Virus record (IMG/VR): IMGVR_UViG_3300031975_001527
Location: 1-47,274 of that record
DNA from: a virus
Length of the DNA: 47,274 nt
Strand: one strand, 5' to 3'
Shown here: positions 1 to 47,274 of the stretch, in pieces
Numbering within the stretch: the first letter of the stretch is position 1
Layout of the letters: every line of letters begins with the position of its first letter
Notes under the pieces: generated by a model
Seen by the model: the letters and a program-made list of their open reading frames with translations, nothing else
The model's database searches: none
Told to the model about the DNA's origin: nothing
Made by a program: the position numbers and the translations under genes

Positions 1-111
1 GTAACCACATGGCGTGATAGGACAGAGGAAGAACAACTTGCTGGCATAGAGATGCTACGAGATAGACGCATCTGGAGAGCCAATGATCCCAGAGAACATA
101 CCAACAGATAA
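1..111 (+). CDS. 3' end of an unidentified gene (truncated by window start)
   Basis: An open frame runs from the first base to a TAA at 109-111 and gives 36 residues rich in Arg and Glu, ending in NDPREHTNR. The start lies outside the window. Nothing in the fragment identifies a family. Its last 29 bases overlap the start of the next small ORF (ATG at 83), the compact style seen throughout this genome. It could be a chance open frame, but the overlap and the same-strand layout favour a real gene end. Confidence 0.45.
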   Translation, partial: VTTWRDRTEEEQLAGIEMLRDRRIWRANDPREHTNR

Positions 112-232
112 TACAGTATATGCATGGTGTGGAGAGTATTTCATCACATTAACCATATGGCAAGAGAAGTTTCCAGTAGAGATGCTCTGCGCTCTACACT
201 ATGCAGATAAAATGACACAATATATTTTTTAG
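83..232 (+). CDS. small hypothetical protein (49 aa)
   Basis: The ORF starts ATG at 83 inside the end of the preceding frame and stops at TAG 230-232. The product is 49 residues with several aromatic residues (W15, Y19, F20, W25) and no recognisable domain. Its stop codon is part of the AGGAGAG ribosome site of the endonuclease gene at 244, so the two are likely cotranscribed. No clear ribosome site of its own is visible. Small unknown genes like this are typical of early regions of T4-like phages. Confidence 0.4.
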   Translation: MIPENIPTDNTVYAWCGEYFITLTIWQEKFPVEMLCALHYADKMTQYIF

Positions 233-243
233 GAGAGTATATT

Positions 244-924
244 ATGAGTGAAGCATTTATATATCTATGGTATGACGCACCAAATAAAAAATATTATCTG
301 GGTAAGCACAAAGGCTCACCAGATGACAAATACACACACTCATCAACCGTATGGGAACATTTCACTAAGGATAACATTCCAGAGGGTGTAACAAGACGCA
401 TACTCGCATATGGTACGGATGAGGAGATGTGTATATTAGAGCATAAACTGCTGGTCAATAGAAAGAAACGCTGCTGGGATAGGTATTATAATCAGAGCCT
501 AGGTGACCCACGTTATGTAGATACATCTGGTGAGAATAATCCAATGTGGAAAGGTGGCATTACATATGATCGGAAAGCATATGGAGCAACACCAGAGTAT
601 AAAGAACGCCGAAAGTTATATGATGAAAAATATTTAAAAACAGACAAATATCAACAAACATATGGTAATGTCGAATATCGAAGCCAATATGAAAGGGAAC
701 GATATCTTAGAAATAAGGCAGCGATAAAGGTATATCACTCAACACCAGAGTATAAAGCATATAAGAAGGAATATGATCAAAGACCAGAGCGTCAAGAATA
801 TAATAGGAAACGTAATCAAACACCAGAACGTAAGGCATATATGCGAGAATGGAAGAGGAAAGACTATGCCAAGAAGAAAGCAGAGAAACAGGGTGCGGGT
901 ACGCTAGATGCGTTTCTGAAGTAG
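244..924 (+). CDS. GIY-YIG homing endonuclease, free-standing
   Basis: Predicted DNA endonuclease of 226 aa that would cut phage DNA and spread its own gene. The N-terminus carries a GIY-YIG-type core: IYLWY at residues 6-10 and KKYYLGKHKG at about 15-24, an Arg-rich helix (TRRILAYG), the expected catalytic Glu in CILEHKLL (about 63-70) and Asn in YYNQSLGDP. A GENNPMWKGG segment near 96-105 looks like a NUMOD3 DNA-binding motif. The C-terminal third is strongly basic, with imperfect units of about 13 residues beginning TPEYK or TPERK. AGGAG at 231-235 supports the ATG at 244. The gene has no intron around it, so it would be a stand-alone Seg-type mobile gene. GIY-YIG assignment is strong; the NUMOD3 call is moderate. 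Confidence 0.85.
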   Translation: MSEAFIYLWYDAPNKKYYLGKHKGSPDDKYTHSSTVWEHFTKDNIPEGVTRRILAYGTDEEMCILEHKLLVNRKKRCWDRYYNQSLGDPRYVDTSGENNPMWKGGITYDRKAYGATPEYKERRKLYDEKYLKTDKYQQTYGNVEYRSQYERERYLRNKAAIKVYHSTPEYKAYKKEYDQRPERQEYNRKRNQTPERKAYMREWKRKDYAKKKAEKQGAGTLDAFLK

Positions 925-1153
925 AGCGGATAAGAAATCCCAGAATAACCCATGATATCCCATTTTTACCCAATCATTAAAAAGGCTAAAATAAACATGA
1001 GTCTGATGTGATTAAAGTCCACAGCATATCGCTCCACAATCCACGCACCCACAAAAAATATACAGAAAAATGAAAAAAAGTACTTGACAATCCCTTGACA
1101 GTAGTGCATAATGAGTATGTTGAGAGAGTAAGAACACATAGAGGAATTGAGAT
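925..1153 (+). other. intergenic region with early promoter
   Basis: This 229 bp gap holds no convincing gene on either strand. The visible signal is the sigma70-like promoter near 1084-1112. The long reverse-strand open frame crossing it has no ribosome site or recognisable content. Confidence 0.4.
1084..1112 (+). promoter_or_regulatory. sigma70-like early promoter
   Basis: A perfect TTGACA (1084-1089) is followed after exactly 17 bases by CATAAT (1107-1112), five of six matches to the -10 consensus. A second TTGACA lies at 1095-1100 and could pair with TATGTT at 1116-1121 (15-base spacer). It precedes the 57-aa ORF at 1154. Confidence 0.75.
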
Positions 1154-1327
1154 ATGGCTAAAGTTACTGACAAAGAGATGATTGCCCTGATCAATGCTGA
1201 CATCAAGTTCGCCTTAGAGATTGGTGACAAGGAGTTCGTCGGGTATCTGAAGGAAGCAAAGGCCAAGATACTGGATAAGATGTATCCCACACGCAATGAA
1301 GAGTATGCTGAATTATTCGGAAAATAA
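1154..1327 (+). CDS. small hypothetical protein (57 aa)
   Basis: ATG at 1154 opens a 57-residue ORF ending at TAA 1325-1327. GAGGAATTGAG just upstream provides a ribosome site. The product is charged and probably helical (KEMIALINADIKFALEIG, then a Lys-rich segment) with no transmembrane part and no family I recognise. It lies about 35 bases downstream of a near-consensus sigma70-like promoter and is followed by another such promoter at 1340, so it is probably its own short early transcription unit. Confidence 0.65.
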   Translation: MAKVTDKEMIALINADIKFALEIGDKEFVGYLKEAKAKILDKMYPTRNEEYAELFGK

Positions 1328-1339
1328 TGCATTTTCTTG

Positions 1340-1368
1340 TTGACAAACCCTGATGGATATGGTACTAT
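1340..1368 (+). promoter_or_regulatory. sigma70-like early promoter
   Basis: TTGACA (1340-1345), a 17-base spacer and TACTAT (1363-1368). Transcription would start around 1375, right at the ATG of the 25-codon ORF at 1376. The same hexamer pair and spacing recur at 1783-1811. Confidence 0.75.
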
Positions 1369-1375
1369 AAAGACA

Positions 1376-1453
1376 ATGAAGAGAGACTTCTGGAACGGGA
1401 TACGCCCGTTAGGTCATGTGACACTGCTAGCACTCTCTGAGGATTTCAAATGA
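1376..1453 (+). CDS. possible leaderless leader peptide (25 aa)
   Basis: ATG at 1376 lies 7 bases after the -10 element, so an mRNA from this promoter would begin at or next to this codon with no room for a ribosome site. The 25-residue frame ends at TGA 1451-1453, overlapping the ATG of the next gene as ATGA. That arrangement suggests translational coupling. The frame contains the 1394-1410 hairpin. The alternative is that this is simply a 75-base untranslated leader. Confidence 0.35.
   Translation: MKRDFWNGIRPLGHVTLLALSEDFK
1394..1410 (+). other. small hairpin in mRNA leader
   Basis: AACGGG (1394-1399) pairs with CCCGTT (1405-1410) around a five-base loop. No U-run follows, so it is not a terminator. 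It could stabilise the 5' end of the early transcript started near 1375. Confidence 0.45.
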
Positions 1454-1662
1454 CTACTCTCTATGCTAAAGGTTACGATAAGACAGATGAAGATACTACG
1501 ATGTATCTCTGGGGTTTAGGTGACTACAAGTATGAGATTGAGCGCATTATAGCCGGACCTCATTACACTGTCAGTGAAGTCTTTGAGGCTTCCTACGAAG
1601 AAGCCATAAAGAAGTTTGAGGACATGATTGATTTAGAACGTTCAATAGGAGTGTTGATGTAA
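1450..1662 (+). CDS. hypothetical protein (70 aa)
   Basis: A 70-residue acidic protein starting at ATG 1450, with TGAGGA at about 1438-1443 as ribosome site. It has an aromatic and acidic N-terminal half (TMYLWGLGDYKYEIERI) and a helical C-terminal half (EASYEEAIKKFEDMIDLE). I recognise no family. Its start overlaps the stop of the upstream leader frame (ATGA), and its TAA overlaps the next start (TAATG). It is therefore the core of a small early operon transcribed from the 1340 promoter. Confidence 0.65.
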   Translation: MTTLYAKGYDKTDEDTTMYLWGLGDYKYEIERIIAGPHYTVSEVFEASYEEAIKKFEDMIDLERSIGVLM

Positions 1663-1778
1663 TGTGGTCTAAGTTCATGCATGTGATGTGGAGAGTTTCC
1701 CCTGTCAACGCACAGAAGCTGATGGTGTGGAAGTTCGAGAGACACAGAGCAAGATTTCTGAGAAAAATGGAGAGTTAA
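1662..1778 (+). CDS. small basic hypothetical protein (38 aa)
   Basis: ATG at 1662 overlaps the upstream stop (TAATG), pointing to stop-start coupling. The 38-residue product is strongly basic in its second half (KFERHRARFLRKMES) and could bind nucleic acid, but no family is recognisable. It ends at TAA 1776-1778, just before the promoter at 1783. Evidence is limited to the overlap and position. Confidence 0.4.
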   Translation: MWSKFMHVMWRVSPVNAQKLMVWKFERHRARFLRKMES

Positions 1779-1782
1779 ACTG

Positions 1783-1811
1783 TTGACAAAGTGGTTCTGT
1801 TGTGATACTAT
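1783..1811 (+). promoter_or_regulatory. sigma70-like early promoter
   Basis: TTGACA (1783-1788), 17 bases, TACTAT (1806-1811), the same architecture as the promoter at 1340-1368. An overlapping TATAAT lies at 1809-1814 but with a 20-base spacer. The predicted start point falls at about 1818, exactly the ATG of a small hydrophobic ORF. Confidence 0.75.
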
Positions 1812-1817
1812 AATATC

Positions 1818-1904
1818 ATGATAAAGGTTCTTTTCTTTCTGGCAGCTGCCTATGTTGCCGCTAACATTCTGATCTTTGGGAGTATGTATCTTGTAATGCT
1901 GTGA
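1818..1904 (+). CDS. possible 28-aa membrane peptide, leaderless
   Basis: ATG at 1818 opens 28 codons giving an almost entirely hydrophobic peptide: a Lys at position 3, then LFFLAAAYVAANILIFG, compatible with one membrane-spanning helix. It has no ribosome site, and the ATG coincides with the predicted transcription start of the promoter at 1783-1811, implying a leaderless mRNA. It could instead be the 5' part of a non-coding RNA that continues into the stem-loop at 1912-1970. Confidence 0.35.
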   Translation: MIKVLFFLAAAYVAANILIFGSMYLVML

Positions 1905-1911
1905 TACCTTG

Positions 1912-1976
1912 GAGAGCATCCCGAATGGACTTTCGTAAATTGCTGAATTGCTAAGTGGTCTGATGCTCTCTCTTTT
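1912..1976 (+). other. long-loop stem structure with U-rich tail
   Basis: GAGAGCATC (1912-1920) is perfectly complementary to GATGCTCTC (1962-1970), enclosing 41 bases, and is followed by a pyrimidine-rich TCTTTT. With the promoter at 1783 this would define a roughly 155-base transcript. It could be a terminator with a long loop or a small structured RNA. Confidence 0.4.
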
Positions 1977-1981
1977 ATAAT

Positions 1982-2114
1982 GGAAGGCACTGGGACGCCC
2001 GTCACTGCGCTATCATCTGCTGGATGTAACGTACATGGGGTGTGAATGGTCCGATCTGACTACGATCAGCGGTGTGTCAGGCACTGTAAGAGAGGTTCGA
2101 TTCCTCTCCCTTCC
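1982..2114 (+). other. tRNA-like 3' half with matching acceptor strand (unresolved)
   Basis: Bases 2091-2107 form a textbook T-arm: AGAGG, loop TTCGATT, CCTCT. It is followed directly by CCCTTCC (2108-2114), whose last six bases pair with GGAAGG at 1982-1987, as in a tRNA acceptor stem. The enclosed length, 133 bases, is too long for a normal tRNA and I could not find a convincing D-arm or anticodon arm. It may be a tRNA with an insertion, a decayed tRNA or another structured RNA. Confidence 0.3.
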
Positions 2115-2250
2115 TGATCCTCTGGGTAAATGGCTTTATATATGGGGTAGGGGGTCAAAACTGGATTGCCTTTTATAATCTATAACGATTCCCCTCAAAG
2201 TTCTGATAATTATTTCAGAGTGGCCACCCCCAAAAACTCAGCAAAAGGTC
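2115..2250 (+). other. intergenic leader region upstream of uvsX
   Basis: No gene is visible here. It includes a G-rich run near 2145-2155, a C-rich run near 2226-2232 and an isolated TATAAT-like element near 2174 without a matching -35. Together with 1905-2114 it makes a roughly 400-base stretch without a supported protein gene. Confidence 0.4.
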
Positions 2251-2279
2251 TTGACTTAACTGGATATATAAGTTATACT
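2251..2279 (+). promoter_or_regulatory. sigma70-like promoter of the uvsX operon
   Basis: TTGACT (2251-2256), a 17-base spacer and TATACT (2274-2279), each five of six to consensus. The predicted start near 2286 leaves a leader of about 20 bases containing GGAG before the uvsX ATG at 2306. Confidence 0.75.
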
Positions 2280-2305
2280 GATTGTTATACTATGGAGAAG
2301 TTTAT

Positions 2306-3331
2306 ATGAATGATTTTCTGAAGCGTGTTGCGAATATGAATGAGTATGCGTCTATTGTAGACGATGGTGTTGAGACAGGAGATGTTGAATCTTTTATCGA
2401 CACTGGCTCTTATATTTTCAATGCATTACTATCTGGCAATATTCACGGTGGTTTACCGGGCAATAAGATTACTGCACTGGCAGGTGAATCTGCAACTGGT
2501 AAGACGTTCTTCCTTATGGGCATTGTAAAGAGTTTTCTTGACCGTGATCCAGAGGCTGGTGTCATTTATTTCGAGAGTGAAAGTGCGATCACTCGTCAAA
2601 TGGTGGTTGATAGGGGTATTGATCCAAAACGTATGGTGATTATGCCGGTCACTACCGTACAAGAGTTTCGCACACAGGCAATTCGAGTTCTTGACGACTA
2701 TCTTACACAGGATGAGGCGGATCGTAAACCGATGTTTCTCTGCCTAGACTCTTTGGGTATGCTGAGTACCACCAAGGAAGTCGAGGATACCGCACAGGGT
2801 AAAGAGACAAGAGATATGACACGAGCGCAAGTGCTGAAAGCAGCGTTTCGAGTTTTAACATTGAAGTTGGGGCGAGCGAAAATTCCGATGGTGGTCACAA
2901 ATCACACATACGATGTGGTTGGTAGTATGTTTCCCCAAAAAGAGATGGGTGGTGGAAGTGGTCTGAAGTATGCAGCTTCTAGTATTGTCTACTTGAGTAA
3001 GAAGAAAGAGAAGGACGGTACAGAAGTTATTGGTAATATTGTTCACTGTAAGAATCATAAGAGTCGTTTGACAAAAGAGAACAAGATGGTTGATGTACGA
3101 TTGACTTATGATGGTGGATTGGACAAGTATTATGGATTATTGGACTTGGCACTGAAGTATGGCATCTTCAAGAGTGTTTCCACTCGTATTGAGCTGCCAG
3201 ATGGTACGAAAACGTTTGGTAAGACGATCAATAACAATCCAGAGAAGTTCTTTACGGATGATATTATGAATCAGTTGGATGAAGCAGCGAGAAAAGAGTT
3301 CTCGTATGGGGTGTCTGCCGATGAAGAATGA
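2306..3331 (+). CDS. uvsX: UvsX, RecA-like recombinase
   Basis: RecA/RAD51-family strand-exchange ATPase used in phage recombination-dependent replication and repair. From ATG 2306 it is 341 aa, somewhat shorter than T4 UvsX. Walker A is GESATGKT at residues 60-67 and Walker B is FLCLDSL near 144-150; a Gly-rich MGGGSGLKY segment in the middle fits the DNA-binding loop region. I prefer ATG 2306 over the upstream TTG at 2282 because GGAGAAG sits at 2294-2300 and the promoter start point falls after 2282. It heads a coupled operon: the downstream methyltransferase starts 11 bases before the uvsX stop. Confidence 0.93.
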
Positions 3332-3911
3332 GGAATGGTGGGTTCCTGGCTACGGAACTGAAAAAGTAGGTCCATTTTTGGAAAGTCTAGTAGGTCTTGC
3401 AAGGCCACAGCGTATTCTAGAACTTGGTATGGGTTACACCACACCGTTTCTTTTGAATGGGCTCAAGGAAAATACTGAAGGGTTACTGTGGGATGGTAAC
3501 TGCGATAAAGACTATCTGGATAAACCGTACAGCCCTAAGTTTGTTGTGGTTGATAACTTGAGTATGGAAGATGATCAAGCGGAAAAACGCATGAGCATTC
3601 TGGAAGGTGAGCCTCTGGTAGAATTCATACAGGGTGATATGAAAGATGGTGAGGTAATTAGTCAAATAGATACTCATGGACCCTATGATCTTGTGTGGGT
3701 TGACTGTGGTGGTTGGGAAGAATATAAATTCTTTGCAGAAAACTATTGGCATATGGTAAAGGAGTACGTTCTGTTTCATTTCACTTACTTTAAAGGTGAA
3801 CCAAACAAGAATTTAGAAGTTGTTAGTCAGTTACCCGCAGCATTTCGCATGGATATTATTGAGCCACACAAATTTAGGCAGGGTAGTATCACGATGTTAC
3901 GGAAAGTATGA
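3321..3911 (+). CDS. class I SAM-dependent methyltransferase-like protein
   Basis: A 196-aa protein from ATG 3321 with a Rossmann-type SAM-binding motif [15 protein letters not shown], at residues 31-44. It is followed by an acidic strand end ([10 protein letters not shown]) and the motif [10 protein letters not shown], where motif IV would be. The substrate cannot be told. ATG 3321 overlaps the uvsX stop by 11 bases; an upstream in-frame ATG at 3279 would overlap by more than 50 bases and is less likely. The stop overlaps the following oxygenase start (ATGA at 3908), so the two are translationally coupled. Confidence 0.7.
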
Positions 3912-4480
3912 CGATGAGTGATTTCATACGTCAATATGCGAATGCTCTACCTGATGATCTGTGTGAAACACTGATTGTGTGGTTTGATTCTGTGGAAGAT
4001 GTTAAGACTGTCAAGGCTGATCGAATAACTCGTAAGGACGAACAAAAATGGCTGACCTTTGAACAACATAGCGACCTGTATACCAGAGTTCAGAAGCACA
4101 AGTATGACATGATGCACAGATACAAGGAAGAGTTTCCGTTTTGCTATCGTGGCGCAAAGAAACTGGTATCACCTGATATCAAGGTTCAATGCACACCGCC
4201 CTTTGGTGGGGGATTTCATAACTGGCATTCAGAGGTAAGTCACTATGAAAACATGGATCGTTGTTTGGTGTGGTCGTTCTACTTGAATGATGTGGATATT
4301 GATGAAGGAGAGACAGAATTTTTGTATGAGAAACTAAGAGTTCGTCCAAGAAAAGGTTTAGGAGTAATGTTTCCGGCCGGTTGGACGTTTCAGCATCGTG
4401 GAAACCCTGTACACACTGCTGATAAGTATATGCTTACGGGGTGGTGGCACTATCCAGCAGAGAAAGGATACTACAAGTGA
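3908..4480 (+). CDS. 2OG-Fe(II) oxygenase, prolyl-hydroxylase-like
   Basis: A 190-aa predicted 2-oxoglutarate- and iron-dependent dioxygenase. The double-stranded beta-helix signature is visible: HSE at residues 107-109 (iron ligands; Glu replaces the usual Asp), DEGETEFLY after the first strands, a distal His in FPAGWTFQHRGNP (H163) and a Lys in DKYMLTGWW (K173) that could bind 2-oxoglutarate. This looks like the prolyl 4-hydroxylase type common in marine T4-like phages. The substrate is unknown. The start overlaps the previous stop (ATGA), with GGAAAG just upstream; an ATG two codons later is also possible. Confidence 0.85.
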   Translation: MTMSDFIRQYANALPDDLCETLIVWFDSVEDVKTVKADRITRKDEQKWLTFEQHSDLYTRVQKHKYDMMHRYKEEFPFCYRGAKKLVSPDIKVQCTPPFGGGFHNWHSEVSHYENMDRCLVWSFYLNDVDIDEGETEFLYEKLRVRPRKGLGVMFPAGWTFQHRGNPVHTADKYMLTGWWHYPAEKGYYK

Positions 4481-4734
4481 TTGGTGAGACAGTTAGTTAT
4501 CTGAATGAATATGAAGAGAAAGTTACCGGCAAGGTAACAGATATCAGTTCGGATAGATTTGATGATGTGAAGTGGTTGGTTATGGGAGATGGTGAAATAG
4601 CCAGACCTCATTACTGGTCCAAGAAGAAAAAGTCCTACGAGCCCGTAAAGGACAAGGACATGGACTCTATTTACCTTGAGGTGAAAGGTAGGAGAAGTTA
4701 CGAGTTCATTTATTTGAATGAGGTATTACTATGA
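4477..4734 (+). CDS. hypothetical protein (85 aa), GTG start
   Basis: Small protein of unknown function. The frame is open further upstream, but GTG at 4477 overlaps the preceding stop as GTGA and has AGAAAGGA about nine bases before it, so I choose it over the GTG at 4441. The sequence is Lys- and Asp-rich with a YWSKKKKSYEPVKDKD segment and no recognisable motif. Its stop overlaps the next ATG (ATGA at 4731). It lies inside the uvsX operon between oxygenase genes. Confidence 0.6.
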   Translation: MIGETVSYLNEYEEKVTGKVTDISSDRFDDVKWLVMGDGEIARPHYWSKKKKSYEPVKDKDMDSIYLEVKGRRSYEFIYLNEVLL

Positions 4735-5108
4735 AAACAAAGATGATGACAGAGGAAGATCAGAAAGCTGTTGCGAAGATGATCGAAAATGGATATGTGT
4801 TGACAGATGAAGTAGATACAGAACTTCCAACTGCAATTGATAATCCCGATACGAAAGCTGAGATGGCAATTCCATACGGAACACCAGATAAAGAAATTAA
4901 ACTGCACAAGCGATCTCTAAAACAGCTGTTGGCGGAAAGAGCAAGCTGGGAAAAGAAGTTTACAGTTCGTAATGGTGGTATGCGAGGCCTTCCCCAGAGT
5001 GTTCGTAAGAGAATTGAACGTTTGGAGAAAGTTATCAACTATAAATCAGAAATTTTGAAAAGGGCAATCGAAGAAAATGAGTCTGGCAGCGTTAGCAAAG
5101 AGTCTTAA
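4731..5108 (+). CDS. hypothetical protein (125 aa)
   Basis: Charged protein with an acidic N-terminal half and a basic, probably helical C-terminal half (LPQSVRKRIERLEKVINYKSEILKRA) that may form a coiled coil. I recognise no family. It overlaps the upstream gene by four bases and the downstream oxygenase by 32 bases, so it belongs to the same coupled transcription unit as uvsX. Confidence 0.65.
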   Translation: MKTKMMTEEDQKAVAKMIENGYVLTDEVDTELPTAIDNPDTKAEMAIPYGTPDKEIKLHKRSLKQLLAERASWEKKFTVRNGGMRGLPQSVRKRIERLEKVINYKSEILKRAIEENESGSVSKES

Positions 5109-5772
5109 GCCTTCAACACAGTTTGATAGGCATCCCCTGTCAAAACAATTTTCAGAGAAGTTTCCAATCATAACTCTTGATTTGGAAGAAATGGCTGATA
5201 GAAAAGTTCATGAAGACCAAGATATGTCGTTAAACGAAAATCTTGAACGTCAAATTCGAGAACATGGCGATAGACAACAAAAGAGAACGAATGTCAAGGC
5301 ATCTATGACCGATTGGTATATGCAAGATACCAGTAAGGGGTTTCAGTGGGTGTGTAATCATGCAATGATGTTAGCATCAGAGAACAATCCTCAAAATTTA
5401 GACATGATACCGTATGATTGTTGGGGAGCAATCTATCGTGAGGGTGATTATACGGTTATGCACAACCACTGGCCCCACCTCTGGAGTTTTGTTTACTATG
5501 TCAACTGTCCAGATGGATCAGCACCGCTGTTATTTGATAGATGCCTTCATCCCGGCAAAGGTATTGAACGTGTGGTTCCAAAAAGAGGACTTATGGTTTT
5601 ATTTCCTGGCTGGGTGCATCATTCTGTACCAAAACATATAGGTGAAGACCGAATTGTGGTTGCTGGTAACCTCTCTATGAACCCATTTTCGCATTTAAAG
5701 ACGTTAGAGGACCGTGGATTGGGTCAATGGCGGTCTGTTTATGGGTCTAGAGGAAATACTCAAAGATTATAA
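5077..5772 (+). CDS. 2OG-Fe(II) oxygenase superfamily protein
   Basis: Second predicted Fe(II)/2-oxoglutarate dioxygenase of the uvsX operon, 231 aa. The jelly-roll motif reads YTVMHNHWPHLWSFVYYVN (residues 125-143; HNH at 129-131 offers HxH iron ligands). LMVLFPGWVHHSVPKH follows (distal His at 181-182), then DRIVVAGNLS with Arg192 placed to bind 2-oxoglutarate. The pattern resembles the phage 2OG-FeII_Oxy_5-like group rather than the prolyl-hydroxylase-like enzyme at 3908. The first 32 bases overlap the upstream gene; no strong ribosome site is visible, so coupling is likely. The substrate is unknown. Confidence 0.82.
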   Translation: MSLAALAKSLKPSTQFDRHPLSKQFSEKFPIITLDLEEMADRKVHEDQDMSLNENLERQIREHGDRQQKRTNVKASMTDWYMQDTSKGFQWVCNHAMMLASENNPQNLDMIPYDCWGAIYREGDYTVMHNHWPHLWSFVYYVNCPDGSAPLLFDRCLHPGKGIERVVPKRGLMVLFPGWVHHSVPKHIGEDRIVVAGNLSMNPFSHLKTLEDRGLGQWRSVYGSRGNTQRL

Positions 5773-5774
5773 TT

Positions 5775-5782
5775 ACTAAATA
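5775..5782 (+). promoter_or_regulatory. late promoter element, CTAAATA variant
   Basis: ACTAAATA lies 9 bases before the ATG at 5792. The same ACTAAATA precedes the genes at 40266 and 45105, so I read it as a variant of the T4 late element. Confidence 0.5.
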
Positions 5783-5791
5783 AAATCTACC

Positions 5792-5974
5792 ATGTCAGTA
5801 AAATACAAAATTATCCGTAGGGATATAGTATGTGATAATATGGATGGAAATGTAGCGCAAGAAACTTTAGCTCAATTGCGTGATTGTAACCCCGATATTG
5901 AATATGAAGTCATTAAATATGACTTTATACCACCTGAAGCCAAACGAATGGGGCGTGATCCAGACTTACATTAA
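5792..5974 (+). CDS. small hypothetical protein (60 aa)
   Basis: A 60-residue protein starting SVKYKIIRRDIV, with a compact alpha/beta-looking sequence and no known motif. It stands alone between the uvsX operon and the baseplate operon, flanked by late-type elements on both sides (5775-5782 and 5979-5986). There is no obvious ribosome site, and the ATG is only 9 bases from the upstream element, so its transcript would have almost no leader. Function unknown. Confidence 0.6.
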   Translation: MSVKYKIIRRDIVCDNMDGNVAQETLAQLRDCNPDIEYEVIKYDFIPPEAKRMGRDPDLH

Positions 5975-5978
5975 TCGT

Positions 5979-5986
5979 TATAAATA
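5979..5986 (+). promoter_or_regulatory. late promoter (TATAAATA) of gp5
   Basis: Exact T4 late consensus TATAAATA, 20 bases before the gp5 ATG, with AAAAGGA between them as ribosome site. Confidence 0.8.
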
Positions 5987-6006
5987 ATTCTGAAAAGGAT
6001 TATTTT

Positions 6007-7473
6007 ATGACAGACACAATTAATTTTATGGGCCTGGATGGGTTTGCCTGGTTTGTTGGTGTAGTAGAGGATAGAAATGATCCCGAGCAACTTGGTCGTG
6101 TTCGGGTTCGTTGTCTTGGGTGGCATACTGAAGATTTGAGTGCATTACCTACAGCAGAGTTGCCGTGGGCCCATGTCATGCATCCTGTAACTGACCCATC
6201 TATGCACGGTATGGGAACAACGCCCTCATTTCTTTTAGAGGGTGGATGGGTAGTTGGATTCTTTCGAGATACAGAGTATCAACAACCAGTTATTATTGGA
6301 ACGCTACCTGGCGTGCCTCTCAACCCTGCTGATCATAAAAGAGGATTTAATGACCCTCGACATATGGACTCGACTCAAATAAACTTTGCTGGTAAAAAAC
6401 AATACGCAAAGGAAGATAAGGGCGGGAAAGTATATAATCCCGGCGAGGATGGCGGAACCATTGAGGATTACAATCCAGCATACTCTCAACAATCATATGG
6501 CCCATATCCACTAGGCGGCGATGATGGTAAGGGCGGTAAGTTTAGTAGGTCATCTGGACATACCATTAAAGAATCAGACACAAACAGACTCGCCAGGAAC
6601 GGTGGTCATGCTGTATTGAGTTCTAAAGATATAGATTATGATCCCGAAACTGCTCCTCAAGGTAGGACCAAAGATGTTTTTGTTGCTTTATATGAGCCAG
6701 ATGCTGAAAATGGTAATGATATTATTGGCAATAAGGTAGGTAACAAACAACATACTGTGGATGCATCAAGAACAGTTGACTCTATCAATACAGATGTAAA
6801 TGAGAATAAATGGGTAGAGCCAAGTACCACATCCCCATCCTCAAATGGTAATCCCAGATATGACACAAAATATCCGTACAATCATGTATTTGAAACAGAG
6901 AGCGGTCATATCAAAGAGTATGACGATACTCCAAACGCAGAGCGTATCCATGAGTATCACAAGTCAGGAACATTTTACGAGATAGACACAGATGGCAACA
7001 AACAAACCCGTATAGTAGGAAACAATTATGAGGTAATTGCGGGAACTAATTTCGTCAACGTCAAGGGAGATGTAAATCTAACCATCGACTCAAATTGTAA
7101 AACGTATATTAAAGGTGATTGGGATATACAAGTTGACGGCAACAAAACTGAGCTCATAAAAGGTAGTCACTCGAAAACTGTCAATCAAAATCATACTGAA
7201 GTGGTATCTGGCACACAAACATCAACCATTGCTGGAGCGGTAACAGAGTCTTACAGTTCATCACTCAACACAACCATTGTTGGCACAACTGGAATATTAC
7301 ATCAAGACGTTGCCACATATCACTATGTTGATGATTTCAAAGAAAAGATCGACAAAGATCATTATATTGACAAAGAGGGCGGAAAGGTTGATCATACTCA
7401 TCCGGTTAGCCCACCAAGAACATCTGGTGAGGAACCAGTAGAGGGTCTATTAGAAATAGATGATGTGTTATGA
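6007..7473 (+). CDS. 5: baseplate central hub gp5-like (VgrG-type spike), no lysozyme domain
   Basis: Central baseplate hub and membrane-puncturing spike protein, 488 aa. The N-terminal OB-fold domain is visible (FVGVVEDRNDPEQLGRVRVR, then GGWVVGFFRD and QQPVIIGTLPG in about the first 105 residues), matching phage gp5 and VgrG proteins. The C-terminal part holds short repetitive strands with spaced Gly/Asn/Lys (residues about 330-420: GDVNLTID, GDWDIQVDGN), typical of the triple beta-helix needle. The T4 protein has a lysozyme domain between these parts; here the middle is Gly/Asp-rich and lacks it. Its stop overlaps the Usg-like gene (ATGA). Confidence 0.9.
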   Translation: MTDTINFMGLDGFAWFVGVVEDRNDPEQLGRVRVRCLGWHTEDLSALPTAELPWAHVMHPVTDPSMHGMGTTPSFLLEGGWVVGFFRDTEYQQPVIIGTLPGVPLNPADHKRGFNDPRHMDSTQINFAGKKQYAKEDKGGKVYNPGEDGGTIEDYNPAYSQQSYGPYPLGGDDGKGGKFSRSSGHTIKESDTNRLARNGGHAVLSSKDIDYDPETAPQGRTKDVFVALYEPDAENGNDIIGNKVGNKQHTVDASRTVDSINTDVNENKWVEPSTTSPSSNGNPRYDTKYPYNHVFETESGHIKEYDDTPNAERIHEYHKSGTFYEIDTDGNKQTRIVGNNYEVIAGTNFVNVKGDVNLTIDSNCKTYIKGDWDIQVDGNKTELIKGSHSKTVNQNHTEVVSGTQTSTIAGAVTESYSSSLNTTIVGTTGILHQDVATYHYVDDFKEKIDKDHYIDKEGGKVDHTHPVSPPRTSGEEPVEGLLEIDDVL

Positions 7474-7709
7474 TAATAAGAAAAAAAAGTTTAGTTACGG
7501 TTGACATACTGTACTGGATGCCTGATTATGAAAACATATTGCAGCAGTTCATTTGGCAAACTAAGGATGTTGTGCCAGACATACCAAGGGTGCATAAATT
7601 CTTAAATTATTGGCATGACAATATTGATGCGGTCATATCAGAGGTAAAGGTTGCTGATACTACAGATCATAGTTATCTACCAGTGAAGGATGTGTATACT
7701 TTACGGTAA
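7470..7709 (+). CDS. Usg-like family protein (79 aa)
   Basis: The pattern ILYWMPDYENILQQFIWQ followed by VPDIPRVHKFLNYWHDNI matches what I know of the Usg family (ILYRxPDHP...LLQ.YVWQ.YDLAP.FP....FL.FW). That family has about 80 residues, is named after an ORF near tryptophan genes, and is mostly found in Alphaproteobacteria. Its biochemical role is not established. It overlaps the gp5 stop by four bases and lies just before the gp25 late promoter, so it is made with the baseplate hub. Either it was taken from a host or it is a phage structural accessory of the same fold. Confidence 0.65.
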   Translation: MIIRKKSLVTVDILYWMPDYENILQQFIWQTKDVVPDIPRVHKFLNYWHDNIDAVISEVKVADTTDHSYLPVKDVYTLR

Positions 7710-7713
7710 ACCT

Positions 7714-7721
7714 TATAAATA
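7714..7721 (+). promoter_or_regulatory. late promoter (TATAAATA) of gp25-gp6-gp7
   Basis: Exact TATAAATA, 24 bases before the gp25 ATG, with TTGGAG in between as ribosome site. It begins 5 bases after the end of the Usg-like gene. Confidence 0.8.
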
Positions 7722-7745
7722 AACAAAACCCCTTTTGGAGTGGTG

Positions 7746-8213
7746 ATGGCTACCATAACTAAAACACAAAGTTTCAAAGATTTAACTGGATTGAGAGATG
7801 CAGAAGGAACTAACGATTCAAATCTCAACGGTAGACAGTATAGAGATTTAGATTTGTTTTTTACAAAACGATCAAGAGATAAAGATGTTAATGTTCTTTC
7901 AAATGTGACTGCGATTAAACGATCTGTTAGAAACCTTGTGTTGACTAATTTTTATGAAAAACCTTTTCACCCAGAGATAGGCTCTGGTGTGAGAGAGTTG
8001 CTGTTTGAAAATGCAAACCCGTTAACATCTATAGCAATAAGTCAATCAATAACCGATGTTATAAACAATTATGAACCACGAGCAAGACTTAATAGTGTTA
8101 CAGTTTTTGACAACATTGATGCGAATGAGTATGAAGTTACCATAAATTTCACTGTTGTAAATGGACCTCCAGAAAATGTTGAATTATCACTGACAATGGA
8201 GTTACTACGATAA
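7746..8213 (+). CDS. 25: baseplate wedge subunit gp25
   Basis: Baseplate wedge protein of the gp25/lysozyme-like family, 155 aa (T4 gp25 is 132). The family pattern is clear: VTAIKRSVRNLVLTNFYEKPFHPEIGSG, then LLFEN and the C-terminal strand pair ending in VELSLTMELL. It helps link the wedge to the sheath/tube interface. ATG 7746 is preferred to GTG 7740 or 7743 because TGGAG at 7736-7740 is correctly spaced. The stop overlaps the gp6 start (TAATG at 8211). Confidence 0.9.
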   Translation: MATITKTQSFKDLTGLRDAEGTNDSNLNGRQYRDLDLFFTKRSRDKDVNVLSNVTAIKRSVRNLVLTNFYEKPFHPEIGSGVRELLFENANPLTSIAISQSITDVINNYEPRARLNSVTVFDNIDANEYEVTINFTVVNGPPENVELSLTMELLR

Positions 8214-10126
8214 TGGCAAACAATCAAAAATTAGAGATCACAGGCCTTGATTTTGACACGATTAAAGACAATCTCAAGACTTACATGAAAAATCAACAAC
8301 AATTTCTTGATTATGATTTTGAGGGATCAGGCATCAATGCTCTTCTTGATGTATTAGCCTATAATACACATTATCTAGGGTTCCATGCGAATATGTTGGC
8401 AAATGAGATGTTCATTGATACGGCGCAGTTGCGATCAAGTGTCGTCTCTCATGCAAAAACACTGGGATACGTTCCTCGTTCTGTGAGAGCTCCAAAGGCG
8501 AACGTTAATGTCACGTTAAATGATCGTGCCCTTGCAACTGCAACGATGAATGCTGGACAAGTTTTTACCACTACCATAGACAATGTTGAATATCAGTTTG
8601 TTACAGTTGCAGATTTTAGCGCAACTCAAACTGGAACGAACCTAGTATTCTCTGACATTCCAATTTACGAGGGCACATATGTAACGACTCGATACACAGT
8701 GGACACATCTGATGTTAATCAAAGATTTTTGATAACTTCAAATCAAGCGGACACAACAACCTTATCTGTTCAAGTTCAAAACTCAAGTTCAGATTCAACT
8801 ACGGAAACCTACAATTTAGCAACTGATATCACCCAACTTACTGGTAGTAGTGTTGTTTATTTTTTGCAAGAGGTAGAGGATGGTTTGTTTGAGGTTTATT
8901 TTGGAGACGGTGTGGTTAGTAAAGCGGTAAGTGACGGGAACATAGTTATTCTCAAATATGTCGTCACAAATATCGCAGAGGCAAATGGCGCATTTTCATT
9001 TACTAACTCTGGTGCGATAGACACGGTAACTGACGTTACAACAACAACTATGGCAGCTGCATCGGGCGGTGCTGCAGCAGAAAGCACACAGTCTATCAAA
9101 TTGTCTGCTCCTCTTGATTACGCATCACAAGGTAGGTGTGTCACCACGAATGATTATAAAGTGTATGTTCAAAAGTTTTATCCTCAAGCAACTGCCGTTC
9201 AAATTTTTGGTGGAGAAAATGGATCGTTCGATTCAAGTCTTGGGGTTGTGTCAACACCAGACTATGGTAAGGTTTTTATTTCAGTCAGAAATAATTTAGG
9301 CACTAATTTAACAACAGATGAGAAGGCAACTTTAGTATCAGATTTGAGTCCATACACAGTGGCCTCTATAACACCAGTTGTCGTTGACCCAGATTTTATT
9401 TATTTATTTTTAACAGTTTCTTTCAAATTTAATTCTCTTGCAACGACAAAGACAAAAGATACTTTGGTGACAGAGGTTACGAAAGCATTAACCACATATA
9501 ATACAAATGAGTTAACAAAATTTGATGTTATTTTTAGACACTCACAATTATTAAGACAAATTGGTGATGTTGATGGCTCGATTACGAGCATAACTGTCTC
9601 ACCTCTTGTGGTTAAGTATTTTACTCCAACAATATCTACAACTGAAGCAAAATCTTACAACCTGTATTTTAACAATGAGTTGTTCAATCCTCACAGCGGT
9701 CACAATGCGGGTGCTGGTGGAATATTGTCTTCAACAGGGTTTAAGGTTAGTGGTGAAACTAATGAACAATTTTTTGATGACGATGGTGAAGGGAATGTAA
9801 GATTATATTATTTGACAGGTGGGACTCGAAACTACACAAATTCTACGGCTGGTACAATAAACTATAAAACAGGTGAGGTGAATATTAGTTCTCTAATCAT
9901 TACTGCAATATCCGATATCAATAGTGTGGCGCAAACTCAAATTCGTATCACTGTAGTGCCAAACTCAAATGATATTGTTGCATTGAGAAACCAAGTTTTA
10001 GAACTCGATGTTACAAATTCAACAGTAACAGGAGCTGTTGATAATGTCGCAGTTGGAGATGAAGGAGGTGCGGCAACGTATAGTGCTTCCGGCGCAACCG
10101 TAAGTACATCAGGGACGAGTTATTAA
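8213..10126 (+). CDS. 6: baseplate wedge subunit gp6
   Basis: Baseplate wedge backbone protein gp6, 637 aa against about 660 in T4. The N-terminal region is highly characteristic: FLDYDFEGSGINALLDVLAYN, then HANMLANEMFIDTAQLRSS and LGYVPRSVRAPKA (residues about 31-100). The middle has the baseplate J-like fold (DYASQGRCVTTNDYK...FYPQATAVQIFGGE). gp6 dimers form the inner ring that holds the wedges together. The start overlaps the gp25 stop, and the gp7 ATG follows its stop after two bases. Confidence 0.93.
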   Translation: MANNQKLEITGLDFDTIKDNLKTYMKNQQQFLDYDFEGSGINALLDVLAYNTHYLGFHANMLANEMFIDTAQLRSSVVSHAKTLGYVPRSVRAPKANVNVTLNDRALATATMNAGQVFTTTIDNVEYQFVTVADFSATQTGTNLVFSDIPIYEGTYVTTRYTVDTSDVNQRFLITSNQADTTTLSVQVQNSSSDSTTETYNLATDITQLTGSSVVYFLQEVEDGLFEVYFGDGVVSKAVSDGNIVILKYVVTNIAEANGAFSFTNSGAIDTVTDVTTTTMAAASGGAAAESTQSIKLSAPLDYASQGRCVTTNDYKVYVQKFYPQATAVQIFGGENGSFDSSLGVVSTPDYGKVFISVRNNLGTNLTTDEKATLVSDLSPYTVASITPVVVDPDFIYLFLTVSFKFNSLATTKTKDTLVTEVTKALTTYNTNELTKFDVIFRHSQLLRQIGDVDGSITSITVSPLVVKYFTPTISTTEAKSYNLYFNNELFNPHSGHNAGAGGILSSTGFKVSGETNEQFFDDDGEGNVRLYYLTGGTRNYTNSTAGTINYKTGEVNISSLIITAISDINSVAQTQIRITVVPNSNDIVALRNQVLELDVTNSTVTGAVDNVAVGDEGGAATYSASGATVSTSGTSY

Positions 10127-10128
10127 CA

Positions 10129-13100
10129 ATGGCACCTTTTGATTCTGGATTACCAACAAAAATATCTCCATTAATAGATGGTCAAGTGCCTGATTTTATT
10201 CAGGCAGATCATCCTGTTTTTGTAGAGTTTCTTAAACAATATTATAAGTTCTTAGAATCTGCTGAGATTACTATCGACGGCACAGTTGATGATTTGTTAT
10301 TGGAGACATTTACAACAAGTTATGTGTCCTTGGATGGTACAAATGAGTCAGGATTGGACGGTGGAGATAGAGTTGTTTTAGAGACAGGTTCTGGCACCAC
10401 AGGAAAATTTGAAATTGGTGAAACCATCACTGGATCGACAAGTAAAGCAACCGCAACAGTTCTTGTTGACGCAGAGGGTAAAGCAGCTTCATGGACTGCT
10501 AGACTTTTCATTTCTGCGAACCAAAAGTTTATTGAAGGTGAAACAATAACTGGCGGAACATCTGGTGCGACCTCAACTATATTAACATATAGGGCAAACC
10601 CTGTACAGAATATTCAACAACTTTTAGAATATCAAAATACAGATAATACAGTTGATCATTTTTTAACAGCGTTTAGAGATTCGTTTTTGGACTCCATCCC
10701 TCTTGCTCTTGCAGATGGAGTATCAAAAAGAAAATTAATCAAATCAATTCGTGACTTGTACGCAGCAAAAGGAACTTCAGAGGGTCACAAGTTATTCTTT
10801 AGAATTTTATTGGGTCAGGAAGCAGAGATAGACTATCCATCGAAGTACATGATGAGAATAAGTGATGGTAACTGGTCCACTCCGACGATAATTAGATGCA
10901 CATCTGATTCCACTGGTGCCATACCGTCAGAGATGGCAGGCCAAACTGTAACTGGAGCATCATCTGGAACTAAAGCTCAAATTATAGGTGTGACCACCTT
11001 CAATCAAGGTACAGATTCCGTTGTTGAATTTTCGTTACGAGAGGATAGTATTGAGGGTTCTGGTTTTTCTATTTCAGAAACATTTACCGGACAAACAACA
11101 TCAACCGATATAATTCAACAGTTCACAGTGCAAGGTATTGTAACAGATGTAACCGTAAACGACGGCGGTATTCTTTACAGTGTCGGAGATGCAATAACCT
11201 TTGACACTCAAAAGGGTAATGGTCGGGCTGAGGCAAAAGTTAGTGAAATCAGTAGTGGTTCAATATCGGGAGTGCATATTGAGGAACGTGGTGAGAATTA
11301 TGCTATTGGAGACTCTTTAAAATTCACACCAGCATCAACTGATGTTTCTGTAGATGATGCGAGAGCATTTGTTTCTGTCGTTGGTGGTCGGTTATCATTA
11401 GAGGATTCAACAGCAATCACCCCAACTTTTTTCAATGTAGAAAATGAAACAAACTCACAGTTTGTCAATACAAAAATATTACTAAATGGAACGTCCATAG
11501 CTGACGCTGCTGTTGAACCGTATGCTGTTCAAGGGACTGATAGAAGATATAGTGATAGCAGACTTTATTACTATCCACTGTATGTCACTAAGGCAAGAGC
11601 AGAGGCAGCAAACACCTCAACTGGACTTGCTCACGCACACGTTTTTGAACAATATCCTGACATAGTTTTTTATATGCCCAGTGATGATCAGAATCATGCG
11701 AAGTCAACCTTCGACTCATCAAAGTATGATTTATTTGTGACAAGACAAAAAACAGTTGATGATGGGGATGAAATAGTTTTAGAGGATGATTTTAAACTTC
11801 TTCAAGAGGAAGAGTTATTATCTCTAGATTCTTATGGCACAGATACAGATGGTATCATTTTGGAGTCAGGGACTTTCACGGTTGCTGAATCAACAGAGAT
11901 TAATAGACTGTTTTTTGTTGATGGCGGCGGTGGTTACAAAAAATTACCAACGGTCACGGTGACTTCCTCCGCTGGTTCCGGTGCAGAAATGGTTGCAAAT
12001 ACAACCACCATTGGTGCTATCAAAGAGATTGAAGTTGTTGATAACGGATTCAAATATAACGCAGATGTTCCAGAGGCATCTGTTAACACAAACTTGATAT
12101 TGAAAGATGTTGATGCTACATTTAACTTTGGTAGTCGATTGACATCTCATACAGGAAATGTTGTTTCATACGACAATTCAGTTCATAAGTTAGTTACTAG
12201 TTCAACACCTACCAATAGATTGACAATGGAACAATCTGGTACTTTCAATGAAGCTATTAGATTAGAAAATACTGCGTTTGCAGGAATCGGTGAAGAACAG
12301 CATGGACCAGTTAATCAGAACTATAGTGTGCAAGATGAATCAGATGATGGTGTATTAATTGATAATCATAGTGAAAAAGATACAAGGATTACCTTAGAGA
12401 ATGAGCCAGGTTCTATAGTAATTGATGCTTTTGAAATTGGAAATTATGAACAAATTAGTTTAGAGCAAGACTTAGATTCTCCCGTAGATGTAGGAATTGA
12501 ACTTGAGGACAGTTTAGTTGTAAAGGCAGATGTATCTGGTAAGATTTTATTGAATTCTCATAGAAGAATAAAATTTGCACGGACTGAACAACTAAATGAA
12601 AGAGTGGATTTAGAGGATGCCACTGTAGGTAACAATGTTTTTGGCGAACAACAATCAGGTGGGCTTCTGTATAACTCTAGCATGGATGATGTTGGTGACC
12701 GTTTCGACCTTGAGGCTGATACTCCCGGCAGAGAGGGGAGAGGGTTTATTCAGTTTGAAACTGCCACTGAAAGTAGTTCGGGGTTAGGAAGAGAACCTAG
12801 ACCAATTTTTGATGGAACTGGTTTTAGTGAAGGCGATAGAGTAACATATGAAATTGATACTAGTATAGAATTTGGGAATAATACAGATTCCATCCTTTTG
12901 GAAACTTCTGAAAATCCGTTATTTAACTCGGGCAGTTTTCTCATACAAGAGGACACAGGTAACTCTATAGTATTAAATACTAGTGGCGGTATTGATAATG
13001 AACTAGATGTTGGAGATAAACTTTTACAACCTGTTTTAGATCGTTCCGAAGCCTCTAATCCTGGCCAATCAATAAAACATGTTAATACTCCAAACTCCAG

Positions 13101-15549
13101 ATTAATCGGTGAGGGATTAGATACTTTTGTAACAGAAATTTCCGATCTTGATAATTTAGGACCTGCTGAATCTGGTAAAAACTTTATCGTTTACGATGAA
13201 GTCATCTTTTCTGGTGATGAAGATGGATATGGTTATATAAGTTTAGATGGAACTAATAACCTTAGCGCAGATGCGGGAGACAGAGTATTAAGCGAGCAAG
13301 CTGGATTTAATATTCTTCTAGATGGAAATCCATCCGATCCAAGTTTTGAATCTGGTGACATACTTCTTACTGAAGATGACACAGGTGGTGAACAGATAAT
13401 TTTAAATGCCACTGATAATCGTGCTAGAGATGATGGTGATGAAATTGTTATGGAAGATGCCTTTAATGTTGTAGGTGATTCCATATCAGATGCGGCCGGT
13501 GGTATTGCAACAGTTCTTAATCAGGGTACAGCATCAGTAACGGCAAATATTGGAACGACAGCACCCAGACTTGGTAATTATATAAACACCGATAGTCTTG
13601 TCAGCGAGGACATCATAAGAATTCAAGATTCATATTTTTATCAAGCATTCTCTTATGAAGTTAAAGTTGGTTCTATTCTATCTGATTATATCAATGAGTT
13701 GAAAGCATCAGTTCATCCTGCTGGATTTATTCCTTTTGGTAAATTATCACTGTCATCACAGATATCTGTAAAGATAGGCACAACCGGAGAAAGCACTATT
13801 GACTTTACCGGAGACACAGATACGTTTAGTCCAGAATTTGCATCTCTCTTTGGTCTTGTATTTGGTGAGACTTTGCGTATGCATCAGGGCGAGGTAAGAG
13901 AAGGTGTTCTTTCTCCAGATGGTAGTAGCAGTTTATTTAACTTATTAGTACAAGAGAACGGAACTGCCATAGGTGACAAGCTTTTAGAAGAGACTGACGG
14001 CGATGCATTGTTGTTTGAAAGTGGTTTTGAGATTGCGGTGGAGAACTCACCACAACACAGTGACGGTGCTATCCTTTTGGATGCTGGTGTTGGTGGTTCG
14101 TTATTATTAGAAACAGCTTTAGGAGAAAATCTAAATCAAGATAGGTCTGTTTCTCATATCACCAAATTGTCAGTTAGGCCAGAGATCACTGCACCTAAAA
14201 CTGCATATGGTGCCCCGATTGCTTCTGGTGTACCAGCTGGTTCTTTATTCATAGCTCCCGGCGGCATACAACTGGAGGATGGATTGTCCGATGGACTTCC
14301 GGCCATCGAAAAAGATAATTTGGTGTTAGATGGTGTTGATAACAATAGCACTGGTGGTGGTGATAAAATACTTTTTGAAGAAGACTTCAATACGGTATCT
14401 GGTGTAAAAATCTCTGACTTGGATGGTTTGTCTATAAGTGACTTAGTTGAATTAGACACTGTAGGATTTGTTGAAAATGCTGGTTTAGACTCTGATGGTG
14501 ATAACATAGCACTTGATGGCACAGATAGCTCTGCATCTAACGCAGATGACAGCCTCTTATTGGACGGCGGTATCGGCGGCGCTGGTGCTGGTTCCAAGTT
14601 ACTTCTTGATGGTGCTGGGTTTAGAAATTTCAGTGATCCACCAGAGGGTGGAATAATATTTGAACAGAGCTCTGCATCTGAAGAATTAGTATTAGAGGAT
14701 TTCTTGCAACTTCTCATGGAAGATGGTGCTAACATAGATTTAGAGACGGGAACAGATACGGGTCTTTTAATTGGTGAAGCGATTGGTGTTGGAGACAATA
14801 GTGTTAATATAGTCATTGAACATGGTTTGATTGCTGGTGAGAAACTTATCACAGAAGGAAGTAAAATTGAACTTGAGGATGACACATTTGGTGGAACTAT
14901 TCCACCAGAGAACTTTGGTAATAAAGGTATAACACAGTTTACAAGACAAGCAGTTATAACCACTAGAGACAAAACTAATAGACTCGCACTACAAGATGAA
15001 TTTGAAATTAATTTAGGGATTGCATTAGAGGACAGTAGCGGAAGTATCAGATTAGATGGAACATCAGCTGTTCTTGACATTGAGGGGCAGATATTACTGG
15101 ATGGCACAGACTCTGCTAAAAGTGATGAGGGGTCTCTGTTATTATTAGACAGGACAGATGGTGGTGGATCAGATGCGGGAGATAATGTTCTTCTTGACAG
15201 CACAGGTGGACGTGATCTTGGTGACAAGTTGATTATGTTTGATACAGTTCGTAATTTTGTTGTTGGTAATGAGGGTGGTTTCTTTTTATTGGATGGGACA
15301 GATGGAACTGGCTCTAACGCTGGTGATGAGTTATTGTTAGAAACAAGTGATGATTTTGGGATAGGTGGAACACTTGAATTTATTAATCAAAATACGATTA
15401 ATTTGGCGAATGGTTTAGATGCAGAAAGTGGTGGTTTAGTATTGCCAGGGTCAGAAGCAGATACTGGTGAGGGTGAAGTTTTGGTAACAACCTTTGATAG
15501 CGCTATTGGTACGTTTGATTCAACACAAACAACCTTCGATGCTGCATAA
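10129..15549 (+). CDS. 7: giant baseplate wedge protein gp7-like with DGTD repeats
   Basis: Predicted gp7-type wedge protein of 1806 aa (T4 gp7 is 1032). The N-terminus, PTKISPLIDGQVPDFIQADH followed by FVEFLKQYYKFLE, and the helical block containing RKLIKSIRDLYAAKGTSEGHKLFF match the marine T4-like gp7 family, as does the position after gp6. Much of the rest is made of short acidic units of type LDGTDxxxSxAGDxILLE, densest in residues about 1040-1110 and 1400-1740. Two GETITGxTSxATxT units occur near residues 96 and 136. Acidic bias and lack of Cys suggest an extended beta-rich outer part. No ribosome site is seen; the ATG is two bases after the gp6 stop, so coupling is likely. Confidence 0.82.
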   Translation: MAPFDSGLPTKISPLIDGQVPDFIQADHPVFVEFLKQYYKFLESAEITIDGTVDDLLLETFTTSYVSLDGTNESGLDGGDRVVLETGSGTTGKFEIGETITGSTSKATATVLVDAEGKAASWTARLFISANQKFIEGETITGGTSGATSTILTYRANPVQNIQQLLEYQNTDNTVDHFLTAFRDSFLDSIPLALADGVSKRKLIKSIRDLYAAKGTSEGHKLFFRILLGQEAEIDYPSKYMMRISDGNWSTPTIIRCTSDSTGAIPSEMAGQTVTGASSGTKAQIIGVTTFNQGTDSVVEFSLREDSIEGSGFSISETFTGQTTSTDIIQQFTVQGIVTDVTVNDGGILYSVGDAITFDTQKGNGRAEAKVSEISSGSISGVHIEERGENYAIGDSLKFTPASTDVSVDDARAFVSVVGGRLSLEDSTAITPTFFNVENETNSQFVNTKILLNGTSIADAAVEPYAVQGTDRRYSDSRLYYYPLYVTKARAEAANTSTGLAHAHVFEQYPDIVFYMPSDDQNHAKSTFDSSKYDLFVTRQKTVDDGDEIVLEDDFKLLQEEELLSLDSYGTDTDGIILESGTFTVAESTEINRLFFVDGGGGYKKLPTVTVTSSAGSGAEMVANTTTIGAIKEIEVVDNGFKYNADVPEASVNTNLILKDVDATFNFGSRLTSHTGNVVSYDNSVHKLVTSSTPTNRLTMEQSGTFNEAIRLENTAFAGIGEEQHGPVNQNYSVQDESDDGVLIDNHSEKDTRITLENEPGSIVIDAFEIGNYEQISLEQDLDSPVDVGIELEDSLVVKADVSGKILLNSHRRIKFARTEQLNERVDLEDATVGNNVFGEQQSGGLLYNSSMDDVGDRFDLEADTPGREGRGFIQFETATESSSGLGREPRPIFDGTGFSEGDRVTYEIDTSIEFGNNTDSILLETSENPLFNSGSFLIQEDTGNSIVLNTSGGIDNELDVGDKLLQPVLDRSEASNPGQSIKHVNTPNSRLIGEGLDTFVTEISDLDNLGPAESGKNFIVYDEVIFSGDEDGYGYISLDGTNNLSADAGDRVLSEQAGFNILLDGNPSDPSFESGDILLTEDDTGGEQIILNATDNRARDDGDEIVMEDAFNVVGDSISDAAGGIATVLNQGTASVTANIGTTAPRLGNYINTDSLVSEDIIRIQDSYFYQAFSYEVKVGSILSDYINELKASVHPAGFIPFGKLSLSSQISVKIGTTGESTIDFTGDTDTFSPEFASLFGLVFGETLRMHQGEVREGVLSPDGSSSLFNLLVQENGTAIGDKLLEETDGDALLFESGFEIAVENSPQHSDGAILLDAGVGGSLLLETALGENLNQDRSVSHITKLSVRPEITAPKTAYGAPIASGVPAGSLFIAPGGIQLEDGLSDGLPAIEKDNLVLDGVDNNSTGGGDKILFEEDFNTVSGVKISDLDGLSISDLVELDTVGFVENAGLDSDGDNIALDGTDSSASNADDSLLLDGGIGGAGAGSKLLLDGAGFRNFSDPPEGGIIFEQSSASEELVLEDFLQLLMEDGANIDLETGTDTGLLIGEAIGVGDNSVNIVIEHGLIAGEKLITEGSKIELEDDTFGGTIPPENFGNKGITQFTRQAVITTRDKTNRLALQDEFEINLGIALEDSSGSIRLDGTSAVLDIEGQILLDGTDSAKSDEGSLLLLDRTDGGGSDAGDNVLLDSTGGRDLGDKLIMFDTVRNFVVGNEGGFFLLDGTDGTGSNAGDELLLETSDDFGIGGTLEFINQNTINLANGLDAESGGLVLPGSEADTGEGEVLVTTFDSAIGTFDSTQTTFDAA
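10330..10383 (+). repeat. DGTD-type peptide repeat (gp7, first copy)
   Basis: Encodes LDGTNESGLDGGDRVVLE, the N-most copy of the repeat in gp7. Confidence 0.7.
13243..13458 (+). repeat. DGTD-type peptide repeat cluster (gp7)
   Basis: Three consecutive units: LDGTNNLSADAGDRVLSE (13243-13296), LDGNPSDPSFESGDILL (from 13318) and LNATDNRARDDGDEIVMED (from about 13402). The DNA copies differ, so the repeats are old or selected at protein level. Confidence 0.75.
14326..14568 (+). repeat. DGTD-type peptide repeat cluster (gp7)
   Basis: LDGVDNNSTGGGDKILFEE (14326-14382) and LDGTDSSASNADDSLLLDG (14512-14568), separated by the related phrase KISDLDGLSISDL. Confidence 0.75.
15097..15342 (+). repeat. 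DGTD-type peptide repeat cluster (gp7 C-terminus)
   Basis: Units LDGTDSAKSDEGSLLLLD, LDRTDGGGSDAGDNVLLD and, from 15289, LDGTDGTGSNAGDELLLE. This is the densest array in the window. Confidence 0.8.
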
Positions 15550-15553
15550 GAGT

Positions 15554-15561
15554 TATAAATA
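15554..15561 (+). promoter_or_regulatory. late promoter (TATAAATA)
   Basis: Exact TATAAATA, 22 bases before the ATG at 15584. Confidence 0.78.
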
Positions 15562-15583
15562 ACATATGAGAGGGATGTAGAAG

Positions 15584-16234
15584 ATGGCAGTACAATCAAT
15601 AGGAGTAGGCACTAACGCTAACGATGGCAGTGGTGATACTCTGCGTGATGCAGGCGCAAAAATTAATGACAACTTCACTGAACTTTATACAAAGTTCGGT
15701 GATGCTAGTAGTTTGAGTAGTGGTATTAGTGCGACTGCAACTGTGGTTACTTTAACAGCTCCAGAAATTAATGGTGTTGTTGCAGGGACACAAACTTCTG
15801 CGACCATTACTACTTTGGCGACCACCACAGTAAACGGGACAACATTAAATGCTGGCACTCTTGCTCTTGCGGCGGGTTCAATAACGGATAGCTCTGGTGA
15901 CATTGATTTTGGAAATGAAAACCTTGTAACTACAGGAACGTTTGGTGCGGGTGTTACCACTGTGGGCAACTTAACATGTGGTTCGATAACTTCCACAGGA
16001 TCATCTATCGTGTTTGAGGGGGCAACATCAGATGACTTTGAAACAACTGTTACAGTGGTTGATCCGACGGCAGATAGAACAATAACCATCCCAAATGAAA
16101 CAGGGACAATGTTGACTACAGGTGCAACCGATGTGGTTAGTGGTAACATGATGAAAAGTTCCTCAACATTACTAATTGTTAATTCGTCAGGATCAACTGT
16201 AAAAACAGTTATAGGTTCTGGGGTTGCATCATAA
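15584..16234 (+). CDS. short tail-fibre-like structural protein (216 aa)
   Basis: Predicted virion fibre or baseplate-associated protein. The N-terminus GVGTNANDGSGDTLRDAGAK followed by INDNFTELY is a common start of marine phage fibre proteins. A middle phrase IVFEGATSDDFETTVTV then PTADRTITIPNETGT and a C-terminal STLLIVNSSGSTVKTV both recur in the 524-aa fibre protein at 24566. The sequence is Thr/Ser/Gly-rich and beta-like. It sits between gp7 and gp8 with its own late promoter. The exact T4 counterpart is unclear; it may attach fibres to the wedge. Confidence 0.65.
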   Translation: MAVQSIGVGTNANDGSGDTLRDAGAKINDNFTELYTKFGDASSLSSGISATATVVTLTAPEINGVVAGTQTSATITTLATTTVNGTTLNAGTLALAAGSITDSSGDIDFGNENLVTTGTFGAGVTTVGNLTCGSITSTGSSIVFEGATSDDFETTVTVVDPTADRTITIPNETGTMLTTGATDVVSGNMMKSSSTLLIVNSSGSTVKTVIGSGVAS

Positions 16235-16237
16235 ATA
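16230..16237 (+). promoter_or_regulatory. late promoter (CATAAATA) of gp8
   Basis: CATAAATA, one base off the T4 late consensus, 18 bases before the gp8 ATG; AGGAAAAA lies between as ribosome site. Confidence 0.65.
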
Positions 16238-16255
16238 AGTAAATAGGAAAAACAA

Positions 16256-17752
16256 ATGGCTGCTATTATCACAGAGAAGTTTAGACTTCACAACACTGAT
16301 CAGTTTGAGGAATCCTTTACGGAGTCTGCTAACAATACTTACTACTTTTTCATTGGAAAGTCCATGCCCTTTACGTCAGGGACAAGTGGTGGATCAGACG
16401 CATCTCCTCCGACTCCTCTAGATGGTCCTACTGAAGAATTTTATGCTTGGGATGCAATGACCGCTGCAAAGAAGATTTCGTCAACTAACGTGCAACGTGT
16501 TATTCCCAGAAGGAATTGGGCAAACGGTTCCACGTTTGATATGTATAGACCAGATTATAGTTCTTCAAATACTGCAACGTCTGGAGCATCAAATCTGTAT
16601 GACTCAACATTTTATTTTATGACTGCTGACAATAGGGTATATAAGGTATTAGATAATAATGCTGGAGCAGCGTTTAGTGGAACAGAGCCAACAAGCACCA
16701 CCACCTCTCCATTTGCGTCGGGCGGATATGTATTACAATACATGTATACTTTATCTAGCAGTGAAATCAATAATTTTCTAACATCAGATTTTCTTCCTGT
16801 GACAACAGACTCAACTGTTAGCGCTGCTGCCACAGATGGGGCCATTGACTCCCTAATTGTAACTGCTGGTTCTGGATACACGAATGGGACATATTACGCA
16901 GCTGTTTATGGAGATGGAACTTCTCAAGGAACATCTTCCGGTGCGATTGTGAGGATCACTGTTGCGTCTGGAGCAATTCAATCGTTTGGAATGACAGCGG
17001 GTACAGATACCACAGTTCATTCTGCTGGTGAAGGTTATACTTTTGGGACTGTTAATCTTTCGTCAGGTTTTACCTTTTCAGATGCATCACTGGCAACTGC
17101 TTCAGCAATGGGTGGTTCTGGTGGTTCTATTGAAGTCGTTATTGGACCGAAGGGTGGACATGGTTCAAATGCGGTAGAGGAACTTGGTGGTCATTTTCTC
17201 ATGATGGCAACGTCACTCAATGCAGCTGAGGGTGATGACGTAACGACAGCGAATGATTTCCGTAATATTGGTATTGTAAAAGACCCAACATCTTTTGGAA
17301 CAACGTCAGTTGCAACGGATGCCACGGTAAGACTAACATATGCACTTAAACTGTCGGGTGTGTCCGGCACGTTTGATGGAGACGAAAAAATAAGTCAAGC
17401 ATCCACAGGAGCTATTGGTAGAGTTGTTGAGTGGGACAGTTCTAATTCCATACTTTATTACCAACAAGAGAGATTTGGTGATTATGGAACAAATGGCACG
17501 AACGGTGGATATGTTGCTTTTAGTGGGGAAAATTTGGTTACAGGTGCAACCTCTGGTGCAACAGGAACCCCAGACGCCGCAGCAGATACAGCAGTGACCC
17601 TTGCTGGTGGTAACACCATTACATTCACTAATGGTTACGCAAATCCAGAGATGGCTGCAGATAGTGGAGATATCATTTATATAGAAAATAGAAAACCGAT
17701 CAGTAGATCATCTGACCAGATTGAAGATATCAAGGTAATTGTGGAGTTTTAA
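16256..17752 (+). CDS. 8: baseplate wedge subunit gp8
   Basis: Baseplate wedge protein gp8, 498 aa, longer than T4 gp8 (334). The marine gp8 signature is present: MAAIITEKFRLHNTDQFEES, TYYFFIGKSMPF, the WDAMTAAKKI segment, VQRVIPRRNW and FDMYRPDY within the first 105 residues, then FYFMTADNRVYKVLDNN. The C-terminal half carries two units related to the GE-ITG-TSGAT repeat (KISQASTGAIGRVV and NLVTGATSGATGT). gp8 joins gp7 and gp6/gp53 in the T4 wedge, consistent with its position here. Confidence 0.88.
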   Translation: MAAIITEKFRLHNTDQFEESFTESANNTYYFFIGKSMPFTSGTSGGSDASPPTPLDGPTEEFYAWDAMTAAKKISSTNVQRVIPRRNWANGSTFDMYRPDYSSSNTATSGASNLYDSTFYFMTADNRVYKVLDNNAGAAFSGTEPTSTTTSPFASGGYVLQYMYTLSSSEINNFLTSDFLPVTTDSTVSAAATDGAIDSLIVTAGSGYTNGTYYAAVYGDGTSQGTSSGAIVRITVASGAIQSFGMTAGTDTTVHSAGEGYTFGTVNLSSGFTFSDASLATASAMGGSGGSIEVVIGPKGGHGSNAVEELGGHFLMMATSLNAAEGDDVTTANDFRNIGIVKDPTSFGTTSVATDATVRLTYALKLSGVSGTFDGDEKISQASTGAIGRVVEWDSSNSILYYQQERFGDYGTNGTNGGYVAFSGENLVTGATSGATGTPDAAADTAVTLAGGNTITFTNGYANPEMAADSGDIIYIENRKPISRSSDQIEDIKVIVEF

Positions 17753-17755
17753 TAA

Positions 17756-20700
17756 ATGCCCCAAAAAACAAATTTAAATGTTGCCCCGTACTATGACGAT
17801 TTTAATGAATCTGATAATTTTGTGCGAACACTGTTTCGGCCAGGGTTTGCCATACAGGCGAGAGAGTTAACACAGCTCCAATCGGTTTTACAAAATCAAT
17901 TGGAGCAGGGATTTAGTCATATCTTCACAGATGGGACTATGATCATTCCTGGCCAAGTAACATATTCTGGAGGTAAAGACGCATTAAGATATGTTAAATT
18001 AGCATCAACAATTAGTGGAGAAACTATTGAGTTAGATCAGTTTGTTGACGCTGACAATCCTGTTATTGTCACAGGTAAAACTTCTGGTGTGCAGTTCATG
18101 GTGATCGACGTTGCAGCTGCAACATCAACTGACCCAGCAACTTTATTTGGTCATTATATTACAGGTAACCTTCAAGGTACAAGAGATTATAATCAAAATA
18201 CAGACAGAGATACCCTCCGTGGTGAAGTTCAACAACTTGATGCAGCAGGGTTCGATAGATTTGTTGTTGATGAGGAATTAACTGCAAACGTAGCAATTCA
18301 ACACGGAAGCACTGCTTTTGCAATTGGGGATGTGTGTCTTAAAACAGAAGCGACAGAGGACACAAGTGTTACAGATGGAAGAGTAACCGGACTTTCAACT
18401 CTTGCAAAAATTTCTGAAGGTATATATTTTACCAGAGGACATTTTGTAAAAGTAGATGATCAAATTATTGTTGTAGAAAAGTATAACTCAAAAAACATAA
18501 GCGTAAGAATTGGTTTACAGGTTAACGAAGAAGTTGTAACACCAGAGACAGATACCACTTTGTTAGATAATGCACAGGGGTCATCTAACTTTGCTGCGAA
18601 GGGTGCCCATAGGTTAAAAATATCTTTAACTCTTGTATCAAAAGCACTTGGTTCTACAGATGATGCTAACTTCTATGAAATCGTTAGAATTAAAGATGGT
18701 AAAGCTGAGAAGTTTGCAAGAACCACAGATTATTCAATTATTGAAGAGACACTTGCTCGTAGAACCTTTGATGAATCTGGAAACTACACTGTAAGACCAT
18801 TTACCTTCCAAATAAAAGAATCGGTAGACGTTAGTGTGGGTGCAGAGAATTTTGAAGGTGCATACACGGTTGGCCAAACTACGGACAAAGGTAATGTTGC
18901 ATCCGACGACTTACTAGCACTTCAAATATCTACAGGTAAAGCATATGTTAAAGGTTTTGAAATTGAAAAGATTGCTCCAACTGTTCTTGATATTACTAAG
19001 GCAAGAAGTTTCAATACTGTAAATGCTGGTGTCACTGCATTTGAGATTGGTAACTATGTAGCAATTACTAATCTACACAGCACCCCAGATATTACATTTA
19101 TTAGTGGTGAGTCAACAGCATTTAAAGAAATACAATTGTATGACACAGCAATCGCAACTAGAGGAAGTGCATCTGGCACAAAGATAGGTGTTGCTCGTGC
19201 AAGAACATATCAGCATCAGTCGGGAGTTGCAGGACAAACAGATGCAGTTTATCGTTTGTATCTTTTCGACATTAGACCATTCACTAGAATTACTTTATCC
19301 GATACTCCTAGTCCATCAATCACTTCAGTTGCTACTAATGGAGGTTCAAGAATAACTGGTAACACAAGTGGTGCAACAGGATTTGTGTTTGGTTCTGGAA
19401 CCACTGGAACAACTCTTATTCTAACTAACGTTGCCGGAACTTTTCAGGCGGGAGAAAAACTTAAACTGTCAAACTCAGCTGAGACAGATCAGTTAATAGA
19501 AAATTCAAGTAACGCAGATTTAACTGTTGATAGATTAGTAACGTTTACGTTTGATCAAGTCCGGTCTGTTTTCATGGAGGACCCAGACTCGGGTCAAGAC
19601 TTTACTGCTGACATAGCACTCACCTCAGTTCAGACCACGGCATCTTTTATTGTTCTTGATGGAACAGATGCTAATGCTTCAGACTCAGAGGATAACATTG
19701 TTACGGAACAGGAGGGTATTCCTGTTTCTCTAAACCCTGCAGCATCTGGTGGAACGGGATCAACTGTTAAACAGGCAAAACTAGAAGAGGCTGAGAAAAA
19801 CTTATCTTTGTTTAAGTTAGCAAAACGTCCAGTTAAGACCTTGTTGACTGCAACTAATAACGGAGTTAGTGATACCCAATTTACTATTCGTAAACAGTTT
19901 GTTGCAACCACAAACTCCTCTGGAGCTGTCACTGTTTCTGCTGGTGCAAATGAGACTTTTGTATCCCACTCTGAAACGGACTATACTATATCCATTCTTA
20001 CTGGTGGTACGGGCTCAGGAAAACAAGGTGACATAGTAAGTGCTTCAACAGGATTTTCTGGCGCTGGCTCTGCAACTCTGACAATCACCAACAATGCTGT
20101 TTTTGGAACTGGTGCTAAACTAAAAATAATGGCGACCCTACTGAAAACATCAGTTGTGCAAAAAACAAAGACCACAAAATTGATGAAACAGTTGAAGGTT
20201 GTTGCGGGAACAACAGATGCATTTGGAACTCGGCCTTCAGATAAAGTTATATCTCTGGGTAGGGCAGATGCGTTTCGACTTATGGCTGTTTTTGAAGGTG
20301 TCGATTCAAGCACTGATGCTGCCGCACCAACTATAAGTTTAACTGATGTTAATGGTACTTTTATTCGTGGTGAAAAAATTGAGGGCGGAACTTCTCAAGC
20401 AACTGCAAGAATTGTTAACACCAATACACCGTTAAGTTTGGTTTATACGAGTGGAAATAAAACTTTCGTTGTAGGAGAAGAAATTACTGCTGAAAGCTCT
20501 GGTGCAACTGGAACGATATCTGCTGTTACCATTGGTGACAAAAATATCACACCTAACTTCCTATTTGACTCTGGTCAACGAGATAACTTCTATGACATTT
20601 CTAGAATACATCGGCGGCCGGGTATCCCTGCCCCCGTTGGAAGACTTTTAGTCATCTATGATTATCTTGAGCATAGTTCGGGTGATGTTATAACCGTAGA

Positions 20701-23700
20701 CTCTTATTCAGACGTTGCTAATCAAATGGACTATGTTGATATTCCAACATACACTGCTACTAAAGTTGATCCAGATGCTCCAGCACCAACTGGTGAGTTT
20801 CCGTTGTATAACGTGTTCGACTTTAGACCGACTGTTGAAGATGCAGCAGGAACATCCACTGATGTTTCTTTGGTTGATGAAATTACAGGACACTCTTTAG
20901 ATTTCTTCCATCGTCAATATGATGGAACAGGTGCGTCTCCTAATAATTTCTTGAAACCAGGCTCTCTTGTTCAAGCAGATTATGAATATTATTTACCTAA
21001 GAGAGCAGTTCTTGATCTTGACAAAGAGGGATTTTTTAATCTAACTGAAGGTGAACCATCTGAAGCGCCCGCTCTCCCAGAGATGACAGACGGAGCGATG
21101 AAACTTGCTGAGTTATTCATACCGGCATATACTTTCAAGCCAACTGATGTTGTTCTTCGCAGAGAGAAGAACCAAAGATTTACCATGAAAGACATTGGTA
21201 AACTCGCAGACCGTATTGGTAATTTAGAATATTACACACACCTTTCTCTTCTGGAAAGAGATGCAGAGAGTTTTGAGATTACCGATGCAAACGGATTGAA
21301 CAGATTTAAATCTGGATTTATTGTTGATGCTTTCCAAGGCCATCGTCTTGGTGATGTGCAACACCCAGATTATAATTGCTCAATTGACCAAGAAAATAAT
21401 GAGTTACGTCCTAAAACTAAAAATAAAAATGTTACTCTCATTGAAAAGTTCTCTACAGATTCAGAAAGAGCAAACTCTGGATATCAAAAGACAGGAGACT
21501 TGGTAACCCTGCCTTATACAGAGGTTGTTGCTTCAGAACAAGTATACGCTACGAGACTTGAAAGAGTTACACCCGTGCTTCTTTCTCACTGGAATGGTAA
21601 AATTGAGTTAAGCCCTTCCGGCGATAACTGGTTTGAGGTAGAGATAGCACCAGACCTTATCATAAATCAAGAGGGTAACTTTGATACCGTCCTTGCAGCA
21701 AATAGAGATGCGATAGGAACAATTTGGAACGCATGGCAAACACAATGGTCAGGTGTTGTTCAATCATCATCCTCGCAATGGTGGGAAGGCAATTCATTAG
21801 TTGAAAGAACTACACAAACAGTTAGATCAGATCAACAACGAACTGGTGTTCAAACGGATGTGGTAGAAAAAATTGATTTAGAATCTATGGGAACAAGAGT
21901 TATATCTAGAGCAATGCTTCCTTTCTGTCGTGAGAACACGATTGAATTTACTGGAACAGACTTTTTACCTAACACACAACTTTATCCGTTCTTTGATCGT
22001 AAAGACGTTGCACAGTTTACAAAACCAGCCGAGGGATTTTCTACAAGTGATGCGAGTTTAATTTTTGGAGATGCACTAATCTCTAGTCCCTCTGGTAAAA
22101 TTTCTGGGACGTTCCAAATCCCTGATCCTAAAGTTGCGGGAAATCCTCGATTTAGAACTGGAGAGGTAAGCTTCCGTCTTACATCGAGTCCGACTAATAT
22201 TACATCAAAGGACCCCCAGACGGCAGCGGAGGCAATTTACCATGCTGTTGGTGTTCTTGAAACTGAACAAGAAACTATTCTTGCAACAAGAAACGCTGAA
22301 GTCGTTAGAAAAGACGTTGTTGAAAATACGGTTGTTTTCTCTAACGTGATTGACCAAAGGCAGATTGGAACAAGACAACCGCCTGTACCACCCTCATCTG
22401 ATGGAGATGGAGATGGTGATGGCGACGGTGGTGACGGTGATCCACTTGCACAAACTTTCATGGTTGATGATGTTGGAGGAATGTTTGTTACGAGTTGTGA
22501 TATTTTCTTCCAAGCAAGAGATGATATTTTACCAGTGACTTTGGAACTTAGGAATGTCATCAATGGATATCCTGGCCCAAAGATTATGCCTTTTGGACGG
22601 GTCGTTAAGGAACCATCAGAAATAACTTTGACAGAGGATGCAAAAACAGCCACTACGTTTACATTTAAATCTCCAGTTTATCTCCAACAAGGATTTGAAT
22701 ATTGTATCTGTCTTTTATCAAACTCGCCTGTATATAAGGTGTGGATTGCTCGCATGGGTGAGACTGAACTTCAGTCAACTTTGACAGCAACACAAACGGG
22801 TGGAACGGCGACGGCTGCAAGTAATCAGTTATTTGCTGAGAGAACTGTATCTGAACAACCCGCTCTTGGTGTTTTGTTCAAATCTCATAATAATAGGACT
22901 TGGGCTCCATCTTTGATGGAGGATTTAAAGTATACTTTGAACAGAGCTTCTTTCAATGCTTCCACTGGAAACTTCCCTGTGGTAAACCAAGTAAACCCTG
23001 TTAAACTACTTGAGAAAAATCCTCTTATTTTCCAAGACGGGAGTAATGTTGTTCAAGTTAAACACAGAGACCACCAGATGTATTCAACATCCAATAACGT
23101 TACACTTGCAAACGTTAAGTCTGGTGCGTCAACAACTCTTGCGTCAGCGATAACAAATGATGCAACGTCCATCACGTTATCCGATGGAACTGACTTTGAT
23201 AACACGAGTGGTAAATTCTCTAGAGATTCTAGTAACACATATTTCATAAAAATTGGTGATGAGATTATTACTTATCAAACAATCTCTGGTGCAGCGATTA
23301 CTAGTGCAACAAGAGGGACGAATGGAACCACCGCAGCTGCACATGCAGCAGGGGCAACAGTTGAATTATTCATGTTGCACAAAATTCCATTTACGGAACT
23401 TAATACGACACACACCTCTCTTGGTAATATTGGAATTGATGATTACACTATTACAATAACCACCTCTGCTGTGATTGATGGGACTGGTGTCACAAGAGCA
23501 CAAAATGGTGAAACAGAAGTAACAGCAACGGAAAATATTTTGTTTGATCTTGCACAATACTCAATTTCAAATATGACAGTTAGTGGGACGAATGTCGTGG
23601 CCACCAAACAAAATACCACTGGAACAAGTCCTAGTGGCTCTCAAACTTCATTTGTTAAAACGGCTGCCGCAAATGCACAAGTGATACCTTTGAATGAAAA

Positions 23701-24337
23701 TGTGTATTATGAAAAACCATTTATTGCTGCATCAGCAATTAATGAAACAAATGAAATGGCTGGTGAAAAATCAATGGAGATAAATTTAGAATTGAAGACA
23801 GATTTTGAAAATGTATCTCCAGTTATTGATACAGAGAGAATGACGGTATATGCTATTGCGAACAGAGTCAATAAAATTGATTCTTCTTCTGATGTGTTCC
23901 CGTCTTCGGAGTATATTCCATCAACAGAACCAGATGGTGATAACAATGAAGCGATATACTGCACCAAGAAAGCAACTCTCGCACAAGCAGCAACTTCACT
24001 GAAGGTATTCTTTGCTGCGAATAGGGATAATGACGCAGAGATTAAAGTATTGTATAAAATACTAAGGTCCGATGATGCGAGTGACTTTGATGAATTGGGA
24101 TGGAGATTCTTTAATGATGGTGAAGCAATACCTGGCCTACCAGACCAAGCAACTAATCCATCACTTGGTAGAGATGATTTCCAAGAGTATTTGTTTACTG
24201 CTGGTGTGACTGATGATGGTATCGGTGACCCTCTTGATCCATTCATTGCGTTTGCGATTAAGATAGTTATGCAATCATCCAACTCTGCCGAACCACCAAG
24301 AATTAAAGACTTTAGAGCAATGGCATTGGCGACATAA
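17756..24337 (+). CDS. giant DUF4815-type baseplate/tail structural protein (2193 aa)
   Basis: Largest protein in the window. The N-terminus NLNVAPYYDDFNESDNF followed by VRTLFRPGFAIQARELTQLQ and GTMIIPGQVTYSGG fits the DUF4815 family seen in large structural proteins of marine T4-like phages, sometimes labelled gp10-like. It carries several GE-I-G-TSxAT units (near residues 535, 875, 910), one DGTD unit near 634-652, an Asp-Gly linker at 1549-1562 and, further on, an ITLSDGTDFD...IGDEIITY...RGTNGTTAAAHA module typical of phage fibre domains. GGAG at about 17743-17746 is the ribosome site. It likely forms the outer wedge and fibre attachment. No frameshift is seen. Confidence 0.75.
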   Translation: MPQKTNLNVAPYYDDFNESDNFVRTLFRPGFAIQARELTQLQSVLQNQLEQGFSHIFTDGTMIIPGQVTYSGGKDALRYVKLASTISGETIELDQFVDADNPVIVTGKTSGVQFMVIDVAAATSTDPATLFGHYITGNLQGTRDYNQNTDRDTLRGEVQQLDAAGFDRFVVDEELTANVAIQHGSTAFAIGDVCLKTEATEDTSVTDGRVTGLSTLAKISEGIYFTRGHFVKVDDQIIVVEKYNSKNISVRIGLQVNEEVVTPETDTTLLDNAQGSSNFAAKGAHRLKISLTLVSKALGSTDDANFYEIVRIKDGKAEKFARTTDYSIIEETLARRTFDESGNYTVRPFTFQIKESVDVSVGAENFEGAYTVGQTTDKGNVASDDLLALQISTGKAYVKGFEIEKIAPTVLDITKARSFNTVNAGVTAFEIGNYVAITNLHSTPDITFISGESTAFKEIQLYDTAIATRGSASGTKIGVARARTYQHQSGVAGQTDAVYRLYLFDIRPFTRITLSDTPSPSITSVATNGGSRITGNTSGATGFVFGSGTTGTTLILTNVAGTFQAGEKLKLSNSAETDQLIENSSNADLTVDRLVTFTFDQVRSVFMEDPDSGQDFTADIALTSVQTTASFIVLDGTDANASDSEDNIVTEQEGIPVSLNPAASGGTGSTVKQAKLEEAEKNLSLFKLAKRPVKTLLTATNNGVSDTQFTIRKQFVATTNSSGAVTVSAGANETFVSHSETDYTISILTGGTGSGKQGDIVSASTGFSGAGSATLTITNNAVFGTGAKLKIMATLLKTSVVQKTKTTKLMKQLKVVAGTTDAFGTRPSDKVISLGRADAFRLMAVFEGVDSSTDAAAPTISLTDVNGTFIRGEKIEGGTSQATARIVNTNTPLSLVYTSGNKTFVVGEEITAESSGATGTISAVTIGDKNITPNFLFDSGQRDNFYDISRIHRRPGIPAPVGRLLVIYDYLEHSSGDVITVDSYSDVANQMDYVDIPTYTATKVDPDAPAPTGEFPLYNVFDFRPTVEDAAGTSTDVSLVDEITGHSLDFFHRQYDGTGASPNNFLKPGSLVQADYEYYLPKRAVLDLDKEGFFNLTEGEPSEAPALPEMTDGAMKLAELFIPAYTFKPTDVVLRREKNQRFTMKDIGKLADRIGNLEYYTHLSLLERDAESFEITDANGLNRFKSGFIVDAFQGHRLGDVQHPDYNCSIDQENNELRPKTKNKNVTLIEKFSTDSERANSGYQKTGDLVTLPYTEVVASEQVYATRLERVTPVLLSHWNGKIELSPSGDNWFEVEIAPDLIINQEGNFDTVLAANRDAIGTIWNAWQTQWSGVVQSSSSQWWEGNSLVERTTQTVRSDQQRTGVQTDVVEKIDLESMGTRVISRAMLPFCRENTIEFTGTDFLPNTQLYPFFDRKDVAQFTKPAEGFSTSDASLIFGDALISSPSGKISGTFQIPDPKVAGNPRFRTGEVSFRLTSSPTNITSKDPQTAAEAIYHAVGVLETEQETILATRNAEVVRKDVVENTVVFSNVIDQRQIGTRQPPVPPSSDGDGDGDGDGGDGDPLAQTFMVDDVGGMFVTSCDIFFQARDDILPVTLELRNVINGYPGPKIMPFGRVVKEPSEITLTEDAKTATTFTFKSPVYLQQGFEYCICLLSNSPVYKVWIARMGETELQSTLTATQTGGTATAASNQLFAERTVSEQPALGVLFKSHNNRTWAPSLMEDLKYTLNRASFNASTGNFPVVNQVNPVKLLEKNPLIFQDGSNVVQVKHRDHQMYSTSNNVTLANVKSGASTTLASAITNDATSITLSDGTDFDNTSGKFSRDSSNTYFIKIGDEIITYQTISGAAITSATRGTNGTTAAAHAAGATVELFMLHKIPFTELNTTHTSLGNIGIDDYTITITTSAVIDGTGVTRAQNGETEVTATENILFDLAQYSISNMTVSGTNVVATKQNTTGTSPSGSQTSFVKTAAANAQVIPLNENVYYEKPFIAASAINETNEMAGEKSMEINLELKTDFENVSPVIDTERMTVYAIANRVNKIDSSSDVFPSSEYIPSTEPDGDNNEAIYCTKKATLAQAATSLKVFFAANRDNDAEIKVLYKILRSDDASDFDELGWRFFNDGEAIPGLPDQATNPSLGRDDFQEYLFTAGVTDDGIGDPLDPFIAFAIKIVMQSSNSAEPPRIKDFRAMALAT
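19655..19711 (+). repeat. DGTD-type peptide repeat (DUF4815 protein)
   Basis: Encodes LDGTDANASDSEDNIVTEQ, a single copy of the unit found in gp7. Confidence 0.65.
22400..22441 (+). repeat. Asp-Gly linker repeat
   Basis: Fourteen codons of alternating Asp and Gly with one extra Gly, preceded by a Pro-rich phrase (QPPVPPSS). It is a flexible, possibly calcium-binding linker that divides the 2193-aa protein at about residue 1550. Confidence 0.85.
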
Positions 24338-24338
24338 A

Positions 24339-24566
24339 ATGGATGATTTCGTAAAGGTTAAAGACTCACCTCATTTATCTCGGGATGAGCATTCTCAAGC
24401 AATTGTTAATACGGACACAACTGCTTATGAGAGGGCGATTAAAAGAGCAAAGGCAGCTCAAGCACAGAGAGATGAGTTAAGGGAGGCGTCGAGGGAGATA
24501 AATACTTTGAAGTGTGAGATGCACGAAATCAAAAGTCTGTTACAACAACTAGTGAGTAAAGAATAA
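24339..24566 (+). CDS. small coiled-coil hypothetical protein (75 aa)
   Basis: A 75-residue charged protein. The segment YERAIKRAKAAQAQRDELR and the C-terminal INTLKCEMHEIKSLLQQLV have heptad-like Leu/Ile spacing and probably form a coiled coil. It begins one base after the end of the giant DUF4815 gene and its stop overlaps the next fibre gene (TAATG). The position suggests a small fibre-assembly chaperone or structural adaptor, but that is inference only. Confidence 0.65.
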   Translation: MDDFVKVKDSPHLSRDEHSQAIVNTDTTAYERAIKRAKAAQAQRDELREASREINTLKCEMHEIKSLLQQLVSKE

Positions 24567-26140
24567 TGCCAACAGTTACAGCATCAGTAGTAGGGACAGG
24601 AGACTCTTTAGAGACTTTTCGTCAACAGTTTAATAATCTTAGAACGGATGTTTCTGGATTATCATTTAGTTCCACTCTTATTTTTGAGGGATCAGTGGCA
24701 GATGATTTTGAGACAACTCTATCCGTGACAAACCCGACTGCTGATCGTACTATCACAATTCCTGATAAATCTGATACGATTGCACTGCTCGGTGATTTGG
24801 GAGATGTTGTTCTTCTAAATGGAACGGATAGTTCTGGTACAGATGCCGGTGATAATCTTGTTCTTGATGGTCCGGCAGTTGATGTGGGTGATCAAATTTT
24901 ATTTGAGGATGCTACGGGTGATCACTTAGAAAATCCAGCGGTTCGCAATGAGGTAGACATTCTTTTGGAAACTTCTACTTTTGCGAAAAAAGATTTTCTT
25001 TTAGATGAACGTGATAGCGACAGAATAGAATTTGAGAGTGCAACACAAGACCCTCTTATTGGTGGTCTTTTTGTTCCACCAGCTGGAGGTGGTCCACAGT
25101 TTACGATGCCGACTTCTGATGGTCTAGCAAACCAAATTCTAGGAACAGATGGTTCTGGTAACCTTTCTTTCATTAACCAATCTTCGGGACTGTCACTTGC
25201 CAATGATGGAAACAATAGGGTCATCACTGCAACAGGGGCTAACTCTGGTAACGGTGAGGCTAACCTTTTATTTGATGGGTCAACTCTTACAGTCACAGGA
25301 AATATCACCGTGCCTGATGATGGCGACATTGGTTCAGTCAGCGCAACAAATGCGATACAGATTTCTTCCGGTGGTATTGTAACCTTTGTAGATGATATTA
25401 AGATTAAGGATGGCGGTACAATTGGCGTTGCGTCAGCTGCCGATGCTATGACCATTTCGTCTGCTGGTATTGTTACCTTTAAGGATGATATCCTTATTAA
25501 GGATGCCGGGACAATTGGTTCTGCCTCTGACCCAGATGCGATTTCTATTGGTTCGGATGGTGATGTAACACTGACTCAAGATTTAGAGCTGCAACATGAT
25601 GGTGCAACAGTTGCCTTTGGCAGTAATGATGAAATTACAATAACGCATGTTCATAACTCTGGATTAACTATAACCAATACTGTAAACGGTACAGATGACA
25701 GTCCTGTTGTACTACAATTGAAATCAGAAGAAGATGCAATTGTTGCCGATGATGTTATTGCTTCTATTGAAATGGCCGCGGGTGATTCTGATGGGACAGA
25801 TGGTGCGACTGTTGCTGCTGGTATTCATGCAATTGCAGAGGGTACATTTTCTGCTAGTGCAAACGCAACAAAACTAGTATTTACAACTGGTGTCTCTGAG
25901 ACTGCTGCCGCCTCTGCTACTGCTAAGATGACATTAAGTTCAGCAGGGCTATTGACAATTGCTGATGATTTACTTATTAAGAATAGTGGGACTATTGGCA
26001 CCGCTGCTGATAGTGATCTTTTAACTTTAGGAAATGGTAATTTGACTGTCGCTGGTACAGTTACCGCTACAGCGGGTTCTACTTTGTTAATTAAGGACTC
26101 GGGTGGAAGTACTGTGAAGACTGTGAAGGGAATAAGTTAA
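24566..26140 (+). CDS. tail-fibre-like protein with beta repeats (524 aa)
   Basis: Fibre-type protein. It contains the phrase LIFEGSVADDFETTLSV then PTADRTITIPDKSDT near the N-terminus, one DGTD repeat (residues 84-102), and a phage fibre junction phrase (QILGTDGSGNLSFINQSSG). Three imperfect units of type DDIxIKDxGTIGxASxxDAMxIxSxGxVT follow in residues about 250-345. The C-terminal STLLIKDSGGSTVKTVKG mirrors the end of the 216-aa protein at 15584. Low charge and regular Gly/Ser spacing fit an elongated beta structure that would contact the host surface. Start and stop are both TAATG overlaps with neighbours. Confidence 0.7.
   Translation: MPTVTASVVGTGDSLETFRQQFNNLRTDVSGLSFSSTLIFEGSVADDFETTLSVTNPTADRTITIPDKSDTIALLGDLGDVVLLNGTDSSGTDAGDNLVLDGPAVDVGDQILFEDATGDHLENPAVRNEVDILLETSTFAKKDFLLDERDSDRIEFESATQDPLIGGLFVPPAGGGPQFTMPTSDGLANQILGTDGSGNLSFINQSSGLSLANDGNNRVITATGANSGNGEANLLFDGSTLTVTGNITVPDDGDIGSVSATNAIQISSGGIVTFVDDIKIKDGGTIGVASAADAMTISSAGIVTFKDDILIKDAGTIGSASDPDAISIGSDGDVTLTQDLELQHDGATVAFGSNDEITITHVHNSGLTITNTVNGTDDSPVVLQLKSEEDAIVADDVIASIEMAAGDSDGTDGATVAAGIHAIAEGTFSASANATKLVFTTGVSETAAASATAKMTLSSAGLLTIADDLLIKNSGTIGTAADSDLLTLGNGNLTVAGTVTATAGSTLLIKDSGGSTVKTVKGIS
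24815..24871 (+). repeat. DGTD-type peptide repeat (fibre protein)
   Basis: Encodes LNGTDSSGTDAGDNLVLDG, followed by the related phrases VDVGDQILFED and EVDILLETSTF. Confidence 0.7.
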
Positions 26141-27102
26141 TGGCGTCTGTTCGTCCTTTATATCAAAGTTCTGGTAATTTATTTGAAATGACTGACGGTG
26201 AAATTACCCAGTGGAGGACCATTGCTCAGTTTGGTTATGCTGCAAGTCCAACTGCTGTTTTAACAGTTGTGTCAAACAGTGGTGCGTTAATTGATGGTAT
26301 GAGCGATACAAGATTACAAGCGGGTTCTGCATCACAAGCGGCAGCTGCATTCGTTGCAGAGGGCAGCACTGCTGAACCAAGTACAGTTACCGTTGCATTT
26401 GATAAAATTAATCTCGCATATACTGCAAGTGGAAGTATAAGTAAAACTGCTGATTCTGGCACCAGTTATCCAGTATATTATGACAGCTCAGCAGGAGCAG
26501 TTCGAGCGATGAGCCTAACTGATTTGTTGGACACATTTATTCATCCTCAAGTTGATAATATGATTGCTGCAACTGAGTCCGATGCGACAGCAGGAACATA
26601 TACGATAAACACAGCAACCTCGGTAGGAGGATACACAGAGGTTTCTGGAGCAAACACAGCAGTTTTTATTGATACGAGAGCCAATACGGGTGCATATTCT
26701 GCTGCTGGTATTCCAGAAACTTTAGATCAACCCACAACTGTTCAAAACTACTATCTCCATAGAAGAAATCTTTCTGATCCCGGCGATGCTGATAGAACTC
26801 CGTTGTTTATTAATGGTGACAATGACTTACAAGAATTTGTTCAGGCGGATATGGATTCGTTACTAGCAGGGTGGTTAAGATTTACAGCGGCACATTCTAC
26901 TGATGGTTATAAAATAACTTATTCTGTGGGAACATCTGGAAGTGGTAATGTTCGTGGGTCAACAATGACAGATACGAAGTTAGATGGCTCTGGAAATTAT
27001 CAAACACTTCAAGCCGGAGTTGACGATTATAGATCACAAGAATTTCCCAATGGTTCTGCTGCAACTATCAACTCGTATAATCTAAGAATAAATAAGTCAT
27101 AA
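26140..27102 (+). CDS. predicted structural protein (320 aa), unknown role
   Basis: Ser/Thr/Ala-rich protein starting MASVRPLYQSSGNLFEMTD, with no catalytic motif and only moderate charge. The C-terminal half has aromatic beta-like segments (NYYLHRRNLSDPGD and LLAGWLRFTAAHSTDGY). It is the last gene of the fibre block, starts on the preceding stop codon (TAATG) and is followed by a new late promoter. A short tail fibre, whisker or fibre-tip role is possible, but nothing in the sequence decides it. Confidence 0.6.
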   Translation: MASVRPLYQSSGNLFEMTDGEITQWRTIAQFGYAASPTAVLTVVSNSGALIDGMSDTRLQAGSASQAAAAFVAEGSTAEPSTVTVAFDKINLAYTASGSISKTADSGTSYPVYYDSSAGAVRAMSLTDLLDTFIHPQVDNMIAATESDATAGTYTINTATSVGGYTEVSGANTAVFIDTRANTGAYSAAGIPETLDQPTTVQNYYLHRRNLSDPGDADRTPLFINGDNDLQEFVQADMDSLLAGWLRFTAAHSTDGYKITYSVGTSGSGNVRGSTMTDTKLDGSGNYQTLQAGVDDYRSQEFPNGSAATINSYNLRINKS

Positions 27103-27105
27103 ATA
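27098..27105 (+). promoter_or_regulatory. late promoter (CATAAATA)
   Basis: CATAAATA overlapping the end of the 320-aa gene, 19 bases before the ATG at 27125, with TAGGAG in between. Confidence 0.65.
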
Positions 27106-27124
27106 GGTGTAGGAGAAATGAATT

Positions 27125-27718
27125 ATGGCATATGAAGGTAAAGAGACTGACGCATATTTTGAGAATGGCGAACCCAAGTTCCCATTTGTTGGTCAAATTG
27201 TGGAAGCGTACTACACTGATCCAGAGTTGAAACACATTTGTATTGTTTACAACTATAAAGTTCCAGAAGATGGTGTTCACACAGATCGTGATGGAAACCC
27301 TAATGGTGGACAAATTGATACCACAGTTTATAATATTATGATTGAAGATAAAGAAGACGAGCGTCTTCTTGCTTTGTTGGAAGAGTTTAGTTGGGAAGCC
27401 ATTGACGAATGCACAAGGACTCGTCACGAAAACCATAGACAAGAATTTAGAGATGCATTTCATCGTTACGCCACCGAAAACAATATGTACGGTCATGGAC
27501 TAGATGCGGGCTTTAAAGATGAAACACAAGGGAGTTTAGAAATATTATTTAATTATGATCCCGATAACTCTGAACATAAAGAAGCGTTGTTCAAATTAAA
27601 ATTGAGAATGTTTGAGGTGCCGGAAGTGAAAGAGAGTAGGAAGAAAAAAGCAAAAGCTGAAATCCGTAAGTCAGATACTCCAGTTCAGGCTGTAAAGGCA
27701 TTCGCATCATTCTTTTAA
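27125..27718 (+). CDS. conserved-looking hypothetical protein (197 aa)
   Basis: Acidic, soluble protein with an N-terminal beta-rich part (FPFVGQIVEAYYTDPELKHI, YNYKVPEDGVHTD), a helical middle (ALLEEFSWEAIDECTRTRHE) and a basic, Ala-rich tail. I recognise no motif. AGGAG at 27111-27115 supports ATG 27125; an out-of-frame ATG at 27118 is closer but opens no long frame. It bridges the fibre block and the enzyme cassette and has its own late-type promoter, so it may lead the cassette's transcript. Confidence 0.65.
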   Translation: MAYEGKETDAYFENGEPKFPFVGQIVEAYYTDPELKHICIVYNYKVPEDGVHTDRDGNPNGGQIDTTVYNIMIEDKEDERLLALLEEFSWEAIDECTRTRHENHRQEFRDAFHRYATENNMYGHGLDAGFKDETQGSLEILFNYDPDNSEHKEALFKLKLRMFEVPEVKESRKKKAKAEIRKSDTPVQAVKAFASFF

Positions 27719-27724
27719 TAACAT

Positions 27725-28312
27725 ATGAACAAACCAATCTTTATAGATTTTGGTTGTGGTCCAAATACAAAACACTTAATCAGATATAGAAAAAAAGGTT
27801 ATTATGTAATTTCAGTTGACAGGTCTGAACAAGATTTATATGAAAACTCAGACATAAAAGATATTAGTTATTACGAACTTGTGTCTGACGAAATATCTTT
27901 CTTTGACATAACAGACCTTTCAAAGAAAACAAATTATCCAGCTGATGTGTGGAATTGTGGCGCTGTTATGGAACACATTGAACCAAACCAAATAGACCCG
28001 TTTCTATATGGCATCAAAAATAATTGCAAAAAAGGATCACGGGGAGTCATATATATAGATTTAACAGATCATTTTGGTGGGTTTGATCATCGTGTTAACC
28101 CAGAAAAATATAATCATTTTATTAAAAATGCGTATGAAGAAATAGAGTGGTTCGATATTATAGGAAGACATTTTGAAATAGAAGAGTGGTGGCGGCGTTT
28201 TAAATCAAATATTTCTTCAGAGGGTTTTGTTACAATTAGAGGCCCAAAGAATAAATTTCAAATTTCAAACTCTGGTAACTGTATAGCACTCTCATTTTAT
28301 GTTTTTGTGTGA
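27725..28312 (+). CDS. SAM-dependent methyltransferase-like protein
   Basis: A 195-aa protein opening with a class I methyltransferase motif I, FIDFGCGPNTK (residues 6-16). It continues with a VISVDRSEQD acid strand, then VWNCGAVMEHIEPNQID, typical of methyltransferases acting on small molecules or sugars (motif around EH). The substrate cannot be told. It is the first enzyme of the cassette, follows the preceding stop by six bases and has no obvious ribosome site. The stop is shared with a GTGA immediately before the glycosyltransferase gene. Confidence 0.75.
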   Translation: MNKPIFIDFGCGPNTKHLIRYRKKGYYVISVDRSEQDLYENSDIKDISYYELVSDEISFFDITDLSKKTNYPADVWNCGAVMEHIEPNQIDPFLYGIKNNCKKGSRGVIYIDLTDHFGGFDHRVNPEKYNHFIKNAYEEIEWFDIIGRHFEIEEWWRRFKSNISSEGFVTIRGPKNKFQISNSGNCIALSFYVFV

Positions 28313-28320
28313 GGAATTAT

Positions 28321-29112
28321 ATGACTGAAAATACAATATTATGTGTTAATTGGGGAGACAAGTACGGTAAAGAATATGTTGAAAAATTGAAACAACAATG
28401 CGAAGAAAACTGTTCAATTCCTTTTAATTTTTATTGTCTCACTGATAATCCAGTTAATGATTATGACCTTCTTCTCCCTACTGATTGGGACGATTATGAG
28501 GGTAAACATAGTCGTTATAGAAATGAACAAGCTCCATCAAACATGTGGGCGTATAGAAAACTCTACATTTTTAAGATAGGAAAAAGAACAGAGGGCCGTG
28601 GTGGATATACACAGTCCATGATCGACTTTAAAAAGATTGAGGGTGACAAGTTTTTATATCTTGATCTAGATGTTATCATTCACCAAGACTTAAAATATTT
28701 CTTTGACCTTGATATGGAAAGACCTTGGATAGTTCGGGGTTGGTGGAATGACACAAATGAGTGCCGTAAAAATTATGCTGCGATGAAATCAACACCTATC
28801 AATTCATCTGTAATAAGATGGGACAGAGAACAACTCAATAAAATATATTATCACATAGCTAATAATTTAGATGTTTTGTTTTTCACATATCCAACCATTG
28901 ATAACTATCTAAATCATTTTTGGTATGACATGTTGGATGATGATAAATCATTCTTTTCTGTTTTTCCTCAAGGTGATGTGTATTCATATTATCGTGGTAA
29001 TATATGGCCTGATGATTTAGAGGAGAAAAAAATAAGATTGGATCACAAAATATGTTTATTTAATAACAGTGCAGAGACAAATGATATTGAGGAGTTGAAG
29101 TCGTTATGGTAA
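28321..29112 (+). CDS. glycosyltransferase-like protein (GT-A type)
   Basis: A 263-aa predicted nucleotide-sugar glycosyltransferase. FLYLDLDVIIHQDL contains a DxD metal-binding motif at residues 115-117, preceded by an N-terminal strand (ILCVNWGDKYG) and SNMWAYRKLYIF, as in GT-A enzymes. A WWND segment follows the DxD. GAGGAAT at 28311-28317 is correctly spaced from ATG 28321, so I prefer it to the GTG at 28309 that overlaps the previous stop. The similar enzyme at 33922 suggests two sugar transfers in the pathway. The acceptor is unknown. Confidence 0.7.
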   Translation: MTENTILCVNWGDKYGKEYVEKLKQQCEENCSIPFNFYCLTDNPVNDYDLLLPTDWDDYEGKHSRYRNEQAPSNMWAYRKLYIFKIGKRTEGRGGYTQSMIDFKKIEGDKFLYLDLDVIIHQDLKYFFDLDMERPWIVRGWWNDTNECRKNYAAMKSTPINSSVIRWDREQLNKIYYHIANNLDVLFFTYPTIDNYLNHFWYDMLDDDKSFFSVFPQGDVYSYYRGNIWPDDLEEKKIRLDHKICLFNNSAETNDIEELKSLW

Positions 29113-29810
29113 TTTTAGGAGAGGATGGTTATAACTTGCATTTACAATTTACACCAGAACTAGCAAACGATTGGAAGAACGCCATGTTGGCTTCTGTTGA
29201 AGTTCCTTATTTACTTCAAAGGGTAATGACTTCAATGAATGCCTCACAGTTAGAGAGTAAGATTTGGTTGGTTCAAACTCTAAAGGTGTTGGATAATAAA
29301 CTTGGATTTAATCCTAGAAGGGTTGCATTACTCGCTGGTTGGTTTGGTCAATACATTGTTCCTCTTATGTTCGATACGTTTGATAATTGCAAATGGATTG
29401 AAAACTTTGAGATTGATAATGATGTTTCTCCTATAAGCTACAAGTTCAATAAAAGATATAAAGATGAAAACAAATATAAAATGAACATTAGAAATATTAT
29501 GACAAAACCAATGAGGATAAAAAGTAATCCTAATATTGCTGTTCCCCCAGAGGATATTTTTGATATCGTTATTAATTGTTCGTGTGAACACATGTTCCCG
29601 ATGTGGAAATTTAGAGAGATGAACGAGAGATTTCATGGGCGACCTTTATATGTTTTGCAGTCATCAAATGCAACACAGCATGAGGACCATATCAATTGTG
29701 TCGAGTCTGTGGATGAGTTGATTGAGCAAGCACAAATAAAGGACGTATTATTTTCTGGATCAAAGGTATTGCCGAATGATAGCACAAGGTTTATGGTAAT
29801 TGGAAAATGA
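29106..29810 (+). CDS. methyltransferase-like (SAM-binding fold) protein
   Basis: A 234-aa protein with RRVALLAGWFGQY at residues 71-83, which looks like a modified Rossmann motif I (Gly-rich turn after a hydrophobic strand). It is followed by CKWIENFEIDND, with an acidic residue where the ribose-binding acid belongs, and DIVINCSCEHM as a possible motif IV. The Gly pattern is atypical, so it may bind SAM weakly or have another role. It overlaps both neighbours by a few bases (start before the TAA at 29110; stop shared with the next ATG). Confidence 0.55.
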   Translation: MVILGEDGYNLHLQFTPELANDWKNAMLASVEVPYLLQRVMTSMNASQLESKIWLVQTLKVLDNKLGFNPRRVALLAGWFGQYIVPLMFDTFDNCKWIENFEIDNDVSPISYKFNKRYKDENKYKMNIRNIMTKPMRIKSNPNIAVPPEDIFDIVINCSCEHMFPMWKFREMNERFHGRPLYVLQSSNATQHEDHINCVESVDELIEQAQIKDVLFSGSKVLPNDSTRFMVIGK

Positions 29811-30502
29811 ACCCTGTAGAGTGGTGCAGAAAAAATGATGTGTGGTATTTGAAAATAGATTTAGACATTCCAGAGATCATTATTAAAGAAGCTCAAGCAG
29901 TCTACGATGAGGGTTTTTTTGTTCCACACCGACTACAAGATGGTGATGAGTGGTGGTCTTCTTCTCTTCATGGATTTGTCCCAGAAACCGATAATGATAC
30001 TTCAATGGGATGGCATTACACTAAGAATCCGTCTGGTCATGGACTCACTGAAGATACAGTAAAGTGGGGATGGACTGAAGTTGCCGAGGTCGCACCAGAG
30101 ATGAAGAGGTGGTTAGAAGATTTTCCACACAAACACTACAGGCGTTGTAGGTTTATGTTGATAAAACCAGGCGGTAGTATCACTGCACATCATGACGCTG
30201 GAGACGCTAGAATAAATGAGGGCCGGCAGAGAAACATTTCAGCGGCAATCAATCTTGCAATCTATCAACCAGAAAATTGTTACTTGAGAAGAGTCGACAC
30301 AAAAGAGGAACTACCATTTGAAAATTGCACTGGTTTCTGGTTTGACAATGGGGTCACCCATGAGGCACTAAACAGTTCAGATGAAAATCGTTTTCACTTT
30401 ATTATTCATGGGGGATCGAATAAAGAGAGAATTGAATTGATGAAACGATCTATGGTGAAACAGTTTGGCAAGAGTGTGTTGAAAGAGATAGCCCATGACT
30501 AA
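29807..30502 (+). CDS. 2OG-Fe(II) oxygenase, aspartyl/asparaginyl beta-hydroxylase-like
   Basis: A 231-aa dioxygenase. CRFMLIKPGGSITAHHDAGD gives the iron ligands H128-x-D130. The distal His is H185 in FWFDNGVTHEALN, and Arg195 in DENRFHFIIHG is placed to bind 2-oxoglutarate. The motif order and spacing fit the aspartyl/asparaginyl beta-hydroxylase-like family. Cosubstrates would be 2-oxoglutarate and oxygen; the target is unknown. The gene starts on the previous stop (ATGA) and overlaps the radical SAM gene by eight bases. Confidence 0.88.
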   Translation: MNPVEWCRKNDVWYLKIDLDIPEIIIKEAQAVYDEGFFVPHRLQDGDEWWSSSLHGFVPETDNDTSMGWHYTKNPSGHGLTEDTVKWGWTEVAEVAPEMKRWLEDFPHKHYRRCRFMLIKPGGSITAHHDAGDARINEGRQRNISAAINLAIYQPENCYLRRVDTKEELPFENCTGFWFDNGVTHEALNSSDENRFHFIIHGGSNKERIELMKRSMVKQFGKSVLKEIAHD

Positions 30503-31796
30503 GTTGAAAGATTTAAAATGGTTCTGTCCTCAACCATTCACTAATTATGTTTTGTATAGAGACTTAGCGCCACTATCTTGTTGTGTATTAAAAGAGTGGC
30601 CACGAAATAAAATAAAACGAAAATACAAAACAAATGATCCTAGAAAATTACACAATGAAGCTGAATATGCAGATTTTAGAAAAGAGTTTTTAAACGGTGG
30701 TGGACCACTAACAAATAAACATTGTCAAGTATGCATCGAGCAAGAAAAGCATTCAGGCGAAAGTCACCGAAAAGTTTATCTTGAAAAGTTCATAGAGGAG
30801 CATGGTGAGTATAATCAGTATCTAGAAGATTTAGAGAACTACATTGACACAGACATGACAGAACCCCATATCTTAACTATGGAGTATGTTGCACCAAGTA
30901 ATTTTTGTAATCTAAGGTGTAATATGTGTGGGCCTGCAAACTCTTCATCCTTGGCAAAGGAAAATATAGATATTGGATTAACTAATCTGTTTCAGATGGA
31001 AAAATACAAAGATAATCCTTTGCAAAAAATAAAAGACAACGTAGAAAAATATGATGATATTCTTGTTAACTTGGCTGAATTAAAATTAGTAGGTGGAGAA
31101 ACGTTAGCAATAAAAGATAATTACGACATGATACAACGAACCATAGATTTGGGCGTAAGTAAAAACATGGTGTTGAAGATTACTACAAACGGCACTCTGA
31201 CTCCCAAGTTTGATGGTAAAGATATATTTCATTACATCCCATATTTTAGAGGATGCACTATGACAGTATCCATAGAATTTTGGGGCAAGAGAAACAATTA
31301 TCTAAGGTTTCCATCAAAATGGGATGTGATAATAAACAATGCTAAAAGATTTGCTGAATGTCCAAATACGAACGTAATGTTTGCAACCACAGTGAATGCA
31401 TTGAACATAGGATACATGCCTGAAATTTCATGTGGAGTTAAGGAGTTGATGAGTAAGTGTGATGAGCCATCAGTAAATTTTAAAGAAACTTTTTCAATTC
31501 CTAAATGGTCATGGGCTTCTGGAAGTTTAGTGTGGGGTGAGGGAAATGAATACGCAGTGACAGCTTTACCGTTGGACATTCGTGAGCAATACATGGAAAA
31601 ATATTTTGATTTCGGACCAAAGATAAAAGGAGATTATAGTCATTTTCAAAAGTTGTATGCGTATATGGAAGAGATGCCCTTTGATGAAAAATTACACAAA
31701 GAGATGATGACAAACGTTCAATTGAGAGATAAGCACAGAGGAACTTGTTTGGTTGATGTGTTTCCAGAGTGGGAGCCATACTATGAAAAACTTTGA
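30495..31796 (+). CDS. radical SAM protein with N-terminal twitch-like segment
   Basis: A 433-aa radical S-adenosylmethionine enzyme. The 4Fe-4S motif is CNLRCNMC (C138, C142, C145) in a typical APSNFCNLRCNMCG context, followed by VGGETLA and KITTNGTL strands of the radical SAM barrel. The N-terminal ~80 residues contain CPQPFTNYVL, a CC pair at 29-30 and CQVC at 77-80, suggesting an extra iron-sulphur 'twitch' domain. The reaction and substrate are unknown. Placed between a beta-hydroxylase-like oxygenase and an unknown protein, it probably works on the same substrate as its neighbours. Confidence 0.87.
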   Translation: MTKLKDLKWFCPQPFTNYVLYRDLAPLSCCVLKEWPRNKIKRKYKTNDPRKLHNEAEYADFRKEFLNGGGPLTNKHCQVCIEQEKHSGESHRKVYLEKFIEEHGEYNQYLEDLENYIDTDMTEPHILTMEYVAPSNFCNLRCNMCGPANSSSLAKENIDIGLTNLFQMEKYKDNPLQKIKDNVEKYDDILVNLAELKLVGGETLAIKDNYDMIQRTIDLGVSKNMVLKITTNGTLTPKFDGKDIFHYIPYFRGCTMTVSIEFWGKRNNYLRFPSKWDVIINNAKRFAECPNTNVMFATTVNALNIGYMPEISCGVKELMSKCDEPSVNFKETFSIPKWSWASGSLVWGEGNEYAVTALPLDIREQYMEKYFDFGPKIKGDYSHFQKLYAYMEEMPFDEKLHKEMMTNVQLRDKHRGTCLVDVFPEWEPYYEKL

Positions 31797-33114
31797 AGAA
31801 TTTAAATTGTTGTGGGAAACACAAAAATCGAATCGTGTGAGTGATGAACTTGATCATTTAATTTTTGTTGTCGCATACCCAGATAATTTAGAATGGAGTT
31901 TCATAATTGAAAAGCAAACTCAAACAACTTGCTTGCAAACCTCTGGTGGTTCCACTGGTGCGGGAACAGGACATAGACACGTTCTGTGTTATCAAAGTGA
32001 AGTTAACGATGTTCTAAGAGAGTGTGAGCAGACACACGCAATGATTACTTGTGTCGGGATGACATTTAATATGATTGTGCCGCAAACGTCTATAACTAGA
32101 TTTTGTAACTGGGCTGAGACTGATGAATACTGTAGGGCACACATTATATCAAGGCCTAATAAAAAAGCATATCTACATCATCAACACATAGAGTTGAATC
32201 TTGTCAAATGGAAAGAGCATGGCGCTCCAGATATATTTGAAAGATGGGAGAATTATGAAAGGTCACCAGAAAATTTTCATGATGATTATACCCCGCCATG
32301 GATTAAGGTTGACGAATTACCTTTGATTAAAAATTTTACTGAACAAGAAAGAAACATAAAAGGGTTCGCCTATCATATGGAGAATAGAACAGAAATTCAA
32401 GATCAGAACTGGAGAAAGATGGCCCATAAATCTTTTGGGTGGAGAGATCGTATCGACCAAAGTGATAGATATTTTGAGTTGCTTATGAATAGGATGACTG
32501 AAAAATTCTACGCAGAAAATACGGAGAACTTGGGTAAAATACCAGACGGAAAGTTTGACTTAATCTTTACTCCTACTGCTGGTTATAGTGGAGAGGTTTT
32601 TGCAGATAGATTAGATTTTGATGGTGACGTTGTATTTTATGATTACTGTGAGGAGAACATAGAAATAAAACAAAATATCGTTGAGATGAATATGAGTTTT
32701 GAAGAGCTTGAAATATATTCTAGATTTAGTGATCATGATATTGTGTTTACATCCAATATACCAAGACACTATGTTGTATCTGAAAAATTAAAAAAAAGAG
32801 TGGAGACATTTGGTAGCTTTGAGGAATGCAGAAAACTACAAAAAAATATGGTAGAAAATTATAATATAGAATATTGGATCATGGATATAATTAATCCAGA
32901 CTATGGAAAGATAATTAATAAAATCAAAGGTAAAAGAGTTTTCTTTGATCTAAGTAATATTTTTAGCTATCACACTAGTCATGTTTGTTATACCTTAACA
33001 GAGTTGGTTGAGAGTTTAGATTGTCTGATTGAAACATTAAGTAACAACACAGAATATTTTTTCATTAGAGGTAAAAAACCCACTAAACAGAGTATGCCGA
33101 ATGAGAAAAAGTGA
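31783..33114 (+). CDS. unknown protein (443 aa) of the enzyme cassette
   Basis: No family recognised. The N-terminal part is alpha/beta (LIFVVAYPDNLEWSFIIEK, then a Gly-rich GGSTGAGTGHRH loop). The region around residues 255-290 (FDLIFTPTAGYSGEVFADR, then VVFYDYCEENIE) looks like a nucleotide- or SAM-binding Rossmann segment. ATG 31783 is preferred to the in-frame ATG at 31753 because GGGAG lies at 31771-31775 and the overlap with the radical SAM gene drops to 14 bases. Given its place, it may be a transferase or a scaffold for the cassette. That is inference. Confidence 0.6.
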   Translation: MKNFEEFKLLWETQKSNRVSDELDHLIFVVAYPDNLEWSFIIEKQTQTTCLQTSGGSTGAGTGHRHVLCYQSEVNDVLRECEQTHAMITCVGMTFNMIVPQTSITRFCNWAETDEYCRAHIISRPNKKAYLHHQHIELNLVKWKEHGAPDIFERWENYERSPENFHDDYTPPWIKVDELPLIKNFTEQERNIKGFAYHMENRTEIQDQNWRKMAHKSFGWRDRIDQSDRYFELLMNRMTEKFYAENTENLGKIPDGKFDLIFTPTAGYSGEVFADRLDFDGDVVFYDYCEENIEIKQNIVEMNMSFEELEIYSRFSDHDIVFTSNIPRHYVVSEKLKKRVETFGSFEECRKLQKNMVENYNIEYWIMDIINPDYGKIINKIKGKRVFFDLSNIFSYHTSHVCYTLTELVESLDCLIETLSNNTEYFFIRGKKPTKQSMPNEKK

Positions 33115-33925
33115 TTGTACATTTACAAGACTAAATGAAGAATATAATGCTTTTGATTTTTATGAAGAGAAGTTAGAGGATAACTTTTTGGAATTTACGT
33201 TGGAAGAACTTGGTATGCCTTCAGCTGAGGAGTTATATGATAAAACACTAAAGATTACAGATGAGATTGGTGGAATAAGAGGTTGGAGAAAGGTTGATCT
33301 TGAGTCAGAAAAATATAGAGGGTTTAGTATTTGTATAAATGAAAAGGGGGATGACTATCTACAAAGTCCGTATGCCAGTCTTGGCCATCCAGAATTAAAT
33401 TGGACATATTCAAGAATGAATAATCCTAATCCGCCTTGGGAAACAGACAAAGATACTTACTATGATACATACGGTTTGTCTACGGTTCACCCGATAGTTA
33501 AAAAACATTATGATACATTTTTAGAGTGTGTTGACCTACCGCCCACGAGGTCAAGAGTGATGTGGGAGTATCCTAGACACGAGCAGGGGTGGCATGTAGA
33601 TGAAGTGTTGTGGTGTGCCATAAGATTTAATATACCATTAGTTACTGAGCCTTCATATGTTTTAGAGATTGATGGTACAGACGAATATGATAATTCTTTA
33701 ACATTAACTAAACATCTAGAGGTTGGTAAGGTTTACATGTGGAATACAAGAATAAAACATAGAGTTAGAGATATGGGTGGAGCAAAGAAACCAAGAGTTC
33801 ACATTGTGGCGGCGTTCATACCTTGGTTTGAGAAAGATAACAATGATTGGAAACCAAATAAATATTTTGGTATACAACCTTTAGATATGATAAAATCAAA
33901 AATGATTTTTCCTTATGCGCCATGA
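33101..33925 (+). CDS. 2OG-Fe(II) oxygenase-like protein
   Basis: A 274-aa predicted dioxygenase. The iron triad reads H165-V-D167 in EQGWHVDEVLW and H220 in MWNTRIKHRVRD, with Arg232 in KPRVHIVAAF placed as 2-oxoglutarate ligand. The layout resembles phage aspartyl/asparaginyl hydroxylase-like proteins, with a longer N-terminal region (about 140 residues). The gene overlaps its upstream neighbour by 14 bases and the downstream glycosyltransferase by four (ATGA). This is the fourth such oxygenase in the window. Confidence 0.8.
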   Translation: MRKSDCTFTRLNEEYNAFDFYEEKLEDNFLEFTLEELGMPSAEELYDKTLKITDEIGGIRGWRKVDLESEKYRGFSICINEKGDDYLQSPYASLGHPELNWTYSRMNNPNPPWETDKDTYYDTYGLSTVHPIVKKHYDTFLECVDLPPTRSRVMWEYPRHEQGWHVDEVLWCAIRFNIPLVTEPSYVLEIDGTDEYDNSLTLTKHLEVGKVYMWNTRIKHRVRDMGGAKKPRVHIVAAFIPWFEKDNNDWKPNKYFGIQPLDMIKSKMIFPYAP

Positions 33926-34623
33926 AAATATTTGCAGTCAGAATAGGAGAGAAGTACGGTCCAGAATACGAAACGTATTTAGAGAAAAAACTTTCTAAAT
34001 ATGAGATTGTGTGGATAAGAGAGCCATATGACTCTAGGGTTGAATTGCAATGGAATAAGATGTGGGCAATGCAACAAGACATTGATGAACCTATTTGTGT
34101 GATGGATATTGATGTTTTATTAGTTAACGATTATGAAAAGATATTTGAATATCCTGTTGAACGTGGACAATTTGTTGCAATGCCTGGATGGTGGAGAGAT
34201 ACAAAAAAAGAAGGATACAAGATTAACGGTGGATTTTTTAAATATTATCCAAAAGATTGTAAATATATCTATGAAAAATTTATGTCTGATGTTCATGGGT
34301 GGCAAAGATATTATATCGACAACGGGACAACAAATGGTCCAGTAAACGGTGAACAATATTTTGTTGAAGATTCTGTGAACGAAAGACTTGAGCTAATAAC
34401 GTTACCTGATGCGTGGTTTACTCGTTGGGTCACTGGAACTGACATAAATTATGGAAAGAGCATGTTTAGATGGAATGTTCAATTGACAAGAAAATATAGA
34501 AACCTTACTGGTAATGAATATGTTTGTTTGGGTGATGAGTTTCATCCAGATATAAAATTCGTTCATTTTACTCATAGAATGAATAAACCTCATGAGTGGG
34601 AGCATTATGCAGATAACGTTTGA
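33922..34623 (+). CDS. glycosyltransferase-like protein (GT-A type)
   Basis: A 233-aa protein similar in plan to the enzyme at 28321: N-terminal strand IFAVRIGEKYGPEY, ICVMDIDVLLVND with DxD at residues 62-64, a WW segment (MPGWWRDTK) and a C-terminal KFVHFTHRMNKP. The shared phrase 'xGxKYGxEY' near both N-termini suggests the two are distant paralogues. Predicted to use a nucleotide sugar; the acceptor is unknown. The start overlaps the preceding stop (ATGA), and the stop lies within the start region of the GNAT gene. Confidence 0.68.
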   Translation: MKIFAVRIGEKYGPEYETYLEKKLSKYEIVWIREPYDSRVELQWNKMWAMQQDIDEPICVMDIDVLLVNDYEKIFEYPVERGQFVAMPGWWRDTKKEGYKINGGFFKYYPKDCKYIYEKFMSDVHGWQRYYIDNGTTNGPVNGEQYFVEDSVNERLELITLPDAWFTRWVTGTDINYGKSMFRWNVQLTRKYRNLTGNEYVCLGDEFHPDIKFVHFTHRMNKPHEWEHYADNV

Positions 34624-35098
34624 TTTTGTAGAGGAAATAAATTTCGAGGAAATCAAAGAGGTCTGGGAAAAAGAACTGTGGCCTAATAAAAAGAATGGGG
34701 TCGCAAAGGCAAATGAGTGGACATGGCATTGGTTACAAAAAGAACTTGGTAAAGATAAACAAATGGCAAAGGATGCAGAGCCTACGTTTGTTGGTATTAG
34801 GTCTAATAAAGAATTAGTTGCCGTAAATAGTTGTTACTATAGTAACTCAAAAGGTATATTTAATTACTGGAGATCAAGAGGATTGTGGGTTCACCCAAAT
34901 TTTAGGGGTCAGAAATATTCTTCAATTATACTAAATTGGTGTTTAAAGTATGCAAAACTTAAAGGTGGCAACTGGATGTGGACTGTTCCTAGACAAAGTG
35001 CAATGCCTGCATATAAAAGTGTAGGGTTTGTTCAAGAGACAAATTGGTTTGATGATGGACAGTTTGGTCCTAACTGTATCGCATCCAAATACTTATAA
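34607..35098 (+). CDS. GNAT-family N-acetyltransferase
   Basis: A 163-aa protein with the acetyl-CoA-binding motif A, RGLWVHPNFRGQKYSSIIL (residues about 91-109), and the C-terminal motif B strand-helix (MPAYKSVGFVQ). It would acetylate an amine on a small molecule, sugar or protein. GGGAG at 34598-34602 fits ATG 34607; the ATG at 34592 is an alternative adding five residues. It is the last gene of the enzyme cassette and ends just at the late promoter for the neck genes. Confidence 0.82.
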   Translation: MQITFDFVEEINFEEIKEVWEKELWPNKKNGVAKANEWTWHWLQKELGKDKQMAKDAEPTFVGIRSNKELVAVNSCYYSNSKGIFNYWRSRGLWVHPNFRGQKYSSIILNWCLKYAKLKGGNWMWTVPRQSAMPAYKSVGFVQETNWFDDGQFGPNCIASKYL

Positions 35099-35101
35099 AT
35101 A
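35094..35101 (+). promoter_or_regulatory. late promoter (TATAAATA) of gp13
   Basis: Exact TATAAATA overlapping the GNAT stop codon, 20 bases before the gp13 ATG; AAAGGAG lies between. Confidence 0.8.
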
Positions 35102-35121
35102 GAGTATAAAGGAGTGATAAC

Positions 35122-35937
35122 ATGGCTGTTCCCTCAACAAAGGCAACTCTGAAGTCATATTGTCTTAGAGCATTGGGTAGTGGGGTTATCGACATAAACG
35201 TGTCAGATGACCAAATTGACGATAGACTTGACGAGGCCCTTCAATACTTTGCAGAATATCATTATGATGGTGTGGAAAGAATGTATCTTAAACACAAGAT
35301 CACATCTGATGATATCAGTAGAGCAACAACTGATGCATCAGAAGTTGCCACAGATACCGCTGATAATTCTGTTACTGCGACTTGGTTAGAGGGCAAAGGT
35401 TTTATCCCCGTGCCTGAAGCTGTAATCTCAGTGGTGAGTGTTTTTCCTTTTACAGACAGCACAACAGCAAATATGTTTGATCTAAGGTATCAACTACGGT
35501 TGAATGACTTGTATGATTTTTCATCTACTTCTATTATGGAATACCAGATGACGCTTCAACATCTTGACTTTTTAGAACATATTCTTGTTGGTGAGGTTCC
35601 AATTCGTTTTAGTCAACACCAACAGAGACTCTATCTGGATATGGATTGGAATAATGATATTAAAGTAGATGAATTCATAATTATTGAGTGTTATAGAAAA
35701 CTTGATCCAGCAACATTCACAGATGTCTTCAACGACATGTACTTAAAAAGATATGCTACTGCACTGATAAAAAGACAGTGGGGTGCTAACCTTTCCAAAT
35801 TCAACGGTGTATCTATGTTAGGTGGTGTTACCATGAATGGAGAAACAATTTATTCGCAGGCACAAGAGGAATTAGAAAAATTAGAAGAACAAATTCAACT
35901 CGCATTTGAGTTACCAGTAAATTATATGATAGGATAA
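35122..35937 (+). CDS. 13: neck protein gp13
   Basis: Head completion/neck protein gp13, 271 aa (T4: 309). The marine gp13 N-terminus is distinctive: TLKSYCLRALGSGVIDINVS, DDQIDDRLDEALQYF and HYDGVERMYLKHKIT. The C-terminal ENIL-like helix is replaced by an EELEKLEEQIQLAFELPV segment. gp13 and gp14 cap the portal after DNA packaging and form the tail-joining site. It is followed after four bases by gp14. Confidence 0.88.
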   Translation: MAVPSTKATLKSYCLRALGSGVIDINVSDDQIDDRLDEALQYFAEYHYDGVERMYLKHKITSDDISRATTDASEVATDTADNSVTATWLEGKGFIPVPEAVISVVSVFPFTDSTTANMFDLRYQLRLNDLYDFSSTSIMEYQMTLQHLDFLEHILVGEVPIRFSQHQQRLYLDMDWNNDIKVDEFIIIECYRKLDPATFTDVFNDMYLKRYATALIKRQWGANLSKFNGVSMLGGVTMNGETIYSQAQEELEKLEEQIQLAFELPVNYMIG

Positions 35938-35941
35938 CTCT

Positions 35942-36943
35942 ATGGCCGTCAATTCAATATTTCATACCAGCAATAGAACTGCGATTGCTACAGAACAAAA
36001 CTTATATAGGGATTTGGTTGCAGAGGCTATTCAAATATATGGTCATGACGTTCATTATGTTGACAGAACTTTGACTGCTGAAGATACAGTTTTTGGTGAA
36101 GACGCTCTTTCTAAATTTAGAAACTCTGCAAAGATAGAGATGTACGTTGAAAATGCAGAGGGTGGGTATCAGGGCGAAAGAGAACTCATGAATAAGTTTG
36201 GGTTGCAAGACCTAAGTGAGTTAACCTTTGTTGTTGCAAAACATAGATTTCAAGAATTAACAAAACAGTTTACCATCGAAGATGGCACAGATACAACTGG
36301 CGGTTCTATTCTGTTGGAGGAGGGAACTATAGATCAGAGTGGTAATGCAATCGTGTTTGAAGGGACAGATTTTTATCTTCTCAATGAAACTGATGCGACA
36401 GATTCAGATAGGCCTTTAGAGGGGGATTTAATTTTTCATCCTGTTCTCAAAAAACTATTTGAGGTTAATTTTGTTGACCATGATGAACCGTTCCACCAAT
36501 TAGACAATAATCCAGTATTTAAATTACAATGTCGCACATTTGATTATAGTTCTGAAGCACTTGATACTGGCATCACTGATATTGATGCGATTGAAGATGC
36601 ATTGTCTGTGGACACTATGTTCTTTCAGTTTACTTTGGAACAATCAAGTGCGGTCAATGAACAAATTAGAATACATGATACAGCCACCACTAGAGGTCTA
36701 CTAAAAGATGAAACGGATAATGATAATATTATTGGTGAGGACGACTCAACTTCTGTTGGTGAAAGTCTACTTCTAGAGACAGGAGAGTTCTTGATACAAG
36801 AAGACTATATAGTTGGTACAGGTGGAGCAAACACAGGTAGTCTTGATAACACAGCTCAAAATGAGTTATTTGATGATCTTGATGATGATGTGTTAGACTT
36901 CACAGAAAGTAATCCGTTTGGTGATGCAGGGAGTAAAGGTTAA
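35942..36943 (+). CDS. 14: neck protein gp14, with DGTD-related segments
   Basis: Neck protein gp14, 333 aa, longer than T4 gp14 (256). The N-terminal 110 residues carry the family pattern (AEAIQIYGHDVHYVDRTLT, then FGEDALSKFRNSAKIEMY and FVVAKHRFQEL). The extra length comes largely from acidic segments related to the DGTD repeat: EDGTDTTGGSILLEEG and FEGTDFYLLNETDATDSD near 110-155, and GESLLLETGEFLIQED near 278. The stop overlaps the gp15 start (TAATG). Confidence 0.87.
   Translation: MAVNSIFHTSNRTAIATEQNLYRDLVAEAIQIYGHDVHYVDRTLTAEDTVFGEDALSKFRNSAKIEMYVENAEGGYQGERELMNKFGLQDLSELTFVVAKHRFQELTKQFTIEDGTDTTGGSILLEEGTIDQSGNAIVFEGTDFYLLNETDATDSDRPLEGDLIFHPVLKKLFEVNFVDHDEPFHQLDNNPVFKLQCRTFDYSSEALDTGITDIDAIEDALSVDTMFFQFTLEQSSAVNEQIRIHDTATTRGLLKDETDNDNIIGEDDSTSVGESLLLETGEFLIQEDYIVGTGGANTGSLDNTAQNELFDDLDDDVLDFTESNPFGDAGSKG
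36276..36410 (+). repeat. DGTD-related segments in gp14
   Basis: Encodes EDGTDTTGGSILLEEG and FEGTDFYLLNETDATDSD, looser versions of the repeat seen in gp7 and gp18. Confidence 0.5.
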
Positions 36944-37716
36944 TGTTAGGTCAGCAGTTCTACCACGAAACGACTCGAAAAGTTGTCGTTGCATTTGGTA
37001 CATTATTTAACAATATACAATTAGTTCGTAAAGACAACGCTGGCGTTGTTACACAATCTATGAAAGTTCCTCTGGCATATGGGCCCAGACAAAAGTTTTT
37101 AGTTCGTTTGAGAGAAGACCCTGACTTAACAAAACAGGTTGCAATCACACTACCTCGTATTGGATTTGAAATAAATGGTTTGTCTTACGATCCTACAAGA
37201 AAACTAAACAGAGTTCAACAGTTTAAGAAAACCAAGTCAGGAAATTCAAGTAAACTTGACACACAATATATGCCCGTTCCGTATAACTTAGGTTTTGAGT
37301 TATATATTTTGGCAAAAAGTTCTGATGATGCCTTACAGATTGTAGAACAAATTTTACCATTCTTTCAGCCCGACTACACTTTGACTATTAATGATATGCC
37401 TGATATGAGCGTGAAACGAGATGTTCCTATCGTTCTGAATAGTATATCATACGAAGATGATTATGAGGGTGATTTTGCAACAAGAAGAGCAATCATATAC
37501 ACTTTAGATTTCACTGCGAAGTTCTATCTTTATGGTCCGGTCACAGGTCAAAGTATTATTAAAACGGTTCAAGTTGATCAGTTTACAGACTTACCAGATA
37601 AATCACCAAAAAGAGAACAAAGACTTGTGGTTTCACCAGACCCAACTACAGCTTCAGCTGATGATGATTTTGGATTTAACGAAACAACCTCTTTCTTCCA
37701 AGATGCTGGAGAATAA
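36943..37716 (+). CDS. 15: tail sheath terminator gp15
   Basis: Tail completion and sheath stabiliser protein gp15, 257 aa (T4: 272). It begins MLGQQFYHETTRKVVVAFGT, followed by FNNIQLVRKD and VPLAYGPRQKFLVRL, which are near-diagnostic. GFEINGLSYDPTRKLN and the YEDDYEGDF...RRAIIYTLDF C-terminal pattern also fit. gp15 forms the hexamer that ends the tail tube and sheath and binds the neck. It overlaps the gp14 stop by one base. Confidence 0.92.
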   Translation: MLGQQFYHETTRKVVVAFGTLFNNIQLVRKDNAGVVTQSMKVPLAYGPRQKFLVRLREDPDLTKQVAITLPRIGFEINGLSYDPTRKLNRVQQFKKTKSGNSSKLDTQYMPVPYNLGFELYILAKSSDDALQIVEQILPFFQPDYTLTINDMPDMSVKRDVPIVLNSISYEDDYEGDFATRRAIIYTLDFTAKFYLYGPVTGQSIIKTVQVDQFTDLPDKSPKREQRLVVSPDPTTASADDDFGFNETTSFFQDAGE

Positions 37717-37731
37717 TAAAAGGAATATATT

Positions 37732-38169
37732 ATGAGTAAGGAAATTGATGAATCACTTGGTGTAATTGAAAATACATCAAAACATTCGTCCACGGCAAAA
37801 GTTGGAAACCCTAAACTAAACATTACGCAAGAGGTGATGTTACAGTCTCAAGAAGATTGGGGTGATGCGAATAAACATGTGGAGAGAGATTATGAATACC
37901 AGCGACAAAACTTCTACAATTTGGTCGAAAGAGGAACGGATGCAGTGGAAGGAATACTGGAGCTCGCCAAAGAATCGGACCATCCACGAGCATACGAGGT
38001 TGCCGGAAACCTCATCAAACAGGTGGCTGAAGTCACTGAAAAACTTGGTGACCTTCAAGAGAAAATGAGAAAACTAAAAGAGGTGCCAAACAACGCACCT
38101 AAGAATGTGACAAATGCATTGTTTGTAGGGAGTACGGCGGAATTGCAGAAGATGCTAAAGGAAAAATAA
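37732..38169 (+). CDS. 16: small terminase subunit gp16
   Basis: Small terminase protein, 145 aa (T4 gp16: 164), mostly helical. The pattern ERDYEYQRQNFYNLVERG, AVEGILELAKESDHPRAYEV and NLIKQVAEVTEKLGDLQEKM matches gp16 of marine T4-like phages; the central coiled coil drives ring assembly. It regulates DNA cutting and stimulates the gp17 motor. AAAAGGA upstream is the ribosome site. Unusually, gp17 does not follow directly: two enzyme genes intervene. Confidence 0.88.
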   Translation: MSKEIDESLGVIENTSKHSSTAKVGNPKLNITQEVMLQSQEDWGDANKHVERDYEYQRQNFYNLVERGTDAVEGILELAKESDHPRAYEVAGNLIKQVAEVTEKLGDLQEKMRKLKEVPNNAPKNVTNALFVGSTAELQKMLKEK

Positions 38170-38170
38170 C

Positions 38171-39184
38171 TTGTATGATTATGATGGGAATTTTATTCTG
38201 CATTTTGAATTGACAAATAAATGTAATGCTAGATGTATTCTCTGTAAAAGAACTGTTCTAGATAATGACACTCCCATACAAGACCCAAATTTAAATTTGT
38301 CTGAAATAACTCTTGACAACTATAAAAAAATATTTTATAATAATAAAAATAATATTATAAAAATACTACTGTGTGGTAATTTGGGCGATCCTATAATCGC
38401 AAAAGACATATTTGAAATCACAGAATATTCATTATCATCAGTCTTAAATAAAACACAAGGTAAATTTGATGTAAGAACAAATGGTTCTTTAAGAACAAAA
38501 GAATGGTGGAGTGAGTATGGTAAATTATGTAAAGGTGTTGAGCCTGGTGTGGTTTTTGGTATAGATGGTCTGAAAGACACAAGTCATATTTACAGGGTGA
38601 ATACATCATTTGAAAAAGTGATAGAAAATGCTGCAGCATTCATAGATCAAGGTGGTGTTGCAATATGGCAGTTCATTGTGTTTAAACACAATGTTCACCA
38701 ATTAGAAGATGCAAAAGAACTTGCACGAAAGATGGGATTTCATAGTTTTTTATCATTTAATAATACCAGAGAAGAAAAAATAAATTATGTCTGGAAGGGA
38801 AAAAACTACACTCTAGAAGATTTTGATACTAATATGATGACTGAACCACATGAGGATGGAAAAATTCACTGTCTTGCTCATAAAAATAATATGATTTATA
38901 TTGACTCTTTTGGAAGCGTCTTTCCCTGTTGTTGGGTTCCCTATGATTTAGATCATGATATTACGATGAATTCTTTTATTGAAGAAAAAGCTTGGGATAA
39001 AGATTTTATAAAAATTTTACAAAATGATTGGTTCTCACAAATTTTACCTATGAGTTTTGAAAGTTTTCCTATACCCATGTGTAAACAAGTCTGTAGTAAA
39101 AAGTCAACTGAGGGCGCTAATAAATCTAAAGAGAGGGTAGTTGAGATGGGTGGTCTTGGTAGCAGAGAATACATTAAATTATGA
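38171..39184 (+). CDS. radical SAM/SPASM-like protein, TTG start
   Basis: A 337-aa radical SAM enzyme. The motif CNARCILC (C18, C22, C25) is very near the N-terminus, so the start can be placed: an in-frame stop lies at 38156-38158, there is no ATG or GTG before the motif, and TTG 38171 is preceded by AAGGA with correct spacing. KFDVRTNGSL and VVFGIDGLKDTS fit the radical SAM barrel. The C-terminus has GSVFPCCW and CKQVCSKK clusters typical of an auxiliary iron-sulphur (SPASM/twitch) domain. Substrate unknown. It sits between gp16 and gp17 next to a PP-loop enzyme. Confidence 0.85.
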   Translation: MYDYDGNFILHFELTNKCNARCILCKRTVLDNDTPIQDPNLNLSEITLDNYKKIFYNNKNNIIKILLCGNLGDPIIAKDIFEITEYSLSSVLNKTQGKFDVRTNGSLRTKEWWSEYGKLCKGVEPGVVFGIDGLKDTSHIYRVNTSFEKVIENAAAFIDQGGVAIWQFIVFKHNVHQLEDAKELARKMGFHSFLSFNNTREEKINYVWKGKNYTLEDFDTNMMTEPHEDGKIHCLAHKNNMIYIDSFGSVFPCCWVPYDLDHDITMNSFIEEKAWDKDFIKILQNDWFSQILPMSFESFPIPMCKQVCSKKSTEGANKSKERVVEMGGLGSREYIKL

Positions 39185-39196
39185 AGGAAAATTTAA

Positions 39197-40261
39197 ATGA
39201 AGGTTAAATATTATAGGCCGGATATTTTTAAAATTGATGATCTAAAAATTAATCCCCTTATTGAAGGGCCATCCCGATTAGTTGAAGCATATATGGGGGT
39301 GGATAGAACAAATATGTTTAATCCATTTAATATGGTGTATGATCCTATCCCGTCAGCTGGAGATTTCAATAAAAATTGGGAAGAGTGTTGTATGGATACA
39401 GCATGTGACCTATGGAGTATAGGCAAACCCATAGAGTTGTTTTGGAGTGGTGGTATTGATAGCAGTGGAGCCTTAATAGCATTACAAGAAACCAAGACTA
39501 ATTCTGATATATTAAACATTCGATACACAGAAGACTCAATAAAAGAGTTTCCTTTAATGTGGGAGAAATTAGTCAAGGGAAGAAGTGATCCTTTACCTCA
39601 TCGTGAGATATTGGATGAGGACTTGTTTAATAATGATGATATTATAAAAGTAACCGGAGAGTGCGGGGATCAGTGTTTTGGTAGTGACGCTCTTCATAAA
39701 AATTTAGATAAACATGCTGACAACTGGGAGACTGTCCTAACATGGCCTGATATGAAACAACATAGTAGAGAACAGTTGGCAAAAGTTTTATTCGATCAGA
39801 TTGACACTGCTCCCATAGACGTAGTAACAGTATTTGATTTGTTTTGGTGGTGTAACTTTTGTTTCAAGTGGCAGGATGTCGATAGTAGGATGATTTTTAC
39901 ATATACGACAACGCCAAACTGGAACTCTACATTAAGTTTTTTCAACACCGCTGACTTTCAAAGATGGTCTATAGTCAACCATGATATCAAACATGGTGGA
40001 ACTTGGGAGACATATAAACAACCAGCTAAAGAGTACATAAACAAGTATGTTAAGGATGAGACTTATAGAAAAGATAAGACGAAAGAGCCGTCTTTACTTA
40101 AAGTCCTAAAGGGATCAACCGATGAAAAGTATGATTATGCATTTAGGACAAAAAGAAGAAATAATCCACAATCAATTAAATTGGTTTTAGATGATGGGCA
40201 ATTTTGGAGAAGAAATGAGAAGGTGCCTGATGAGGTGTATGAAACTTGTTTAACTAAATAG
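39197..40261 (+). CDS. asparagine-synthetase-type PP-loop enzyme without glutaminase domain
   Basis: A 354-aa protein with an ATP-pyrophosphatase P-loop, LFWSGGIDSSGALIAL (SGGIDSS at residues 84-90), and a second AsnB-like motif TGECGDQCFGSD (about 153-164), where asparagine synthetase has a G-GGDE-F segment. The usual N-terminal glutaminase domain starting with Cys2 is absent; the first 75 residues are unlike it. It would adenylate a carboxylate and join it to an amine, as in asparagine synthetase or lasso-peptide cyclases; which is unknown. GAAGGA precedes the ATG. The stop is four bases before gp17. Confidence 0.78.
   Translation: MKVKYYRPDIFKIDDLKINPLIEGPSRLVEAYMGVDRTNMFNPFNMVYDPIPSAGDFNKNWEECCMDTACDLWSIGKPIELFWSGGIDSSGALIALQETKTNSDILNIRYTEDSIKEFPLMWEKLVKGRSDPLPHREILDEDLFNNDDIIKVTGECGDQCFGSDALHKNLDKHADNWETVLTWPDMKQHSREQLAKVLFDQIDTAPIDVVTVFDLFWWCNFCFKWQDVDSRMIFTYTTTPNWNSTLSFFNTADFQRWSIVNHDIKHGGTWETYKQPAKEYINKYVKDETYRKDKTKEPSLLKVLKGSTDEKYDYAFRTKRRNNPQSIKLVLDDGQFWRRNEKVPDEVYETCLTK
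40253..40260 (+). promoter_or_regulatory. late promoter element, CTAAATA variant, of gp17
   Basis: ACTAAATA overlaps the end of the PP-loop gene and ends 5 bases before the gp17 ATG, so a transcript from it would have essentially no leader. Confidence 0.45.
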
Positions 40262-40265
40262 TATC

Positions 40266-41906
40266 ATGGAACAGAACTATCTAGGAAATCCAAATCTCAA
40301 GAAAGCCAATGTTCAACAAGAATGGACAAAAGAGGAGCTTCAAGAATACAAGAGGTGTATGGATGACCCACAATATTTTGTGGAAAACTATATCATGATT
40401 GTATCGCTTGATCATGGTCTAGTGCCATTCAAGCTCTATGATTTTCAGAAGGAGATGATAGGGACGTTTCATAACAACCGTTTCACCATATGCAAACTTC
40501 CTAGGCAGTCAGGGAAGTCTACTACTATCATCGCTTATTTACTTCACTATGTTTTATTTAATCCTAGTGTGAATGTGGCAATACTTGCGAACAAAGCCGC
40601 AACTGCAAGAGACTTGCTAGGACGATTGCAACTTGCATATGAACATTTACCGAAATGGTTGCAACAGGGGGTCATGTCTTGGAACAAAGGAAGTTTGGAG
40701 TTAGAAAATGGGTCTAAAATATTGGCTTCTTCCACCAGTGCTAGTGCTGTTCGTGGGGGTTCTTATAATATCATATTTTTGGACGAGTTTGCCTACGTCC
40801 CAGCAAACGTTGCAGAACAATTCTTCTCTTCAGTATATCCTACAATATCATCCGGTAAAACAACAAAAGTAATGATCGTATCAACACCACACGGTATGAA
40901 TATGTTCTATAAGTTGTGGGTAGATGCAGAGGAACAGAGAAACGAATACGTTCCAATTGAGGTGCATTGGAGTGAAGTTCCTGGCCGAGATGAGGCATGG
41001 AAAGCACAAACAATTAAAAACACATCAGAGGCACAGTTTAATACAGAGTTTGAATGTGAGTTTTTAGGTTCTATTGATACTCTTGTGTCACCCGCAAGGC
41101 TTAAAACTCTTACCTATCGAACACCTTTAAAGAGTAATGCTGGTCTTGATGTACATGCAAATCCAGAGAACGGTCACACATATTTCATAACCGCTGATGT
41201 TTCTAGAGGAACAGCAAATGACTATTCTGCATTTGTGGTTATTGATGTGACAGAGATACCATATAAAATTGTCGCAAAATATAGAGACAATGAAATTAAA
41301 CCTTTGTTGTTTCCATCAAAAATATACGATGTTGCAAGGGCATATAATCAAGCATTTGTGATGATTGAGGTCAATGATATTGGTGAACAAGTTGCAAATA
41401 CTATGCAGTTTGATCTTGAGTATGATAATCTAGTTATGGCATCCATGAGAGGAAGAGCTGGTCAAGTAATGGGTGGTGGTTTTTCTGGTGGTCGAGCTCA
41501 GTTGGGAGTTAGGACAACAAAAGCAGTGAAGAGGATAGGTTGCTCTAATTTAAAACAATTGGTTGAAGACAATAAAATTATAGTAGAGGATTTAGAAATA
41601 ATTAACGAGTTGTCAACGTTTATCGTAAAGGGACAATCTTTTGAAGCTGATGAGGGTTGCAATGATGACTTAGTATCCTGCCTATTTCTTTTTGCTTGGG
41701 CAACGGATCAACAATATTTTAAAGAATTAGCAGACCAAGATATTCGTGCAACTATGATGAGAGAACAACAAGATGCGTTGGAACAAGACATGGCGCCCTT
41801 TGGTTTTGTTGTAAATGGTTTAGAGGACGAGAACATAGGTGAAATGGTAGATGAGTATGGAACTCGCTGGAATCCTGTGGTTAGAGATTATGGTTCAAAT
41901 TGGTGA
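40266..41906 (+). CDS. 17: large terminase subunit gp17
   Basis: DNA-packaging motor ATPase and nuclease, 546 aa (T4 gp17: 610). Walker A is RQSGKST (residues 80-86), Walker B with catalytic Glu is IIFLDEFAY (169-177), and IVSTPHG is motif III. The C-terminal nuclease domain begins near YFITADVSRGTANDYSAF, with its first catalytic Asp in ADVS. The ATG is four bases after the preceding stop and lacks a ribosome site, so re-initiation or leaderless translation is likely. No intein or intron is seen. Confidence 0.94.
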   Translation: MEQNYLGNPNLKKANVQQEWTKEELQEYKRCMDDPQYFVENYIMIVSLDHGLVPFKLYDFQKEMIGTFHNNRFTICKLPRQSGKSTTIIAYLLHYVLFNPSVNVAILANKAATARDLLGRLQLAYEHLPKWLQQGVMSWNKGSLELENGSKILASSTSASAVRGGSYNIIFLDEFAYVPANVAEQFFSSVYPTISSGKTTKVMIVSTPHGMNMFYKLWVDAEEQRNEYVPIEVHWSEVPGRDEAWKAQTIKNTSEAQFNTEFECEFLGSIDTLVSPARLKTLTYRTPLKSNAGLDVHANPENGHTYFITADVSRGTANDYSAFVVIDVTEIPYKIVAKYRDNEIKPLLFPSKIYDVARAYNQAFVMIEVNDIGEQVANTMQFDLEYDNLVMASMRGRAGQVMGGGFSGGRAQLGVRTTKAVKRIGCSNLKQLVEDNKIIVEDLEIINELSTFIVKGQSFEADEGCNDDLVSCLFLFAWATDQQYFKELADQDIRATMMREQQDALEQDMAPFGFVVNGLEDENIGEMVDEYGTRWNPVVRDYGSNW

Positions 41907-41908
41907 AT

Positions 41909-41916
41909 TCTAAATA
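41909..41916 (+). promoter_or_regulatory. orphan CTAAATA late element after gp17
   Basis: TCTAAATA begins three bases after the gp17 stop, pointing in + direction, but the next + strand gene (gp18) is 400 bases away with its own late promoter. It overlaps the end of the reverse-strand gene. Confidence 0.35.
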
Positions 41917-42209
41917 AATTCAATAAGATCGTGGTCTAATTTTATAAAACAATTTGAGCAGACAACATGAGATTGTTTGATAAGGTCATTAACTTCTTTA
42001 CGACTCTTATCATTCAGTCCTTTTCGTTTTGTTAGATTGCGTATTTTATTATTGTGTGGATAGAACTTGAGACATACAGTTTCGCTCTCTCCACAGTGAA
42101 CGCAAGACTTATCTGCGAGATATTCGTTTAACCATACCACACGTTGACGGTAGTTCCTACGAGCTACCTTTTTGATAGTCTCTTTATACTTTTCATAATG
42201 TGTCTCCAT
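41910..42209 (-). CDS. degenerate HNH-endonuclease-like protein
   Basis: The only supported reverse-strand gene, 99 aa. A zinc-finger-like frame is visible: CVHC (C36, C39) and CSNC (C84, C87), as in small HNH homing endonucleases of T4-like phages. Where those proteins usually read FHH and CxNCH, this one has FYPHNNK (H52) and CSNCF, so the first catalytic His and the final His appear altered. The N-terminus is basic (KKVARRNYRQR). A TATAAATA on the same strand ends eight bases before the ATG, predicting an almost leaderless late mRNA. It may be an inactive or repurposed endonuclease. Confidence 0.72.
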   Translation of the reverse strand: METHYEKYKETIKKVARRNYRQRVVWLNEYLADKSCVHCGESETVCLKFYPHNNKIRNLTKRKGLNDKSRKEVNDLIKQSHVVCSNCFIKLDHDLIEFI

Positions 42210-42216
42210 GTTATTT

Positions 42217-42224
42217 TATTTATA
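42217..42224 (-). promoter_or_regulatory. divergent late promoter of the HNH-like gene
   Basis: Reading the reverse strand, this is an exact TATAAATA, with AAAATAAC then the ATG. No ribosome site separates promoter and start. Confidence 0.65.
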
Positions 42225-42265
42225 AGAATCGGAGCATATAAAAACACGTTTAGGATTTCAATTTT

Positions 42266-42273
42266 TATAAATA
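42266..42273 (+). promoter_or_regulatory. late promoter (TATAAATA) of gp18
   Basis: Exact TATAAATA 47 bases before the sheath gene, with AAAGGAG in between; back to back with the reverse-strand late promoter about 40 bases away. Confidence 0.8.
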
Positions 42274-42320
42274 TCTGTAATAACAATAATAATGCTCTTG
42301 GAAAATAAAGGAGTACAAAA

Positions 42321-44492
42321 ATGGGTTTCTTAGTATCGCCAGGTGTACAGGTAAGAGAGATTGACCTTACAAATATTGTTCCTGCTGTTCAAACCAACAT
42401 TGGTGCGATTGCAGGGCCATTTGCAAAGGGTCCAGTGGCATCTGTAACTGCCATTAGTTCTGAAGAGGAACTAGTTCAAGTATTTGGTAAGCCAAATGCT
42501 GATAACTTTGAATATTTTTTCACTGCTGCAAATTTCTTGCAGTATTCTAACGCACTTAGAGTTGTCAGATGTGAGTCTGGTGTTTTAAACGCTGCGTCTA
42601 ATTCAGGTCTTCTTATTAGAGATACAGATCATTACTCTGGTTCTTTTAGGGACGGCCAGGGTAGTGTTGGGCCTTTCGCCGCAAGAACTGCCGGTACACA
42701 TGGTAACTCATTGAAAGTTTCTATTTGTGCAACAGCAACTGCATTTTCACAAAACATCACAGGTGCAAACCAAGTTAACGGTGCAGCATCGAGTGGTGCA
42801 ACGTCTGTTACAGTTGATGACGTTGATCTTGCAGACAATGTAATCAATGTTGGAGATATTGTTTCTTTCTTCACATCAAGTGGATTTGACACATTTGCAT
42901 CAGGTCATGAGGGAATTGAGTACGAAGTTACTGCTCGTGATACAGCAAATAATACGATTACAATTCGTGAATTGGACAACCCGAATGGAACAGGCTTGGT
43001 TAATTCCCTTGCCGATAATTCTTTCATTCGTCGTCGTTGGAAATTCTATGATTTATTCGCCGATGCGCCGGGAACATCACAGTGGTCAACTGATAACGAA
43101 AGAGGCACAAATGACGAGCTTCATATCGTTGTTTACGATAGCACTGGTGATTTATCTGGATTTGCTGAAGGTGTTGCTGGTCAAAGAACTTTGTCAGTTT
43201 TAGAAACATATGACGGTTTGTCAAAGAACAAAAACGCAAAAACTCCACAAGGTGGAACGAACTACTATCCAGATGTTCTCTATCAGCAGTCTGCTTTCAT
43301 TTACTGGATGGATCATCTAGCTTCTGGTACAAACTGGGGTTTAGACCTTGAATTGTCCAACAATGTTACTCTTAACGGAACTGACGCAAATGGTTCTGAT
43401 GAGGGTGATTTCATTATCTTAGATGGCACAGACGGCTCTGCAACGAATGCTGGAGACAACGTTATCTTTGATAACACAGAGAGCGACGGTAGAGGTTCTG
43501 GAGTTTATGCCGCTGTTGACACGCCGACATACGATGCACTTACAGGTGGAACAGACGATTATGCTGTTACTCTTGGTGAGAAGAGGTCTGCGTATGATCT
43601 GTTCAAGAACGCTGAACTTCATGATATTAACTTTGTTCTTGGTGGCCCTTCAGTTACAGTTACAGGTAGTTCTTTCGGAACCGCCGGTGACGAATTCGAC
43701 ACACACGGTACAATGTTAACTGATCTTGTGGAACTTCGTAAAGACTGCGTTGCATTCATCTCTCCTGCTCGTCAGGCAGTTGTTAATGTTCAAAGTGAAG
43801 TTACACAAACAACAAACGTTAAAGACTCCTTTGACACACTACCTTCATCGTCTTATGTGGTTTATGACAGTGGGTACAAATACATGTATGACAAATACAA
43901 CGATGTATTCCGTTTTGTCCCTCTCAATGGTGATATTGCTGGTCTGTGTGCTAACACCGATAGAGTTGCTGACCCGTGGTTCTCGCCAGGTGGTTACAAC
44001 CGTGGTAATGTTCGTGGAGCAATTAAACTTGCGTATAACCCACAGCAAGCAAACAGAGACATTCTCTATCAGGCAAGAATTAATCCAGTTGTGGATTTCC
44101 CTGGCCAGGGTGTGGTTCTGTTCGGTGATAAAACTGCTCTTACAAAACCAAGCGCCTTTGATCGTATCAACGTGCGTAGATTGTTCTTGGTTCTGGAAAA
44201 AGCAATTGCTACCGCTGCTAAGTTCCAACTCTTTGAGTTCAACGATGAGTTTACACGGGCACAGTTCCGTAACTTGGTTGAGCCTTTCTTGAGAGATGTT
44301 CAAGGAAGAAGAGGTATCACAGACTTTGTGGTGGTTGCCGACGGCACAAACAATACTGGTGAGATTATAGATAGAAACGAGTTTGTCGCAGATATCTATA
44401 TTAAACCGGCTCGATCAATTAACTTCATTACTCTTAACTTTGTTGCGGTTCGCACAGGTGTTGAGTTCTCTGAAGTCATTGGTAGATTTTAA
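42321..44492 (+). CDS. 18: tail sheath protein gp18 with inserted DGTD repeats
   Basis: Contractile tail sheath subunit, 723 aa (T4 gp18: 659). The N-terminus (VSPGVQVREIDLTNIVPAVQ, GAIAGPFAKGPV) and C-terminus (FRNLVEPFLRDVQGRRGITD, then VADIYIKPARSINFITLNF) are textbook sheath. Between the conserved inner-core segments sits an outer domain. There, residues 351-385 consist of two tandem acidic units (LNGTDANGSDEGDFIILDG and a second copy ending in AGDNVIFDN), the same unit as in gp7. The insert is placed where sheath proteins vary and face outward. The ribosome site is AAAGGAG. Confidence 0.94.
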   Translation: MGFLVSPGVQVREIDLTNIVPAVQTNIGAIAGPFAKGPVASVTAISSEEELVQVFGKPNADNFEYFFTAANFLQYSNALRVVRCESGVLNAASNSGLLIRDTDHYSGSFRDGQGSVGPFAARTAGTHGNSLKVSICATATAFSQNITGANQVNGAASSGATSVTVDDVDLADNVINVGDIVSFFTSSGFDTFASGHEGIEYEVTARDTANNTITIRELDNPNGTGLVNSLADNSFIRRRWKFYDLFADAPGTSQWSTDNERGTNDELHIVVYDSTGDLSGFAEGVAGQRTLSVLETYDGLSKNKNAKTPQGGTNYYPDVLYQQSAFIYWMDHLASGTNWGLDLELSNNVTLNGTDANGSDEGDFIILDGTDGSATNAGDNVIFDNTESDGRGSGVYAAVDTPTYDALTGGTDDYAVTLGEKRSAYDLFKNAELHDINFVLGGPSVTVTGSSFGTAGDEFDTHGTMLTDLVELRKDCVAFISPARQAVVNVQSEVTQTTNVKDSFDTLPSSSYVVYDSGYKYMYDKYNDVFRFVPLNGDIAGLCANTDRVADPWFSPGGYNRGNVRGAIKLAYNPQQANRDILYQARINPVVDFPGQGVVLFGDKTALTKPSAFDRINVRRLFLVLEKAIATAAKFQLFEFNDEFTRAQFRNLVEPFLRDVQGRRGITDFVVVADGTNNTGEIIDRNEFVADIYIKPARSINFITLNFVAVRTGVEFSEVIGRF
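43371..43475 (+). repeat. tandem DGTD repeat inside tail sheath
   Basis: Two back-to-back units, LNGTDANGSDEGDFII and LDGTDGSATNAGDNVIF, in frame within gp18 (residues 351-385). Confidence 0.8.
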
Positions 44493-44508
44493 GGAGGAGT
44501 AAAGAAAA

Positions 44509-45069
44509 ATGGCTGGAAATATTGATGAATTTAGAGCCAGATTAGCGGGCGGTGGTGCGAGAGCAAACCAATTTAGGATCACTATCAATTCACCTACAGG
44601 TATTGCTATTGGACTGAACTCAAGAGATGCCTCATTCCTGTGTTCTGCAACGAACTTGCCTGCAACGACTCTTGGAGAGTTTGCTCTTAACTTTAGAGGT
44701 CGTCAGCTTTACATTGCTGGTGACAGAGAGTTTGCTGATGCTTGGACAACAACGTTTCTCAATGATACAAGTTTCTCTATTAGAAATGCATTGGAGCGGT
44801 GGTCTAACGGTATCAACGATCTTGAGTTGTCAACAGGTGTTAACGATCCTGCTGACTACATGGCTGATCTAGAAGTGTTTCAATTGGATCGTGACGACAA
44901 TATTCTCAAAGCATATAAGTTTATTAACGCATGGCCGCAGTCTATTGGCACCGTTGACCTTAGTATGGAAACTACAAATGAAATTGAGACATTTGAATGC
45001 ACTTGGAGATATCAACACTTCTTAGCAAGTGAGGTTGGAGACAGTAGGTCAAGCTCTCCTGTTGAGTAA
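44509..45069 (+). CDS. 19: tail tube protein gp19
   Basis: Tail tube subunit, 186 aa (T4 gp19: 163). Marine gp19 features are present: IDEFRARLAGGGARANQFRI, SFLCSATNLPATTLGE and FRGRQLYIAGDREFADAWTT in the first 90 residues. FINAWPQSIGTVDLS then NEIETFECTWRYQHF lie near the end. It stacks as hexamers inside the sheath. A strong AAGGAGGAG ribosome site lies just after the gp18 stop, so it is cotranscribed with gp18 and highly translated. Confidence 0.93.
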   Translation: MAGNIDEFRARLAGGGARANQFRITINSPTGIAIGLNSRDASFLCSATNLPATTLGEFALNFRGRQLYIAGDREFADAWTTTFLNDTSFSIRNALERWSNGINDLELSTGVNDPADYMADLEVFQLDRDDNILKAYKFINAWPQSIGTVDLSMETTNEIETFECTWRYQHFLASEVGDSRSSSPVE

Positions 45070-45075
45070 TATAAT

Positions 45076-45096
45076 CCTACTAAATAAAGAAGTAGG
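45076..45096 (+). promoter_or_regulatory. hairpin overlapping late element and ribosome site of gp20
   Basis: CCTACT (45076-45081) is complementary to AGTAGG (45091-45096) around a nine-base loop. The 3' arm includes the first bases of the AGGGAG ribosome site (45094-45099) of gp20. The 5' arm overlaps the CTAAATA late element. Confidence 0.45.
45079..45086 (+). promoter_or_regulatory. late promoter element, CTAAATA variant, of gp20
   Basis: ACTAAATA 18 bases before the gp20 ATG, with AGGGAG between. Same variant as at 5775 and 40253. Confidence 0.55.
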
Positions 45097-45104
45097 GAGA
45101 TATT

Positions 45105-46778
45105 ATGGCTGAACTTTTCGGATACACAATTACTCGGGCAAAGAGTAAAGGGAGCGGTGATCAATTCACCGCTCCTGAGTCCGACGATGGGACAATAGAG
45201 GTTGCCGGTGGTGGTTTCTTTTCATCCATTCTTGATACGAATGGAAGAGAGAGAACAGAACTCGACCTTATTCGCAGATATAGAGATATTGCACAACAAC
45301 CAGAGTGTGACAGTGCTATTGAGGATATCGTCAATGAGGCAATCTCATTTGATGAAGTTTCTCAATCGGTGTCTATTAGTCTTGATAGATTACCGTATCC
45401 AGATAAAATTAAAAGAGCAATCAGAAAAGAGTTTGACGAAATTTTAACATTGTTAGAGTTTGAAGAGAAAGGTTCTGATATTTTTAGAAGGTGGTATGTT
45501 GATGGTCGAATTTTTTATCACAAAGTCATAGATAAGAAAAATCCAAGACAAGGTATTATCGCACTAAAATATGTTGATCCAACAAAAATTAAAAAGGTTA
45601 GAGAAGTCAAAAAGGAGAAAGACCCAAAGACAGGTGTAGATGTGGTGAAGAACATCACCGAATATTATGTCTACAACGAAAAGGGTCTAGCCCATGCTGG
45701 TTATGGTGGAACTGGTCAAGGAATTAAAATTGCAAAAGATTCAGTAACATATTGCCCATCTGGTGTCATTGACCAGAATGGTGGAAAGGTTTTATCTTAT
45801 CTTCATAAGGCTATTAAACCTGTAAATCAACTAAGGATGATTGAAGATGCATTGGTTATCTATCGCATTTCGAGAGCGCCCGAGCGTAGGATTTTCTACA
45901 TTGATGTTGGCAATCTACCCAAGGTAAAAGCAGAGCAATATCTTAAAGATGTGATGAATCGTTATCGTAACAAGTTGGTGTATGATGCATCTACTGGTGA
46001 GATTAGAGACGATAGAAATCATATGAGTATGTTGGAAGATTTCTGGCTACCCCGCCGTGAAGGTGGTCGAGGTACAGAAATCACAACACTGCCGGGTGGT
46101 TCAAATCTTGGTGAAATTGATGATATCGTTTATTTCCAAAGAAAACTTTATCGGTCACTCAATGTTCCTATTTCAAGACTAGAGGCAGAGAATAATTTTA
46201 GTCTTGGTAGAACTACAGAAATCACAAGAGATGAGCTGAAGTTTACTAAGTTCATACAAAAACTTAGAAAGAAATTTGTAGTTTTATTTACAGACGTATT
46301 AAAAACTCAACTTCTACTAAAAGGTGTAATTGCCTCTGAAGATTGGGATAATATGAAAGAACACATTCAATATGACTTCTTGAAAGATGGACACTTTGCA
46401 GAGCTGAAAGATGCAGAGTTGTTGAGAGATCGTATTGATGCTCTTGATCAAATTCAATCTTACATTGGCACATTCTTCAGTAAGGAATATGTTCTTAAAC
46501 GTGTTCTTCGCATGACTGACAGTGAAGTTCAAGAAATGCGTGATCAAATCGCAAGAGAGATTAACACCGATCCTATGGACGGCGGTATAGATATGCCGGA
46601 TGCTGGAGATGGTATTACACGTTATCCTCAAGATGGTGCTGGAGGAATGGTCCCGGCAGATGATATTGCCAAGTACGATGGAGAAGCACCACCTGGCGAA
46701 GACAAAGGTGGTGACAAAGAAAAACCAGTAGAGGATGACTTTGATAAAAGTATAACCGTGAAAGGAAAGAGAAAATGA
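45105..46778 (+). CDS. 20: portal protein gp20
   Basis: Portal vertex protein, 557 aa (T4 gp20: 524). Recognisable segments are LDLIRRYRDIAQQPECDSAI followed by EDIVNEAISFD (residues about 52-82), the FRRWYVDGRIFYHKVID and GIIALKYVDPTKIKKVREV region, RISRAPERRIFYIDVGNLPK, and WLPRREGGRGTEITTLPGG with a following SRLEAENNFSLGR. It forms the 12-subunit ring through which DNA is packaged and which nucleates head assembly. The C-terminus is acidic and Gly-rich. The stop overlaps the next small gene (ATGA). Confidence 0.94.
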   Translation: MAELFGYTITRAKSKGSGDQFTAPESDDGTIEVAGGGFFSSILDTNGRERTELDLIRRYRDIAQQPECDSAIEDIVNEAISFDEVSQSVSISLDRLPYPDKIKRAIRKEFDEILTLLEFEEKGSDIFRRWYVDGRIFYHKVIDKKNPRQGIIALKYVDPTKIKKVREVKKEKDPKTGVDVVKNITEYYVYNEKGLAHAGYGGTGQGIKIAKDSVTYCPSGVIDQNGGKVLSYLHKAIKPVNQLRMIEDALVIYRISRAPERRIFYIDVGNLPKVKAEQYLKDVMNRYRNKLVYDASTGEIRDDRNHMSMLEDFWLPRREGGRGTEITTLPGGSNLGEIDDIVYFQRKLYRSLNVPISRLEAENNFSLGRTTEITRDELKFTKFIQKLRKKFVVLFTDVLKTQLLLKGVIASEDWDNMKEHIQYDFLKDGHFAELKDAELLRDRIDALDQIQSYIGTFFSKEYVLKRVLRMTDSEVQEMRDQIAREINTDPMDGGIDMPDAGDGITRYPQDGAGGMVPADDIAKYDGEAPPGEDKGGDKEKPVEDDFDKSITVKGKRK

Positions 46779-46942
46779 GTAGAGAACTTATTGATGCAAT
46801 CTCAGATGGAAATAATCTAGAAGCAGAGGATGAATTTAAAAATTTAATTGCTGGTAAAGTTGGAGACGCATTGGAAGTAAAACGTGCAGAATTAGCAAAT
46901 ACTTTTGTTAACAGTGGAGCATTTTCAAGTGAAGAGGATTGA
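46775..46942 (+). CDS. small prohead-core-like protein (55 aa)
   Basis: A 55-residue protein, MSRELIDAISDGNNLEAEDE followed by FKNLIAGKVGDALEVKRAEL, acidic then helical. Its position directly after the portal gene and its sequence style (short, EA-rich, 'KVGDALE.KR.EL') fit the small prohead core proteins of T4-like phages (gp67/gp68 type) or a detached scaffold N-terminus. I did not find a decisive motif. The ATG overlaps the gp20 stop (ATGA), and AGGAAAGAG lies upstream as ribosome site. Confidence 0.7.
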   Translation: MSRELIDAISDGNNLEAEDEFKNLIAGKVGDALEVKRAELANTFVNSGAFSSEED

Positions 46943-47177
46943 GGAGATATATGAATCTACAGTTGTAGAGAGAGATGAACATCGTAAATCTAAGGAGTAT
47001 AAAAAACTATCTCCAAGGATGAAGGATGCCGTTGATTTTATTTTTGGGAAAATGGACTCTAAACCTTCAGATTTCCTAAATAGTTTTGAAAAAACTATAA
47101 AAGATGCGGCGAAACAGTTCAAAGTCAAAGAAAATGAACTAATGTCGTATTTTGAAAAAGAAATGCTTTCGATTTAA
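46929..47177 (+). CDS. helical hypothetical protein (82 aa), probable GTG start
   Basis: Highly charged, probably all-helical protein (VERDEHRKSKEYKKLSPRMK, then KTIKDAAKQFKVKENELMSY). The frame has no ATG near its 5' end. GTG 46929, with GGAG 46915-46918 upstream, gives 82 residues and a 14-base overlap with the preceding gene; GTG 46914 and TTG 46905 are alternatives. It lies in the head-assembly region between the prohead-core-like gene and a truncated gene, so a core or scaffold accessory role is plausible but not shown. Confidence 0.6.
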   Translation: MKRIEEIYESTVVERDEHRKSKEYKKLSPRMKDAVDFIFGKMDSKPSDFLNSFEKTIKDAAKQFKVKENELMSYFEKEMLSI

Positions 47178-47188
47178 GGAGTTAGAGG

Positions 47189-47274
47189 ATGGCAGTCGCA
47201 ACCAGAACATTAAAAGATACGGTAGTAAATGCTGCTGGAGCTGGTGGTAAAGTTACTATTTTGGTTAATTGGGA
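47189..47274 (+). CDS. 5' end of an unidentified gene (truncated by window end)
   Basis: ATG 47189 is preceded by AAGGAG at 47176-47181 and opens a frame (AVATRTLKDTVVNAAGAGGK) that runs off the window after 28 codons. The Ala/Gly/Val-rich start resembles structural proteins more than enzymes, but the fragment is too short to name. Confidence 0.6.
   Translation, partial: MAVATRTLKDTVVNAAGAGGKVTILVNW

Follow-up and report, generated by a model that had tools for sequence, protein, structure and literature searches.

Gene Content of the Analysed Region

The window, i.e., the whole analysed stretch of 47,274 bases, is an uncultured viral record carrying T4-like tail genes. The genes gp5, gp6, gp7, gp8, gp13, gp14, gp15, gp17, gp18, gp19 and gp20 were found together with those for a DUF4815 protein and fibre-like proteins; the names gp15, gp17, gp19 and gp20 were taken from gene order compared to HTVC008M, with no family-library search behind them. 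Among isolates, the tail sheath protein gp18 came closest to that of Methylophilales phage Melnitz (56%), followed by that of Pelagibacter phage HTVC008M (53%), and the window virus was therefore assigned to the pelagimyophage type. Between the fibre genes and gp13/gp14 a block of non-structural genes was observed (27725-34623), by eye methyltransferase-, glycosyltransferase- and radical-SAM-like. A pelagimyophage host recognition cluster with similar placement is described in PMC7029224. The gp7 family (10129-15549 in the window) bears the label "head closure Hc2" in PHROG 3465, as does the RefSeq record of HTVC008M, which is apparently a misannotation.

A Recurrent 19-Residue Unit and Its Carriers

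Several of these proteins share a unit of 19 residues with the consensus [ILV]-L-[DN]-G-T-D-x-[SG]-S-[ST]-[DN]-A-G-[DS]-x-φ-φ-φ-[ED], in which G4, T5, D6 and G13 are near-invariant. A hydrophobic segment is followed by an acidic loop of 11 residues and a second hydrophobic segment with D/E at its end; 4 or 5 conserved acidic positions lie in or beside the loop. In tandem, the period is 16 amino acids. For detection a 19-position HMM trained on units from other IMG/VR loci was employed with a cut-off of 6 bits. Its seeds did not include the window, but L167 and L199, whose gp18 is identical to that of the window, supplied one gp18 unit. At this cut-off 10 units were found in the window, 7 in gp7, 2 in gp18 and 1 in a fibre-like protein. 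The peptide described in the first-pass annotation was present at every place where it had been noted there, and its occurrence clearly exceeded that in shuffled sequence: the same HMM and cut-off yielded 0.0 units per shuffle of the window proteins (100 shuffles) and 0 units in the reversed proteins. gp7, the gp18 insert and all units located below are on the plus strand.

The main carrier is the baseplate wedge protein gp7 (10129..15549, 1806 aa, Pfam Baseplate_wedge 2.5e-9). Its seven units are SLDGTNESGLDGGDRVVLE (10327..10383, 13.0 bits), SLDGTNNLSADAGDRVLSE (13240..13296, 14.0 bits), the weak VLDGVDNNSTGGGDKILFE (14323..14379, only 8.0 bits), ALDGTDSSASNADDSLLLD (14509..14565, 10.8 bits; the block at this site is missing from the relative L163), LLDGTDSAKSDEGSLLLLD (15094..15150, 11.0 bits) in tandem at 48 nt with LLDRTDGGGSDAGDNVLLD (15142..15198, 15.8 bits), and LLDGTDGTGSNAGDELLLE (15286..15342, 27.2 bits). 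The gp7 region bearing them is rich in LLLE-like motifs, i.e., a hydrophobic triplet plus acid (32 versus 7.5 ± 2.5 in shuffled sequence). Further peptides recur in this protein. Another dispersed peptide, FxxGExIxGxTSxATAxV, has two copies in gp7 (10408, 10528) and two in the DUF4815 protein (20360, 20465), and the gp7 C-terminus (about 15490-15546) is a TFDSxxGTFDSxxTTFD repeat with which gp7 relatives end likewise. A segment [FL]T[LM]EQSxxxNExIR[IL] is common to gp7 (12220) and gp14 (36629) and may explain the match of gp7 to a gp14 PHROG.

In the sheath gene gp18 (42321-44492) an insert of about 52 amino acids, missing in most homologues, lies between TNWG and VYAAV (43350..43505). It holds two tandem units, TLNGTDANGSDEGDFIILD (43368..43424, 21.9 bits) and, 48 nt later, ILDGTDGSATNAGDNVIFD (43416..43472, 35.6 bits). 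Most gp18 homologues run straight from TNWG into a YTAV-like segment without the two-unit block. In the alignment with T4 gp18, the insert directly precedes residue 339, towards the end of domain II. According to PMC3004832, T4 gp18 domain II comprises residues 88-97 and 189-345 and the protease-resistant fragment residues 83-365, so that by alignment the insert position falls inside the protease-resistant outer fragment.

A fibre-like protein (24566-26140) carries one strong unit close to its N-terminus (LLNGTDSSGTDAGDNLVLD, 24812..24868, 30.5 bits). The copies that the first-pass annotation had placed in the DUF4815 protein and in gp14 exist as peptides, but are degenerate and stay below the 6-bit cut-off. 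For the DUF4815 virion protein (17756-24337) this is VLDGTDANASDSEDNIVTE (19652..19708); canonical units occupy this site, one hypervariable loop, in at least 8 homologues. In gp14 two sites vary for unit presence among relatives. Site 1 (36275..36334) holds the loose, short-looped form IEDGTDTTGGSILLEEGTID (IEDGTDTTGGSILLEEGT at 36275), which in relatives is followed or adjoined by a canonical unit; site 2 (36698..36745) holds the shortened form LLKDETDNDNIIGEDD, where relatives carry LLLDGTDGTGSNAGDNVIGEDD.

Distribution of the Unit Among Phages

A DNA pattern for the core only (DGTD-x5-AGDN) was scanned without flanks, and the unit could thus be defined without circularity. At least 119 stretches in viral contigs matched; the bacterial and archaeal genomes scanned (257 Gb) gave 38. 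Position -1 was hydrophobic in 99% of the viral matches listed versus 25% of the bacterial/archaeal core matches, and position +13 in 100% versus 17%. In the viral core matches the flanks, which were no part of the pattern, showed hydrophobic and acidic residues in a constant order, whereas the bacterial/archaeal flanks were unremarkable.

The HMM identified 155 unit-bearing proteins in 15 clusters (127 loci plus the window), nearly all of them products of virion genes: gp7, gp14, gp18 and the DUF4815 protein, plus several proteins encoded next to virion genes that are fibre-like or without annotation. T4-like virion genes were present in 126 of the 127 loci. By carrier, gp7 contributed 336 of about 450 units and gp18 followed with 53, a share inflated by the collection of about half of the loci via gp18; the pattern-collected loci were free of gene bias. 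In six long uncultured records the units lay within or adjoining virion-module genes. The complete HTVC008M genome contains three units, all in one frame of 1016 amino acids, which is gp7, versus 12 units each in the partial records G006 and G011. The same HMM search gave no units in Melnitz, Mosig, three cyanophages, DLP_6, phiM12, vB_OspM_OC and T4. As Melnitz and Mosig are relatives by gp18, the unit is dispensable in the lineage. Three long pattern-collected contigs contained no units by profile, and their pattern matches are probably due to chance. In conclusion, the unit is a property of uncultured T4-like phages of marine origin, of the same type as Pelagibacter phage HTVC008M, and one homologous module in the unrelated virion proteins gp7, gp14, gp18, DUF4815 and fibres, as proposed in the first-pass annotation, is supported.

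Sequence searches in Pfam, NCBIfam and PDB gave no clear relative of the unit and none with a metal- or glycan-binding function such as the first-pass annotation had suggested; the best PDB sequence profile match had an E-value of 0.6 over 10 residues. The gp7 array of L138 (3876-4739) matched the Pfam AIDA stalk model PF16168 with 21.8 bits (E 2e-4, gathering cut-off 27); no match to this model was obtained in the window array. Using tblastn with the consensus or a repeat array, no matches were found in phage records, though the HMM finds units in HTVC008M. Probably the BLAST low-complexity filter hides the units, and these blanks carry no evidential weight. No description of the unit was found in the accessible open-access literature, including the available text of the pelagimyophage and Melnitz papers.

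Structure Prediction for the Unit

The consensus fits a strand-loop-strand element with the acidic loop between two hydrophobic segments. The small beta-turn units suggested in the first-pass annotation did not emerge from structure prediction. With AlphaFold2, the gp7 array remained without a predicted structure (pLDDT about 31, pTM 0.13, alignment of 13 sequences), and confidence for the gp18 insert was low (pLDDT 44-50). The outer and middle domains of gp18 were modelled well, in a form similar to T4 gp18 and further sheaths; the structure-search matches of this model were tail sheaths and uninformative on the insert. Given the low confidence for array and insert, fold, metal binding and exposure of the unit are putative.

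The very low pLDDT values would agree with disordered acidic spacers, i.e., flexible, highly charged linkers that would keep parts at a distance or repel other surfaces, and in which composition and short sticky LLLE segments are conserved in place of a fold. We consider this doubtful, since low pLDDT from shallow alignments is weak evidence of disorder, and the near-invariant G4, T5, D6 and G13 together with the strictly hydrophobic flanks exceed the needs of a spacer.

Gain, Loss and Selection

The gp18 insert was found in 30 of 97 homologues. On a tree made without the insert block, and from an alignment leaving out gp18 references with a stop codon, 4 presence/absence changes were counted, at least 3 of them forced by well-supported branches. 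Likewise, gp7 genes with 94-96% protein identity differ by in-frame blocks of 45, 51 and 93 amino acids that carry whole units. The 51-residue block of L139 contains two tandem units with 21 identical bases common to both, 48 nt apart, likely a 48-bp tandem duplication. In L168, most of this block has a counterpart with 85% DNA identity, so that an old block with loss in other places is just as plausible. For gp7 length versus unit number, just five gp7 genes were counted as complete.

The module had been proposed to move or be gained. Gain and loss as a whole unit is borne out by the indels in gp18, gp14 and gp7; recent movement from gene to gene within one genome is not. Recent copying of this kind was rejected, as over all loci the DNA identity was 0.587 for units carried by separate genes of the same contig versus 0.588 for units from different phages in different proteins.

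The DNA copies are indeed diverged, as first noted: at identical residues, codon identity among the window units was 0.38 compared to 0.42 expected from codon usage. The dN/dS ratio was about 0.31 in the gp18 insert versus 0.14 in the rest of gp18 (29 non-independent pairs). With codons randomised and dN/dS of about 0.31, selection acts on the peptide, in line with the earlier claim of retention by selection. The unit peptide is kept by purifying selection, less strictly than the sheath core.

Selection at the peptide level with randomised DNA, and the same peptide across many unrelated proteins of one virion, would also be expected from a docking code read by one common partner (phage adhesin, assembly chaperone or host protein), which would thereby be attached to wedge, neck, sheath and fibres alike. 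This appears unlikely, given that copy number varies as widely as between complete HTVC008M and the partial records G006 and G011, and that a partner gene was not identified. Near-neutral, functionless insertions tolerated while spreading by slippage and recombination would account for the presence/absence polymorphism, the recent-looking 48-bp tandem duplicate and the weaker constraint on the gp18 insert than on remaining gp18, but are improbable, because the peptide was kept with codons randomised (dN/dS 0.31) and the units are confined to virion-module proteins.

Comparison With Known Modules and Repeats

According to PMC9230969, Ig-like domains are promiscuous in virion proteins of tailed phages, including added sheath domains, with a proposed role in adhesion or stability. 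Like these, the unit is optional and probably lies in outer parts of unrelated virion proteins including the sheath, off the tube-contacting core. It was found present or absent in gp7, gp14, gp18, the DUF4815 protein and fibre-like proteins, the behaviour of an Ig-like type of module. Ig-like domains are compact beta-sandwiches of known fold with about 80-100 amino acids, whereas the unit has 19 and no predicted fold, and the Ig-type Pfam models gave no match in unit arrays. We rate the unit as a miniature promiscuous virion module that has its nearest known parallel in the Ig-like domains by distribution, yet stands outside their family.

According to PMC6949934, crAss-like phages carry tandem repeats of the BACON domain, a presumed carbohydrate-binding module. 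The unit likewise forms tandem repeats in a phage protein, but is short and spread over many proteins, unlike that full domain. With the haemolysin-type RTX calcium-binding nonapeptides (GGxGxDxUx) it shares a tandem arrangement in which turns rich in Gly and Asp precede aliphatic strands; its period is 16 instead of 9, its consensus lacks GGxGxD, and RTX Pfam models gave no match to unit arrays at E-values up to 10. The repeats of curli CsgA are strand-loop-strand with a conserved Gln/Asn ladder, and the unit resembles them in a putative strand-loop-strand repeat but is without the ladder. Curli secretion homologues are encoded by pelagimyophages according to PMC7029224; no link between curli and the unit was found.

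In T4, gp18 forms a helical array and gp14 a ring, and a third carrier, gp7, is a monomer (PMC3004832). With carriers so different, the unit would be expected to function independently of any particular oligomeric state. The trimeric repeats of fibre shafts (triple beta-spiral) are obligate trimers, and units also occur in gp7 with its monomeric T4 counterpart.

A Putative Accessory Module of the Virion Surface

Tentatively, and with somewhat less than even confidence, we favour a homologous 19-residue family, near-confined to marine T4-like virion proteins, that is a folded, hairpin-like accessory module on the outer tail and neck. The units occupy variable stretches of the wedge gp7, the neck gp14, the sheath gp18, the DUF4815 protein and fibre-like proteins, and are gained and lost as whole in-frame blocks, at least one of them probably through a 48-bp tandem duplication. 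Each unit may fold into a small hairpin-like element of the strand-loop-strand kind, to which its 4 or 5 conserved acidic positions perhaps lend stability through cations, and may show an acidic patch on the outer tail and neck. As an accessory module it could provide weak surface contacts or cohesion between tail parts. The unit most likely is a promiscuous accessory surface module, like phage Ig-like domains but far smaller, with a putative function. We regard it as rather improbable that the wedge, neck, sheath and fibre copies form a virion-wide recognition code, binding each other or one shared partner for tail assembly or decoration; if this were true, marine T4-like phages would assemble or decorate their tails via a common 19-residue tag.

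A small accessory module would suggest that the gain and loss of parts in virion proteins extends from entire Ig-like domains to very small units. The question is testable, as HTVC008M is a cultured isolate with three gp7 units. The T4-like phages that infect SAR11-type ocean bacteria are widespread, but to our knowledge none of their tail structures has been solved. An unclassified module that wedge, neck, sheath and fibres have in common offers one concrete target; structure and binding of the unit would tell how such virions are decorated.
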